Of a DNA stretch of 64,000 nucleotides, positions 1 to 64,000 are shown piece after piece. The notes below the pieces were generated by a model. It was not told the DNA's origin. It was given only the letters and a program-made list of their open reading frames with translations, and searched no databases. The translations under genes and the position numbers were made by a program. Each line of letters begins with the position of its first letter. The stretch's first letter is position 1. This DNA is from Porphyra umbilicalis (taxonomy: Eukaryota; Rhodophyta; Bangiophyceae; Bangiales; Bangiaceae): positions 1 through 64,000 of the forward strand of contig KV918796.1 of NCBI GenBank assembly GCA_002049455.2, given 5' to 3'.

Positions 1-112
1 GATTCTCCACCCACCGCCCCCGCGCACCAAAAGAAGCGCAAGGGTGGCGGGGACGTCCCCCGCCCCCCGCACCGCCAAAGCGAGCCCTACCACCTGTAAA
101 ATCGAGAAATCA
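1..112 (-). mobile_element. 5' end of a further LINE copy (copy 0)
   Basis: This is the beginning of a third element in the array; the rest lies off the left edge. It matches the first ~110 bases after the tRNA in the other two copies (near 8,120-8,233 and 23,815-23,921). On the minus strand it follows a tRNA-Asp remnant, as they do. It shows the array continues beyond the window. Where duplicated target ends and element begins cannot be set, because every copy has the same flank. Confidence 0.85.
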
Positions 113-190
113 CTCTCCCACCGGGAATTGAACCCGGGTCTCCCGCGTGACAGGCGGGCATACTAGATGTTGTCCAGGACCACTATACTA
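113..190 (-). pseudogene. 5'-truncated tRNA-Asp(GUC) between LINE copies 1 and 0
   Basis: On the minus strand this reads from tRNA position 8 through the discriminator base: D-arm with a D-loop insertion, anticodon arm with loop CTGTCAC (anticodon GTC), T-arm with loop TTCAATT, and the 3' acceptor strand TGGGAGA. The seven bases where the 5' acceptor strand should be are the LINE 3' terminus GATAAAC, which cannot pair with TGGGAGA. The A-box (TAGTATAGTGG) and B-box remain, so Pol III could still start here, but the RNA could not form an acceptor stem. It shares one D-loop base with the remnant at 8,234-8,311 that differs from the intact gene. Confidence 0.85.
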
Positions 191-216
191 GTTTATCACC
201 CAGGCCGGAGATAAAC
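191..216 (-). other. Terminal hairpin at the LINE 3' end (copy 1)
   Basis: The last 26 bases of the element on the minus strand are GTTTATC, a 12-base loop, then GATAAAC: a perfect 7-bp stem ending exactly where tRNA position 8 begins. The identical hairpin ends copy 2 (8,312-8,337). RLE-type LINE reverse transcriptases recognise structured 3' UTRs in target-primed reverse transcription, so this is a candidate recognition element (inference). Confidence 0.7.
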
Positions 217-337
217 TTTCCCTAACCAACTCCGCCGGGAGCCAAACCCCCCTAGCTACCAACCCTCCCCGCAATTTGATCCGCACCCAAAGGTCCACCC
301 GCAACCGAATCGTCACCCACCACCGGAATCCCAAAAC

Positions 338-3300
338 TCAACTCCGGCTGTATCCAACGGATACAGACCGGGCGTGGGACCGCCACAACGCCACAGACAC
401 GCGGCGAAGCAGCGTCGCGCGGGCGCCCGATCGGTCAGGACCCCCGAGGGAGTCCCGCAGCCACCGCGAGGTGGCTGGTCCGATCCGCCCAAACGCCTCC
501 CACACCAACGGCGTGAAGGTTTGGGTGGTGGCGGGCAGGGCGCCGGCGTACTTTGAGGCCTTGAGGGCCTCCCGCGCCACAGCCGCCGCAGCCCGCAGGG
601 GGGAAACAGCGGCCATCGCCACAGTGGCGTCGGTGAAGGGCGCCGACACAGACGCGTCGCCCCACACCACGACGCCCGACGCGGCGTGCGTCGCGCGCAG
701 GTCCGGGCGCAGTGCCCTCGGCCGCGCGCCACGACCGCCTCCACCTGCACTTCCGTCCATGACGGCGAAGCCCGCAGAGACTCCGCCACCAGGTGCACCA
801 AATGGTGGTGCAATCTGGTGCGCAGGCTCTGCTGCTTCGCACACGCCGACAGGAAGTGCCGCCCGTCGGCGTCGGCGCCGCGGCCGCAGCGGCACAGCGG
901 CGCCGGCGGCACCGACCGCGGCGGGGCGCCAAGCCACAGACGCACCGCCGCACGCATGGCCGCGCCGGGGATGACGTACCCGTCACCCCCGGCGTCGGCA
1001 GCGCCGACAGCCAAAGCGCGGCCCCGCCGCCCTGACACGCCGCCATGCCGCGCGCCGCCAGAGCGACAGCTCGGCGTAAATGCGCGCCCGGGCAGCGGCG
1101 TGCGCGGGGCGCGACAGGTCCCGCTGCGACGCCCGCGCCTCCCCCCCCAACAGGGATTGCCACGTTGGTGGCGAGTACGGCGCCGGGCTGTGTTGCCCGT
1201 CGGCGTGTGCGTTGGTCGCACCGGCGCCGTACTCCGAGTCGGGGGGGGGGGGGGCGAGCGAGTCCGCGCCCGCAGTGGGCGCCGCGTTCGGGCCGCCGCG
1301 CGCGCGCGACCACAGCGTGCCGGTGTCCGGCGCGACGCTGCGGGACCTGTGGGCGTCCAACAGGTCCAGCAGGCCCCGCCAAGGCGACAACTCCGGGCGG
1401 GTCGGGCGGCGGCGGCGGCGCGGGTGGGGGGGGGGGGGCGGCGGGTCGAGGTCCGCCGGGTTTGCCGGCGGGGGATACTCGACCACGCCCTCAGGCCCCC
1501 AAAACCACACCCCGCTCGCCGGCGGGGCGGCGGCCGCAGCCGCCGCTGCCGCCCCCCACCCGGCGGCGGCCCCAGAGAGAGAGCATAAGCCCCCCCCATT
1601 GAAACCGCCGCCGGCTGCCGCAGTCCGCGCCGTCGTCGGCATCATCACGCCCGAGCCGCGTTGGGCAGCCCGCGGCGGCCCCGTGCGGTGGCGGCCGCGA
1701 CGACACGGTTCCGCTTCCTGTGGTGGGTAGGCGGGGCAGGGCAGAGCCCACACCGGGTCCCCCGCCCGCCGCGGCGCCGGCGGCCCCGCCAACAGCCACC
1801 GGCGGTGGCCGCGACGCGGCCGACGATCCGCCGCCGCCGCCCGTCGCCGCTGCCGACGTCCGCACCGCAGCGGCCACGCCACTGCCGCCCGCCACCGCCG
1901 CCGACACACGCCCAGCCTCGAGGCGCCCGGCGGCAGATGCTCCCGCCGCCGCCGCCGCCGCCGCCGTCGCCCGAGGGTGGCCGAGACCCCCACCGGAGCA
2001 CCAGTCGCCTCCCCCGCCGCGGGCGGGTCGCCCTGGCCGGCCGCCCCGGTGACCCCACCATCCCCGACGGGCCCGCCGTCCGCCGGCCACCCGCGCAAGG
2101 CGAGCAGGCCGTCGGCCGTTGCGCGAAGGGCGGCGAAGTAGGCCGCCCCCGCCCGCAGCGCGTCGACGCGCGACGCCAGCGCAGCGGCGGGGGCGATGAG
2201 CGCCCGCCCCCCGATGCCCAGGCCGCCCATGGCCGGCGGCAGCGTCGCGCGTTCCAGCCCCGCCTGCTTGACGGCGGGGCTGTCACGCGCGTCGAACAAC
2301 AGCCGGCCGAGGACGGCCTGCGAGTCGGCGTCCACCGCCGCCGCCAACCGCGCGCCGGCAACCAAAGGCAAGGCCCGCAGCCAATAGTTGGCCCGCGGGC
2401 CAGCGCAAAGGCGCAGCAGCAACAGCTGCGCCTGCAGCTCGGCGGGGGGCAGCGCCGCGATGGCGGCGACGAGCTCGCGGTGCTCCGCCGCCACCGCGTC
2501 CTTCCCCGCCGACACGAAGTCGTCGTCGCCGAGGGGGACAGAGAACTGCACCACCCCCTCGGCGGACCAGCCCCCCATCCACCCCGCCGGCGCCGCCACC
2601 CCCGCCGGTGACCAGCCAAGGCACTTAGCGGGGGCAAGCTCAGCGTCAATCGCCGCCCCCACCGCGGCCGCATCCGTCATCACTGCGGCGAGCACCTCCG
2701 GCGGCCCCGCCGCGACCACGTCGTCGTGGAACGCGCGCACGAGGGCGCCGGGGTGCGCCGCCCGCAGCCGCGCCAGCACCAGCCAAAGTGCAGCGGCGTG
2801 CAGCAGCGGGCCGAGCGGGTCGCCCTGTTAGGCGCCCCGCTCAGCCGGCAGGCACAGCCGCGACGGCGGGGGCGGGGGGAGCGGCGCGGGCGTGTCGCCC
2901 TCATCCCCGCTGTTGTCCTCTTGCGGTGCCTCCGGCGCGGCGACGTCCCCCGACGTCCAGCCGTAGACGGACGGTGCCAACTCCCCGCCGTACATCGCCT
3001 TCATGTACGGCGCCACAGCAGGGAGGGCGCGCGTCAGCACCGCCTCGGCCGCCGCCCGTGACACCTGGTTGAAGGCGTTGCGGTAGTCGTACTGACCTAC
3101 CGCATGCCCAGGGTGGAGGGCCACGTGGGCGCCCAGCTCGTGGAGCAGGCGCTCGCACGCGCTAGACACCCCCACCCCGAGCTGCGACGGCGCGAACAGC
3201 TCCGCCGCCGCTGTCCGCACCGTCGCCGCCAACGCCGACGCCGCCAGCTTGTGCAGCGTCTCGGGCATGCCGATGGGCCAAAGCCACGGCAGACCGTCCT

Positions 3301-4847
3301 CCCGCACCCCACCAGGCTTGGTGAGGAGGAGGAGGTCGGCGCCCGCAAGCGCGTGCGCGGCGACCGCCGGCACGCAAAACACCAGCGCGTCCCCCGCGAG
3401 CAGCTGCACGACGGCGACGAGCGCGTCCTGACCAGCCGCCGTAAGCGCCCACAGTTGCTCGGGGCGGAGAACTGACGGACCCGGCGCCGCCGCGCGGGGG
3501 GCGCAGCGGATGGCCACCACCACCGCCTCCCGTGGCACCCTGCGCGGCCCCGTCGGGCGATCACCAAATTCCGCCGCCGATGCCAACTCGGCGGCGAACT
3601 CGGCCTCGAAGGTGGCCGTCGTCGCCGTCGCGGAGGCAGCGGGGGGGAAAAGGCCACGGGCCTTGGCCCAGACAGCGGCAGTCTGCGGCGCCGGTGCGGC
3701 GGCGCCCAGGGCGCGCGTCGCGGCGCTCAGCGGGCCAGCTCGCACAAGGCGGAGCGCGCGCCGCTGCAACGGGGTCGCGCGCACGGCCCCTTGGCCGCCC
3801 TGGTGGTCAGCCGGGTGCTGGACCGCCACCGGCGGCGCCCACCCCGCGCGCCAGGTCCCGGCGTTGTGGTCTGCGCGCGCGGCGACATAGTCGCCGCGCA
3901 GCACGGCGGAGGCGCGGTTGGCGTGGAAGAGAGGGGGGCGTGGCCGATCCGGCGCGTCGGCAGGCTCGCGCGCAGCACCGTGCAGCAGCAACAAGGGCAG
4001 CAGCAACAGCCACAGCCACGCCTTGCCGGGTTCATGCTGGCGGCGGACCCAGTCGAGGGCGTCCGCCGCCATCGTGTGCCACGCACCAAGCAGTGCAGAC
4101 GGCACGTGCTTGGTGATGCGCGCCTCGGACGCCACAAGTGGCGCCCAGGCAGCCGCCGCAGGGGCGACGCGCAGAAGAATTGCGTCACGCGCAGCGACCC
4201 AGGCGGCACGGTCGACCTTAAAAAGGTTGGCCACATCGCCCGGGTCGGGCGCCGCCTTGCCCTCGGCAGGCCCCGCCGCCGTTGCCGTCGCAGAGCGCCT
4301 CGTGGGCGCTCAGCGAGCTGCGGCCGCGGCGTCGCGCCGTGCGCTACGCCCGCTGGCAGTAGCGGCACCCCTTCAACCCCAAGTCCGCCGCCACCGCCGC
4401 CGTGAGTTCCCCGATCTTGTGGGCGCGGGCAATGTGGGTGAAGCCCCGCGTCGACCGCACGCCGTCGGGACGCACAACAGTGCAATCCCGGGCGGGGCAC
4501 GTCGCGGGACCTCCCGCTGCCACCGCCGCGCCCGCCGCAGCCGCCGCACCTCTGCCCGCGACGCCCGCAGGGCCCGCCAAGGCGCCCGCCGCGTCACCCG
4601 CCGCCGCACCGACCGCCGCCGCCGCCGCCGCCACCGCTGCACCGCCGTGTTGTCCGGCCGCCCCTGCCGCGGCACTACCCGCCACCGAGCCGCCACCATC
4701 ACCGGCAGGCCCGGCCGCCGCTCCACCCCCGGGTGGCGCACCCGCCGAAGCGGGGTGGCCACTCCCTCCCCCAGCGGACGCGGGCGCGGTGCTTGTTGAC
4801 ACGGCGCCTGCGCCCGCACCCGCGCCAGCCACGGGGTCGTCACTCAT
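338..4847 (-). pseudogene. LINE ORF2, copy 1: zinc fingers, reverse transcriptase, restriction-like endonuclease
   Basis: The polyprotein starts at the ATG at 4,847, inside the ORF1 stop region. An Ala/Gly-rich N-terminus leads to a C2H2-type finger (CPARDC then HIARAH, about 4,500-4,420) and a second finger (CRYC then HEALC). The RT domain spans about 4,230-2,000: motif A YDYRNAFN (3,070-3,097), motif B QGDPPGPLL (about 2,800), motif C FHDDVV (2,718-2,737), and a later VPLGDDDFV block. The C-terminus has a CxC...H...C knuckle (about 880-790) and an endonuclease block with RPDL, GDASV and LKASKY (about 715-545). Breaks: a TAG at 4,344-4,346 in the second finger (shared with copy 2), CAA to TAA at 2,828-2,830 just before motif B, and a one-base deletion near 717 relative to copy 2. 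The product would make and insert cDNA at a nicked tRNA gene in the nucleus. Confidence 0.85.
4840..4847 (-). promoter_or_regulatory. ORF1 stop / ORF2 start overlap (ATGAGTGA)
   Basis: On the minus strand the ORF2 ATG (4,847-4,845) is followed at once by the ORF1 TGA (4,842-4,840), an 8-base start/stop overlap. Copy 2 has the same arrangement at 20,546-20,539. Termination-reinitiation at such overlaps is known for some two-ORF non-LTR elements. Its conservation in both copies supports both reading-frame assignments. Confidence 0.75.
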
Positions 4848-7800
4848 GGCGACCTTCGTCGCTGACGCGGGCCGCCGCGCCCGGCCGATAAGGCCCGGGC
4901 GTGGCGGGGGGTGAAGGCGGGTGCGTGAGTGCCAGCACGGCAGGCGCGGCAGCCCCGGCCGGCGTCGCCGCCGCGGCAGCCAACCTGGTGGTGAGCGGGC
5001 CGAGCAGGCGGCGGCGCTTGGCCGAGGCTGGCGACGCCACCGGCGACACGGAGCGCGGCCGCATGGCCGCGCGGGCCGGGCGCGGGCGCGCGCCGGCAGC
5101 GCGGGCGGGCGACCGCGTCGGCGCGCCCGTACGCGCAACTGCGGATACGCGGGGCGGTCGCCGCGGCGGCACGCGCGGGCGGAAGACCAGCGTCCCGTCG
5201 TCGCCTGCCGTGGCGCCGCCGTCGGCAACGCCGCGTTTGCGAACGCGGCGCGCGGATGGCAGTTCGACCGCGGCGGCCGCCACCGCATCCGCGATCGCGG
5301 CCGCCGTGGGCGGCCGCAACGGCGGAGGCGGAGCCGACAACCCCGCCGCCGCCGACACGCCCAGCGTGAGCGAGGCGGTGGCAGTGGGGGCGCGGCGCCG
5401 GCGACGGCGACAACCAGGCACGCCCGCGGCCGCCGGCAGCCGGAACGGCACAGGCGACAAGGGGGCAGGAAGCCACGCAGCCAGCAGCGGCGGCAGCGGC
5501 GCGCCGCGGCCGGCGACCGGCGACGATGGCAACGCGGGCGGCGCCACGAGCGCCGCAGGCGTGCGCGGCGACGGCGGCGAGGCCCGCGTTAACGGCGGCG
5601 CGGCTGCGGCGGCGACAGCGGCAGAGGGCGTGGCGCGCGTCGCACCGCGCGCCAGAGTCGTGGGCGCGGGCAACGGGGGCGGTGCCGCCGAGGGCGACGT
5701 GGCCCCGCCGGCCGCGGCCGCGACACGCGCCCCGACCGCGTTCTGTGTCGGTGGGGTACGTGCGCGGGCCGCGGGCGACGTGGCGGCGTCGGCGGAGGCG
5801 GCCCCGGTCGCGGTAGCGATCGAATTTGCCGCGGCCGGGTTGGCGGCGACAATTCCCTCCATCGTCGTCGCCGCCATCCCCATCGCGCCGCCGAAGTGCC
5901 GCTCGGCGGGCGGCGGGGACGGCCGCCGATCCGCATGGGATTGGCGGGCGGGGTTCCGCCCCGCCCCGCCAACCAAAACCGGCGTGCTGCTTACAGCGCC
6001 CGCCGGCCGGGCCGCCACGCGAGCGGCGGCACCGGGCAGACGTGCCGCAGCCGGACTGGCAGCCGCGCTGGTGGCCGACCTCCCCCGCGGATGCGCGGCA
6101 AGCAGGCTCCGGACGTGCGCCTCCAGGGCTTGGCGCACGGGGAGGCGCAGCGCGCCACGCCGGGGCAGCTGCGCCAGCTTGTCCAGCAGCCGCTGGCGGC
6201 AGTACCCCGCCGACACCTCCGCCGCGCGCTCGCCGCCGCCCAGCGCGCGGCGCCGAGCCGGGACGAGCAGCGCTGGCGACCACGGGTCGACGCCGGGGAG
6301 GACACGCAACACCGTCGCTGCGTGTTCCCGGCCCGCCGCCGCCACAAACGCGGGGACCGCAGCGGCGACCAAAGTTACCTCGGTCGCCGCGCCGCAGCGG
6401 TCGACGTCCACAATGGCATGGACGTCGACCCCCGTGACTTCCGCCAGCAGCGCCCGAAGGCGGTGCTGGCGGACGTCCCGTGACACCCCCGAGACGTACA
6501 ACGTCTCGAGGGTGAGCAGCGGGGGCGGCCGCCGCCGGCCGTGCGTTAGCTCCGCCGCCGCGGCGGCCGCGCGCGCGTCCGCGTCTTCGCCCCGGACCGC
6601 CATCCACCCTCGCGCCGCACCACAGTCGTCCCCTTCGAGGCCGCCGGCCCCCCGGCCGGCAGCACCCTCGTCGCTTCGGGCGTCGCGCGCGACCGCATCG
6701 CGCCGCGCCCGACCCGCAACCGCCGCAAGCCAGCCGCCGCGCGCGACCGCATCGCGCTGTGCAGCACCCCCAAAAGAACCAAGACGAAACGCACCGAGCC
6801 GGACATCTCCACCAGGGCAGTTCTCCACCATCTTGTCACTTACCTTGGTTCTTGAAATCTTGCCACCTTGGCCGCCCTTGCCGCCCTTGCCGCCCTTGCC
6901 GCCGTTGCCGTACTTGCCGCCCCTTGAAACAGCGGCAGAACCTTGCACGGCGGGGGGGAGAGGGCCAACCCAGGCAGGCGCGCGAGCAGGCGCAGCACCG
7001 GCGCCCGCCGACACGCCCGCCTCAACTGCCCCCCCCCCGCGCCGACCGCCGCGGCGGCGGCGGCGGCCAACCAGCGTCCACGCCTCGCCGTCGTCGGCGG
7101 CGGAGGCGCCTTGGAAGGCATGAACGCCCGCGGGTGGGGCGCCGCCAGGCGCCGCGCCGCCGCCGGGCTCGTCAATGCCCGGCGGCGGTCCGCCGGCACC
7201 CCGGCCACGCCCACCAGCGGCGGCCACAGCCGCCGCACCAACCGACGCAACACGCACAGCGTCGGGGGCCGCGCCGGGAGGGGGCACCCCCCCAACCACC
7301 ACCCCCGCCGCACCCCCAACACCCCCGACCGCCCGCGCACCTTGGGGGAGAACGGGCGGGCGTGCACCGCCAAGCACACGACCGCCAGGGCGAGCACCGC
7401 GCGCGCGCGCACCGCCGGGAGCACCGCCGGCCGCACCCGCAAGAGAAAGAAGACCACCGCCGGCACCCAGACCGGCACCCGACACGCCCCCGGCAGTACC
7501 GGAAACGTGGGGCCCCCCCCCACAGGGGGGGACCGACAGACACCGCCCCCCCCGCGCCAGCACCCAAAGCGGGCCCGGCGGAAAGGGGACGCAGCGGCAG
7601 ACCGGCAAACCCCGGATCCGCGGCCGCAGCCGCCGGAAAAAGACCGCCAGTGGGCGGGGGGAGGGGGGGGAAGGCCCCCCCCACAGGTCCCCCGAGGGGG
7701 AGCCGACAGCGCGCCCGCCAGGGGCGGGCGGGGGTGCGACGCCCGCTCTCACCCCCGTACGGGCCGGTGGTGGCGGCGAGCGGCAAGACCGGTCGCCGAC

Positions 7801-8214
7801 CACAAACGCGGGGACGCGATTGGACTGGATTGCGCAAATTATGCGATCCAGTAATTCCAATCGCGCCACCGGCGTCGCCGTAGTGCTCACGAGGTCGAGA
7901 ACCGCCGCCACAGCGGTCCCCGCCGCCACCACCTCTGCCCCCCCCCCGCCATCACACACGCCCCCCCCCTCCCTCCAACCGCACAAACAAAGAGTCTCGA
8001 TGCCCCCCGTCCCCGATCCGCCCAAAACCTCCCGCGCCGCCGCCGCCCCGGCGCGCCCGCGCGCCGCCCCGTCGTCCTCCCCCGCCGCCGGCCCCAAACG
8101 CCCCCCCAACGCCCCGATTCTCCACCCACGCGCCCCCTTCGCGCACCAAAAGAAGCGCAAGGGTGGCGGGGACGTCCCCCCGCCCCCCCGCACCGCCAAA
8201 GCGAGCCCTACCAC
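4840..8214 (-). CDS. LINE ORF1, copy 1
   Basis: One frame is open for about 1,124 codons, but its first codon is GTG in the leader, so the true start is probably an ATG further in and was not settled. The middle carries a Gly/Lys repeat (GGKGGKGGKGG, about 6,860-6,920). It is followed by a folded-looking segment beginning LETLYVSGV (about 6,525-6,080) with alternating hydrophobic strands, which resembles the RRM-like nucleic-acid-binding module of other LINE ORF1 proteins; that match is by eye. The C-terminal third is Ala/Arg/Pro-rich. The likely role is RNA binding in the ribonucleoprotein particle. The stop TGA overlaps the ORF2 start. Confidence 0.65.
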   Translation of the reverse strand: MVGLALAVRGGGGTSPPPLRFFWCAKGARGWRIGALGGRLGPAAGEDDGAARGRAGAAAAREVLGGSGTGGIETLCLCGWREGGGVCDGGGGAEVVAAGTAVAAVLDLVSTTATPVARLELLDRIICAIQSNRVPAFVVGDRSCRSPPPPARTGVRAGVAPPPAPGGRAVGSPSGDLWGGPSPPSPRPLAVFFRRLRPRIRGLPVCRCVPFPPGPLWVLARGGRCLSVPPCGGGPHVSGTAGGVSGAGLGAGGGLLSLAGAAGGAPGGARARGARPGGRVLGGARPPVLPQGARAVGGVGGAAGVVVGGVPPPGAAPDAVRVASVGAAAVAAAGGRGRGAGGPPPGIDEPGGGAAPGGAPPAGVHAFQGASAADDGEAWTLVGRRRRRGGRRGGGAVEAGVSAGAGAAPARAPAWVGPLPPAVQGSAAVSRGGKYGNGGKGGKGGKGGQGGKISRTKVSDKMVENCPGGDVRLGAFRLGSFGGAAQRDAVARGGWLAAVAGRARRDAVARDARSDEGAAGRGAGGLEGDDCGAARGWMAVRGEDADARAAAAAAELTHGRRRPPPLLTLETLYVSGVSRDVRQHRLRALLAEVTGVDVHAIVDVDRCGAATEVTLVAAAVPAFVAAAGREHAATVLRVLPGVDPWSPALLVPARRRALGGGERAAEVSAGYCRQRLLDKLAQLPRRGALRLPVRQALEAHVRSLLAAHPRGRSATSAAASPAAARLPGAAARVAARPAGAVSSTPVLVGGAGRNPARQSHADRRPSPPPAERHFGGAMGMAATTMEGIVAANPAAANSIATATGAASADAATSPAARARTPPTQNAVGARVAAAAGGATSPSAAPPPLPAPTTLARGATRATPSAAVAAAAAPPLTRASPPSPRTPAALVAPPALPSSPVAGRGAPLPPLLAAWLPAPLSPVPFRLPAAAGVPGCRRRRRRAPTATASLTLGVSAAAGLSAPPPPLRPPTAAAIADAVAAAAVELPSARRVRKRGVADGGATAGDDGTLVFRPRVPPRRPPRVSAVARTGAPTRSPARAAGARPRPARAAMRPRSVSPVASPASAKRRRLLGPLTTRLAAAAATPAGAAAPAVLALTHPPSPPATPGPYRPGAAARVSDEGRHE

Positions 8215-8233
8215 CTGTAAAATCGAGAAATCA

Positions 8234-8311
8234 CTCTCCCACCGGGAATTGAACCCGGGTCTCCCGCGTGACAGGCGGGCATACTAGATGTTGTCCAGGA
8301 CCACTATACTA
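8234..8311 (-). pseudogene. 5'-truncated tRNA-Asp(GUC) between LINE copies 2 and 1
   Basis: Same structure as 113-190: complete from position 8 to the discriminator, with the LINE 3' terminus GATAAAC (8,312-8,318) in place of the 5' acceptor strand. The anticodon GTC lies at 8,270-8,272 (as GAC on the plus strand). The T-stem CCGGG/CCCGG and anticodon stem CCCGC/GCGGG are perfect. The D-loop insertion is present with a T where the intact gene has C. Confidence 0.87.
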
Positions 8312-8337
8312 GTTTATCACCCAGGCCGGAGATAAAC
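8312..8337 (-). other. Terminal hairpin at the LINE 3' end (copy 2)
   Basis: Identical GTTTATC/GATAAAC stem to copy 1, ending directly at tRNA position 8. Two copies with the same terminus and the same tRNA junction fix the 3' end of the family. Confidence 0.7.
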
Positions 8338-8459
8338 TTTCCCTAACCAACTCCGCCGGGAGCCGAAACCCCCCTAGCTACCAACCCTCCCCGCAATTTG
8401 ATCCGCACCCAAAGGTCCACCCGCAACCGAATCGTCACCCACCACCGGAATCCCAAAAC

Positions 8460-11400
8460 TCAACTCCGGCTGTATCCAACGGATACAGACCGGGCGTGGG
8501 ACCGCCACAACGCCACAGACACGCGGCGAAGCAGCGTCGCGCGGGCGCCCGATCGGTCAGGACCCCCGAGGGAGTCCCGCAGCCACCGCGAGGTGGCTGG
8601 TCCGATCCGCCCAAACGCCTCCCACACCAACGGCGTGAAGGTTTGGGTGGTGGCGGGCAGGGCGCCGGCGTACTTTGAGGCCTTGAGGGCCTCCCGCGCC
8701 ACAGCCGCCGCAGCCCGCAGGGGGGAAACAGCGGCCATCGCCACAGTGGCGTCGGTGAAGGGCGCCGACACAGACGCGTCGCCCCACACCACGACGCCCG
8801 ACGCGGCGTGCGTCGCGCGCAGGTCCGGGCGCAGTGCCCCTCGGCCGCGCGCCACGACCGCCTCCACCTGCACTTCCGTCCATGACGGCGAAGCCCGCAG
8901 AGCCTCCGCCACCAGGTGCACCAAATGGTGGTGCAATCTGGTGCGCAGGCTCTGCTGCTTCGCACACGCCGACAGGAAGTGCCGCCCGTCGGCGTCGGCG
9001 CCGCGGCCGCAGCGGCACAGCGGCGCCGGCGGCACCGACCGCGGCGGGGCGCCAAGCCACAGACGCACCGCCGCACGCATGGCCGCGCCGGGGATGGACG
9101 TACCCGTCACCCCCGGCGTCGGCAGCGCCGACAGCCAAAGCGCGGCCCCGCCGCCCTGACACGCCGCCATGCCCGCGCGCCGCCAGAGCGACAGCTCGGC
9201 GTAAATGCGCGCCCGGGCAGCGGCGTGCGCGGGGCGCGACAGGTCCCGCTGCGACGCCCGCGCCTCCCCCCCCAACAGGGATTGCCACGTTGGTGGCGAG
9301 TACGGCGCCGGGCTGTGTTGCCCGTCGGCGTGTGCGTTGGTCGCACCGGCGCCGTACTCCGAGTCGGGGGGGGGGGGGGGGCGAGCGAGTCCGCGCCCGC
9401 AGTGGGCGCCGCGTTCGGGCCGCCGCGCGCGCGCGACCACAGCGTGCCGGTGTCCGGCGCGACGCTGCGGGACCTGTGGGCGTCCAACAGGTCCAGCAGG
9501 CCCCGCCAAAGGGCGACAACTCCGGGCGGGTCGGGCGGCGGCGGCGGCGCGGGTGGGGGGGGGGGGGCGGCGGGTCGAGGTCCGCCGGGTTTGCCGGCGG
9601 GGGATACTCGACCACGCCCTCAGGCCCCCAAAACCACACCCCGCTCGCCGGCGGGGCGGCGGCCGCAGCCGCCGCTGCCGCCCCCCCACCCGGCGGCGGC
9701 CCCAGAGAGAGAGCATAAGCCCCCCCCATTGAACCGCCGCCGGCTGCCGCAGTCCGCGCCGTCGTCGGCATCATCACGCCCGAGCCGCGTTGGGCAGCCG
9801 CGGCGGCCCCGTGCGGTGGCGGCCGCGACGACACGGTTCCGCTTCCTGTGGTGGGTAGGCGGGGCAGGGCAGAGCCCACACCGGGTCCCCCGCCCGCCGC
9901 GGCGCCGGCGGCCCCGCCAACAGCCACCGGCGGTGGCCGCGACGCGGCCGACGATCCGCCGCCGCCGCCCGTCGCCGCTGCCGACGTCCGCACCGCAGCG
10001 GCCACGCCACTGCCGCCCGCCACCGCCGCCGACACACGCCCAGCCTCGAGGCGCCCGGCGGCAGATGCTCCCGCCGCCGCCGCCGCCGCCGCCGTCGCCC
10101 GAGGGTGGCCGAGACCCCCCACCGGAGCACCAGTCGCCTCCCCCGCCGCGGGCGGGTCGCCCTGGCCGGCCGCCCCGGTGACCCCACCATCCCCGACGGG
10201 CCCGCCGTCCGCCGCCACCCGCGGCAAGGCGAGCAGGCCGTCGGCCATTGCGCGAAGGGCGGCGGAGTAGGCCGCCCCCGCCCGCAGCGCGTCGACGCGC
10301 GACGCCAGCGCAGCGGCGGGGGAGATGAGCGCCCGCCCCCCGATGCCCAGGCCGCCCATGGCCGGCGGCAGCGCCGCGCGTTCCAGCCCCGCCTGCTTGA
10401 CGGCGGGGCTGTCACGCGCGTCGAACAACAGCCGGCCGAGGACGGCCTGCGAGTCGGCGTCCACCGCCGCCGCCAACCGCGCGCCGGCAACCAAAGGCAA
10501 GGCCCGCAGCCAATAGTTGGCCCGTGGGCCAGCGCAAAGGCGCAGCAGCAACAGCTGCGCCTGCAGCTCGGCGGGGGGCAGCGCCGCGATGGCGGCGACA
10601 AGCTCGCGGTGCTCCGCCGCCACCGCGTCCTTCCCCGCCGACACGAAGTCGTCGTCGCCGAGGGGGACAGAGAACTGCACCACCCCCTCGGCGGACCAGC
10701 CCCCCATCCACCCCGCCGGCGCCGCCACCACCGCCGGTGACCAGCCAAGGCACTTAGCGGGGGAAAACTCAGCGTCGATCGCCGCCCCCACCGCGGCCGC
10801 ATCCGTCATCACCGCGGCGAGCACCTCCGGCGGCCCCGCCGCGACCACGTCGTCGTGGAACGCGCGCACGAGGGCGCCGGGGTGCGCCGCCCGCAGCCGC
10901 GCCAGCACCAGCCAAAGTGCATCGGCGTGGAGCAGCGGGCCGGGCGGGTCGCCCTGTTGGGCGCCCCGCTCAGCCGGCAGGCACAGCCGCGACGGCGGGG
11001 GCGGGGGGAGCGGCGCGGGCGTGTCGCCCTCATCCCCGCTGTTGTCCTCTTGCGGTGCCTCCGGCGCGGCGACGTCCCCCGACGTCCAGCCGTAGACGGA
11101 CGGTGCCAACTCCCCGCCGTACATCGCCTTCATGTACGGCGCGACAGCGGGGAGGGCGCGCGTCAGCACTGCCTCGGCTGCCGCCCGTGACACCAGGTTG
11201 AAGGCGTTGCGGTAGTCGTGCTGACCTACCGCATGCCCAGGGTGGAAAGCCACGTGGGCGCCCAGCTCGTGCAGCAGGCGCTCGCACGCGCTGGACACCC
11301 CCACCCCGAGCTGCGCCGGCGCGAACAGCTCCGCTGCCGCTGTCCGCACCGTCGCCGCCAACGCAGACGCCGCCAGCTTGCGCAACGTCTCGGGCATGCC

Positions 11401-12229
11401 GATAGGCCGAAGCCCCGGCAGACCGTCCTCCCCCACCCCACCAGGCTTGGTGAGGAGGAGAAGGTCGGCGCCCGCAAGCGCGTGCGCGGCGACCGCCGGC
11501 ACGCGCGACACCAGCGCGTCCCCCGCGAGCGGGTGCACGACGGCGACGAGCGCGTCCTGACCAGCCGCCGCAAGCGCCCACAGGTGCTCGGGGCGGAGGC
11601 CCGACGGACCCGGCGCCGCCGCGCGGGGGGCGGAGCGGATTGCGCCCACAACCGCCTCCCGTGGCACCCTGCGCGGCACCGTCGGGCGGTCGCCAAAGTC
11701 CGCCGCCGATGCCAACTCGGCGGCGAAATCGGCCTCGACGGTGGCCGTCGTCGCCGTCGCGGAGGCAGCGGGGGGGAAAAGGCCACGGGCCTTGGCCCAG
11801 ACAGCGGCAGTCTGCGGCGCCGGTGGGGCCGCGCACAGGGCGCGCGCCGCGGCGCTCAGGCGCCCCGCCCGCACAAGGCGGAGCGCGCGCCGCTGCAACG
11901 GGGTCGCGCGCACGGCCCCTTGGCCGCCCTGGTGGTCAGCCGGGTGCTAGGCCGCCACCGGCCGCGCCCACCCCGCGCGCCAGATCCCGGCGTTGCGGTC
12001 TGCGAGCGCGGCGACAAAGTCGCCGCGCAGCACCGCGGCGGCGCGGTTGGCGTGGGAGAGCGGGGGGCGCGGCCGATCCGGCGCGTCGGCAGGCGCGCGC
12101 GCAGGGGCGTGCAGCAGCAACGAGGGCAGCAGCAACAGCCACAGCCACGCCTTTGCGTGCTCCGGCTGGCGGCGGACCCAGTCGAGGGCGTCCGCCGCCA
12201 GCATGTGCCACGCACCAAGCAGTGCAGAC
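8460..12229 (-). pseudogene. LINE ORF2, copy 2, C-terminal part (RT and endonuclease)
   Basis: Better preserved than copy 1 through the catalytic region: motif A DYRNAFN (about 11,190-11,220), motif B GAQQGDPPGPLL intact (about 10,930-10,970), motif C FHDDVVA (about 10,850), then VPLGDDDFV. The C-terminal knuckle and endonuclease (RPDL, GDASV, LKASKY) are in one frame from about 9,070 to the stop at 8,460. The middle, about 9,150-10,150, is Gly/Pro-rich with C and G runs of 8 to 14 where the frame changes, so some breaks may be assembly errors. A TAG near 11,949 interrupts the region before the RT. The N-terminal part lies beyond the hAT insertion. Confidence 0.85.
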
Positions 12230-12360
12230 CAGGGGTTGTCATGGATATATCCTGTAGGGATATATCCGAGCATTATAATCGTATCCTCCTCTGATACGAG
12301 CCGCTGCGGTGTATCCGTATCCAAATGTGCTTTGGAAACTCTGCCATTAATATTCTGAGG
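12230..12360. repeat. hAT left end: TIR and subterminal motifs
   Basis: Begins CAGGGGTTGTCATGG, then palindromic ATATATCC words near 12,243-12,270 and further TATCC/GATAC words to about 12,330. This is the likely transposase-binding region and lies outside the transposase gene. Confidence 0.85.
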
Positions 12361-12639
12361 CACGACTCGAGCAGCGCATTATATCGTATTCTCCTTGTAC
12401 TTATTATGTCCGAGTATATCCGGCCTGCGGGTGGGACCGGGACCATCTAAAAGCCGCTGCCGGCGCTTCTAGAGATATTCTGGAGCCAGAGCGCTTCAAT
12501 TGATCTGATCACACCCCTGGTCGCTGTGGCATCGGTCATAACGGGGCACAGCCTCCCAGCCCGCGACGCCAACTGTCTCTGCCAGCAACGTGCTGCTCAC
12601 GCTCCCGCTCTGCTATTCCCCCAACCTCACTCAACAAGC

Positions 12640-15261
12640 ATGGCTTCCTCGTATCCAAGTGCCGACAGCGGCAGTGGCCCGATCGAGGAGGACGTTGCGA
12701 CGCCGAGAGGGTGTCAACCCCCGCCCTCGACCGAGCAGCACCGGCCTTCGTCTGGCTCGCAGCCGAGTGATGAGGAGGAGGCGCCCCCGTCCCAAACAAC
12801 TGCGAGCGATGTTGACGTCCTAGCCTCGGTGGTAGGGCCGTACGCGCCCACGCCGGCGCTCGCGTGCCCGTCACGTTTGATTCGTGGCGGGCAGGAGTGG
12901 CTTCCAGTCCAGGACGGGGGCAAGGCCTGGACGAAAGAACCCAAGGCGGACCACTTCTTCGACACGCTTCACGGGTCAGGCGAGGACCAGAGGGGCCACT
13001 TTGTCGTCCGGTGCCGCGTTTGTGCCCTAGAAGGGGTGACCACGACGAATATGCTCCGTCGCGGCAAGTCGAGCAACGCCTGGAAGCACTTTGATATGGT
13101 GGCGGCATCGCGGGTCTCCAGCGCGCTGCAGCGGAGCAGACATGCAGCCGTCGCAACCTACCGGACGGACGCCAACCATGCCCCCAAGGCTGGCGGCAGC
13201 GGAGCGGGTGGCCCCACGTCGGCGTACCTGACGGTACCTCGCGACCGGGTCATTAGCGCCGAGCAAGCTCGTCCTCATCACGTGCGCTTGGTCCTAATGC
13301 TCGTCATGACGCTGTCGCCGTTTGCCCTGGCGGGGAATGCGTACTTGCACAAATTTATTAGAGGGCGGGGAGTGCCGTACACAACCCCATCTCCGGCTGG
13401 CGTGCGCGACGTCTTGATGGATGTGTACCTCTTCATCACGGATCGACTGCGGTGCGAAGTGCGACAGCTGCAAAGTCGGTACCGGGGGCTACCCTTTTTT
13501 CACCTCGTGACGGACCTGTGGACGGAGCGCCACGGCTCTGGATCTTACGGGTCGCTTGTGCTGAGGTGCGTGAACCCCGACAGCTTCTCAATTCTTGAGC
13601 TTCACCTCGGCGTCACGCCCTTCGCCGGGCGCCACGACCACGAGAACATCAAGACGTGGCTGCTACAGCAGCTGTCGCGCTTCGGAGCGCGCCCGCAAGA
13701 CGTCAGCTCTTCCACGACGGACTCGGGCAGCAACGTCAAGAAGGCCCTAAGGCAGCTGTGGCCGCGATGGATACCCTGTGCGGCACATGCCATCCATCTA
13801 GCGGTCAAGTCGGCGCTGGGGGCGACGGGGCAGACGTCAACTGCACAAGACTCTCGGTCGGGCGCCGCCGCATCCTCAAGGCCGGGAAGCAGAAATCCGG
13901 CGGCCAGCAGACTCCTGCGTCGGACACGCAAGACGACAGCCCACTTCCACAAATCGCCTGCGAGCGTCGCGATGCTCAACGCTGTCCCGCTTCCGGGAGA
14001 TAATGGCGCCCGAAAGCTGCTCACGGAGTCGCCAACTCGGTGGGGTTCAACTTATCTTTCGCTTGCACGGCTTTTCACCCTCATGCCGCGGCTGGTCGGT
14101 TTTGGGAGGTTGCGGAACCTAACGGCCGCGCAGGAGAGGCGCTGCATCGAGCGGGCTGATTGGGAGCCTGTGCGGCACCTGATTGGTGTCCTGCAGCCGT
14201 CTTACGAGGCGTCTATGGCATTGCAAAGTGCATCTGCCACCGTGGCGGAGGCGTTCGAGCTTGTGTGTCGACTGCAGCGGACGATGCAGGTGCCCTCGTA
14301 CCCTTGCCCCATTGACCACACCGAGCCGCTTGCCGTTGGGCGTGACGCCATTCTCGCCTTTTTGGACGCGGACAAGGGCGGGACAGACGTTATGGAGCTT
14401 GATGGCCGCCTCTACGAGCATGAGCAGGTGTACGTGACTCGTACTCGCACCGCCACCAGTATGTGCTCTGAAGCAGCGACGGTTGTGTCCGTGCTTCAAG
14501 ATGAGCTCGACAAGCGTTTCTTCAACGAGATGGACAACACCAAGATTTGGCTGATGAACGAGGCAGTTTTGGCTGCAACACTCGTCACGCCTGGCGGCGG
14601 ATCGATGCTCAAAAAGGTGGCCACGAGACGCGGACAAGGCGACGCGACGGACCGCGCCCGCGCCGCTGTAAGGGCGACGACCACGCACTTTCTGGACGAC
14701 CGCCCGGCAGCACGCTCGCGTCGCGGGGAGCTGGAGAGTGAGAGAAAGAGGTGCCGCACGTCTTTGATCGGTTGGGACTCGGAAGAGAGTCGAGGGGCTT
14801 TTGACGACACGCCTGGGGAGCTCACGATGCGGGAGCTGGATCGCTTTCTGATGACGGTCGTTCCCGATGACTACGACGGCGCCCTAGGCTTCTGGGCAGC
14901 GCGCCGAGATGACTACCCCCTGCTCCATCTTGTAGCGTGCTCGATCCTTGGAGCGACTGGGTCATCTTCCGCGTCTGAGCGTGATTTCTCTGTTGCTGGG
15001 CTTGTTCTGCGCAAGGACAGGTCCACGCTCCTAGCCGAGCACGTGGAGATGCATTGCCTTGTGCGTTTCAATGCGCACCTGCTGCCGTCGGACCTTTCGG
15101 TCATCCCGCGCCTATCCCAAGACGAGCGTTCGTCTGCTCGAACTAACATGCAGCCGCTGACCGCCGAAATGCGTGCCGGTGGGACCGCGGTGGGCGATTC
15201 ATCGGGGAGTGACAGCGACATGTTTTTGGATGAGTCTGACTTTGAAGACGGGGACTTTTAG
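12640..15261 (+). CDS. hAT transposase
   Basis: 873 residues from the ATG at 12,640; the frame extends upstream only from a GTG. A BED-like zinc finger lies near residues 110-145 (CRVC, then a WKHF block). The RNase-H-like core has a first acidic motif in VTDLWTERHGSG (about 290), a second in TTDSGSNV (about 360) followed by the hallmark CAAHAIHLAV (about 380), and PTRWGSTY (about 464). The C-terminal hAT dimerisation domain, with SSSASERDFS, spans about residues 756-812, followed by an acidic tail. These blocks are in family order and no internal stop is seen, so the protein looks intact. It would excise and reinsert the element and could mobilise shorter CAGGGG-ended relatives. Confidence 0.95.
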   Translation: MASSYPSADSGSGPIEEDVATPRGCQPPPSTEQHRPSSGSQPSDEEEAPPSQTTASDVDVLASVVGPYAPTPALACPSRLIRGGQEWLPVQDGGKAWTKEPKADHFFDTLHGSGEDQRGHFVVRCRVCALEGVTTTNMLRRGKSSNAWKHFDMVAASRVSSALQRSRHAAVATYRTDANHAPKAGGSGAGGPTSAYLTVPRDRVISAEQARPHHVRLVLMLVMTLSPFALAGNAYLHKFIRGRGVPYTTPSPAGVRDVLMDVYLFITDRLRCEVRQLQSRYRGLPFFHLVTDLWTERHGSGSYGSLVLRCVNPDSFSILELHLGVTPFAGRHDHENIKTWLLQQLSRFGARPQDVSSSTTDSGSNVKKALRQLWPRWIPCAAHAIHLAVKSALGATGQTSTAQDSRSGAAASSRPGSRNPAASRLLRRTRKTTAHFHKSPASVAMLNAVPLPGDNGARKLLTESPTRWGSTYLSLARLFTLMPRLVGFGRLRNLTAAQERRCIERADWEPVRHLIGVLQPSYEASMALQSASATVAEAFELVCRLQRTMQVPSYPCPIDHTEPLAVGRDAILAFLDADKGGTDVMELDGRLYEHEQVYVTRTRTATSMCSEAATVVSVLQDELDKRFFNEMDNTKIWLMNEAVLAATLVTPGGGSMLKKVATRRGQGDATDRARAAVRATTTHFLDDRPAARSRRGELESERKRCRTSLIGWDSEESRGAFDDTPGELTMRELDRFLMTVVPDDYDGALGFWAARRDDYPLLHLVACSILGATGSSSASERDFSVAGLVLRKDRSTLLAEHVEMHCLVRFNAHLLPSDLSVIPRLSQDERSSARTNMQPLTAEMRAGGTAVGDSSGSDSDMFLDESDFEDGDF

Positions 15262-17551
15262 ACTGTCGTGGGTAGCGGGGTCGGCCGTGCTTCGCTTCTT
15301 TTTTTGCTTGTTAGACGATGGTTGTCGTCGCGTTAATCGCTAGGTACAGCACGCCGAGCTCGTGCAGTCACCTGTCATCTTCGCTCCCCCTGAATCCGTG
15401 CCCAGTTGACGTCCCTTCAGGTGCCGGTGAGGTGAATGGCCGCGGCGGCGCCGTGTGTGCTAGGGTACCGGTGTAGAAGCGATCAGAGAGACTGGGCCGG
15501 AGACAGCGGGCGGTCGGATTGCTGGCGCAGCGGGGATGAGAACAGACGGGCTGCATCCTGCGAGCAGGTACGGGCGACGTCGTGTCGTTTCCCGTGCCGT
15601 GCGAGGCTGAAGAAACAAAGAGGTGAGAGGTGGACGTGAAAGACGAGCGCTAGTCTGGCGGTGGGGTGGGTGACCGCCAATGCGCAAGACACTCTTTTAC
15701 GAGAGCCCACGCCAGCGAGAACACGCGTCATAAAGAGGCACCTGCGAGGCGGAGGACGTTCCTATGCACCCCCTCTCACCAACGCCACCTCATTGGCCTT
15801 CTGCAGGGGTGTGCCGACGGTGCTTGGCACAGCTACGGTGCCCGCGCGATAGACCAACACTGTCATACCTGTCCTGAGACGAGCAGACTGCAAAGACAAC
15901 CGAGACCGCGAAGTGGTCTGCCACGGTCAGTCTCCACGCCCCCGTTGCGTTGACGGCGTCGGGCGGCGCCGGACCGGCAGGGTTCGCCAAAGCCAGCTTG
16001 CCCATCTGCAAAGACGGAGGCGCGCCGACGTTGCCTGCCAACGCGAACTGGCCCGCCTCAGCCGCGCTCGGCACTGCCGCCGCGTCGACGGCCATGGTCG
16101 GGAAGGTGCAGAAAGCAGCCACCGCAAAAAACGTGCCAGCCTCGGCTGCTGTTCTACTCCGACCGTGTTGTTGGAGCCCGGGCGCGGGCGGGCGGGCGCC
16201 GACCGGCACCGCCAGCCTTCCCCCCTCCCGCAGCCCCACCGTCTGGCATAGCGAGGTCGGGCGGTTGAAGAGGCCGACCGCGACGCCAGCTTGTCCGCCC
16301 CTTGTCGCCGCTTGAAGCGGGCACGTCCCCGCCAGCCACAAGCATCAGCTTGCCCACCTCCGCGACCACCCAGACACCCGCCGTGTAAAGCCTTGGGCGG
16401 GTGCGCGGCGCTGCCGACCGACATTTTGGGCTTGCCCTCCTCCCCCCCCCCCGGGACACAGCCATCGTCGTCAACGGCCGCACCTTTTGCTGCTTGGCAT
16501 AACGGGGTATCATCAGGCAACAGGTAGCCACCTTGAGAGTGACGGCAAGGCCTTCAGCCGAGCGGTCGCTTCGGCAGTCTGCTGCTGCGACTTGGACACC
16601 GCCACGCTGATGACGCGCGTGCCGGCCTCGCCCACCGCCAACTTGAAAACGGCAATGCACTTGAAGGTGGCTCACGGGGGCAGTAGAAAAGGGGGGGAGG
16701 GGCCGGAGGAGAAAGTGAGGAGGCCGTCGCTGGCAGGGAGCGCGGCAGCCTCGGCCACCGCATCGCCGCGTGGGCGGGGGAGACTCTGGGCCGTGGCGGA
16801 GTCACCGTTGGGCGTGCCGGCCGCTGGGGCGTGAGAGGCGGACGCCGCGCTACCTCAGACTGCTCTGAAACCGCTGGCGCTCGTTGAGGCCTCCGCAAGG
16901 AGCGGCTACCCAGGGGCGATTTGCAGAGACTGGGTTCGGGGCGTGCCACGACGTGCGTGTTCAATAGTCTCGGGCACGTTCCAGCTCGCGCGCATGCCGA
17001 CGGGCCCTGAAAAATGGGTCCGGCGGCGAAAACAATGCCAGTGGCACCGGCGGCGGCGGCGGCCGCAGTGGCAATAAGAGCATTCGTGGTATTCCGCGTT
17101 CTCGTTTTCGAAAATGTTTTCTTGCTGATAGAAAAAGATGTCCGTTTTCCACTTCCACCCCCAGCACCCCTTGTTCGGCACCCCACGCACCCCACAGACG
17201 CTGGAGCGGCGCGCGCCGCTCCAACGTCGCGTGTCAGGAGCGGCCAGCGCGCTTCAGGGTGCCGAGGCTCGCGGACGTCGCGTAGAGGTGTGAGTGGAAG
17301 AGTACAGCATCGTCCAGTTACGGCAGGGGCCGTTCGTCCAGGGCGGCGAGCGCACCCGACCGCCACTCGCTATCGTCCTACCCACCGCTGACGTTGCTAC
17401 GACCAGCGCCATATTCAATCCCAGTCCAGAGGGCCGGCGGGGGCGTCGGCGTGACAACGCGGGAACAGAGAAGCGTGGCGGGGAAAGGACGCACTGACGC
17501 AAAGCCGCCGGAAACTATAATGGCAGGATAAGCTGGCAGCAGCCCGACAGG
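15262..17551. other. hAT internal region without a recognised gene
   Basis: About 2.3 kb between transposase and passenger ORF. Both strands have open stretches. On the minus strand, roughly 16,680-15,790, fragments in different frames read like diverged copies of one Ala-rich segment (for example KLALANPAG and FKLAVGEAG), possibly a degraded captured host fragment; I do not recognise the family. A C-rich run lies near 16,441-16,452. No promoter, RNA gene or terminator could be supported. Confidence 0.4.
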
Positions 17552-19312
17552 GTGCAGCAGCCAACCGGGCAGCAGCCCGGCGGGGTGCAGCAGCCGACCG
17601 GGCAGCAGCCCGGCGGGGTGCAGCAGCCGAGCGGGTGGACGCTGGGCGCAGCGGGCTGGGTGCCGACCGGCGGGGAGTCGGGCGGTGCGCAACTGGGCGG
17701 CGTGCCGATGGGCGTCGCGCAGCTGGGCGGCGCGCAACTGGGCGGCGTGCAGCTGGGCGGCGCGCAGCTGGGCGACGCGCAGCTGGGCGACGCGCAGCTG
17801 GGCGTCATGCCTGTGCGGCCGGCCGAGGGCGTGCGGCCCGACGAGGCTGGGGCGACCGAGGCGGGGGTGGGGGCGCTGTTGGCGGCGACAACGCCGTCGG
17901 CGGCGACGGACGTGACGTCGTCGGCGGCGACCGACTCGACGCCGTCGGCGGCGACCGACTCGACGCCGTCGGCGGCGACCGACTCGACGCCGTCGGCGGC
18001 GACCGACTCGACGCCGTCGGCGGCGACCGACTCGACGCCGGCCGGGTGGACGGTGGTGGGCGGGGCGCGGATGAAGGCGGACGGCTCTGAGGCGTTGCGG
18101 TTGACGCCGACCGGCCTGGCGCCGGCCGGTTCGATGCCGTCGGCCCCGACGCCGACGATGGACACGGCGGCGCTGACCGGTGCGGCAACGTTCGGGGCGA
18201 CGGCGAGCGGCATCAAGCCGTCGGACGTGACGCCGACGGACGCGGCGCCGTCGGGCACGACGCCGACGGACGCGGCGCCGTCGGGCACGACGCCGACGGA
18301 GGCGGCACCTTCGGGCACGACGCCGAGCGGCTGGACGGCGGTCGGCTACAAGCAAACGACCGACTCGACGCCTTCCGGCGTGACGCCGTCGGGCGTGACG
18401 CCGTCGGGCGTGACGCCGTCGGGCGTGACGCCGTCGGGCGTGACGCCGTCGGGCGTGACGCCGTCGGGCGTGACGCCGTCGGGCGTGACGCCATCGGGCG
18501 TGACGCCGTCGGGCGTGACGCCATCGGGCGTGACGCCATCGGGCGTGACGCCGTCGGGCGTGACGCCGTCGGGCGTGACGCCGTCGGGCGTGACGCCGTC
18601 GGGCGTGACGCCGTCGGGCGGGGAACCGACGCGGCGGACGCCCAGCGGCACCCGGCCGGGGTTGCTGGCGGGGGCGGCGGGCGCGCTGACGGCGGGGCTG
18701 GGGGTCGTGGGCGCGGCGGTGCTGCCGGGGGCGGCCAAGCCGGAGGAGGGAGACGAGGGGGAGTCGGCCGAGGAGGGGGCGGACATGCCCGACACGACGG
18801 ACGCGGCGGTGGTGGCGGCGGCGGGGTCGAGCAAGACTCCGTCGTCGGCGGGCACGACGCCGACGGCGGCGGGCACGACGACGTCGTCGGGAGCGGCGAG
18901 CAAGACGCCGAAGCGGCCGTCGGCGGCCGGCAAGAAGCCGAAGCGGCGGCCGTCGGCGGCGGGCAAGCAGCCGACGCCGTCGGCGGCGGGTGTGACGCCG
19001 GCGGCGGTGGGCGACGAGCCGACCGCGGCGTTGGAGGAGGTGGCGCCGGTGGTCGGTCAGCCGACCGAGGCGGCGGGCGCGCCCGTCGGCGGCGAGGTGG
19101 GCGGCCGCAAGCCGTCGCGCGCGGAGCCGGCGGGCTTCAAGCCGGGCAGCTCCAAGCCGGCGGCGGTGACCGGGGGGCAGCCAGCGGGCGTGCAGCCGGC
19201 GGGCGTGCAGTCGACCGGGTCGGATCCGACCGGCATACAGCCGGCTGGGCACGCGCCCCGAGGGCCCCCCGATCACCCACCCCCAAGCGTGCTCGATGGA
19301 CCCAGGCAGTGA
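17552..19312 (+). CDS. Mucin/adhesin-like low-complexity passenger ORF in the hAT
   Basis: An open frame of 586 codons entered at GTG; the first in-frame ATG is at 17,708, so either it starts there or an upstream exon exists. The protein is Ser/Thr/Pro/Gly/Ala-rich and almost entirely built of short repeats in order: QQPTG/QQPGG, AQLGG pentads, five ATDSTPSA octads, SGTTPTDAAP decads, and about sixteen SGVTP pentads. It ends in a Lys/Pro/Ser/Ala-rich tail. The reading is like an O-glycosylated wall or secreted protein, but no signal peptide or anchor is visible. The antisense strand is also open, as expected for 15-bp repeats, so coding is likely but unproven. It sits inside the hAT ends and moves with the element. 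Confidence 0.5.
   Translation: MQQPTGQQPGGVQQPTGQQPGGVQQPSGWTLGAAGWVPTGGESGGAQLGGVPMGVAQLGGAQLGGVQLGGAQLGDAQLGDAQLGVMPVRPAEGVRPDEAGATEAGVGALLAATTPSAATDVTSSAATDSTPSAATDSTPSAATDSTPSAATDSTPSAATDSTPAGWTVVGGARMKADGSEALRLTPTGLAPAGSMPSAPTPTMDTAALTGAATFGATASGIKPSDVTPTDAAPSGTTPTDAAPSGTTPTEAAPSGTTPSGWTAVGYKQTTDSTPSGVTPSGVTPSGVTPSGVTPSGVTPSGVTPSGVTPSGVTPSGVTPSGVTPSGVTPSGVTPSGVTPSGVTPSGVTPSGVTPSGGEPTRRTPSGTRPGLLAGAAGALTAGLGVVGAAVLPGAAKPEEGDEGESAEEGADMPDTTDAAVVAAAGSSKTPSSAGTTPTAAGTTTSSGAASKTPKRPSAAGKKPKRRPSAAGKQPTPSAAGVTPAAVGDEPTAALEEVAPVVGQPTEAAGAPVGGEVGGRKPSRAEPAGFKPGSSKPAAVTGGQPAGVQPAGVQSTGSDPTGIQPAGHAPRGPPDHPPPSVLDGPRQ
17931..18040 (+). repeat. 24-bp tandem repeat in the passenger ORF
   Basis: About five units of a 24-bp word encoding TDSTPSAA, nearly identical, indicating recent slippage or unequal exchange within the reading frame. 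Confidence 0.85.
18373..18620 (+). repeat. 15-bp minisatellite (SGVTP repeat)
   Basis: About 16 units of a 15-bp word (TCGGGCGTGACGCCG) with only synonymous G/A changes visible between units. The unit length keeps the frame, and the array likely varies in copy number. Confidence 0.92.
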
Positions 19313-19489
19313 AGAAAGTGGGAGGCTGGGTCACGATTGTGCTGGCTGCCGGAACGGCCCGCCCGTGGCCACATGACTCATCGGGCGCTGTGGCACTCTG
19401 TCGCCCCCGTGCTTCGTCAAGGCGCTTTGATTGGCCGCTTCGACCTTACCATATGGCGTCGGGTCTAGGTCCGATCCTGAAGGCCGGAA

Positions 19490-19706
19490 ATTTGAAAGAA
19501 GCGGAATATATCCGAATATAGATCCATATCCTATCCACACTCCTTCGATTCAAATATTGGGTTATAATCTTCACATATATCCTGACACCTGGGAAAGAAT
19601 CCTGATCCGGATCCACGACAGACGCATATATCCGTATCCGTACTTGTCGAAAGTATGCTGGAATATATCCGACTTCAAGAGAAATCATGTATCCTGACAA
19701 CCCCTG
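19490..19706. repeat. hAT right end: subterminal motifs and TIR
   Basis: An AT-rich block with repeated ATATATCC, ATATCCG and GGATCC-like words (about 19,500-19,690), closing with TGACAACCCCTG, the inverse of the left TIR. Similar words occur in the short hAT elements at 61,768 and 63,463. Confidence 0.85.
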
Positions 19707-19714
19707 GTGCAGAC

Positions 19715-20546
19715 GGCACGTGCTTGGTGGTGCGCGCCCCGGACGCCACAAGTGGCGCCCAGGCAGCCGCCGCAGGGGCGACGCGCAGAAGGAATGCGTC
19801 ACGCGCAGCGACCCAGGCGGCACGGTCGACCTCAAAGAGGTTGGCCACATCGCCCGGGTCGGGCGCCGCCCCGCCCTCGGCAGGCCCCGCCGCCGCCGCC
19901 GCACCCGCGGCCGGTGGCGCGGCTGCAGCAGCCGCCGCAGCCGCCGCCGCACGTGCGGCAACCGCCCGCTGCTTGCGGGGGTTGCCGTCGCAGAGCGCCT
20001 CGTGGGCGCTCAGCGAGCTGCGGCCGCGGCGTCGCGCCGTGCGCTACGCCCGCTGGCAGTAGCGGCACCCCCCCAACCCGAGGTCCGCCGCCACCGCCGC
20101 CGTACGTTCGCCGATCTTGTGGGCGCGGGCGATGTGGGTGAAGCCCCGCGTCGACCGCACCCCGTCCGGAAGTACAACAGTGCAATCCCGGGCGGGGCAC
20201 GTCGCGGGACCCCCTCCGCCACCGCCGCGCCCGCCGCAGCCGCCGCACCTCCGCCCGCGACGCCCGCAGGGCCCGCCAAGGCGCCCGCCGCGTCACCCGC
20301 CGCCGCACCGACCGCCGCCGCCGCCGCCGCCACCGCTGCACCGCCGTGTTGTCCGGCCGCCCCTGCCGCGGCCCAACCCGCCGCCGAGCCGCCACCATCG
20401 ATGGCAGGCCCGGCCGCCGCTCCACCCCCGGGTGGCGCACCCGCCGAAGCGGGGTGGCCACTCCCTCCCCCAGCGGACGCGGGCGCGGTGCTTGTAGACA
20501 CGGCGCCTGCGCCCGCACCCGCGCCAGCCACGGGGTCGTCACTCAT
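19715..20546 (-). pseudogene. LINE ORF2, copy 2, N-terminal part (zinc fingers)
   Basis: Starts at the ATG at 20,546, overlapping the ORF1 stop as in copy 1. It holds an Ala/Gly/Pro-rich linker, the first C2H2-like finger and the CRYC...HEALC finger, with an in-frame TAG at the same place as copy 1 (about 20,044-20,046). A frame change precedes the first finger. About 87 bp near 19,890-19,980 is absent from copy 1. The ORF continues beyond the hAT at 12,229. Confidence 0.75.
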
Positions 20547-23500
20547 GGCGACCTTCGCCGCTGACGCGGGCCGCCGCGCCCGGCCGATAAGGCCCGGGCG
20601 TGGCGGGGGGTGAAGGCGGGTGCGTGAGTGCCAGCACGGCAGGCGCGGCAGCCCCGGCCGGCGTCGCCACCGCGGCAGCCGACCTGGTGGTGAGCGGGCC
20701 GAGCAGGCGGCGGCGCTTGGCCGAGGCTGGCGACGCCACCGGCGACACGGAGCGCGGCCGCATGGCCGCGCGGGCCGGGCGCGGGCGCGCGCCGGCAGCG
20801 CGGGCGGGCGACCGCGTCGGCGCGCCCGTACGCGCAACTGCGGATACGCGGGGCGGTCGCCGCGGCGGCACGCGCGGGCGGAAGACCGGCGTCCCGTCGT
20901 CGCCTGCCGTGGCGCCGCCGTCGGCAACGCCGCGTTTGCGAACGCGGCGCGCGGATGGCAGTTCGACCGCGGCGGCCGCCACCGCATCCGCGATCGCGGC
21001 CGCCGTGGGCGGCCGCAACGGCGGAGGCGGAGCCGACAATCCCGCCGCCGCCGACACGCCCAGCGTGAGCGAGGCGGTGGCAGTGGGGGCGCGGCGCCGG
21101 CGACGGCGACAACCAGGCGTGCCCGCGGCCGCCGGCAGCCGGAACGGCACAGGCGACAAGGGGGCAGGAAGCCACGCAGCCAGCAGCGGCGGCAGCGGCG
21201 CGCCGCGGCCGGCGACCGGCGACGATGGCAACGCGGGCGGCGCCACGAGCGCCGCAGGCGTGCGCGGCGACGGCAACGAGGCCCGCGTTAACGGCGGCGC
21301 GGCTGCGGCGGCGACAGCGGCAGAGGGCGTGGCGCGCGTCGCACCGCGCGCCAGAGTCGTGGGCGCGGGCAACGGGGGCGGTGCCGCCGAGGGCGACGTG
21401 GCCCCGCCGGCCGCGGCCGCGACACGCGCCCCGACCGCGTTCTGTGTCGGTGGGGTACGTGCGCGGGCCGCGGGCGACGTGGCGGCGTCGGCGGAGGCGG
21501 CCCCGGTCGCGGTAGCGATCGAATTTGCCGCGGCCGGGTTGGCGGCGACAATTCCCTCCATCGTCGTCGCCGCCATCCCCATCGCGCCGCCGAAGTGCCG
21601 CTCGGCGGGCGGCGGGGACGGCCGCCGATCCGCATGGGATTGGCGGGCGGGGTTCCGCCCCGCCCCGCCAACCAAAACCGGCGTGCTGCTTACAGCGCCC
21701 GCCGGCCGGGCCGCCACGCGAGCGGCGGCACCGGGCAGACGTGCCGCAGCCGGACTGGCAGCCGCGCTGGTGGCCGACCTCCCCGCGGATGCGCGGCAAG
21801 CAGGCTCCGGACGTGCGCCTCCAGGGCTTGGCGCACGGGGAGGCGCAGCGCGCCACGCCGGGGCAGCTGCGCCAGCTTGTCCAGCAGCCGCTGGCGGCAG
21901 TACCCCGCCGACACCTCCGCCGCGCGCTCGCCGCCGCCCAGCGCGCGGCGCCGAGCCGGGCCGAGCAGCGCTGGCGACCACGGGTCGACTCCGGGGAGGA
22001 CACGCAACACCGTCGCTGCGTGTTCCCGGCCCGCCGCCGCCACAAACGCGGGGACCGCAGCGGCGACCAAAGTTACCTCGGTCGCCGCGCCGCAGCGATC
22101 GACGTCCACAATGGCATGGACGTCGACCCCCGTGACTTCCGCCAGCAGCGCCCGAAGGCGGTGCTGGCGGACGTCCCGTGACACCCCCGAGACGTACAAC
22201 GTCTCGAGGGTGAGCAGCGGGGGCGGCTGCCGCCGGCCGTGCGTTAGCTCCGCCGCCGCGGCGGCCGCGCGCGCGTCCGCGTCTTCGCCCCGGACCGCCA
22301 TCCGCCCTCGCGCCTCACCACAGTCGTCCCCTTCGAGGCCGCCGGCCCCCCGGCCGGCAGCACCCTCGTCGCTTCGGGCGTCGCGCGCGACCGCATCGCG
22401 CCGCGCCCGACCCGCAACCGCCGCAAGCCAGCCGCCGCGCGCGACCGCATCGCGCTGTGCAGCACCCCCGAAAGAACCAAGACGAAACGCACCGAGCCGG
22501 ACATCTCCACCAGGGCAGTTCTCCACCATCTTGTCACTTGCCTTGGTTCTTGAAATCTTGCCACCTTGGCCGCCCTTGCCGCCCTTGCCGCCCTTGCCGC
22601 CCTTGCCGCCGTCGCCGTCCTTGCCGCCCCTTGAAACAGCGGCAGAATCTTGCACGGCGGGGGGTAGAGGGCCAACCCAGGCAGGCGCGCGAGCAGGCGC
22701 AGCACCGGCGCCCGCCGACACGCCCGCCTCAACTGCCCCCCCCCGCGCCGACCGCCGCGGCGGCGGCGGCGGCCAACCAGCGTCCACGCCTCGCCGTCGT
22801 CGGCGGCGGAGGCGCCTTGGAAGGCATGACCGCCCGCGGGTGGGGCGCCGCCAGGCGCCGCGCCGCCGCCGGGCTCGTCAATGCCCGGCGGCGGTCCGCC
22901 GGCACCCCGGCCACGCCCACCAGCGGCGGCCACAGCCGCCGCACCAACCGACGCAACACGCACAGCGTCGGGGGCCGCGCCAAAAGGGGGCACCCCCTCA
23001 ACCACCACCCCCGCCGCTCCGCCAACACCCCCGACCGCCCGCGCACCGTGGGGGACAACGGGCGGGCGTGCACCGCCAAGCGCACGACCGCCAGGGCGAG
23101 CACCGCGCGCGCGCGCACCGCCGGGAGCACCGCCGGCCGCACCCGCAAGAGAAAAAAGACCACCGCCGGCACCCAGACCGGCGCCCGACACGCCCCCGTC
23201 AGCACCGGAAAGGTGGGGCCCCCCCCCACAGGGGGGGACCGACAGACACCGCCCCCCCGCGCCAGCACCCAAAGCGGGCCCGGCGGCAAGGGGACGCAGC
23301 GGCAGACCGGCAAACCCCGGATCCACGGCCGCAGCCGCCGGAAAAAGACCGCCAGTGGGCGGGGGGAGGGGGGGGAAGGCCCCCCTACAGGTCCCCCGAG
23401 AGGAAAGCCGACAGCGCGCCCGCCAGGGGCGTGCGGGGGTGCGACGCCCGCTCTCACTCCCGTACGGGCCGGTGGTGGCGGCGAGCGGCAAGACCGGTCG

Positions 23501-23921
23501 CCGACCACAAACGCGGGGACGCGATTGGACTGGATTGCGCAAATTATGCGATCCAGTAATTCCAATCGCGCCACCGGCGTCGCCGTAGTGCTCACGAGGT
23601 CGAGAACCGCCGCCACAGCGGTCCCCGCCGCCACCACCTCTGCCCCCCCCCCGCCATCACACACGCCCCCCCCCCCCCTCCAACCGCACAAACAAAGAGT
23701 CTCGATGCCCCCCGTCCCCGATCCGCCCAAAAACTCCCGCGCCGCCGCCGCCCCGCCCCGTCGTCCTCCCCCGCCGCCGGCCCCAAACGCCCCCCAACGC
23801 CCCGATTCTCCACCCACGCGCCCCCCCCGCGCACCAAAAGAAGCGCAAGGGTGGCGGGGACGTCCCCCCGCCCCCCCGCACCGCCAAAGCGAGCCCTACC
23901 ACCTGTAAAATCGAGAAATCA
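20539..23921 (-). pseudogene. LINE ORF1 and leader, copy 2
   Basis: Matches copy 1 ORF1 throughout but the frame is broken into at least three pieces: about 21,981-20,539, 22,787-21,690 and an upstream piece. The LETLYVSGV segment (about 22,225-21,780) and the Gly/Lys repeat (about 22,560-22,620, one unit different from copy 1) are both present. One break, near 21,780, is a one-base difference in a C run (CCCCGC against CCCCCGC in copy 1). Confidence 0.75.
23907..23910 (-). terminator. Pol III T4 terminator of tRNA-Asp
   Basis: TTTT on the transcribed strand 12 nt after the tRNA 3' end, inside a run repeated after every tRNA copy in the array. It would also stop Pol III transcription from entering the LINE. 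Confidence 0.6.
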
Positions 23922-24006
23922 CTCTCCCACCGGGAATTGAACCCGGGTCTCCCGCGTGACAGGCGGGCATACTGGATGTTGTCCAGGACCACTATACTAT
24001 GGAAGA
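23922..24006 (-). tRNA. tRNA-Asp(GUC) with a 13-nt D-loop insertion; intact head of the LINE array
   Basis: All arms can be drawn on the minus strand. The acceptor 5' strand TCTTCCA pairs with 3' strand TGGGAGA (six Watson-Crick pairs and one G-U), and the discriminator is G. The D-stem is GTAT/GTAT, the anticodon stem CCCGC/GCGGG with loop CTGTCAC (anticodon GTC), and the T-arm CCGGG-TTCAATT-CCCGG. A normal tRNA-Asp D-loop is about 8 bases (AGTGGTCA). Here 13 extra bases (CCTGGACAACATC) sit between AGTGGT and CA, and CTGGA/TCCAG within and next to them can form a 5-bp hairpin. Ectopic D-loop introns are known in the red alga Cyanidioschyzon; removal here is inferred. A, B boxes and a downstream T4 are present. 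Confidence 0.9.
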
Positions 24007-24117
24007 GGTTTCAATGTCACCAAGGCGGTATCAGACAGATATGTACAAAAGTTCCAGTCGGGGGCATTCAGGCAGTTTGTTCGTTATCCTTGCTGTCAGA
24101 TCATCCATGTCCCTATC

Positions 24118-24804
24118 ATGTCCGTCGCGCGTGTGGCGGCGATCGAGTGGTCCGCTCCAGGATTTACTGAGGATGTCTACGCGCCTGTATATCTTGAGAG
24201 AAGCGAGTTGCGACAATATTGTAGCCCTAGTGAACGGCAGCGAGTCGCGATGTCCTCCAATGAAGAGATGGAGAGGTACGTTCTCCCTCTCGTTGTCCTG
24301 GCCACCGAAGCAAATCTCAGCATCAATCCGACACTCCCTGGCTCCTCCGGTCCGCCCCATGCGAGCAATTCGAGCGCGCAAGTTGCGGTACGCTACAACA
24401 ATAGGTTTGAGAGACAGACGTTTTCCTTTCATCCCTCCGTTGTACTGAACGCCTTTTTGTGGAACAAAGGGCCCGGTGGTGACGCTGCAGGCGGTATCTC
24501 GACGTGGCTAGGCAACAAAATGCGTGTCATTGGTGCTGCGGAGATGTCTCGACGACATTTGTGGCCGTTGGTTAACATGGGCCGTTGTGGTGAAGGGCAG
24601 GTGATGCTCGTAGCCGGCCGAGAGAAAGTGCATTTCCATAGGATGCCAGATCGGATCAATCCGTGTCTTGCATCAGAAATTGGTCAGAGCCAGTTCGGGA
24701 TCGGCAGAGACGCAGGAAACGGCGCGATTCTGGAGGGACAGAGAAACACCGAGGTGTATCTCAGCTCTACAAGACCCTTGGAGCGCCTAATGTTTTTTCC
24801 TTGA
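24118..24804 (+). CDS. Unrecognised ORF next to tRNA-Asp
   Basis: Open for 228 codons from an ATG, in a roughly 50% GC stretch unlike the LINE beside it. The composition is protein-like but I see no known domain, signal peptide or membrane segment. A shorter open stretch exists on the opposite strand (24,031-24,432), so strand is uncertain. It ends just before a non-autonomous element (24,912) and may be a remnant. Confidence 0.25.
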   Translation: MSVARVAAIEWSAPGFTEDVYAPVYLERSELRQYCSPSERQRVAMSSNEEMERYVLPLVVLATEANLSINPTLPGSSGPPHASNSSAQVAVRYNNRFERQTFSFHPSVVLNAFLWNKGPGGDAAGGISTWLGNKMRVIGAAEMSRRHLWPLVNMGRCGEGQVMLVAGREKVHFHRMPDRINPCLASEIGQSQFGIGRDAGNGAILEGQRNTEVYLSSTRPLERLMFFP

Positions 24805-24911
24805 GTGCCCACGCCACGGAGACCAGTTCTGTTTCTTTTCATGGTCAAAAATATTCTAGAACAGCAGGGAAAACCCTTTCCTCGTACTCCACAATGCATG
24901 GAATAGACCTT

Positions 24912-26136
24912 TAGGGTTGGTGAGCACGAGCAATTTTGGCCGGCGTGAGGGCGTGACACGCTAAATCACGTTAAATAACGCCCAAACACGCCCTATTCTT
25001 TTTCAGCACGCCGATCACGCCCAAAGTAGTTCCCCAAATCTTCGACTCGTAGCCCCCCCATTTTCGATATATATTAATAATCCAGTCGCCACAATGGTTC
25101 GAAGATTCGGCCGTTCTGCCAGACGGTTGTGGCGCTTCCACCTGGCTTCTATTGGCATCTACTCTGGAGGGGTATGGCCATGGGACAGCGGCATGGGTCT
25201 ATGACTCCGGACTTCAGCATGACTGAAGGCACAAGATCAGCTCTCTTTGCTGACGTCGTGAGCTTGGCTCGCAGCATGGAACGTTAACCCTCGTGTGGGA
25301 ACGATGTCGTCTGGGCATCTGCATGATGTGCCCGAGCAAGTATTCGTTCATCGCTCAAGATGCGTATCCCAGAAGTAGTCCGATGACCTACAGCTGTCGG
25401 ATGCGATATCCTTGACGAACTATTGGACTTGTAGTTCGGAAATACTTACACATGCCCCAAGCACGCCCCTTAAATGCAGGGCGTGAGGCATCACACGCCC
25501 TAAACCCAGGAATAGCACCAATAAAATGCATGCATTAAATTAAATCGGTTTAATACCTAGTTAATCTATAGATTAATCAGTTGCCGTTCTCCCGTTTTTT
25601 TTATGTGTTATCTAAATTAATGCTAGAGGACTGTAGCCTCGGGTCTCGGCCGCTGCCTGTGGTGCGACCCGCATCTTGGTGGCTGACGGTGCGGAGGCGG
25701 GGTGGTCACAACGGTGGAGAGCGGCAGCGGCGGGCGGCCTCGGCTACAGTGGCGGCTCCTCACTCACCCTCACCTCGCACTGGACGGACAACGGCGACCA
25801 CCTCGGCCTCTCTGCTCTTCTCTCTTCCCCTCAGGATGACCGACGCGCCACTCAGTGTGAAGTGTGAAAAGTCCACCACCGACAGAGCCAAGCGAGCGCC
25901 CTCGGACCAGCGACGCGGCGGTGACTTGGACGGTCAGACACAGCCCGCAGTCCAAGTCACAGGCAGCAATAAACCCATTGATTAGTTGAAAAATCGAGAT
26001 ATAATAGATTAATCTATTGATTAATCGATCCGAGATGCAAAAAAATCGCGGTTTTTTCCATCTCTGCCTAAACGAAGAGTTAAGGCACGCCCCGTGACCG
26101 GGCGTGAGCACGCCTGGGATGTGCTCACCAACCCTA
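24912..26136. mobile_element. Non-autonomous TIR element with CACGCCC subterminal array
   Basis: The ends are a perfect 16-bp inverted repeat, TAGGGTTGGTGAGCAC at 24,912 and its complement ending at 26,136. Inside each end are clusters of CACGCCC/GGGCGTG words. It shares architecture with the 31,401-32,277 element, which has an 8-bp duplication, so it is probably hAT-like. The 8 bases flanking the two ends (TAGACCTT and CTGTGGAC) do not match, so duplication is absent or lost. A second AT-bracketed unit appears nested inside. No transposase is visible. Confidence 0.75.
25535..26032. repeat. AT-bracketed insert (ATTAATCGAT-type ends), nested
   Basis: A GC-rich core of ~350 bp is bracketed by AT-rich tracts with inverted ATTAATC/GATTAAT words (25,535-25,580 and 25,970-26,032). 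A similar bracketed unit lies at 30,411-31,143. The exact ends and any duplication could not be set. Confidence 0.35.
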
Positions 26137-26560
26137 CTGTGGACGCAGGCCAGCACGAATCTTTGGCCCAAAGACCTCATTGTCGGTCCTTTTTGGTGGC
26201 CACTTCGCAGAAGATGTACTTTGCACTGTACGGGCTCTTGAAGAACGTGCGTTCCATTCTCTTTATAGCGTCCACGGATACAAGAGACTTGTGCGAAACA
26301 AAACCGAAGTTGGCGTAGATCATATGCGCGCTGGGGAACGAATTGAGGCGACAGATGCTGTGCAAAAGCCATGGCTTCTGGAGCGGACCGCCTCTGGCAG
26401 TTCCAAATTTGGTGGTGCGGGGCCTGGTGGTGTGGGACAGTTCGGCTCCATATCAGACAATGTGAGGACGGAGTGAGCCGACAGGTAACGGTCTCAGGAT
26501 TCTGACCGAGAAAAGGTGCTGGGGCAGTGGGGGACGTTGCCAGATAATTAATTATGATCG
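26137..26560 (-). other. Unrecognised sequence with a short ORF remnant
   Basis: One minus-strand frame, about 26,458-26,177, is open for about 90 codons (containing YANFGFVSHKSL and FFKSPYSAKYIF) and looks protein-like. A plus-strand frame of similar length is also open. There is no ATG near the 5' end of either and no family I recognise. It may be a fragment of a gene cut by the neighbouring elements. Confidence 0.25.
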
Positions 26561-28612
26561 TGACAACGCCCTTCACGGTCCAGTCGCATGCGACAAGACG
26601 AGATAGGAAACGCCGAAAATTGCAATCACGGATGAACGCCGTGAATGCAGCCGTGAATGCTGTGCTCGCACCTGAGGGGGGGGCGGAGGGGCGCGCTGGG
26701 GGGGGGGGGGGGAGCACAATTAGAGCATCGCTGACAAATAAAACATGTGATTTTCGATGGTCTCGTCGATTCTTACCAATGCTGACCTTACCAATAGGAT
26801 TACCCAGCGACGTGCACCCCCCCCCCGCTGCCAGCCGCCCTCTTCTCTCCGCACGGCCACCGTCGGGCTTCTGCCGTCGCAGCCGCTGCCGCAGCCGCTG
26901 CCACAGCCGCTACCCGCTGCTCACTCCCTGCCTGCGGCGGATGCCGAGGGCCGCTGTCGCCACGAGCCCAGTACCTGCGGTGGCAGTCCGGCCGCCGCCG
27001 TCGCTGCTCCATCTGCTTGCCGGTTGCGGCACCTCCCCGCCGCGCCGCGCCCCGCCGCCCCCGCCTGCCCCCCCCCCTCACATGCTTCCTCCTGGTTTTC
27101 GCTCACGCTTCCCCCACGTGTGTATATCACGCGTCAAGAATGACGGGTGACGGTTGGGGGAAGTGGTCACCGGCGGCGGACCGCTGGCAATAGGCGCGGC
27201 GGCGGCGGGTGTGCAACATGGAGTGGGACGATCCTGTAGCTTTCATCAGAGTGTTTAATGCTGCGTGTATCATCTCTGATGTCTGAGGGGCATAATAACT
27301 GCTGTTCAGAGGCTGAGCAGCAGGACGTGAGCCGGCGGAGGTTGGGGTGCTATTGTCTTTATCTGCCATGTTGAAGTGTAGAACAGGACACGAAGAAGTT
27401 GTCTGCGCGCTTAGCCACTTATACTACCGTTCATAGCGCACTTGATAGACACAGGAACGACTCACGCAGAAAAAGATGTTGTCATCGTCTCAAGAAGTGT
27501 CTCGTGCACACCCCCCACGTGAACCGATCTGGAATCCGGCAGGAAGGGCAATCCGGAACATGCCCTCGCTGTGCAAACATACGTTGTTGAAACATGGACA
27601 TCTCTCTGTTGTTTCTAGACCTCTTGAGGTCGCTGAGAGGGGGAGTGCTACTTGCTAAGCTCACAGACAGTTCCTTCATACACTTCTCTGCACATGAAAA
27701 AGGCCGCAGTGTGTGCCACTCAGCCTTTCACCACCACTCGTACCGCGTTTCCCAGCGCTACGCCCACACATCCGGAATCAGCACCCCACCCTCCCCAGTA
27801 ACAGACAATACGCCCCTCGTTTACAACGCCGCAGCGCCCCGCGCTGTCGCGGTGGCGGCCCCGGTGGATGCGCATGTCGCGACAGGGTCCGCGGGAGAGG
27901 TCAAAGGTGGCAGAGGGGGCAGCCGGCACGCAGCGGCAGCAGAGAGCGATGGCAACGGCAGCGGGGGCGGCAGTGGGGGCGGTAGCGAAGGAGGCGCGAC
28001 CGGGGCAGCGGCGACGGCCGGGTAGCAGCCGCATGAGCGGAATACGGCAGCAGCCGCTGCCGGGCGCCGGTGACATGGCGGGTGGGGGAGCACAAGGGGC
28101 GCAGGAGGCAGTCGGCACTGCGGCGGGGCGCAGGGGGCCGGCAGCGGCAGCGACAGCCGGCAGGCAGGCCGCAGGCGGGCGGCGGCCGTGCGGCCGTGGG
28201 CAGGCGGTAGCCAGGCAGCCGCAGCAAAGACGCGGCCGGCGGCAGCGGCAGAGGCCAGGTAGCGCTGTAGGCGGGGGGGGGACGACGGCGGGGGCTGCAG
28301 GAGGCAGCCGGGCAGCGAGGGGATGAGCGACGGGGGTGACGGGCTGCATCGTAGGGGGGATAGCGGGACGTCGCTGGGTATTCCCAATGATCTGTAGGAA
28401 ATAGGAAGGGATTCATGTCAGTAAGCCGGCCGGGTGTCTGCGTCAGAACGGCCCATTGGAGACCGACAGCTGGGACGTGTCTGATCGTGCCCTGAGCGCT
28501 CAGACTGAAACAACGACGCTCTCTGATTGGCCAATGTAGCATTCACGGGCAGCATTCACGGCCTGCACCCGTGAATGGTGATCCGCCCGATTCCTTCACG
28601 GACAAGACTGAA
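26560..28612. mobile_element. Possible element with inverted CCGTGAATGC subterminal clusters
   Basis: The left flank (26,570-26,670) and right flank (28,527-28,605) carry TTCACGG/CCGTGAA words in opposite order, with CCGTGAATGC repeats aligning when one side is inverted. Between them are a C-rich half (26,815-27,080) and a G-rich half (27,890-28,330) with long low-complexity open frames, which I do not call genes. No exact TIR or target duplication was found, so the boundaries are approximate. Confidence 0.4.
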
Positions 28613-28988
28613 AGGAAGCCTCGAAAGCCGAGTCGCCGCAGCATAGTTCGAAGGCTTCAAATCTCTTCAGCGAATCGGATACAAGCGACTTTAAACTTCA
28701 ATCCGGCAGATTTATGTGAATCAGGTAATAACGAGAATGCACTGTATCTCTTGTCCGTTCTCCCAAATAGAATGAGGATTCTATAGTACACCGCCACATA
28801 TACTGATCGTATTAATAGATCTTGTGAAATGCAGGGAGCTCCGTGTGCCACCTGAACTGGGCGTGCACCAGGAGCCTTCAAGCGTATCCATTTCGGGATA
28901 GCATCCGTGTATTTGGTGTTATTCGGGGTGCAGGTTGGCTTTCAAGCGTATTCCAGGCACGTGCGTGCAATACCCTGGCCTTCAGGGC
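28613..28988. other. Spacer without recognised features
   Basis: Mixed composition, short frames only. It contains the 8-bp target copy TTCAGGGC (28,981-28,988) of the next element. Nothing else is supported. Confidence 0.5.
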
Positions 28989-29358
28989 TAGGGTTGCTCA
29001 GAAAGCCCGGGGCGTCGTTAAGGGCGTCACCAGGGCATCATTTGGGCGTCGTGCGCCCCTAACGCCCCAACTCCAAAGGGCGTCAACAAGGCGTCGCGAA
29101 GAGGAAGTTTTTAGGGGGGTCCAAATGATTCAGCAGGTGGCGGCTGTGCACCTTGGTTGGGGACAGGCACCCAGTCTGGACACAAAAATGATATGTGTGA
29201 GCACGATATGGGTGCTACTTAAACGATATGGAGAATATTGAGGGTGCTACTCGGGGCGTCGTGAGGGCGTTTTGGCTGCCTAATGGGGCGTCAGTAAGGC
29301 GTCTTAGCCGTCGCGCGCCCCTGACGCCCCCGAAATAGGGGCGTCGTGCGCAACCTTA
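28989..29358. mobile_element. 370-bp MITE with GGGCGTC arrays (hAT-like), copy 1
   Basis: Begins TAGGGTTGC and ends GCAACCTTA. It is flanked by a perfect 8-bp duplication TTCAGGGC (28,981-28,988 and 29,359-29,366), as for hAT elements. Both ends are packed with GGGCGTC/GACGCCC words, about eight or more per side, around a unique core. It shares its core with the inverted copy at 53,959-54,329. There is no coding capacity. Confidence 0.9.
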
Positions 29359-29872
29359 TTCAGGGCGGTGGCGCGCTTGGCGACGCATGGACACCGGGCA
29401 CGCCGGCCGGCTCCACAGCCGCGAGCGCGCACGGGGCCACGTACAGCCACGTTGCCGTGGCGGGGGGAACGTGGGGCGGGGAAAGGGGTGCCGCCGCCGC
29501 CACCGCAGCGGCAGCGGCTCGCCGGCCTCGCGCGACGCCCACGGGCGGGGCCGTCCCTCCGCCGCGCAGCGCACCTGAGCAGGGCGGGCGGGGTGGCCGG
29601 CACGGCGCACGTGCGGGCGGGTGGGACCGACCGCCGCGCGACGGGGCGCCTCTAACCGCGCCGCTAGATGGCGTCAGAAACCGCCGACGAGCCGCCGCAA
29701 CAGAAGCCGGCGCGCAGGCACGATCACTCGCGGGTCATCGCGGGTGCGTCGAACCCCGGAAGTGGCTGCGCGCGGTCGCCGCGCGCAACTCGGGGCGGCG
29801 GGGGGGGGCAGGGGGGCAGGCGCCGTCCGGGCCCTGTGACCCTTGTGGCATGGCAGTCCTTCTCAGCCACGT
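29359..29872. other. GC-rich spacer
   Basis: About 500 bases, very GC-rich, with open frames on both strands that overlap one another and show no domain. I see no gene that can be supported. Confidence 0.4.
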
Positions 29873-30324
29873 ATTGCTGACCTCCAAAAAAAGGCGGTTG
29901 CAGAGTGGTTGCAATCATTCAACAGCGTACGTGGACCAATGGAAACGCTAAGATTCATGTGAGTTCCTTACACAGTCTCCTCATGCAGCTCTGGGCGCTG
30001 GAAACGCACATCAGGATCTCAAGAAATCTGGAGAAATTTGTTGATCTCATGACAAATCACAGGTCTGGCCCAGAACCCTCTCCATGCCCTCTTCAGGCCC
30101 AAGCAAGCGGCCCAAAAAATCTCAGGAAATCTCATTGTGGGTTGCAATGGCTCTGCGTGACCCCTGCAAGACACGTTGATTGGCTTGCAAGACTACTGGC
30201 GGCAACTCTCAGCCAATAGTACGATCGTGGCTTGTCGAACAGCCAATCCGACTTCATTTCTATGCTGCGTCGTGGGCTCTACCTGCCTTCTCTCTGCAAC
30301 CGCCATTTTTTGGAGGTTAGCAAT
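29873..30324 (+). mobile_element. 450-bp MITE family A, copy 1
   Basis: Imperfect terminal inverted repeats of about 32 bp (consensus starts ATTGCTRACCTCC, then GGCGGTTGCAGAG). The internal sequence is closely shared with the copies at 53,162-53,612 (same strand) and 59,593-60,043 (opposite strand). No clear target duplication is visible at any copy, so the superfamily is not assigned. It is non-coding. Confidence 0.85.
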
Positions 30325-30410
30325 AACTCTATTCGCTTTTCGCGTCATCGCGACTCTTCCAACGCTGACATGCCCTCAGATCATGGATTGCAGCAATATA
30401 ATGTATGCAT

Positions 30411-31143
30411 TATGTTATTTAGATTAATTTATGAATTAATTAATCGATTGATTCATCGGCCCTTCGAGCCCCTTGAATTAATTAAACTTATGGCAGGTAC
30501 AGCCATTTACACCAGGACTCACCAGGACTGCGTCGTTGCGCCGTATTCCTCGGCGCTTGCAACCGTCCGGGGGCGGTAGCACCCATGACTTGGGTGGCGC
30601 CCAGCACCGCGTCAAACTCAGCCTTGACGTCACTGGGCTTGCGGCCAGGAGCGCTACCAGCCCTGCGAGGGGCAGCAGCTGGAGGAGAAAGGACCACGAG
30701 CGCAGGAGCGGCAGCCGGGCCACCGGCAACAGCAGGCACCGGGGCGCCACCCGTCCTTCCAATGCCCGCAAGGGCAGAGGTGCCAGCGGGGCTTCCAGTA
30801 CGAGGTAAAGGGGGTGATGGAGCATGACCGCCGGCACCTCCCGTGGCAGTGGGACGCTCAGATGAGTTGGGGGGGAGCATGGTGCACAAGCCCGTGGTGG
30901 GAACACGTACTGGGAAAGGGGGGGGGCGGTGGGGGTGCGACGCGCTGGTGCCGTGTGTGTGTGAGGGCGGGAATCTGCTCAAGTGTCCTCTGTACAAATG
31001 CCGACGCCGTCGTGGTGGTCAGCGAGGGAGGTACGTGTTCTCGATTGGTCCATCTTCGTCAAAAAATGTAATAAAATGCATTAAAAATGATAAAATCAAA
31101 AAATGAAGTTAATTAGTCTATTAATTAATTAAAGCCGGAGTAA
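30411..31143. repeat. AT-bracketed insert with a GC-rich core
   Basis: Resembles 25,535-26,032: ATTAATTAAT-rich tracts at 30,415-30,490 and 31,070-31,140 enclose a GC-rich core. The core has an open minus-strand frame (about 30,488-30,997) that is Pro/Ala-rich and unrecognised. The ends are approximate. Confidence 0.35.
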
Positions 31144-31400
31144 AAAATGTATCATCTTTTCCATCCATGCCTCAGATCCCTGAGGACACGAATGCAGACT
31201 GCCACCGCTGAAACGGAGAGCAAGTCCCGCGATCTAAGTATATGTGTGCATCACTACACTTTGAGAGCACCCTGTCCTAAAGGCCAGGGAACTGTCTCTA
31301 CCACAACAAGTATGGTCGCGAATCCGAAATCTGTTCGGGTACAAATTGCAGTTGACAGTTGGCGGAATGGGCAATGATTCCCCCTTCTCTCCCCCCCCGC

Positions 31401-32277
31401 TAGGGTTGTGCAACACGCCCCTTTTTGAAGGGCGTGCGGTCGTGACACGTTAAGACACGCCCTAAACAAGCCCTTCAACACTAAACACGCCCAACACGCC
31501 CTAAAGTAACACCCATAAACACTCCAATTAGCACCTACCAATGCTCTGCCTAAACTGCTCCATACGATACACAATCTTACAACGTCGTGTCAAACACATC
31601 CTGTTGATCTGACGAGGACCGCGGCCGCTGCCTGCCGCGCTCGACGCCCCACCCACCGCAGCAGCGACATCCTCCCTGCCGACGCTCCGCGCCACGTAAG
31701 CCTCGCAAATGCTCACAAGATCAGACTCTCGGAGACGAGGCGGCTGGCTGGCGCCGATTACTTCCGACGCTTCGTCGTTCGCTGTCGCTTCTCCCCGCCC
31801 GCGACATGCCTGGGACACCTCGCCCGACTCTTGCGGTGTGCTTCTGGCGTCGAATGCCAGGCCTGCGACCGCACCCGCGTCAGCGTTGTTCTCGTTGTCG
31901 GCAGCAGGGGGGGGGCTCCACTCGTCCTCGTAGTCATCATCGGGGTCCACCACTCCGCCGGTATCTTGACCAAAATCGCCCACGCGGGACCCCGGTGACA
32001 CCTTCTGGCGCGGCGCCGCCTTTTTGACCAGCGAAGCTCGCATTTGCAGCACCACCTTGGTCATGTCGGTCAATCGGTGGGGGTCGAGTCGGTTGCAATC
32101 CTTACACGACCACCTCACTGCAACCAGCCTAAAAAGTGCACATGAACCTGTAATTAAACACGACTAAAACACGCCCCATGTTTGGGCAGGCGTGCTGGCG
32201 TGACACGCCCTAAACACGCGATAAAACACGCCCTGGGCGTGTCCGTGAACACGCCTTGGGCGTGTTGCACAACCCTA
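31401..32277. mobile_element. 877-bp hAT-like element with CACGCCC arrays
   Basis: The inverted ends TAGGGTTGTGCAACACGCCC and its complement match over 20 bp. The flanks carry a perfect 8-bp duplication CCCCCCGC (31,393-31,400 and 32,278-32,285). Subterminal CACGCCC words cluster in both ends. An internal minus-strand ORF may be a transposase remnant. The length suggests an internal deletion derivative of a larger hAT. Confidence 0.92.
31528..32118 (-). pseudogene. Possible N-terminal transposase remnant
   Basis: An open frame of 196 codons entered at GTG; an ATG follows at residue 19. It begins with WSCKDCN and a TDMTKVVLQM helix, which resembles the start of a BED-type zinc finger. An acidic patch (DPDDDYEDEW) and a short basic C-terminus follow. 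No catalytic core is present. Its position inside hAT-like ends supports the idea; the motif match is weak. Confidence 0.4.
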
Positions 32278-32285
32278 CCCCCCGC

Positions 32286-33273
32286 CCCCCAGTTGCGCAG
32301 AGGGCGGCGGCCGAGGGGCGGCTGGCCGCTTTTTGGTGGCCGCCCGCGCCACCCCCGCGGCCGTCGTCGCCGCGGCCGTGGCGGCCCGCCCGGTCGGTGG
32401 GCGGCGGGGAGCAGCCAGCCGCCCGCCCATCTGGCGACGCCGTGGCCCGTGGCGGCGGAGGGCACCGCGGGGGGGGTCACCGCCCATCGGCCCGCGCGGG
32501 CGGCTCGCCGCGGCGCGGCCGGCGGCGGCGGCGACAGCCACCCGCCCGCCCCACTTGCCGCGCCCCGCACGGCGTGTCGGTACTACCGCCAGCCAGGGGC
32601 GGGACGGCGCGTGGGTGACAAAAAAAAAAAAAACGAGCAACGGGGGCCGCCGCCGCCCCCCGGCGGGCGCGGCCGGGGGCGGCAGAGGGGGCGGGTGGGA
32701 GCGACGACTGCACCCACGACCCGGCCGGTCGGCCGCGGCGGCGCGTGCCGCCCGTGCCGCCCGAGGCGTTGGGGGCACCCCCGTCGGGTGCGTCGACGCG
32801 GCCACGCGCGGCGGCCGCGGCGGCTGCAGCGGCGCGCCGCCGGCGACTCGCCGCCCGCCACGGCGGGCGACGGCGGGCCTTGCCGCCGGGCGCCCGCGAC
32901 CGGCAACGCCTGGGGAGCGACCCCCACCGCCGTCGGTCGGTGGCCGCCGCCGGCGGTCGAGGGGGGAGCGGCCCCACGCGGCGGGCTGCCGGGCGCGCCC
33001 GTGGCGGCGCTGACGGCGCCGCGGCGGCGGTCGCGGCACGCATTGCAGGAAAAGCATGAATGCAGGGCGCCGCGCAGGTGGTCCACGCCCCTCGGGGGAC
33101 GCCCACCCGCCCCGCCGTGCGCCGCCGCGACCGGCGGGGACGCCTGCGCCCGGCCCCCCCCCCCCCCGCCGGCGACCACCACCCCCCGCACAACTCCGCC
33201 CCGTCTGCCACACCCGCCGCCGCCTCCCCCCCCGCCAAATCGACGCCCACCACCGGCGGCCCCGCCCCCGCCC
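32286..33273. other. Very GC-rich stretch without a supportable gene
   Basis: Over 75% G+C by eye, with overlapping open frames on both strands, none with a recognisable domain. An A-run of about 13 lies near 32,618-32,632. Long frames here are expected from composition alone. Confidence 0.4.
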
Positions 33274-34322
33274 TCACACCTCGGCGACGCCCTCGATGAG
33301 CCAGCAGCCGCGGTACCCCCCCCCCCCTGGCGCACCATGCGGACACGGAGGAGTACCCCCCCTCCCCCCGCCCCCCCGCCGCCGGCCAGACCCGCACCAG
33401 CTGCACGAGGCGCTCTTCGGCCCACGGCTCCCCCGCCACCGCCGCCGCCGCCACCCCGTCGCCGCCGTCGCCGGCGCCCCCACCCCCACCCCCGCCCCCC
33501 CCGGGGCCCTCCCAAAACACGGGCCCACCGTCGAGCGCCACCCGCACGGCGCCGAGCAGCAGCGTGCCGCGGCCGCGGCCGCCGGGCGTCGACGCACGCC
33601 CCCCCCCCCCCCCTGTCCAACGCCACACACGGCGGCGGCCCAGACGGCGACCCCCCCCCCACAAAGGCGACCTCCCCCCCCCCGCGTCCGCCGTCCAATC
33701 CGACCGCGCGCCCGCGGCTTGGGCGGCCGACGCCCCCGGCGGCGGCGCCGAAAAAGCGTACGCGGTGGCCGTGTCGCCGACTTGCAGCGCCTCCAAGGCG
33801 GCGAGGAGGGCGGTGGGGGGGGGGAGCAACGCCGACGGGCGGGGGGGGTGGTGGGGGGGGGGGGGTTCCGCCGCACCGCCTCGAGCGCAAAGCGGGCGGC
33901 GAGGCGGCGGTCGTCGTCGTTGTCGTCGTTGCCGGCCGGGGGGGGGGGGGGGCACCCGTGCCGCCCGCACCAGTAGTAGAGGCGCGGATACAGGAGCGCC
34001 TGGGGGCTCGGGGGGGGGGCACCGACGGCGGGGTGGGGGCGGTCACAGGGCGGCCGGCCGGCCGGGGGGGGGCGCCGTGCGCCGCGGGGGGGGGGAGCGG
34101 CCGCCACCGCCCCGCCGACGGGCCGCCCAGGAAGGCCATGGTCGCGCGGCGCCAAGCGGGTGATGGAGACAGGTACTCGGCGCAGCACGGTGCGGAAGCA
34201 ACAAACACAGCCCAGCAGTTGCCGTCGTGGCGGCCGCGGGGGGGTCGAGGCCGCCGCGTCGCGTCGGGGACGCACAGCGCAACGGCGCAGGGCGCGGCGG
34301 CCGCGCGGCTGCTGTCGTCCAC
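33274..34322 (-). CDS. Putative host gene broken by homopolymer runs, divergent from the nuclease
   Basis: An ATG at 34,322 opens a minus-strand frame; further on, protein-like segments appear in changing frames: LLYPRLYYWCGRHGC, RRLAARFALEAVRRN, ALLAALEALQVGDTATAYAF, TLLLGAVRVALDGGPVFW, WAEERLVQLVRVW and WLIEGVAEV before a stop near 33,278. Frame changes coincide with C or G runs of 8-14, so the gene may be intact in reality. I do not recognise the family; the helical Leu/Ala segments give no firm clue. It shares a ~300-bp upstream region with the plus-strand nuclease gene. Confidence 0.35.
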
Positions 34323-34626
34323 GGGCGGCCGGGATCACCGAGGTCAATGGATCAGACGTGGTAGATTGCGTCTTTGATCCACGTGTGAGACGCATCGAAT
34401 TCCATCCACGATGTGGCCGATCTGCATGGATGGGCTCGGAAGGATCGGGATTCGATCCGGAAAACATCACAGAGCCCCATTTGTATTAATACTGTACGGT
34501 ACAGCAAGTCTGCAAAACAGCGAGGAGCCGAGCCTCGCGCGCTGAGCGTCGGCACCTCCCTCCGCCCATCCTTTCCCCCCCCATCACTGTGCTTCCGCCG
34601 GTACACGCGGCCACCCCACCGTCGCC
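34323..34626. other. Intergenic region between divergent genes
   Basis: Lower GC than both sides. It contains a palindrome GGATCGGGATTCGATCC near 34,442 and the word ACTGTACGGTACAG near 34,492. It may hold shared promoter elements, but no TATA box or known site can be named. Confidence 0.35.
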
Positions 34627-36836
34627 ATGCGGCCGCCGGCGTATTCTGGGTTGGACGCGTACGCCCCCCCCCCCCCCCCCCCCCACCCTCCCCCCCGGCG
34701 GCGCCGCTCCCCCCCCCCCCCCCCGGCCCCACTGAGGGCGGCCGGCGGGGCCTCCCCCTCCCCTTTGTCGCCACGTGGGCGGTCACTGGCCTCGTTGCCG
34801 CGGCGGTCCTCCTCGGCGGGCGCCCCCCCGAGCGACGGGCGGGTGCCGCCGCGGCCGCCCGCCGGCGCCGCCGGCGCCACGTGCACGACCGCCGCCGACT
34901 GCGCGGCGGTCGGCGGGGTGGCGTACAATTGTTCCACGCCGGGGCTAACGGCCATGGCGGCCATCCAGGGGGCGGGGCACGTGTCGCCGCTGGTCGGCGC
35001 GACGGTCACGACGGCGGGGGTGGTGACGGCCGCCACGCGGGGCTCACCCCCGTCCTACTACGTCCAAGACATTTATCCGGATGGGGACGCGGCGACGAGC
35101 GAGGCCATCTATGTGTTTCGGCCGACGGTCGTGGGGGGGGGGGGGGGGGGGGCCGCGCCGCTCGTCGGCGACGCCGTCACCGTGACGGGCACGGTCGTGG
35201 AGTTTGTGCCCCGCCGCGGCGGCGCCGCGGCGCTGCCCCTCACCGAACTCGTGCGCGCCCGCCTGACGGCCTTGACGGCCGGCGGCGGGCACCCCGTGGA
35301 CGCCATCCCGGCGTTTGCGCCGCCGCCGACGCTGTCGGCGGCGGGCTCCTACCCGCCCCCCCCCAGTCGCGGCGCCGCCGTCGACCTGACGGCGGGTGCC
35401 GGCGGCGCCGTCTGCGCCGGCGACGCCTCGGACGACGCCCTGTGCTACTACGAGCGCTCCGAATCGATGCTCGTGTCGGTCGTCGGCGCCGTTGCCGCGT
35501 CGTCTGAGCTGGCGTATGGGGAGCTCGGCGTCGTTGGTGGGCGCCCGGGCGGCCGCCCGGGCGACAGCCCGACCAACGCGGCGGGGGGGCTGGCCGCCGT
35601 CACCGCGACCGACTGGCGGGGGGAGCTGCTCCTCGTCGACGGGGGGCTCGTGCAGCGTCCGGCGGGACGCCGCGGGACGACCATGGGCCAACGCCTGCGC
35701 CCGTTCCGGGCGCTCGTGTCGTACGGCTTTGGCTCGTACCGGCTGTACAATACGGAGCCGCTGGTGGCGGCGCCGCTCGCGGTGCCGCCCCTCGAAACTG
35801 CCTGCCACGGGGGGTGTGCGGCGCGCCGGGGGCCGCGCCGCCCCGCCACCGCCGCCGCGGCGGCGCCGCCCCTCCGCGTCGCGACCTACAATATCGAAAA
35901 CAAGGTTGCCGACGACGGCGCCCTCGCGCGCGTCGGCGAGGTCATTGGCGGACGCCTCGGGTGCCCGCACGTGGTGGGCCTGCAGGAGGTTGGCACCACC
36001 GCGGGCGCGGGCGCCGACGGCACCGCGTCGGCGGCGGCGACGCTCGCCGCCCTCGTCGCCGCGGCCAACCGCGCGTGTCGGGCGGCGGGCACCGCGTACG
36101 CGGCCGCCGAGGTGGCGCCCGTCGCGGGCGCCGACGGCGGCAAGCCGGGCCTCGACATCCGCGTGGCGGTGTTGTACGACACGGCGGCGTTGACGCTCGA
36201 GCGGCGGGCGCCGCCGGGGGGGGCCGCCGCCGCCGCCGTGACGGCCACGGCGTACAGGCCGCCCCTGGGGGGGTTGACCGTCAACCCCGGGCGCGTGGCG
36301 CTGACGACCGCCGCGTTTCGGCGGTCGCGCGAGCCCCTGGCCGTGCAGTTTGGGTTGACGGGGCCGCTCGCGGCGGCGGCGGGCGCGCCCCCCCGCCGCG
36401 TCTTTGTCGTTGTCAACCACTGGAACTCCAAGGGCCGCGACGCGCCCTTGGCGGGCGCCCTCCGCCCCTCGCCGCAGCCGTCGCAGGTGCAGCGGCGGGC
36501 GCAGGCCGCCGCCGTGGCCGCCTTTGTGCGCACCCTCCCGCCGGCCAACCCGGTGTTTGTCGTTGGGGACTTGAACGACTTTTGGTTTTCGTCGCCGGTC
36601 GCGGCGCTGGCGGCGGGCGGCGGGCTGACCAACCTCTGGTCGACGCTCCCGCTGGCCGACCGCTACTCGTATGCCTACCAGGGGCGGCTGCAGACGTTGG
36701 ACCACGTGCTCGTGCGGCCGGCGGCGCTGGCCGACGCGTGCTGCTTGTGCTCCCCACACACCACGACGGGGGGGGGGTCGGCGCCCGCCTGGCCGTGAGT
36801 GACCACGACCCGATCGTCGCGTCGTGCACGCTGTGA
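34627..36836 (+). CDS. ExeM/NucH-like secreted nuclease (OB-fold + EEP domain)
   Basis: Family layout is clear. After a Pro/Arg-rich N-terminus and a small CTTAADC...YNC segment comes an OB-fold-like domain (residues about 110-215: IQGAGHVSPLVG, YYVQDIYPDGD, VGDAVTVTGTV). An endonuclease/exonuclease/phosphatase domain follows (about 415-735). Catalytic blocks: ATYNIEN (417), GLQEVG (448), RVAVLYD, VVNHWNSKG (596), VVGDLNDF (644), TLDHVLV (690), and SDHDPIVASC. The last block is in another frame, so a G-run at about 36,769-36,777 shifts the frame; without it the gene ends at 36,836. A hydrophobic stretch FVATWAVTGLVAAAVLL, like a signal peptide, lies in an alternate frame upstream, between C runs at 34,661-34,682 and 34,709-34,724. 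The family degrades extracellular DNA in bacteria; this may be a transferred gene. Confidence 0.85.
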
Positions 36837-37285
36837 GGGGGCGGCGGGGCGTGCGAAGCGGTGGGGGGGGGGGGGGGGCAGGCGGCCCTGGGGGGTTGTG
36901 GCAGCGGCAGATGGCCGGCAGCGAGCTGTCGCCCGTTGGTGTCGGCGGGACGGCCGTGGCGGCGCCGGTTACTGCACCTGTGCGCACGCCGACGGCCTCC
37001 CGTCCACGCGGCCGCTGCGTCGCGCCCGTCCGCGTCGGCGCTCCCTCTGTCACCGCCTTACCCCACGGGTGCCCCCCCCCTTTCCGTGGCTTCCCGCCGC
37101 CCCCTCTGCCACGGGACGATCACACCGGGGTGCTGCAGCGCGCAATTGACGTCGTTGTGCCCGACGCAGCGGGTTGGGCGGCGGCCGCTGTCGCCGCCGC
37201 CTCCCCCCCTCCCTACCCTCGCCCTGTGAAAAGCTGCAAGGGCCTTGCTACATCACCCCCAACCATATAGCGAGAACTCACTGTA
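36837..37285. other. Nuclease downstream region
   Basis: GC-rich with a G-run near 36,863-36,877; open frames overlap on the plus strand but no domain is seen. The last part becomes AT-richer approaching the TIR element at 37,286. Nothing further is supported. Confidence 0.4.
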
Positions 37286-37658
37286 CAGCCGTTCTTTCAA
37301 AAATCCCGCACTCCAACTGTTGCAAAAACATTCCGAATTGGCCTCTACGACCTAGTGAGGTAATACCAGCCTTGGCTGCTGAGATTCAAAAGCCAAGGCT
37401 CAAAAGCCAACCCCCCCACCCCGTGCATGCGTGCAGGTGCGCGTTCCGCAGCCCTTACAGACAGAGTGCTGACAGAAGCGGCGCAGCGTGAGGGACTGCT
37501 ACCCGTGCATCATGAGGACTTCAACTCCCTGTACTGCCGGTGAGATGAGCGCCCATCTAGACGCTTTGCTGTTTTCCTTTCGACGTTCTCATAGCGACAT
37601 CTCCGTTCATGTGCGTGTTGGTGGGCGAGAAGATTTCGCCCTTCTGGCCCCGTTCCCC

Positions 37659-38150
37659 CGCGGCCGCCCGCCGCCCCGCGGCCGCCCGCCGCCTCGCGGC
37701 CGCCCGCCGCCCCGCGGCCGCCCGCCGCCCCGCGGCCGCCCGCCGCCCCGCGGCCGCCCGCCGCCCCGCGGCCGCCCGCCGCCCCGCGGCCGCCCGCCGC
37801 CCCGCGGCCGCCCGCCGCCCCGCGGCCGCCCGCCGCCCCGCGGCCGCCCGCCGCCCCGCGGCCGCCCGCCGCCCCGCGGCCGCCCGCCGCCCCGCGGCCG
37901 CCCGCCGCCCCGCGGCCGCCCGCCGCCCCGCGGCCGCCCGCCGCCCCGCGGCCGCCCGCCGCCCCGCGGCCGCCCGCCGCCCCGCGGCCGCCCGCCGCCC
38001 CGCGGCCGCCCGCCGCCCCGCGGCCGCCCGCCGCCCCGCGGCCGCCCGCCGCCCCGCGGCCGCCCGCCGCCCCGCGGCCGCCCGCCGCCCCGCGGCCGCC
38101 CGCCGCTCCGCGGCCGCCCGCCGCTCCGCGGCCGCCCGCCGCTCCGCCGC
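37659..38150 (+). repeat. 18-bp minisatellite with a NotI and SacII site in each unit
   Basis: About 27 nearly identical units of CGCGGCCGCCCGCCGCCC. Each unit contains GCGGCCGC (NotI) and CCGCGG (SacII across the unit junction), and every unit is CpG-dense. All six frames are open; one reads RGRPPP on the plus strand and another GGGRPR on the minus strand, so an open frame here says nothing about coding. Confidence 0.95.
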
Positions 38151-38860
38151 TCCCCGCCCACCTGCCGCTTACCGCCGCCCCGCCGCTCCCCGCCCACCTG
38201 CCGCTGCTCGCCGCCCCGCGGCTGCCCGCCGCCCCGCGGCCGCCCGCCGCCCGCCGCTCCGCGGCCGCCCGCCGCTCCGCGGCCGCCCGCCGCTCCGCCG
38301 CTCCCCGCCCACCTGCCGCTTACCGCCGCCCCGCCGCTCCCCGCCCACCTGCCGCTGCTCGCCGCCCCGCGGCTGCCCGCCGCCCCTTGGCTGCCCGCGG
38401 CCGGCCGCCCCGCCGCTGGCTGCTGCCCCGCCGCTGCCCGCCGTCCCGCCGCTGGCTGCCGCCCCGCCGCTGCCCGCCGCCGGCCGCGCCGCCGCTCCCC
38501 TCCCCCCCGCCGCTGCCCGCCGCCCCTCCGCTGCCCGCCGCCGGCCGCGCCGCCGCTCCCCTCCCCCCCGCCGCTGGCTGCCGCCCCGCGGCTGCCCGCC
38601 GCCCCGCTGCTCCCCTCCCCCCCGCCGCTTTCCGCCCACCTGCCGCTGCTCGCCGCCCCGCCGCTGCCCGCCGCCCCGCGGCTGCCCGTGGCCGGCCGCC
38701 CCGCCGCTGGCTGCCGCCCCGCGGCTGTCCTCCGCCCCGCTGCTCCCCTCCCCCCGCCGCTGGCCGCCGCCCCGCCGCTTCCCGCCGCCCCGCGGCTCCC
38801 CGCCTTCCCACCGCTCCCCGCCCCCTCGCTGCCCTCGCGGGTGGCCGGCGGCGGCCGGAG
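38151..38860 (+). repeat. Degenerate higher-order extension of the minisatellite
   Basis: Diverged GCCGCC/CCGCTGCCCGCC units continue for ~700 bp. A block of about 140 bp starting near 38,124 is repeated near 38,265, giving a second repeat level. Continuous open frames follow from the repeat and are not taken as genes. Confidence 0.8.
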
Positions 38861-40866
38861 GCGGCACCTCTTTTGGGGGGTGGTCGGCGACGGTGGCGAC
38901 CGGCGGCCGCTGCTGGCGGGAGGAGCGGCCGGAGGGGAGGGAGATCGGGCACAGCGGTTGGCGTCAGGGTGGGCTGTCGTCCAGGGGGCTGAAAGGCCTC
39001 GGTACCTGGGGCCGGCCATTGCTGGGGTGGGCGGGCGGTCGGTGAGGGAGGCGGCTGGTGGCCGGCGGTGGGGGTGGTCAGTGGAGGGGGTGGCCGGCGG
39101 CGGGGGTGGCCGGCGGCGGGGGTCATCGGCGGTGGGGTCGATTGGATGCATGTCTGGGGGACACATAGCGACTTACAGGGATAACACAGAGTTGTTTGGC
39201 TGCGTGCTACCTCTATGGGCGACTCGTAGGCACGAAACTGGAGTTCTGACTGGTATGGAGGCACACTACGCTCAGTGGGCATTCTACGACCGTGCTGGTG
39301 TGGGTTTTTAGGGTCCGTTAAGAGTACATGATGTAGCAAAGCCAACGCACACAGAAAGTTGGCCAGCAGATAGGCAGGGCACCGTGGGGAGGTAGCGGCA
39401 TATCGGGTCCCTGTGAAGTTGAAGGGGCGAAAATCATAGGAAGGAAGCGTCTGTACGCTTAGCGACTCGCATTTTCGTTCCCAGGACCCTTCAAAGCACC
39501 ACGTACAAGTCTCTTTAGAAAAATGGTGTTTGGGTCAAGTTCCGCCCGGACATGTCGTTCGCTCCTCCCTCTTGCACCGGATGGAAGCATGTAACATGGC
39601 AATGACCAGACTATACGGACCCCCACCAAAGCTGCACAAAATAGGTACAGGGTACTGTAGGAGATGTGCTGTGCTGTTTTTTTCGCAAGAAAACGTGCAG
39701 AACTGCTGTAGGCAGCAAGAGAAGCGCAGAGCGCATCCCACTGGATTACACAGTGTCAGAGAAAACACGTAATCCACTGGACTGAGCAGTGTCTGTGCCG
39801 ATCTGCGGACTCGACGGTATCTGAAACACTGTCAGAGGGTGGCCATTCACACTGCGAGGTGGTATGATTATATCTTTTCGCTCGACTGCTGTTTTCCTCC
39901 ACTGCCGCTGCCTCCCCCCACTGCCGCTGCTTTCTCCCAGTGCATCAGCCTCCCTCCATCGCCGCTGCCTCCCTCCACCGCCGCTGCCTCCCCACATCGC
40001 TGCTGCGCCCCCCCATCCCCGTTGCGTCCCCCGATTCCTGCGGCCTTCCGCCTTTCCTACTGCGTCCCCTCTTCGCTGCTGCCCTTCGTCACAGGTTCTG
40101 GCCCTCCCTACCAGGGCTCCGACCCCCACAACTGCTACCCATTCCTCCCACTAGTGCTGCCCCCCCCTTCACTGGTGCTGCGCCCCCTCCATCCGTGCTA
40201 CCCCCCCTCCTACCCGAGCTGCCCCCCCCCCCCACTGGTACTGCCCACCCCGACCGGTGCTGCCCCCCTCCCACCCGAGCTGCCCCCCTCCCACCCGAGC
40301 TGCCCCCCCCCCACTGGTACTGCCCACCCCCACCGGTCGGCGCAGCCACAGCGGCGACCGTAGTCACGGAATGGTGTGGCAAGGACACCTGGGTCAGGAA
40401 CGGGAGGGAGGCGGCAGCCCCCATCAGCGGCGGTGGTCGCCCACCCCTGGAAGGAACGACGAGCAACGACAGCAGCGCCCGGCGGCGGTGGTGGTGGCTC
40501 TCGCATGTGCGGGGCGGCGAGCGGCGGCGGTCGTGCATGGCCGTCATGCATGGCGCGGCAGCGTCGATGGCCCATCCCCGTCAAATGCCCAGCCCAACGG
40601 AATCAACGGCTGCGTATCGAGTAAAATGATATTCGCCCCGTTTCAAAGTAGCGAAATCGCAGGTGATAGTAAGTCTCCAGGAAATACAATACAGGATTTA
40701 TTATCCAATCGCATCCCCCATTCCACCCTCCCAAACGCCAACCCTCCTTGGCGGCAAATCGCCGCTGAGCCAAGGCTGGCTTTTTCTCGCCTCCTACGAC
40801 CCCGCAGTGGCCGATTTGGAACACTTCCGCAACACTTGGAGTGCGGGATTTTTTATAGACCGGCTG

Positions 40867-42055
40867 CAGTGAAGGCGTAGAGGTGCGCTCGTGGACGCTG
40901 GGAGAGGGGCAACCGGGCGCTGCTGTTTCCTCGTGCTCACCGCCATGGGCGTGGTATTGTGCACGTTGCCCGCTTGTGGTTCTTCTTTTCTCTTCGCTTT
41001 GTGACGGTGGTCACTTTCTCAACTGGATGGGCCTCGTCTCGGGTGGTACAGTAGGAGCTGCTCGAGAGCGCATCTCCTCTATAGGGGTAGCCAGAGGTGG
41101 TCTATCCTTTTGTGCGCATGTCTTTCGTTGATTTCTCCTTTTCTGTGCACTCTCGCTCGTACTGTCCCGTGAGGTGACAGACGCCACGGTGGAGCCCCAT
41201 CCTGATGGCGGCACTACCTCGGAAGGCTGAGTGTCTGCCTGGTACCGCCAGCCAACACCGTGGCCGCCACGGGCGCAGCTCCTCCCCAGCGCCACCCCCC
41301 GCTAGGCGGCGGCGCCACCCAACCAGACGCCCGCCGCCACTCCGCCGTGCCACCAGCAACCCAACGCGCGCCACGGTGGCCGCCGCCGCCATGGGCTCGG
41401 GCGGCCGCGGCACGGCCGGCGGCAGCAGGGGTCCGTGTGGCGCCCCGCCGCACGCGGTGGAGGGCGGGCGTCGGTGGCCACCCGCTGCCGCCCCGTGGAG
41501 GGCAGGGCCAACGCGGCACGGGGAGGCCGGCCGTTTGGCGGACGGCGGGGGGGGGGGGGGACGGTGGGGACGTCGAGATGTGTGGAAGCACGGGTAGAGA
41601 CGGTCAGTGAGCGGGGGATGGACATGGGAAGAAAAAAAGGAAAGCATCGGAAGCACGGGCAGGGACGGTCGGCGGGCGAGGTGCGGGAAGAAATGGCACT
41701 GTCGGGAGGCGAGCAAGGGCGTGCGGAGGCGACGCTGAGTCGGATCTGCTCCACTGCCGCGCCAACAGCTGCCTGTTGACCACCGTTGGGCGGCGGCATC
41801 CACGCCGCCGGTAGTTGCCTCACCGATGAACGGCGGTGGGTGCTGTGCGAGCGCGACGGCCCGGTGACGTCGGCGCGGGTCCGACCCCGGTGGGTGGCCC
41901 CCGGAGCCGAGTTCGATTGTAACGCACGGGTCTGGCAGTACTCGCTCGCCAGGGACAGCACCCTGCTAGCGGTCAAACCGTGAAGGTTGGCTGGCAGGCG
42001 GCACGGTGCCTTGCCGAACCGGGTGTACAGCATACATGGCGTGAGCGACGCCATA
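40867..42055. other. Region without a supportable gene
   Basis: Overlapping open frames occur on both strands, for example minus 41,803-41,102 and plus 41,205-41,597, in a GC-rich core with a G-run near 41,548-41,559. They are Arg/Pro/Ala-rich with no recognisable domain. I see no promoter or RNA gene. Confidence 0.35.
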
Positions 42056-42198
42056 CAGTCGTTCTCTCAAGAATCCCGCACTCCAACAGGTGCAAAAGAG
42101 TTCCAAACCGGCCTCTACGACCCCGCAGTACGACCCCGCAGAGACCGATATGGAACTCTTGTAACAGTTGGAGTGCGGGATTTTTGGGAGAACGGCTG
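42056..42198. mobile_element. 143-bp foldback MITE with TA duplication
   Basis: Nearly the whole element is an inverted repeat: CAGTCGTTCTCTCAAGAATC on the left and its imperfect complement ending AACGGCTG on the right, with a short centre. It is flanked on both sides by TA (42,054-42,055; 42,199-42,200), as for Tc1/mariner-type insertion. The sequence is the terminal part of the 3.6-kb element at 37,286-40,866, so it looks like a deletion derivative. Confidence 0.88.
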
Positions 42199-43005
42199 TA
42201 GTCACAGAACCTCTTCTCGTCGGGTCGTCCGTTTGTAGGACTTTGTTGTCTGGAGTCGTACCTTGGGCAGCTTGCCGAAGAGCATACCGTTGGCAGCCGT
42301 GCATGAGAGAAAGGGTCGTTCTCTTGTTGTCTAGTCCCACGGGTCTTCCCCTGTCCTCTCTCTCCACTGCTTGTATACGCAGGCGGCCCTCCTCGCCCCC
42401 CGACCAAAGAGACGCCTGCTCCTCCACTCCTTGCGCACCCGCGCGGCACCGCCGTCACGCACCGCGCCTGTCAGCAGGCCGCGCCCAAACGCACGCCTGC
42501 TTCTCCACCCCGCGCGCACACGCGATGCACCGTCGTCCCGCACGCGCCGGGCGGCAGGGCCGTGGCCGTGCATTCGCCGAGGAGCGGCCGCGTCGGCGTG
42601 CCCCCTCGCGCCGCCACGTCAGCTCGCCAGACAGGCGTCTGCCCCCCCCCTCCTTGTCACGGGGGGGAGCACTTGCGACCGCCCAGCAGCTTGGCACGAC
42701 CGCCCAGCAGCTTGGCACGGCCGCGCCCTTGCGTCCACCGTCCCAACGCAACAGACGCCTCCATGCTTGCCGCCGAGTGGGCGCGCCGCCCCGGGCGCCA
42801 TATAATTCACAGTGCATCTGAATAAGGAGGACAAGAGGGATAGAACAAGGAGGGAAAGTGCAACGCCAGGACTCCAAGCGAGGAGTTTGAAGGACAAGCG
42901 GATGAAACGAAGAAAACCAAGGAAGACAAAGGAACAAGACGAACGCACGACTGACGAGCGGCCACGCTCCTATGCGCCCGCCCGACCGCCCCCACACGCG
43001 GCGCG
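42199..43005. other. Downstream flank of the bZIP gene
   Basis: A C-rich tract (42,370-42,800) contains a 24-bp tandem duplication around 42,675-42,722, then a purine-rich stretch (42,825-42,950). Open frames are low-complexity. Part may be the 3' UTR of the bZIP gene that ends at 43,006. Confidence 0.4.
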
Positions 43006-43716
43006 TCAACCGTACGGCCGGGGCTGGCGGCGGTACGGTGGCGCGCCCTCGGCCTTTTCCGCATCCATCGAGGGCGATGGCAGGAGGTGCCAGCGGCGCC
43101 CGCGCGCGCGTAGCGGCGGCGGTGCGCGGCCGCCATTAACAGCTGGGTGCAGGCCGCCCCCGCCGCCGCCGAGTGCAGCCCCGCCGGCTCCTTTCGGCGC
43201 GAGGTGCCGCGGGTCGTGGGTGCACGCAGCCAGCTGCCGGCGCAACAGCGCATTCTCCTCCATCAAGTGCTTGAGGGAGAGCTGCATTTGGTCGAACATC
43301 GCGTTGCGGCGGATGCGGGAGCGGTAGGCCGACTCGCGGTTGCGCTGCTTGCGGATCTCCTTGGCGTCGGCTTTGGTGTCGGCGCCCTCGTTGCTGGCGC
43401 CGCCGCCACCGCTGCCGCTGCCGTCGCCGCATGGCTCATCGTCCTGGTCGTCGTCGTCCTCCCGCAGGGCCGCGTCCTCCACGTCGGCCGAGCCGCTGGT
43501 ACCGCTCCCGCCAAGGGCATCAGACGTCAACGAGCGACCCGCCAAGCCAGCGGCGGGGGAGCCAGACAAGGAGAGGCGCCGGCGGATAGCGACACGCTTC
43601 TGCTCGTCGGCCGCCCCGCGCTCGTCGCCCTCAAAGGGACCGGCGTTGCCCGGGTGCGGCCCGCGCTCGCCTCCATACTCGCCGTGCCCGTCCGTGTGCG
43701 GCTGCCATGCCCCCTG
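43006..43716 (-). pseudogene. bZIP transcription factor, C-terminal part, cut off by a CACTA element
   Basis: The frame enters from the transposon junction and ends at TGA 43,006-43,008. A basic region KEIRKQRNRESAYRSRIRR (about 43,300-43,360) has the invariant N-x7-R spacing. A leucine zipper follows with heptads at QMQLSLKHLMEENALLRRQL. An acidic stretch (EDDDDQDDE) and Ser/Gly linkers precede it, and a Gly/Pro-rich tail follows. This is a bZIP DNA-binding and dimerisation module acting in the nucleus as a transcription factor; the subfamily is not clear. Upstream coding sequence lies 6.36 kb away at 50,079-51,379, across the transposon. The single-exon layout fits the neighbours. Confidence 0.9.
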
Positions 43717-43734
43717 CCCTACTAGAACATCTAA

Positions 43735-43935
43735 CGAGAAATCCCAAGTTTTATGGCCCATAATACCAGGTGAAGTGGCACAAAAAACCAGGTTGTGTGG
43801 CTCAATATCCCAGGTCGAAGACCTTCACAGCCCTGAAAAAAGGACCTCAAGCTCATGCGGAATACCAGCTTGCCTGGGATCTTCGGGCATCGCTGGGGCT
43901 TAGAATCCCAGGTACAACCTGGGATTGTATGGACT
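43735..43935. repeat. CACTA subterminal repeats, left
   Basis: At least six copies of the word AATCCCAGGT or its variants and complement (for example CCCAGGTC, ACCTGGGATT) in 200 bp. They are expected binding sites for the element's accessory protein. Confidence 0.85.
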
Positions 43936-44236
43936 TTGGTTCGCTCACAGGCATCCACGTTGCATAGATGGGTGGCTGAGAGCAATGCTGTCAGACAGCG
44001 CAATGGTCCATATTCAAGTATGAGTGCAGTTGTGACTGCACAATCTTACACTGGGATACCTTCAAAGAATGTTACATATAAGAGTGAAGTACGGTATTAC
44101 GTACTGGCATATCAGTTTCTGCTGTACGCTGTGTTCGAGTATACTTGACAGCTTGCTATAATAGCAATATTCCGTTTAGTCAAGTATTCATTGATTAGAC
44201 AATGTTGTGAACAGGTCGGATGGTTGTGTTTATTAA

Positions 44237-45258
44237 CTAGCGATGAGAAGCAAAGAAATCCTCGGCCGACTGGGCACCCGTCGCACTGTCAACGGTTGCG
44301 TGATCGCTGGCGTTAGTTCCCGATCTGACCCGTGCAGCCGGTGACGAGGGTCGCACCGACCGATTCGGCGGCGGTGGCAGCGGCCGTGTTGGCGGCGGTG
44401 GCAGCCGCCGTGTCGGCGGCGGTGGCAGCGGCCGTGTCGGCGACGGGAGCGTTGCCCCGCCCGCCGTCGCCGCCGCGGCCGCCGCCTGCCCGGCCTGCCC
44501 CTTCTTTGCGAGCGCCTTGTGATAGGCCGCGCTGTTGTTGGCTACCTTAGACAGTAGACAGCAGGCACCCCAGCTCCGAACGCAAACGCCCAGCCGCGGC
44601 TCGAACCGCTCAAGGTGCCGGACGGCCACGTCAATGTCCACTCGCGCCTGTGCGCAGAAGGTGACGAGGGGGTCAAACACCTTAGCGGCCGACTTTGCCA
44701 GCCGCTTGATGTGTATCACGTCCGGCCCAGAGATGTTAAGGACCTGAAAAACTGGCAAGCGGTTGACGGCGGCTACGGGTATCGCCACCGCACGCCGCGC
44801 GGCATCCGGGTCCGGGTGAAGATCGAATCCGCACCGGCCGTTCGTGGTGCCGCGGGTCCTGCCCGCCCCACGTGACCGAGATGGGACGGGCAGAACCACC
44901 AGCGGGCGCTCCGAAGAGCCGTTCAAAACCGCCGCAGGCCCAGCAGGGCTCGCCGGAACGGCCGCAGCCTCGGCGCTGCCGCGCCCGTTCGGGCACGCGG
45001 AAGTAGCCCCCGTCGCCGAAGAGCTTGGCGCGCCGGCACCGCGAGAAGAGAGACGCGTTCGCACGGGGGGCGGGGGCAACGCCTCGCGGGGAGAGGACAG
45101 CCGACGATTCGGCGGTGGTGGCGGCGTGGCAACGGCCGCGCGCCGGCGTCCCGAAGTTCGATTCGGCTGCGCTCGCGGGGGTGACGATGCGCCGTTCGAC
45201 GCGCGGGGAGCCGCCGCCGGCAGTGCTGCAGCCGCCGCGACGGCGGCGGCCAAATTGC
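44237..45258 (-). CDS. Second CACTA ORF (TNPA-like position), last exon
   Basis: The frame is open from about 45,436, but a strong 3' splice site (TTCTTTCCAG) ends at 45,259, so the exon probably starts at 45,258, with an upstream exon not identified. The product is Ala/Pro/Ser-rich, with one ordered-looking segment (FQVLNISGPDVIHIKRLAKS to VRSWGACCLLSKV, about 44,760-44,530) and Pro-rich repeats (RPLPPPPT, about 44,350-44,450). By position it may be the accessory DNA-binding protein that recognises subterminal repeats. No database-level match can be claimed. Confidence 0.55.
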
Positions 45259-45436
45259 CTGGAAAGAAAACGAAATGGATCGAAGAGAAGGATATCGAGC
45301 ACAAAGAAACACAACGCAAAGGACAGCACTCAAGTATTTCGGTCTCGTCAGTCACCATACCAGTGTGCATTCCCCCCGTATGTACACCATTCTGTGCCGA
45401 AAAAAGACAGACGAGGAGGACCGGGTGTCCATACAA

Positions 45437-46232
45437 AGATGGGACAGCATATCACACACATATAACACGTGGCCGTACGGACAAAGAGCATAATCACGCT
45501 CAGAACGGGGGATGTTGGGGGGGAGTGGGGGGGTGGGGGCAGTGGGTATACATCAGATCCAAAGAAACGAACAACACGTACCGCTAGCACCACGCGCTCG
45601 CTTGCGGCCGGCCGCCATGTTACGGGAGCTCGGGAAAGGATCGGTCCAGGGGTATCGGGGAAGGAGCGTCGAGAGTGCGACACAGATGACAGGTGCAAAA
45701 GGGGCGGGGAGTGTGCGTGCCTTTGTGAGACGCGACGGTGAAGGCGACGTTGGATGCGACGGGGTGGTGCCTGCGACTGCGGTGACCGCGTCACTCACAC
45801 CGTGGTAGTCAGTGTGGCCAGGTGTGCGCTGGCATCGTCTGGGCCGTGGCCAGAATACTCACAGTGCGCAGGCTCTGAGCGCCCCCCTTCCGTAGAGCGC
45901 CCACGAAGCACTGGTGGCGGAAAGCTGCCGCCGGGCGGTGCTGGTGAACGGGCACCCCCGCCAGAGGCCATTGGAAACCAATGCCGCCCCCTCGACCGCT
46001 CTTCCGAGATCGTGCGGCCCAGAGGCCTCCGTGGGCCCTGGGTCCGGTCGAGATCCGGTTGGCGTAGAAACGTCACTGGAATGAATCAGAGCTGCAATTG
46101 TTTGCGTGTACAAAGTAAATATGGCAGTTGTTCTTGTCTTCGTCACTGCTTTCTATTATTTTTAGGCAGTTACACGCTTAATTAAATCCAATGACAAGTG
46201 GTTTGCGTCCTCTTAGCCCACCCCTTCTGGTT
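45437..46232. other. CACTA spacer between the two ORFs
   Basis: Short frames only; it may contain 5' exon(s) of the second ORF. G-runs lie near 45,509-45,536, and an AT-rich stretch (46,100-46,195) follows the transposase stop. No other feature is supported. Confidence 0.4.
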
Positions 46233-49193
46233 CTACAGGTCCTCAGAAAACGGCTCCCTATTAAACAACACAAAATGGAGGCCCTCTCTCCCAATTGTGG
46301 CGACAACTTCGGCCACGGCGCCGACTGGTACGTATCCGCACGACCCGCCTAGCCCGAGGATACACTCAATCCCGTACTTGGTCGCCGCGTAACCATACCG
46401 GCCGGGGCGGTCCTTAGCCGACTTAACGCGCTCTACGTAGGCGAAGGCCATTGCTTGGCCGTCAATGAACACGGCCGCGTAGTGTAAGATGGCCCCAAAC
46501 GTTGAGACTGAGCGCTCCCCCACGGAACCGTCGGGGAGGAAGAAATCTTCTCGGTAGTTGATCCGTACCAAGTAGTTGCGGCGCCGGCGCTTGTCGCAGT
46601 CCGACCCGACAGGCCTAGATCCGGCAATTTTTCCGGACGCCAGCTTAGCTCGGTAGTACTTCCTAGCCAAAACCTGAAGAGGCACTTCGTCGGCGTTCTC
46701 TTGGATCAGCACTGCCCGCATACTGGAAAGCTCCGCCCCTTCAAGGCCCACCGGCTCGCTCCTAGGTGGTAGCAGCGCGCAGTCAGCGCCGACATCCTGA
46801 GGTACCTTCAGGCTGCCGCGAGGAAGACCGGGCGCCGTCCAACGTTTCTTAGTTGTTTCTGCCCATTCGGTGGGTAAGTATTGCTGGCCAAAGGAAGTAA
46901 TGAGGTCGGCCTTGCATTTGCGCGTGACATTCTTGACGAGGGTGGCGTGCGGTCTTGAACTGGAGCGGATCAGCTTTCCCAGCGTCCCAATTTTCCGCTC
47001 CATCGGAAACTGCCAGACGACCCAGGCTGGGCCGCACGCGCGGCGCAGCGGAACAATGTCTAGAAGAGAAGAAATTGTAGACAGGCAGAGCGGTAACCGC
47101 TCGGCCGATCCGCGGTATATCTTATCGTAGTAGTTGGTCACGAAGTACTTGAGATCGTTGTCAATCGACTGGATATCCGCCTCAGATACGCCCCTAGGTC
47201 GGAATAGCAGACGGCAGGCGCGGCTTAGTGCCATGAAGATCTTGTAGAAGGCGCTTGGAATCCGACTTGCCAGCAGTACTTCTCCGCTGCACAGGATAAA
47301 GTGCATCCAGTCGACCGCCTTGAAGGACTTTTGATGGATGTCGATATTTCTCAGAGATCTGGCCTGGGCCAGGGGCACCGTCTGGCGCGCCTCCCGCAGC
47401 TCCCGGCCGATGAGGGCCACCGTCGCCTTCGGTAAGAAGTAGTCTTCGTCCTTCTTGTTGGTTACCAGCTTAAGCCCAGCGAAGAGCTTCCACAGGTGCG
47501 GCACAACGTTTAGGAGCACCAAGTGCATGGTATCGCAGGGGGCGGCGGTAGGACCCATTGTCCATAAGTGTTTCAGGTGCGGGTAGGCGGTGCGCATTGC
47601 TGGGCTGGGCGCGAAGAACAGGGAGTAGCCCTTGACGCCACTCTTCTGCTGCAGCCTTGTCTGGTACGCGACCGATCTGCCTTCTGCACGCGCGTCCTCC
47701 ACTTCAGCCGCACTTACGGCGATACTTGCGGCCGTGCGTCGCGGTGCAATGCAGTCACGTACTTTGAACAGAGACTTGCCGCTTAGATCCTTAGGCGGGA
47801 AGTAGACATGGCTACTTGCAGGAGCGTAGATTCCCTGGAAGAGGCGAAAACGGTTGTAAATGTAGCTGCTGACGCCAGTTAGCTGACAGAGCTTGTCGCC
47901 GCCCGGCTGATCCGTCGTAAAGTTGAGCACTCCGGCCCTTAACACGACTGGGGTTGGCGAGTTGGCTACTATTAGACCGGGAACACCCTTGGCCAGCTCG
48001 TTTAACTCCGCCGCAATGGGGTGTAGAAACGATTCGAGGTCGGCAGGTTGTCTTGGCCCAGGCGTTACGACCAGCAGTAGCTGATACTTCATGCGCGTCC
48101 GTTGGTTAGGGCTCAGGCTCAGGGGTGTGACCGTTACCGGCCAGCCTTCGAACCCGTTCTGCCGAAAGAACTGAAAGCCGTCGGTTCCACAGTTAACTGG
48201 TACGAAAGGGCCGTGATCAAGTAGTCCTGCATCGCGGTAGTGACGGAAGTTCGAGCTGTGGCGGTAGTCGTGGACCCCGTCGGCCACTTCATCCACAGCC
48301 TTGCGCGCCGCAGCCATGTTCTCCATCATTGACTTCCCAATTATGGGGTCGCTGAGAAGGTGAGCCAACCAGGATGTCAAGGACCAGTACGTGACCTGTT
48401 TGGCCGGCTTGCCGTTGGCTTTGAAGCGCGGTGATCCGCAAGCGTCGCACGTGGTCTGTTGCGCGCGCGTATGGGTGAAGGCCACGCACCCGTGGACGCA
48501 ACAGTCGACTAACCTTGTCTCCAAGTTGACGCTTGCATCGACGAAACGCTCCATAAGGTGGGGCGTGCAGTACGTGGCCGCGGAGGAGCTTAATTGAAGT
48601 AGATCCGCAATCGACGCTTGCGTCAAATCGTGTTGAACTGTAAAGGCATGCAGCGCAAGGTCTGCTCTGCAATCCTTAAACTGGCCCACCGTCAGACGCA
48701 CTTCGTTCGTGCTGACGGTTGGTTGGTAAATCGGGATTGGTGGAGCCCCAATCTGATCTTCTGGCTCCGGATCAGCGATGAAATCCGGTGGTGGCACGTC
48801 GTTTGACCCGTCTGATCCGTCTGATCCGTCGTTTGACGTGGAATCGCTCGATGCCACACTTGCGTCCGGCGTTTCGTCCGCATCGCATCGGCGCCGGTCC
48901 GCCTCGACGGCCGCCTGTGCGCTGGCGCCGTCATCCCCTGGCGGTTGTCCACCCTGGCCGCCCGACGGCACCGAAAGCCCGTCGCCCGCTGATGGTCCCC
49001 CCCCCCCACCATTGGGGAGTAGGGCATTTGCTGGACCGCCACCGTGGCCGCCATGCTCCAGACGACGGCGCTTTTCACGCTGTCGGTGGATAAAAAAAGT
49101 TGACCGACACACCGAGTTGGGACCACTGCGGCCGTCGTCCGTGCAGGATGGGCAGTAACAGGCGTACCGCTCGCCGACGCCAGAGGGTACCAT
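46233..49193 (-). CDS. CACTA transposase (TNP2 family)
   Basis: 986 residues from the ATG at 49,193 (MVPSGVGERY); the frame runs further upstream but reads as low complexity. An N-terminal Cys cluster with a basic stretch (CYCPSC, RQREKRRR) is followed by an acidic/Ser-rich linker. The TNP2 core has CGTDGFQFF (about residue 334) then WPVTVTPLSLSPNQRTRMKYQLLLVVTPGPR, split here as WPVTVTPLSL and QLLLVVTPGPR; CDTMHLVLLNVVPHLW (about 551); and DWMHFILCSGEVLL (about 627). These are the recurrent blocks of the family's DDE-type nuclease region. The C-terminal part with FGAILHYAAVFI and a Gly-rich end is intact. It cuts both element ends in the nucleus. Confidence 0.92.
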   Translation of the reverse strand: MVPSGVGERYACYCPSCTDDGRSGPNSVCRSTFFIHRQREKRRRLEHGGHGGGPANALLPNGGGGGPSAGDGLSVPSGGQGGQPPGDDGASAQAAVEADRRRCDADETPDASVASSDSTSNDGSDGSDGSNDVPPPDFIADPEPEDQIGAPPIPIYQPTVSTNEVRLTVGQFKDCRADLALHAFTVQHDLTQASIADLLQLSSSAATYCTPHLMERFVDASVNLETRLVDCCVHGCVAFTHTRAQQTTCDACGSPRFKANGKPAKQVTYWSLTSWLAHLLSDPIIGKSMMENMAAARKAVDEVADGVHDYRHSSNFRHYRDAGLLDHGPFVPVNCGTDGFQFFRQNGFEGWPVTVTPLSLSPNQRTRMKYQLLLVVTPGPRQPADLESFLHPIAAELNELAKGVPGLIVANSPTPVVLRAGVLNFTTDQPGGDKLCQLTGVSSYIYNRFRLFQGIYAPASSHVYFPPKDLSGKSLFKVRDCIAPRRTAASIAVSAAEVEDARAEGRSVAYQTRLQQKSGVKGYSLFFAPSPAMRTAYPHLKHLWTMGPTAAPCDTMHLVLLNVVPHLWKLFAGLKLVTNKKDEDYFLPKATVALIGRELREARQTVPLAQARSLRNIDIHQKSFKAVDWMHFILCSGEVLLASRIPSAFYKIFMALSRACRLLFRPRGVSEADIQSIDNDLKYFVTNYYDKIYRGSAERLPLCLSTISSLLDIVPLRRACGPAWVVWQFPMERKIGTLGKLIRSSSRPHATLVKNVTRKCKADLITSFGQQYLPTEWAETTKKRWTAPGLPRGSLKVPQDVGADCALLPPRSEPVGLEGAELSSMRAVLIQENADEVPLQVLARKYYRAKLASGKIAGSRPVGSDCDKRRRRNYLVRINYREDFFLPDGSVGERSVSTFGAILHYAAVFIDGQAMAFAYVERVKSAKDRPGRYGYAATKYGIECILGLGGSCGYVPVGAVAEVVATIGREGLHFVLFNREPFSEDL

Positions 49194-49914
49194 GGCCACT
49201 GCTGGTGGGGGGTGGAGGTTGGGATGGGGGGGGGAGCTGGAGCAGCAGGTCGATGACGAGGCGGCGAAGAAGGAGCACCGGCGGTGGCAATGCGAGTGTC
49301 GATGGCTGATGGAACACATCGTCGGTAAGGCCATGGGAGACTCTTTTACAGGCAAACAGGGCGAAGCAGTGCCCTATCAAATGGCAGGATTGCACGGCTG
49401 ACAGTGGAATGCTCTGGAAGCTTCCATCGGCATCTAGATCTCAACGGTGGAAGGCCAGACTGGAAGCAGCTCGCTCGTCATAAGCCTCAGGTGTTTCGAC
49501 CAGGTGGCCACAAGTCTCACTTTTCCCTTCCAGCACGCACACGAGAGGGGCTCAATGCATCGCTGTGTTGGCCACCTTCCACCCGCTGCACCCCCCCCCC
49601 TGCTCCAGTCTGACAGCTCGAGGCATGCTGGTCCTGATGTCCCCACATGCCGGAATGGTCGCTTGGCGGCGGCCCAGAGCGCCGCCGGCCCGCGTCACCG
49701 GACCTTCTGTATCGGGGCACAAGCCCAGCCGGGGATACCCTCCCTCCCTGAAGCCTGACGTGTCACTACGCCGCGGTGGCGATGGGGCAGGCCGAAGGTC
49801 GGGAATGTATGAGGACACGGCCACTTCACAATTTGTTCCGAGCTGGCGGGGATTGTTGGCGTGCGAAGCGGCATGAGCAGAGAGGCTGAGGATCCCATCC
49901 AGGCCGATCCGCGA

Positions 49915-50062
49915 CATTGGACTCGAAATCCCAGGTCGATCCGCACGGGCCAGGTCGCCGTTGCACGGAATCCCAGGTAAATCGCTCCATGGAAGTGGGT
50001 TTGGCTCGGTATCCCAGGCGACCTGGGATTTCGAGGCAGAAAACCTGGGATTTTCGGTCAAA
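49915..50062. repeat. CACTA subterminal repeats, right
   Basis: Six or so AATCCCAGGT/ACCTGGGATT words within 150 bp, in both orientations, mirroring 43,735-43,935. Confidence 0.88.
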
Positions 50063-50078
50063 TTTTCTTGTAGGGCTG

Positions 50079-51379
50079 CGGGCGTCGCGGGTCATCGCCC
50101 ATCGCCCCCCCGCCGCCAAAGGTGGCCGACGGGCGCCACCGGTCCAGCTCCGGGGCCGGCCGAGGCCCCGATGGCTCGCCGCGGTAGGCCGGCGGCGGGG
50201 CACCAGAAGCCGGGAAGTGCCGCCAATCCACCATTCCCGCACTAGACGGGGCTCCTTCCTGCCGACCACCGCCAGCGTGGTAGTAGAGGGCGCGTCCCCC
50301 CCCCCCCCGCCGCGCCCGACCGCGCCCGGGTAGCCGGGCGCTGGCGGCGGCGGCAGCCCAGGCCTCGCGTACCCCTCACTGCTGTCACTGCTCCGTCCGC
50401 TGCGCGGCCGGTGGCTGCTGCTGCTCGGGCTGCCACCCCGCCCGCCACTACCGCCGCCGCCGCCGCCGGGCGCGCCTCGAGGCACTGCCGCGTTGGCGGC
50501 GTGATAAGCGGCTGCGTATGGAGGGTGGTCGGCGGCGGGGTGGCCGTAGCCCGCCGCCATGGCACGCGACGGGGGCGGCGCTGGGTAAGCGCACCGTGTC
50601 GCACCCGCCGGGGCGTTCCGATTGCCGCCGCCATTGCCGCCAATGCCAGGCGGCGCGCCGTACGCCCGCTCCAAAGGCGTGATGCCGGTCGGCGACGCCG
50701 ATGCGCGGCCGCTACGGCGTCGGGGCGGCGGGAAGGGGGCCACTGCCGACTGGGGCGGCCCCAGGTGCGGTCGAAAGGGACCACCGCCGTAGAAAGACCG
50801 CTGGGGCGCGTACGCTAACGATGTGAGCGGCGGGAGAGAGCCGCCGCTCATGCCCACCGAGCCGACAGGCACCAGCGTGCCTCCCCCAACGACAGCGTCC
50901 GGCTCGCGCGTGCGCTTGCGCACGAATACAAGCGCGCCGCCCGAGAAGGAGCGGGCTCCGCGGCCGCCAGCGGCCAAAGGCGGAGACGATGCGTTGTGGA
51001 CAGCGACCGTGGGCGGCGACGCGGCCACATCAGTCTCCTGGTGTACGAGGCCAGAGGAAGGCACTCGGCCGGGCGCACCGGTCATCCACTCCCTGTCACC
51101 ACCACCGTTGCTGTTGCCATTACCGCCGCCGCCGCCGCCGCCGCCACCCACACCACCCCCGCCACCACCACCACCGCCACCTCCACCACCACCACCGCCA
51201 CCTCCACCACCTCCACCGCCACCTCCACCACCACCGCCGTCACGCCCATCATCAGTACCAAGCATGTAGAACACCCTAGCCTTGTTCACCGCCAACCCGC
51301 CGGTCGCCATGGCAGCGTCCCGCGAGCGACGACTCGCCCCGACGGTAAAGGTCGAGGGGTCGGGACCACCAGGGGACAT
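50079..51379 (-). pseudogene. bZIP transcription factor, N-terminal part
   Basis: ATG at 51,379 (MSPGGPDPST), with an alternative at 51,310 (MATGGLAVNK). The protein is Gly/Pro/Ser/Ala-rich and mostly disordered, with a poly-Gly tract of over 35 residues and short ordered motifs (ALVFVRKRTREPD). At a run of 14 C near 50,289-50,302 the natural-looking frame shifts: beyond it the better frame reads LYYHAGGGRQEG...GMVDWRHFPASG and reaches the insertion point as ..DDPRRPQ. This joins in frame with GAWQPHTDGHGEYGG on the other side, using the CAG duplication once. So before insertion the two parts formed one gene; the homopolymer shift may be an assembly error. Confidence 0.82.
51121..51262 (-). 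repeat. Trinucleotide-type repeat encoding poly-Gly
   Basis: GGN repeats (GGTGGC, GGTGGT) give a run of more than 35 Gly codons in the bZIP N-terminal frame, an unstable-looking coding microsatellite. Confidence 0.85.
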
Positions 51380-53161
51380 TACTGGGCCCGAAACCGTCGC
51401 GGGACCAGAATGGCGCCTTCCCCTCGCCGACCTAGAACAGCGGAAACGCACGTCACCTGCTCACCGGGACACCACAGCTGCGTGCGCACTCGTGCGACCG
51501 GTCGTCGTCCACGACGCCGGTCGACGCGCACGCGGCGTCGGGCGCCCTTGGGGAACAAAGACAAACCGGGCGGTGGCCCGTCGTCGTGGCACACACTTCA
51601 CCGGCGCGCCGCGTTGGCCCCGGGCCGGGCTCGCTGCGACGGCCGCGCCGCGTTGCCCACGTCTCTGGCCGAAGCGCCGTCCGCGACGCCGACTCGCCAC
51701 GCAGCTGGGCTGTGTCAAGGCCGCCGCCGAGGCCACCACCGTGCCACAAATGATTGGCTGGCCGCAGCGCAGCGGCCGTGGCGGGCCGGCCTGGCGCTCA
51801 GATCTGAGGTGCGCGGGGGGGGGGGATGGATGGGCGCGGCATCAACCACAGACGTGCCTCGCGGCCCCCCCTCACCCCTTCACAGACTGACGTAGGCGGG
51901 CGGTGCGAGACCCGTGGGCGTGACGTGCCAGCGCAGCACCACAGACGTTCGTCTCTGCACGGGCAGCCTCAACAGAACGCGATTCTATTCCGGCGCGCGT
52001 TACCGAACGAGCAGGCAACAAACGCGATTCTGTTCAATTCATGTTCGGCTGCGCGTCTCTGGATCGCGGGATTTTTCCAGAAACGGGTCGAACACACGAG
52101 CTCGACGGTCTTAATGCAGATTAAGAGGACAGCGTTTTGGACGACGAAACAAGGTGAAGTGTTCCAGAAGAACCGTAGATCCACGGTCGTGCGTACAACT
52201 TTTCAGTGCATGTCGAGGTGGGAAGGAGACGGACCACAAGGAGCACACGGGGGGGTTGGGGTGGAGGGGCATTCGTGGGCAGAGAGTGTGGCATGGAACG
52301 TACGCTTGGCGTCGAGAAGCGCTCATGGAGGGGATGCGTCCACAGAGCGGGCGGGCATGCGAGGCAAGGGCAAGGAGCCGCAGTGGGACGAGACGGAATG
52401 GTGGCGTCGGGGGGAGGGCGGCAAAGCGGCAGCGTGTTGCAAGAAAGTTGGCGCTAGACTCCGGTGGGCGAGGACGACATGGGTGACGACGGTGCGCGGG
52501 GCGTAGGTGGATGGGTGCGCGAGGTGGAAGGCAGCTTGCCACGGTGAGGTCTCACATGGAGATTGCACGAAGACGCTCGTCCAACACTGCTGTGAAGTTT
52601 CTGCCAAACTAGAGGACACGTTTGATGATGCGAGCATGCATTAGTCGACAGTTGGATGTTTAAGTATGCGTAGAGATGCGACCTTGCTTGGTTCTTCGTA
52701 AGGCACCGGATTGGGGTCGTTTCGCTCATGAGGGCCCAGCCCATGCATGGTTCTCCCTCGAGAGAGGCCAGCAGTATCGGCGAACACGATGGCGTTCTGT
52801 TCGGGCTTTGTTGCCCGACCAGACGGACCAACAGATCGGCTATTGTTTTCATGTTGCCAAACAAACATTTCTGTTCGGCGATCTGTTGGCTTCCCCCGTG
52901 CAGCGACGTTTACAATGGCTCAGCCGCTGCGGTTCGGCGTGCGGAACGCGCACGAACTGCCAAGCTGTCACAAGAGCACGAGGGGCCGGGGCTTCAACTG
53001 GTCAGTTGGGTCGCCCCTCACCGCACCCAGCTTCGCGGCGCAGAGGGTTCGGCAACCCCTGACAGCTGCGCCAGGACGTGGGGTCGTGCGAAAAGGAAGC
53101 CCCGTCCACCTCGGAGCCGCCGGCAGCACCAACTGTGGCGGCCTTGAAAAATATCTCCCAA
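51380..53161. other. Upstream flank of the bZIP gene; GAACAG motif clusters
   Basis: 51,380-51,900 is GC-rich and may include the bZIP promoter or 5' UTR; no TATA box was found. Clusters of CTGTTC/GAACAG words occur at 51,966-52,060 and 52,774-52,890, with a third at 53,715-53,800, and look like subterminal arrays of an undefined element. Plus-strand frames (51,826-52,506, 52,747-53,169) are open but not recognisable. Confidence 0.35.
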
Positions 53162-53612
53162 ACTGCTGATCTCTAAAACTTGGCGGTTGCAGAGTGGTTG
53201 CAATCATTCAACAGCGTACATGGACCAATAGAAAGGCTAGAAATCATGTGAGTTCCTTACACAATCTCCTCATGCAGCTCTGCGCACTGGAAACGCACAT
53301 CAGGAGCTCAAGAAATCTGAAGAAGTTTGTTGATCTCATGAGAAATCACAGGTCTGTCTCAGAACCCTCTCCATGCCCTCTTCAGGCCCAAGCGAGCGGC
53401 TCAAAAATCTCAGGAAATCTCATTGTGGGTTGCAATGGCTCTGCGTGACTACTGCAAGACACGTTGATTGGCTTGCAAGATTACTGGCGGCAACTCCCAG
53501 CCAATAGTTTGATCGTGGCTTATCAAACAGCCAATCCGACTTCGTTTCCATGCTGCGTCGTCGGCTCGGCCTCCCTTCTCTCTGCAACCGCCATTTCTTA
53601 GAGGTTAGCAAT
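53162..53612 (+). mobile_element. 450-bp MITE family A, copy 2
   Basis: Same family and orientation as 29,873-30,324, similar along its whole length, with imperfect terminal inverted repeats (left CTGCTGATCTC, right complement ATTGCTAACCTC). No target duplication is evident. Confidence 0.85.
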
Positions 53613-53958
53613 AGCATCGAACGGTGACTCGAGACCGACAACCCAGGGGCGGACTAACCAGATGACTGGCACCGCCCCTCTCTCCTTCTGGCACTCATTG
53701 ACCGCAGCGTCGCGGCAGCAAACAGTCTGAACAGACAGCACTTCTGTTCGAATGTCCATTTCGAACAGACCTTCAACGGACGGGACTTCTGTTTTACACT
53801 GGTACAGGTGCACTGATCTCGCACGCGAGTTCACAAAAAAAAAACGGGCCGATCTGCCGAGACAAGCCCCGTTGACGGCCTCACTAAGGGCATCGCCTTG
53901 GTAAGGGGTTCTGCCGTAGCCGCTTGGTAAGATGTAATGCCGATCATAACAGTTGGAC
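53613..53958. other. Spacer with GAACAG motif cluster
   Basis: Contains TCTGAACAGACAG and TTCGAACAGACC words (53,715-53,800) and an A-run near 53,834-53,844. No gene. Confidence 0.4.
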
Positions 53959-54329
53959 TAGGGTTTCACACGACGCCCCTATTTCGGGGGCGCGACGGAT
54001 AAGATGCCATTCTGACGCCCCATTAAGCAGCCAAAACGCCCTCACGACGCCTCAAGTAGCACCCTTAATAATCGCAATATGGGTCAAGTGGCACCCATAT
54101 TTTGCAATCTTACGTCGTTTTTGTGTCAAGACTGGGTGCCTGTCCCCAACCAAGGTGCACAGCCGCCACCGGCTGAATCATGTAGCCCCCCCTGATAACT
54201 TTCTCTTCACGACGCATTGCTGACGCCCTTTTGAGTTGGGGCGCTCGGGGCGCACGACGCCCGAATGACGCCCTGGTGACGCCCTTTACGACGCCCATAA
54301 CGACGCCCCGGGCGTTCTGAGCAACCCTA
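53959..54329. mobile_element. 371-bp MITE with GGGCGTC arrays, copy 2 (inverted)
   Basis: The inverse of 28,989-29,358, starting TAGGGTTTC and ending GCAACCCTA, with dense GACGCCC words at both ends. The flanking 8-mers AGTTGGAC and CTTCGGAC agree at five positions, so the duplication is eroded, consistent with an older insertion than copy 1. Confidence 0.85.
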
Positions 54330-54849
54330 CTTCGGACAGCATATTGAAAAACCAGTACATTTTTGTTGAGCCCGGACCTGGAGAATTGCATCCTCCTAAC
54401 CGCTCCAGCTCATGTGGCGCCACGTTACATCGCTACAAAAATGGCCACGGTTCTCTTCTACGCGCTTGCCCTGACTGCACCAGCAACACTGCTCTCGGCG
54501 TGCCAATAGAGGGCACGACGGACAGCGAAGCCAGATGCAAACAAAACTGTCTCGCACTACAGAAACCCGGCACGAAACATGTAAGACAGGGAAAACAAAA
54601 GCACACACGACCTCAATGCGCGCATTCTGGGCAGCAACCACCTGACGACGGCGTTGAGCCCCCCACTAAAACAAACAACCCGCGCACAACAGAGAGAAGG
54701 AAACAATAACAACAAAGGAATGGCAAAGGAGGGGACAGGGACCTGGCCAGTGCGAATCGACCGAGTCATCAGAGCCGTCAAAACACCTGATAGGTAGGCA
54801 CAGGGACAGTAGACGTAACTCAGCGGCGAGCGGCATCGTAAACCCGCCA
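54330..54849. other. Spacer downstream of the minus-strand gene
   Basis: Mixed composition, short frames, no recognised features; it may contain 3' UTR of the gene to the right. Confidence 0.35.
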
Positions 54850-55374
54850 CTAGGCGGCGTACTCATCGGAGACGGAACGATTCGCCTCGTTTTCATCATC
54901 ATCGACGACATGTTGGCGCTGGCGCTCCGCCTCGCGTGCGGCTTGCGACGCCGGTCGGAACGGGTAGCCAGTGAGGAGAGGCGCGAGACGCATAGCGTGT
55001 GGAAGGGTCGGCAGGACGACGCCGGCCTGGGGCTCAGGGCGAGTGAGACCACTGGGCGCTGGTGTCTTCGCAGCAGGAACAGTAGGCGGCGGTGCAGCAA
55101 CCACAACAGCGACGTCCGCCTGCACCAGATGACGGCGGCGATTGGCGCCGTCGAGCAGCTGCAGGCCGTCGTGTATGACAGCGTCCTTGGGCAAAAAATC
55201 ATGAAAAATGATGAGCTCGCGCCTGTACAAGGAGCGGTGGCCCTGGTTCAGGAGTTCCTGCCCCACTGTGACTGGGGACAGACCAGCGCGGGCGCGAGTG
55301 TAGGAGCGCACCTTCACAGTCAGACACGAACAAGTAACGGATAACCACCATGAAGCGCCATCAAGCGTTGACAC
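54850..55374 (-). CDS. Unrecognised ORF, possibly a terminal exon
   Basis: 174 codons open, entered at GTG with a stop just upstream, so it must be a separate ORF or be reached by splicing. It begins with Trp/Ser-rich then basic sequence (ELLNQGHRSLYRRELIIFHDF, given here as RRELIIFHDFLPKDAV) and ends in an acidic tail (DDDENEANRS). A neighbouring frame (LFDMPMCQRLMALHGGYPLL, about 55,390-55,330) also looks coding, hinting at an intron between them. Function unknown. Confidence 0.35.
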   Translation of the reverse strand: MSTLDGASWWLSVTCSCLTVKVRSYTRARAGLSPVTVGQELLNQGHRSLYRRELIIFHDFLPKDAVIHDGLQLLDGANRRRHLVQADVAVVVAAPPPTVPAAKTPAPSGLTRPEPQAGVVLPTLPHAMRLAPLLTGYPFRPASQAAREAERQRQHVVDDDENEANRSVSDEYAA

Positions 55375-55554
55375 ATAGGCATGTCAAAGAGGGAGAGGCA
55401 GTAGCTGGTGTGCACTGTCGACAACCTCCTGATAGCGAGTAGCAGGAAGAATCTGACCGGAGCACGCCAATACAGGTCCACGTCAGCAGCAGCACACCGT
55501 CATTCAAGACAAACATGGGGGCAAGGCACACAAGCTTACTCGGAAGGAAACAAT

Positions 55555-58440
55555 CTAAAAGTGCCCGTAAAGGAATCGGATAACCGGCACGGACTTGTAA
55601 CGACCCGACCAGGTGATCATCCACGACATTCTTTGAATTTCCTTGACCACCTTGGCCAAGGCGTCAAGCATTGCTAGTCGGCCGTGGGCGTCCTTCAAGA
55701 ACGCGTCGTCTCGCAGCAGCTCCACAGACTCGTCGCCAAACAGCTTCAGGACGCGTCGAATAGAAGAAGTTGAGGGGGAGCTCCAACTTCCCGTGCCTTT
55801 CAGTTCATGGATGTGCTTGACGTACGCAGCAGTGGCGACGGAGGTCAGCGAGCCGTTGCGGTGGCCAAAGATGCGCTTCAAGTACTGGTGATCCACGATG
55901 AGCGCCATCCCCTTCGCCGGCTTGCGCACCGGCAGCATTATTTTCTGCTGCAACTTCGATGCGGTGTCCGACTCGGACATCTTCATCACGCCAGCGGCAA
56001 CGCTCAGCAGCGGAGCGTTGATAACGGCCATAGACGGATAAACCTCGGCCGAGGTAAAGGCCGCGCGAATCTCGGCCACTAGCGCCTCAAGCAGCAACAC
56101 CTGTTCAGAGAAAGGCCAGAGCCGTGGCAGCCGACAGTGTGCCGAGGCGTGTCAGATGCTGGGGGAGGGTCATACCCCACAGCACGAATGCTCCCGTCCC
56201 CACTCACACGTACAACAGTGAACATACGTTGATATCGCGAATGACGGTTGTCGAGTTGGTGTCAGCAGTACCAGCATCTCCGTCCCCCGTGCGTGCCGTC
56301 GACAGACGGTCGCCGAGGTCGGCAAGCGCACTATGCAACAGAGTCAAGCGCTCCACCACGACCCCGTCACGTGACCCGGAACCGTTGGAGGCGGCGGCAA
56401 CACCGTCAATACGCCGAAGTGTCGAAGCAGATTGGGACTTAACAACCATGAGCTCTGCGCGTGTTCGCATCAGCTCTAGACACACAGACGAAAAGCTGTT
56501 GCGCACGACGTGATGGATGTCACGAGCTGTAGTCACATCCAACTCGTGCTGCACTTGAGAAGCCGGAGTCTCAGCCGCAGCGGCTGCGCGCGAAGCGCGC
56601 GTGGCGCTGTAACAATGGCGCCGCGCCGAGCCAAGGTGGGTGCTTCTAGGCGACGCCGTCGGGGAAATCGGCGGCGTGATATACGACGCCACGAGCGCAT
56701 CGTCGTCCATGTCGCTACTGCTTTCGTCTTCGTCTCGTGTTGAAAAAAGAAAGGCGTCAATAGTCCGCTGGGCTGAAGTGGAGCGACGAGGCAGAGACAG
56801 GGGGCGGGTCGCGGTGCGCGACTGCACCACACAAGAGCTCGCAGTAACCGGCCCAGGACCAGTATTCTGCGTGAGAGGCGGAGCCGCCGACGGAAGACCA
56901 CGGTCCGCCGATGAGCGCTGCGAAGCAGCAAGAACGGACTGAGCTTCGGGAAACCATAAGGCGGCGTGGCACAAGCGTGGATTGCGGCTTCGCGCGGCTA
57001 GCTGTTGAGCCAGCTCATCTGCCGCGCTCGACATGCGTACCGCCGGGGGCGCCACGGACGCCACCCCTTCGCCACCGTGCTGCCGCGGCTTCGAACGCTT
57101 GCCAAGGATGCTTTTCTCCTGCTGCTTGGCGCCGTCCGGTGCGGCAGACGCCGATGATTGGGTGTTGTCCGCCGGCACACAAGTAGGACTGCTTGCCGCC
57201 GTATTGCCCTCTTGCGCCATCAGGGAGCCAGTATTAGCAACCACAGCTGGTACTGCGCTGATGACAGCATCACCGATGTCATGGGCCACATTGGCTTCAG
57301 ATCTGTCTGCTGCAGTGACGCTATCGACTCCGTCAAAGTCGCTGTCGCGGACGACTTCCTCAATCGTCACATTCCCGTTGTCAGAACTGTTCGACGGGTA
57401 AGTGCGCGGAGGCGTCGGGGGATTCGCACTCGCGCCTGCTACCTGCAAGACAGGCGCCTTGCGCACGAACCCACGCGGGTGGACGCGAGGAAGTCTCCGG
57501 TACTTGTCTGTGCGGAACGGCGAGCGCTGGGGCGGCGGCATTGCCACCGTGACCGGAGCACCGAGTGCCATTGGCGTCCGCGTCTCGGAGCGCTCGTTCC
57601 CGGATAGGTCCGCGACCGTGTCGAGATTCGACGCGGCCGGTGCCATCGTCTTCCTGTGATCATTTCCAGGGACTGACAGTGCCGCTGCAGCTGCTGGCGG
57701 CCACTGTATCTGATGCTGCGCCTCGCAAGCAGCGACAATTGAGGCAACAATGTCGTGGCTTTCACAGCCCGCCGCTTGCATGCGGGCCATCACTTCCAGA
57801 CGAGCGCCTTTGGCGGCCTTCGCGACTGTCATCTGGCGGCCGACCGGCACAGCCGCCCCGCCGAGCGACTTCGCCCCTCTGCTCGACACCACCCTACGAC
57901 CCGACATGGATCCGTCGCCCAATGCCGCCCCACCGAGAGACTCCACATTGTCGACAGACGATAACTTGCCGCCCAAGGCCGCCTCGCCGAGAGACGCCAC
58001 TTTGCCGACAGACAACAACTCGCCGCCCGACGCCGCTCTGCCAAGAGACGCCACCTAGCCGACAGACGGCACCTTGTGAATGAGCTTTGCCGCCACGGCC
58101 GGCGCTGAACCGTGAGTGGCCTCGGCCTCCTCCTCCCGTACCTTCTTCTTCTGGTCTAACAGCACAACACCCAGTGCACTACTGACCTTGAGCAGCTGCG
58201 GCGGCGGTCCGGCAGTCTCAGAGCCAGAAATGAACGAAAGCGCAGTTGTCGCCCACGACGCCGGGTCGTCCACGTCAATAGGCACTTAGGCCTCACGCAG
58301 GGCCTTGGAATTACCGCCGTAGGTTGACGTCGCGACATCACAGTCAAGATCCAGCGCGGCCACGTAAAGAACATCTAGCTGCGCCTCAGTCTCGTGGCTT
58401 GGGCGGGACGTGAATCCGTCGTCGGCGTTGTCAGTGACAG
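55555..58440 (-). CDS. Unrecognised spliced gene with two in-frame stops
   Basis: An intron is well supported: donor ATCAAC|GTATGT after 56,228 and acceptor CTCTGAACAG before 56,100, 127 bp, phase 0, with both exons open across it. Exon 2 (56,100-55,555) encodes a helical, basic ~180-residue segment (VLKLFGDESVELLRDDAF). Exon 1 is Ser/Ala-rich and disordered, with a helical end (ELMRTRAELMVVKSQ). Going upstream, the same frame stays protein-like to about 58,440 but contains TAG at 58,057-58,055 and TAA at about 58,288. No in-frame ATG was seen there, so either introns remove the stops or the gene is decaying. I do not recognise the family. Confidence 0.5.
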
Positions 58441-58618
58441 AGAGCCTTATCGCCGAAAGAGGCAGGCAACAGGGTCACGTGAGTAAATAGAGAGTGGGCG
58501 GGGGGACGGGAGGGCGCTTGTGCTCGAACGAGGACAACAAAATGACAAGGGTTGGATGGCAGCGCAGAGAGGGGAAGGAGTGGCAAAGAATGAATGCACC
58601 AGGAGTGACCGTACCAGC

Positions 58619-58626
58619 TTTATATA
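58619..58626 (-). promoter_or_regulatory. Candidate TATA box
   Basis: TATATAAA on the minus strand, about 180 bases upstream of the first protein-like codons of the minus-strand gene, in an otherwise GC-rich area. It is the best core-promoter candidate in the window. Confidence 0.5.
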
Positions 58627-59592
58627 ACCCACCGGCAGTAGCTGGCGGCGCAGCTGACACTGCCTTACCGACACTCCGCGGCACGTGCACGGCACAAAGA
58701 GCACGGGATTTATGTTTTTTAAGACTCAGACCCAAAGCGGCTCGCGTAGCGGCAGCAACCCTCAAATGGGTGAGGGGGATATGTCGAGACAATCAACAAT
58801 GGCCTCCCGCCGAGTCAATCACGCTACATGCAGATTCTGGGCACCCGTGGTGCTATGAAGCGGAGCGTGGTGCAATGAAGCGGCCTGTCACGGTGGAGGT
58901 GTCTGCATGTCAGCGTTCGTTTGCAAGTGGCCACCAAGCGACTAGAAGGCGGATCACTGGTGCGCCTTACCACGCGGCAAGCTGCCCGGCGTACCACAGA
59001 CAACTTCAAGTGCCCTGACGTGGCACCTAGAGTGGTAAAAAAACACCATGCATCAACATTGTCGTAGGCACGAGAGCCGGCCCCCACTGGCGTAATGACG
59101 AGGCCCATTGTAGGTCCGTTTCGGCACCAGAGGCAGTCCAGGGCCACTCGTCAAGAGCAGCTTTCTCCACCGTGCACGTGGCAGTAGTGGAACGTAGGTG
59201 ACACGCTAAATGTGGCGACGAAGAGGCTTGTGTACATTCTACCGAGTGCATCGTTTGATGCCCTGGGCATCATTTGATGCACTTTTGTTGCGCTTTCTTT
59301 TTCGTGCTTTCCGGCCTCGTACGCTCCTTTTGTCAACAGAAAAGGACTCAGAGATGTATCAATACTCTTGGAAGAACTCAGAGCCATTGTATCACGGGTA
59401 CAGAAAAAGGGGAGTTAAACCGTCGTTGTCTGGCCCTGTGAGAGGGTGCATCAATTAATGCACCACCAAGCATCATTTGATGCCACTAAGAGATAGAATA
59501 GTCTCTTGGTCGTGGGTGGCGAGGAACAGGACGAGTGGGACCCCTCTGGTAGTTGGTCGCTCCAACAAGGTCCGAGATCGTGGGTGTCAGTT
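58627..59592. other. Spacer with GCATCA/TGATGC cluster
   Basis: No gene. At 59,245-59,495 inverted words GCATCATTTGATGC recur at both ends of a ~245-bp stretch, suggesting a small TIR element with undefined ends. Confidence 0.4.
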
Positions 59593-60043
59593 ATTGCTAA
59601 CCTGAAAAATATGGCGGTTACAGGGAGAACGGAGGCCGAGCCGACGACGCAGCATAGAAACGAAGTCGGATTGGCTGTTTGATAAGCCACGATCAAACTA
59701 TTGGCTGGGAGTTGCCGCCAGTAATCTTGCAAGCCAATCAACGTGTCTTGCAGGAGTCACGCAGAGCCATTGCAACCCACAATGAGATTTCCTGAGATTT
59801 TTGAGCCGCTCGCTTGGGCCTGAAGAGGGCATGGAGAGGGTTCTGAGACAGACCTGTGATTTCTCATGAGATCAACAAACTTCTTCAGATTTCTTGAGCT
59901 CCTGATGTGCGTTTCCAGTGCGCAGAGCTGCATGAAGAGAGTGCGTAAGGAGCTCACATGGCTCCTAGCCTTTTCATTGGTCCACGTACGCCGTTAAATG
60001 ATTGCAACCACTCTGCAACCGCCATTTTTTGGATGTCAGCAAT
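59593..60043 (-). mobile_element. 450-bp MITE family A, copy 3 (inverted)
   Basis: Opposite orientation to the copies at 29,873 and 53,162, with ends ATTGCTAACCTG and, on the complement, ATTGCTGACATCC. It is closest to the 53,162 copy over the interior. Confidence 0.85.
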
Positions 60044-61767
60044 TCATGGAGTTTCTGTCGTTTTCAGCATTTCAACAGTCTATCGGATCAACTCGTAACA
60101 TGCTTCGAAAAGTGAATCACGGCACACACCAACGACATTGCGTATAAGAAGCACAGACGGTGCTATACTTCTACTCAAAAACAGACTCCACTGCGCGGTC
60201 GCTAAGTAATTGGCGGTAGTTGGCGGTGCCAACGTAGTTCGGTTGCGCACCGCAGGCACAGTGGGGTCGCTCGGAACCGCCCGAGACAGAGGACAGGAGA
60301 TGCAGGAACGGATTGCAGGACTGGCCTAGGGCATCGCGCCCCGTCCTGTCGCCCAACGTGGTACCAGCTCATGGAGAGTCCCTCGCGGGACAGTGGACAG
60401 GACTATGTTCGTTGCCGTTCGTGTTTTGGTGCCATTGGCAGCTCGGGAGGCGAGCCTGCCGGACGCCATGAGTTGCAATCTGCGGTGCTTAGGTCCTGCG
60501 GTGGTCCCTGCCCAGCTAACGTCTCTGGTATCCTCCTAAAAGAGAGTTGTTCTGATCCGTGGTGATATTAGACATCTGACACTGTCGCGCGGTGCTCGTC
60601 CCACCCTCCGTTCCCTCGTGGCGCGTTATTGTTTTCACCGCTTATCCGTTGCGGTCTTGCGTAGATTGACTCAGTATGGTCACAAGCACTGGACTGGGTC
60701 CGTTTCACCGCTTAGCTCCCCCACCCGTGATGTGGTATTAATAACGTTAGTTCAATTACCAGTGTACTGAGACCGACCGTAGCCAAGCAGTAAAGCGAGT
60801 TCTATCGCCGTCGCGGCGAGAAAGAAAGACCTTTTGTTGAAGGGCATCCGATGGGGAGCCGGGGGGTGCCCACGACGGCGACCCCGGACCCACGGTGGTT
60901 TAATACAAACAACGGCACTGGTTGACCGACCATCCGATCAAGCGATCGTAATGAGTGCCGGCAGACAGATACGACAGGCAAGCAATAAAAAATAAACAAT
61001 GCGGAAGTAACCCCCCAAAGGGCGTGCCACAAGCCGAGTCACACACATGCGTGGATTCGGCCAGTCAAGGGGGCTACTCGTGGCTAATTGCCAATTGGTA
61101 GCAGAGATATGCTACATACCTCCAACGCGAGATTCGAACCGTCCCGGTGAGATCCGAGGATGGTGAAACCCGATTTGGCGATCGCGGCCTCTTACGGGCC
61201 CGCGCGGGCGCAGCCGCCCAGGCGGCGGGAGCCGTGGGGGGGGGGGGGGGGCGCGCCGCCCAGTCCCGATTGGGGGGAGGTGGCGGTTCGCCGTCGTCGG
61301 TCGCGACCGTCCCGCCACACACGCGTGGGCGTGGGTGGCGGGCAGCTGACGCTGCGGGTCCGACCGGCGCTTGCGCGTACGCGCGCCCTCGCAGGCGAGT
61401 CGGCGTCGGCGTCGGCGTGGTGGCCAGACGGCCGGTTGACAGGCGACGAGCGTCGGGGTTAAGACCCATTGGTGCGCGGTTGCGTCGTGCAACACGTGTT
61501 GGGTCGACCGTCGTCGGCGCCGAGTGGCGCCTCCTTCGTCGGGGGTTTGACTACCCCGACGACACGGCGAAAGCCGGGACGCGGGTCCGTGGTGCCGAGC
61601 GTGGGGGTGGGGTTCACACCTCCAGGCCGGTTAGCACCGAGGCGTGCGCGCGGGGCAGCACCAGCTGGGTGGTTGTCGTCGTGACGGCAGGCGCCGCCCT
61701 CGTCGGGGTGTTGACTCCCCCGACGACACGGCGGAAGCCGGGGTGCGGGTCCGCGTTGTGTCGGCAC
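60044..61767. other. Long spacer without a recognised gene
   Basis: 60,044-61,140 is mixed composition with short frames only. From 61,147 a plus-strand frame is open for 231 codons into the next element but is Arg/Gly/Val-rich and unrecognised, with a G-run near 61,235-61,251. A ~41-bp direct repeat (CCGACGACACGGCG core) lies at about 61,547-61,589 and 61,713-61,753. No RNA gene could be folded. Confidence 0.35.
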
Positions 61768-62723
61768 CAGGGGCTTTTGAATCTGTCACTTTTCATAGAA
61801 TCTGAATATACTCCAGTTGCGCTGACATGCACTCAGATTTGAGTTTTTGATGATATCATGTATCTGGATTCGGATCTGACCTCGTCGGTCGGATTCAGGA
61901 TCAGCATTATATTCGGATATGTTATCGCTCCGATTTCGATTATAATCTGTGTACCTAGAGTGAGTATATTCCGTTCGAGGACACTTCTGCGCAAATAGGG
62001 ATCGACGCATGTACCAACGAGAGGTTTTCCGACGACGCCGGCAACACAGTCTAGCGCCAGCCAACGTACGTTTTGAGGTGGTGTCAATCTCCTGGGAAAC
62101 TGGAGTGGTATGGTGTACCTGCACAATTCCAGCGTGCAAACTAAAATCTACAATCTCGTCGTCGGACACAGAAAGATTTGTGGTGCTGCGGGCAGTGGTC
62201 CCCAAGTCACGAAGAGTGCTCGTCGGTGTGCAACAGTGGTCGACGCTGGAGGGTGTTGTGACAGCAAAGAGGCGCAGTTTTTATGCGACGAGAAGCAGGG
62301 CGGCAGGGCTGCTCCTCACGCGAACGGGATAGGAGCATGCTGCGGATACCAAAACAACTTCACGTCGTGGTCCGGGCATCCGGCTCAGGTGTACCAGACA
62401 CATTTCTCTCTTAGTTGCGAAGGTCCAGCCCCTATCGCATATCTGGTAGCCAACATTGGCATCTTGTTCGCCTGCGGCGTCGCAAGGGCTGCCCCAGACT
62501 GTTGTTGTAGCGCACAGCCGATTCCGGGAGTCGGATAAACTCAGGCAAAGTATCGCCACTCTGATTACATTATATCCTGACCTCAGAGAGTTATTAAGGC
62601 ACATTATATTCGTCGGTGCATGGACAGAGTACATTAAGAATACGCAGCTACGGCATGAATATTGATATATCCGAGTATACTGTGCGGATATATCTAGCTC
62701 AACTTTATCCACCTCAGCCCCTG
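61768..62723. mobile_element. 956-bp non-autonomous hAT
   Basis: The ends CAGGGGCT...AGCCCCTG are flanked by a perfect 8-bp duplication GTCGGCAC (61,760-61,767; 62,724-62,731). The subterminal regions are AT-rich with ATATCCG/CGGATATA words like those of the 7.5-kb hAT, so that transposase is a plausible driver. No transposase is encoded. The left ~210 bp is almost identical to 63,463-63,672. Confidence 0.94.
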
Positions 62724-62731
62724 GTCGGCAC

Positions 62732-63462
62732 GGGGCCATCCCGTGTCCCCGTGCTCACGCACAGGTCGCTGCCTAACGGCAAGGTTGAGTAGGGGTGCGT
62801 CGCCGCAAGGTGGCACACCGCGAGGTGGTGGGCCCGGTGAGTGTGGGATTGCGCGGGGTTGGGCGGGCGGCGCGCACGGCGGCAAGGGCGGCAAGCCCGG
62901 CGGCGACGGCGGCAAGGGCGGCAAGCGCTGCGGCAAGGGCGGCAAGCGCGGCAAGCCCGGCGGCGACGGCGGCAAGGGCGGCAAGCGCGGCAAGCCCGGC
63001 GGCGACAGCCAGGGTAAACACCCCCGAACGGCCAACGCGATGGCGGATTCAGCCGCGATGGCGGTGGACGTCGGCGTTGCCGGTGGCGGTGAGGCCATCG
63101 ACGGGGCGCATGCCGCCGCGGGGGGGCATCCGGAAGTGGATTGCTCCGCGGACCCGGAGGTCTTGCGCCAGTTTCGGCCCCGCGGCTCGTACTACGTGCA
63201 CGCGAACCCTGTGGAGGTGGTCGATGGGGTCCCGCGAGTCACCGACAACCGTCTGTACTAGATGTGCGTACGCAACCGCGCTCGTGCGCACACGCGCCGT
63301 ATGTACGCGCACTACGAGGCGCTGCCCGACTTCATCGACGTGATGGCGCAAGCCTGGTTGCCGGACCACGCGGGCGACCGCGTGGCCGAGGTCCATGGGG
63401 ACCCGTACTTTGGAAACCAGGGACCTCAGCGTCGTGTATACGAGGTGATGTCGTTTTGCAAC
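62732..63462 (+). pseudogene. Unrecognised gene fragment cut at both sides by hAT elements
   Basis: A plus-strand frame is open from about 62,743 (GTG) through a Gly/Lys repeat (KGGKPGGDGGKGGK type, 62,877-63,005) and an ordered-looking segment (SADPEVLRQFRPRGSYYVHA). It stops at TAG 63,259-63,261. The next codon is ATG and the same frame continues protein-like (MYAHYEALPDFIDVMAQAWL, DRVAEVHGDPYFGN) until the hAT at 63,463. This looks like one gene with a nonsense codon, truncated by the insertion. The first ATG before the stop is at 63,040. Family unknown. Confidence 0.4.
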
Positions 63463-64000
63463 CAGGGGCTTTTGAATCTGTCACTTTTCATAGAATCTGA
63501 ATATACTCCAGTTGCGCCGACATGCACTCAGATTTGAGTTTTTGATGATATCATGTATCTGGATTCGGATCTGACCTCGTCGGTCGGATTTAGGATCAGC
63601 ATTATATTCGGATATGTTATCGCTCCGATTTCGAATATAATCTGTGTACCTAGAGTGAGTATATTCCGTCCGCACAGCGTTTTGTCCCCGATTCCTTAAA
63701 ACTAAGAACTGCCAGATTCGGACACGCCCACCGACGGTTCGCAGAACTGTCGCACATAGATCATGCGATCAAATTATGCCCACTTTTTGTTAATCTTGGA
63801 GACAGAGCCCGCAGTGGAGTTCAGAAGAGCTCGAAGACCATCTGCACCGATATTCAGTGGGAATCATCCTCACACCAGCACCTGCAGATTCGGCAATTGT
63901 CCGGCGAAGTTGCTGCCCCATGCTCATGAAGGATCATTCCGATTCGCTGGTTCTGATCGTTCTGCGTATCGTGCTGAGAACTGTCCTGAAGTGGGAGTAT
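63463..64000. mobile_element. Left end of a second hAT element, running off the window
   Basis: Starts CAGGGGCTTTTGAATCTG and matches 61,768-61,978 almost base for base for about 210 bp, then diverges. The preceding 8-mer TTTGCAAC is the candidate target duplication; the partner end is outside the window. No gene is visible in the remaining 330 bp. Confidence 0.85.

Follow-up and report, generated by a model that had tools for sequence, protein, structure and literature searches.

An RLE-type LINE group of a red alga that very probably inserts into and duplicates tRNA-Asp and tRNA-Gly genes

A group of RLE-type non-LTR retrotransposons of Porphyra umbilicalis very probably enters the tRNA-Asp(GTC) gene, with a sister lineage entering tRNA-Gly(CCC), and appears to duplicate most of the target gene, spare the upstream tRNA gene and provide a T-run that may serve as a terminator. 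The group was followed from a window of 64,000 nucleotides (the whole stretch of contig KV918796.1 that was analyzed) to junctions retrieved genome-wide. The subject addressed is the choice and change of targets by RLE LINEs and their persistence in essential genes of low copy number.

Array in the window and predicted element protein

On the minus strand of the window, a complete tRNA-Asp gene with host flank upstream is followed by LINE copy B, a tRNA-Asp fragment, copy A, a second fragment and the start of a third copy (Table 1). Copy B is split by a hAT-like insertion with an 8-bp duplication (GTGCAGAC) and the ends CAGGGGTTGTC. The second fragment and the third-copy start (positions 1-190) match the start of copy A at 96%. 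The initial annotation had placed the junction of the element 3' end with tRNA-Asp at position 8 in two copies, and both the junction and its coordinates proved right: the Rfam tRNA matches at 8242-8311 and 121-190 each begin at model nt 8, and both partial copies are preceded by the identical element 3' end (...GATAAAC). The complete tRNA is preceded by other sequence and the matching acceptor strand TCTTCCA. The nt-8 motif TAGTATAGTGG occurs three times in the window with at most one mismatch, versus 0.09 expected, a count that was reached in none of 100 shuffles.

Table 1. Positions of the tRNA-Asp array and its element parts in the window
Feature	Position	Strand	Remarks
Complete tRNA-Asp(GTC) gene	23922..24006	-	Target gene, upstream array end; Rfam tRNA 53.6 bits, model 1-71
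14-nt D-loop insert (probable intron)	Inside 23922..24006	-	
LINE copy B	8312..23921	-	About 8.1 kb when the hAT-like insertion is excluded; 97% identical with copy A
hAT-like insertion within copy B	12230..19706	.	7.5 kb; not part of the LINE
tRNA-Asp fragment, nt 8-73	8234..8311	-	Read as target-site duplication; 78 nt including the insert
LINE copy A	191..8233	-	About 8.0 kb, reading frames broken
Frame of copy A with N-terminal zinc-finger motif (CPARDC...H...H, CRYCQRA)	4347..5588	-	Also in homologues
RT-coding part of copy A	986..4309	-	Motifs QGDPLGPLL and AFHDD; stop inside
CCHC and endonuclease (PD..D..K..KY) part of copy A	316..1641 (CCHC frame), 341-790 (endonuclease core)	-	Two frames
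Second tRNA-Asp fragment, nt 8-73	113..190	-	
Third LINE copy, 5' start	1..112	-	Cut by contig end
Element 3' terminus GTTTATC...GATAAAC	191..216 (copy A), 8312-8337 (copy B)	-	
T-run, element position +12	8219..8222, also 23907-23910, 98-101	-	Candidate Pol III terminator of the immediately preceding tRNA

The predicted domains place the element among the RLE-type non-LTR retrotransposons (R2/NeSL/CRE group), with zinc fingers, RT, CCHC and a PD..D..K endonuclease in this order. The window copies themselves are frame-broken, and the relative P0001 (1438 aa) carries one long ORF with CPATGC..H..H and CRWCQ..H..C ahead of the RT. The RT motifs QGDPLGPLLH and FHDD are present, and precomputed annotation assigns PF00078 to the relatives P0003, P0007 and P0015, which points to an RT of the non-LTR type. 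The window's own pieces gave no Pfam match at E ≤ 1, and the sister-family frame reached RVT_1 at E 9e-6 with 26 bits, below the curated cut-off of 29.6 bits; a PDB sequence search with that frame or with a 13-row profile returned nothing at E ≤ 1. At the C terminus, the residues C22, C24, H34 and C39, P85 and D86, D101, and K133, K136 and Y137 are invariant in five of five aligned rows, and the PD..D..K motif marks the RLE family. A profile of the endonuclease from four relatives matched two PDB entries, the better of which (E 0.002) was 8gh6_A, which we take to be R2Bm; the predicted structure of the endonuclease is poor (pLDDT 42).

In an RT tree that consists solely of 22 of the 26 homologous proteins, the relatives of both Asp lineages group together at 98 and are separate from the Gly protein. 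Distant relatives reached through P0025 belong to a large and mostly metagenomic RT group, and viral contigs yielded no relative.

Junctions across the genome

Because the genome searches score the best candidates only, all counts of junctions are lower bounds. All 14 retrieved Asp-type 3' ends join tRNA-Asp at nt 8, and five of five ends of the sister family join tRNA-Gly(CCC) at about nt 13, so that tRNA-Asp holds as a target but not as the sole one. Ends at unrelated sequence had been named beforehand as an outcome that would refute targeting, and none of these 19 ends (14 Asp, 5 Gly) abuts such sequence. A scan with the terminal-motif pattern yielded 44 sites, of which 16 are termini of the two families, all among the 19 retrieved ends, and the remaining 28 are different sequences. 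The observation that copies begin after the 3' end of a tRNA-Asp also extends beyond the window: the retrieved 5' starts come after nt 73 of a tRNA.

Nine tRNA-Asp genes with host sequence on the 5' side were found; the element follows six of them, and three are unoccupied. Four such tRNA-Gly(CCC) genes were found, three of them occupied and one unoccupied. C438, C491 and C17, three of the nine occupied loci, hold 5' element parts only, and no 3' junction was found there within about 10 kb. The C179 array runs into the contig end, and a probable right-hand end of an array came to light just once, on a different contig (C457). The repeated stretch measures 78 nt at C36, 93 at C179 and 60 in tRNA-Gly, yet in every case nt 73 directly precedes the element. 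A tRNA-Glu pair on C86, considered as a further array, was rejected, as it consists of two genes whose flanks are unrelated over 261 nt each.

The same layout might arise if the element had inserted into the downstream gene of an existing tandem tRNA pair and removed the spacer together with the first 7 nt of that gene, as has been inferred for Utopia. The end picture in the U2 arrays of Phytophthora, with an intact gene upstream and a fragment lacking its 5' part downstream, is identical according to the available part of the source (PMC4640811), and tandem copies would have their sequence variants in common. This course of events is nevertheless very unlikely, since each of the four unoccupied loci has a single such tRNA within about 3 kb and, at each of six Asp and three Gly loci, nt 73 of the upstream gene would need to be the precise starting point of the deletion.

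Near the 5' end of the element, 15 of 16 distinct ends of the Asp type have TTTT at +11/+12, and the Gly family has T6-7 at +32 in five of five; the background frequency is 297 of 4264 45-nt stretches of the window, and the conservation of the T-run is not above that of several other 5' positions. Two further features were tried as functional elements and rejected. The 3' inverted repeat does not behave as a selected hairpin, in that the folding of three ends of 82 nt did not exceed that of shuffled sequences (z 0.93, -0.66 and 0.27), and in a search of the 5' end for known RNA families, such as a ribozyme, only tRNA reached the gathering score.

Origin of the tRNA fragments

The D-loop inserts of the tRNA-Asp genes, probably introns, are locus-specific and serve as barcodes. 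The second outcome named beforehand as refuting was descent of all copies from a single locus. The six occupied tRNA-Asp loci carry different barcodes, and the copies therefore do not all stem from one locus; together with the absence of unrelated sequence at the 3' ends, this supports the proposal in the initial annotation that sequence-specific targeting is likely. When compared with eight complete genes, all seven fragments with a complete gene on the same contig are closest to their own gene, narrowly so for fragment C24:261352 (three changes to its own gene versus four to three others). The fragment at 8234-8311 has the barcode of the complete gene except for the last base, and the gene and fragments of C36 differ at the last base of the insert. 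The LINE copies of a single array fall into different clades, as do the two 3' ends of C24 (support 1.0), and one 5' end of C394 clusters with copies of C179, C24 and C438 (support 0.97). Given barcodes of the own locus and LINE copies of different clades within arrays, the preferred interpretation of the fragments is that of long target-site duplications (60-93 nt) produced by repeated insertion, which corrects the initial annotation. In line with this, the 3' part of the tRNA (52 nt) is unchanged in all six complete occupied genes and changed in 5 of 14 fragments.

Alternatively, the fragment could belong to the element, either as a 3' tail derived from a tRNA or as a Pol III promoter at the 5' end; the true target would then lie immediately behind any tRNA-Asp or tRNA-Gly gene. 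Many elements contain tRNA-derived parts, and unit and fragment do repeat as one block. The 12 nt from nt 8 on show a change in two of the six complete genes (C24 and C394) and in 3 of 14 fragments. The first nucleotides of the C24 and C394 fragments have the common form, unlike those of their complete genes, a difference that would suit a carried tail; a fragment's first nucleotides could thus be templated by element RNA. A carried tail would, however, show the barcode of its donor, in conflict with the seven own-locus matches among LINE copies of different clades, and the Asp and Gly lineages would require separate tails, which makes this origin very improbable.

It may also be asked whether a few insertions were spread with the tRNA gene by segmental or tandem duplication, so that target specificity is merely apparent. 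The upstream flanks of C36, C394 and C438 are related (85-93% over 219-585 bp), which indicates that the three tRNA loci arose from each other by old duplication and are not independent targets, and those of C481 and C210 are weakly related (74% over 348 nt). Some neighboring copies are 99-100% alike at the 5' end, which points to local duplication too. As to a gradient of age along the arrays, the most diverged 5' end lies at the far end in C24 and C271, not in C394. The C271 array contains two barcode types, which reflects either recombination or misassembly, and a single array may be represented twice, as C628 and C271. However, no upstream flank shared with another occupied locus was found for C179, C491 (both Asp) or C17 (Gly), and that of C24 shares 84 nt at 77% with C36 and nothing more. 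At the 5' end, C36 and C394 share 93% identity in their first units, above the flank identity of 85%, although later pairs go down to 88%. Barcodes follow the loci and unit clades do not, and related lineages occupy two different tRNAs. Duplication as the general explanation thus has only a slight chance of being correct.

The element is bounded on either side by a directly repeated tRNA 3' part and forms tandem arrays, a picture that also resembles the attachment sites of bacterial islands, as if a circular form had integrated into the tRNA gene by site-specific recombination. This is hardly credible, because the Pfam scans of selected window and sister-family frames contained no recombinase, the element carries RT and an RLE-like domain, and crossover would mix the barcodes of donor and locus.

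On the preferred reading of repeated target-site duplication, the element would nick the bottom strand at the 7/8 boundary of the tRNA and prime reverse transcription at this nick, and the top strand would be cleaved after nt 73. Such an insertion would duplicate 60-93 nt and leave the upstream tRNA gene complete, and the same gene would thereby stay open to further hits and the tandem array could grow. The T-run near the element 5' end (TTTT at +12, or T6-7 at +32 in the Gly family) may replace the Pol III terminator of the upstream tRNA. With a spacing that ranges between 60 and 93 nt, the second cut may be set by the tRNA 3' end and not by the distance from the first cut. The chances are about even that these features define a red-algal clade that renews its own landing site, with the tRNA body (nt 8/13-73, including the internal promoter boxes) duplicated, a working gene kept upstream, a Pol III terminator brought along, the same layout in Asp and Gly, and the second cut placed by the tRNA 3' end.

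Significance and comparison with known systems

The targets, the probable host group (red algae), the gene-sparing duplication and the T-run near the element 5' end appear to be new. Such a layout hints at how an essential gene can be occupied and yet stay unharmed, and the natural barcodes in the target genes allow single insertions to be told from duplications by sequence alone. R2 enzymes are of interest for targeted insertion, and so are proteins that direct a LINE to a tRNA gene.

A literature search found no RLE LINEs in tRNA-Asp or tRNA-Gly, so the novelty claimed for the tRNA-Asp target stands; a tRNA target as such is not new, as RLE LINEs are known for other tRNAs (PMC4640811). The available part of that source names the NeSL-related NeSL-1_TV (tRNA-Pro), LIN15_SM (tRNA-Arg) and LIN25_SM (tRNA-Glu) (PMC4640811). 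These resemble the present elements as RLE-group LINEs in one kind of tRNA gene and differ, when compared by target description, in tRNA and host (PMC4640811). Closest in layout are the Utopia elements, NeSL-clade RLE LINEs specific to U2 snRNA genes, which likewise reside in a low-copy small-RNA gene with an exact 3' junction, have N-terminal zinc fingers, RT, a C-terminal zinc finger and RLE and, in Phytophthora, lie between an intact target gene upstream and fragments without the 5' end downstream (PMC4640811, as far as available). Their target is U2 and not tRNA, whereas tRNA-Asp or -Gly follows all 19 ends retrieved here, and the portion consulted infers a deletion at the target site in oomycetes and gives no duplication in arthropods and 20 bp in reptiles, compared with the present 60-93 nt (PMC4640811). 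The hosts given are Amoebozoa, SAR and Opisthokonta, and the word alga is absent from the text available (PMC4640811). R9 of rotifers, an R2 derivative, targets 28S rDNA according to the part of its description at hand, whereas the duplication described here leaves a whole small gene upstream (PMC5035012). The elements also differ from R2 itself, whose target is the 28S rRNA gene, in that a tRNA follows each retrieved 3' end.

Dada DNA transposons encode a DNA transposase and produce a target duplication of 6-7 bp, whereas the present element has RT and RLE-like domains and a repeated target stretch of 60-93 nt. TRE5-A inserts some way off tRNA genes instead of at an internal base, and is without RLE. 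It is, per the accessible part of its source, a non-LTR retrotransposon of Dictyostelium that is likewise directed at tRNA genes (PMC5391098). Dada-tD of fish shares the tRNA-Asp target and is a DNA transposon, and the available part of its description gives the site of the related Dada-tV as the anticodon arm (PMC8869645).

Junctions of the elements with tRNA genes

The window opens contig C36 of a genome of 83.8 Mb in 665 contigs, and carries two LINE copies (A and B, 97% identical) alternating with tRNA-Asp sequence, as listed in the table. The nt-8 motif occurs at 3 sites in the window versus 0.09 expected, which is far over chance. Copy B is interrupted by a hAT-like element, whose C-terminal dimerisation domain lies in a plus-strand ORF and whose end CAGGGGTTGTC is also present in the last LINE copy on contig C457.

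Features of the window (contig C36) and of other contigs of the genome
Feature	Position	Strand	Remarks
Complete tRNA-Asp gene	24006-23922	minus
LINE copy B	23921-8312	minus	directly after complete tRNA-Asp
hAT-like insertion	12230-19706		splits copy B; 8-bp duplication, ends CAGGGGTTGTC
tRNA-Asp fragment, nt 8-73	8311-8234	minus	between copies B and A
LINE copy A	8233-191	minus
Second tRNA-Asp fragment, nt 8-73	190-113	minus	after copy A
Third LINE copy		minus	first 112 nt only; cut by contig end
ORF with Exo_endo_phos match	34627-36798	plus	may belong to a mobile element
18-bp direct-repeat array	37505 to ~39300		long
ORF with Transposase_21 match	46233-49355	minus	may belong to a mobile element
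tRNA-Asp without D-loop insert	C137:5059-5121		~12-nt insert in T arm
Composite LINE unit	C628:3801-13700		one Asp lineage joined to another
Near-palindromes (examples)	C26:176520, C58:283374		dispersed

Across the genome, at least 29 matches to the element 3' end and at least 40 to the 5' start are found among the best candidates scored. All 14 Asp-type 3' ends tabulated (two on C24, four on C271, two on C36, three on C394, one on C457 and two on C628) join tRNA-Asp at nt 8, and all five 3' ends of the sister family (C210, C481 and C596) join tRNA-Gly(CCC) with AATAAAC directly followed by TAGTGGTAATC, a junction that may be read as tRNA nt 13 or as nt 8 minus one 5-nt repeat. The initial annotation had observed the nt-8 junction in the two window copies and on that basis judged sequence-specific targeting of tRNA-Asp likely, and both the observation and the claim stand. 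A genome scan with the terminal motif yields 44 sites versus 15 for a control pattern; 16 of these are termini of the two families, every one among the 19 retrieved 3' ends, the other three of which are mutated (two on C271, one on C457), and the remaining 28 are unlike family termini as judged by motif sequence alone. These 28 sites represent dispersed near-palindromes, for example GTTTATACGACCCGGTCGTATAAAC or GTTTATATAGTAGGTACTATATAAAC.

Nine tRNA-Asp genes with host sequence upstream are found, and the element start follows those on C24, C36, C179, C394, C438 and C491, whereas those on C137, C188 and C334 lack an element. The tRNA-Gly(CCC) gene is occupied on C17, C210 and C481 and unoccupied on C147, where it bears a ~30-nt D-loop insert that is absent from the occupied tRNA-Gly genes. 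Each of the four unoccupied loci has a single such tRNA within ~3 kb. The elements at C438, C491 and C17 are incomplete, matching the 5' part over ~5.2, ~0.4 and ~1.7 kb, respectively, with no 3' junction found in the 10 kb read, and the element at C179 reaches the contig end. Of the 49 tRNA matches listed for the genome, 25 lie on the single contig C665, which is plastid-like.

Origin of the tRNA fragments

A D-loop insert of 14-29 nt is present in eight of the nine tRNA-Asp genes and differs at each locus, thus serving as a barcode; tRNA introns at odd places, including the D loop, are described for the red alga Cyanidioschyzon merolae (PMC3978253). On C36, C394 and C24, where fragments occur together with a complete gene, all seven fragments are nearest to their own-contig gene among the eight genes compared, at a distance of 0 for five, 1 for one and 3 for one (with three other genes at 4), as computed without the last base of the insert, at which the complete gene and fragments of C36 differ. 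The seven fragments on C271, C457 and C628, which hold no complete gene, best match the genes of C438, C36 or C179, one of them weakly (6 changes). In the 3'-end tree, built from 10 of the 14 of Asp type, the two C24 ends fall in different clades with a support of 1.0, and one C394 5' end clusters with copies from C179, C24 and C438 (0.97, tree of 18 5' ends).

The LINE copies in an array do not track their locus, whereas the fragments match the barcode of their own gene. Neither a tRNA tail carried by the element nor plain duplication of the array predicts barcodes sorted by locus together with mixed LINE clades, whereas repeated insertion predicts both, and the fragment is thus best read as a target-site duplication. 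Each insertion would have duplicated the local tRNA target. The duplication spans 78 nt at C36, 93 nt at C179 and 60 nt at tRNA-Gly, and the element starts after tRNA nt 73 in all three cases; because the length varies and the start is constant, the second cut may be positioned by the tRNA end, without a fixed distance.

Some adjacent units agree to 99-100% in their 5' ends, which points to tandem duplication as a further process. Two barcode types are present within one array on C271. C36, C394 and C438 resemble one another in the upstream flank (85-93% over 219-585 bp), which indicates that these loci descend from one and leaves approximately four flank-independent Asp groups, not six. Weaker matches are seen between the flanks of C481 and C210 (74% over 348 nt) and of C24 and C36 (84 nt at 77%), and the unoccupied C334, C188 and C147 have in common a segment lying farther upstream that probably represents a dispersed repeat. 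At the 5' end, the leading units of the C36 and C394 arrays agree to 93%, compared with 85% for the flanks of these loci, as would be expected if insertion followed the separation of the two loci; other unit pairs between the two arrays range from 88 to 96%. Additionally, the complete genes of C24 and C394 differ from their fragments by one base near nt 8-12, and a few nucleotides at the fragment start may for this reason be templated by the element RNA.

In the tRNA 3' part (52 nt), changes are present in none of the six complete occupied genes versus 5 of 14 fragments; in the 12-nt segment that begins at nt 8, one change is present in two of the six genes (C24 and C394) and in 3 of 14 fragments. 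Downstream of the gene, TTTT is found at +11 or +12 in 15 of 16 distinct Asp-type 5' ends and T6-7 at +32 in 5/5 distinct Gly-type 5' ends, where identical 60-nt sequences are counted once and the ends are related and hence non-independent. As background, TTTT is present in 7% of the 45-nt stretches taken from the window (297 of 4264). A T-run is likewise seen between +7 and +13 in four flanks of host sequence, those of C334, C188, C147 and C457, and the T-run columns are conserved in 11-12 of 12, as are several other 5' columns. Judging by sequence, the T-run is read as a putative terminator supplied by the element.

Encoded protein and lineages

The coding region of copy A is interrupted by stops and frame changes, and the window LINE copies look dead, or alternatively contain indel errors of the assembly. 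The sister family on C210 has a longer frame, which matches RVT_1 weakly (E 9e-6, below the curated cut-off), and a protein search with it (8000 candidates scored) returned 26 relatives, nine of which have named sources, namely Pyropia vietnamensis, Pyropia yezoensis or Porphyra umbilicalis. Taken together with the plastid-like contig C665, these sources make a bangialean red alga the probable host. The relative P0001 (1438 aa; 96% identity over 43% of the query in the best alignment) contains zinc-finger motifs, RT, CCHC and endonuclease. In the CCHC-endonuclease part, C-C-H-C, PD, D and K..KY are invariant in all five aligned rows; the top match of a four-row profile is PDB 8gh6_A (R2Bm; E 0.002), and the second is an unrelated enzyme (E 1.7). 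The predicted endonuclease structure is a poor model (pLDDT 42).

When 22 of the 26 relatives are placed in an RT tree, P0002 and P0005, which resemble copy A (93% identity in the best stretch) and a second Asp lineage (95%), respectively, group together at 98, with the Gly protein P0001 apart; several deeper nodes are weak (30-55). The 5' part of the second Asp lineage is also found at C438. The C628 unit is composite, its first 5 kb being 91-94% like copy A and the remainder belonging to the second lineage. A C271 unit has approximately the same length and the same kind of 3' end.

Comparison with known elements

The site-specific RLE LINE is a kind already known, tRNA-specific ones included, as PMC4640811 describes RLE-group LINEs specific for tRNA-Pro, tRNA-Arg and tRNA-Glu. 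The initial annotation knew of no RLE element in tRNA-Asp, and none in tRNA-Asp, tRNA-Gly or red-algal tRNA genes appears in the literature searched, which did not include Repbase Reports or most subscription papers; a term search of the review PMC5911963 gave no match. In fish, tRNA-Asp is a target of the Dada DNA transposons (PMC8869645). R9 is reported to make an exceptionally long duplication. In Phytophthora, Utopia forms arrays in U2 genes in which an intact gene stands upstream and fragments without the 5' part lie downstream, an arrangement for which deletion was inferred (PMC4640811). What is new in the elements described here is the choice of tRNAs, the division into Asp and Gly families, the probable host group and the T-run, together with what appears to be a long, barcode-supported duplication that spares the tRNA gene.
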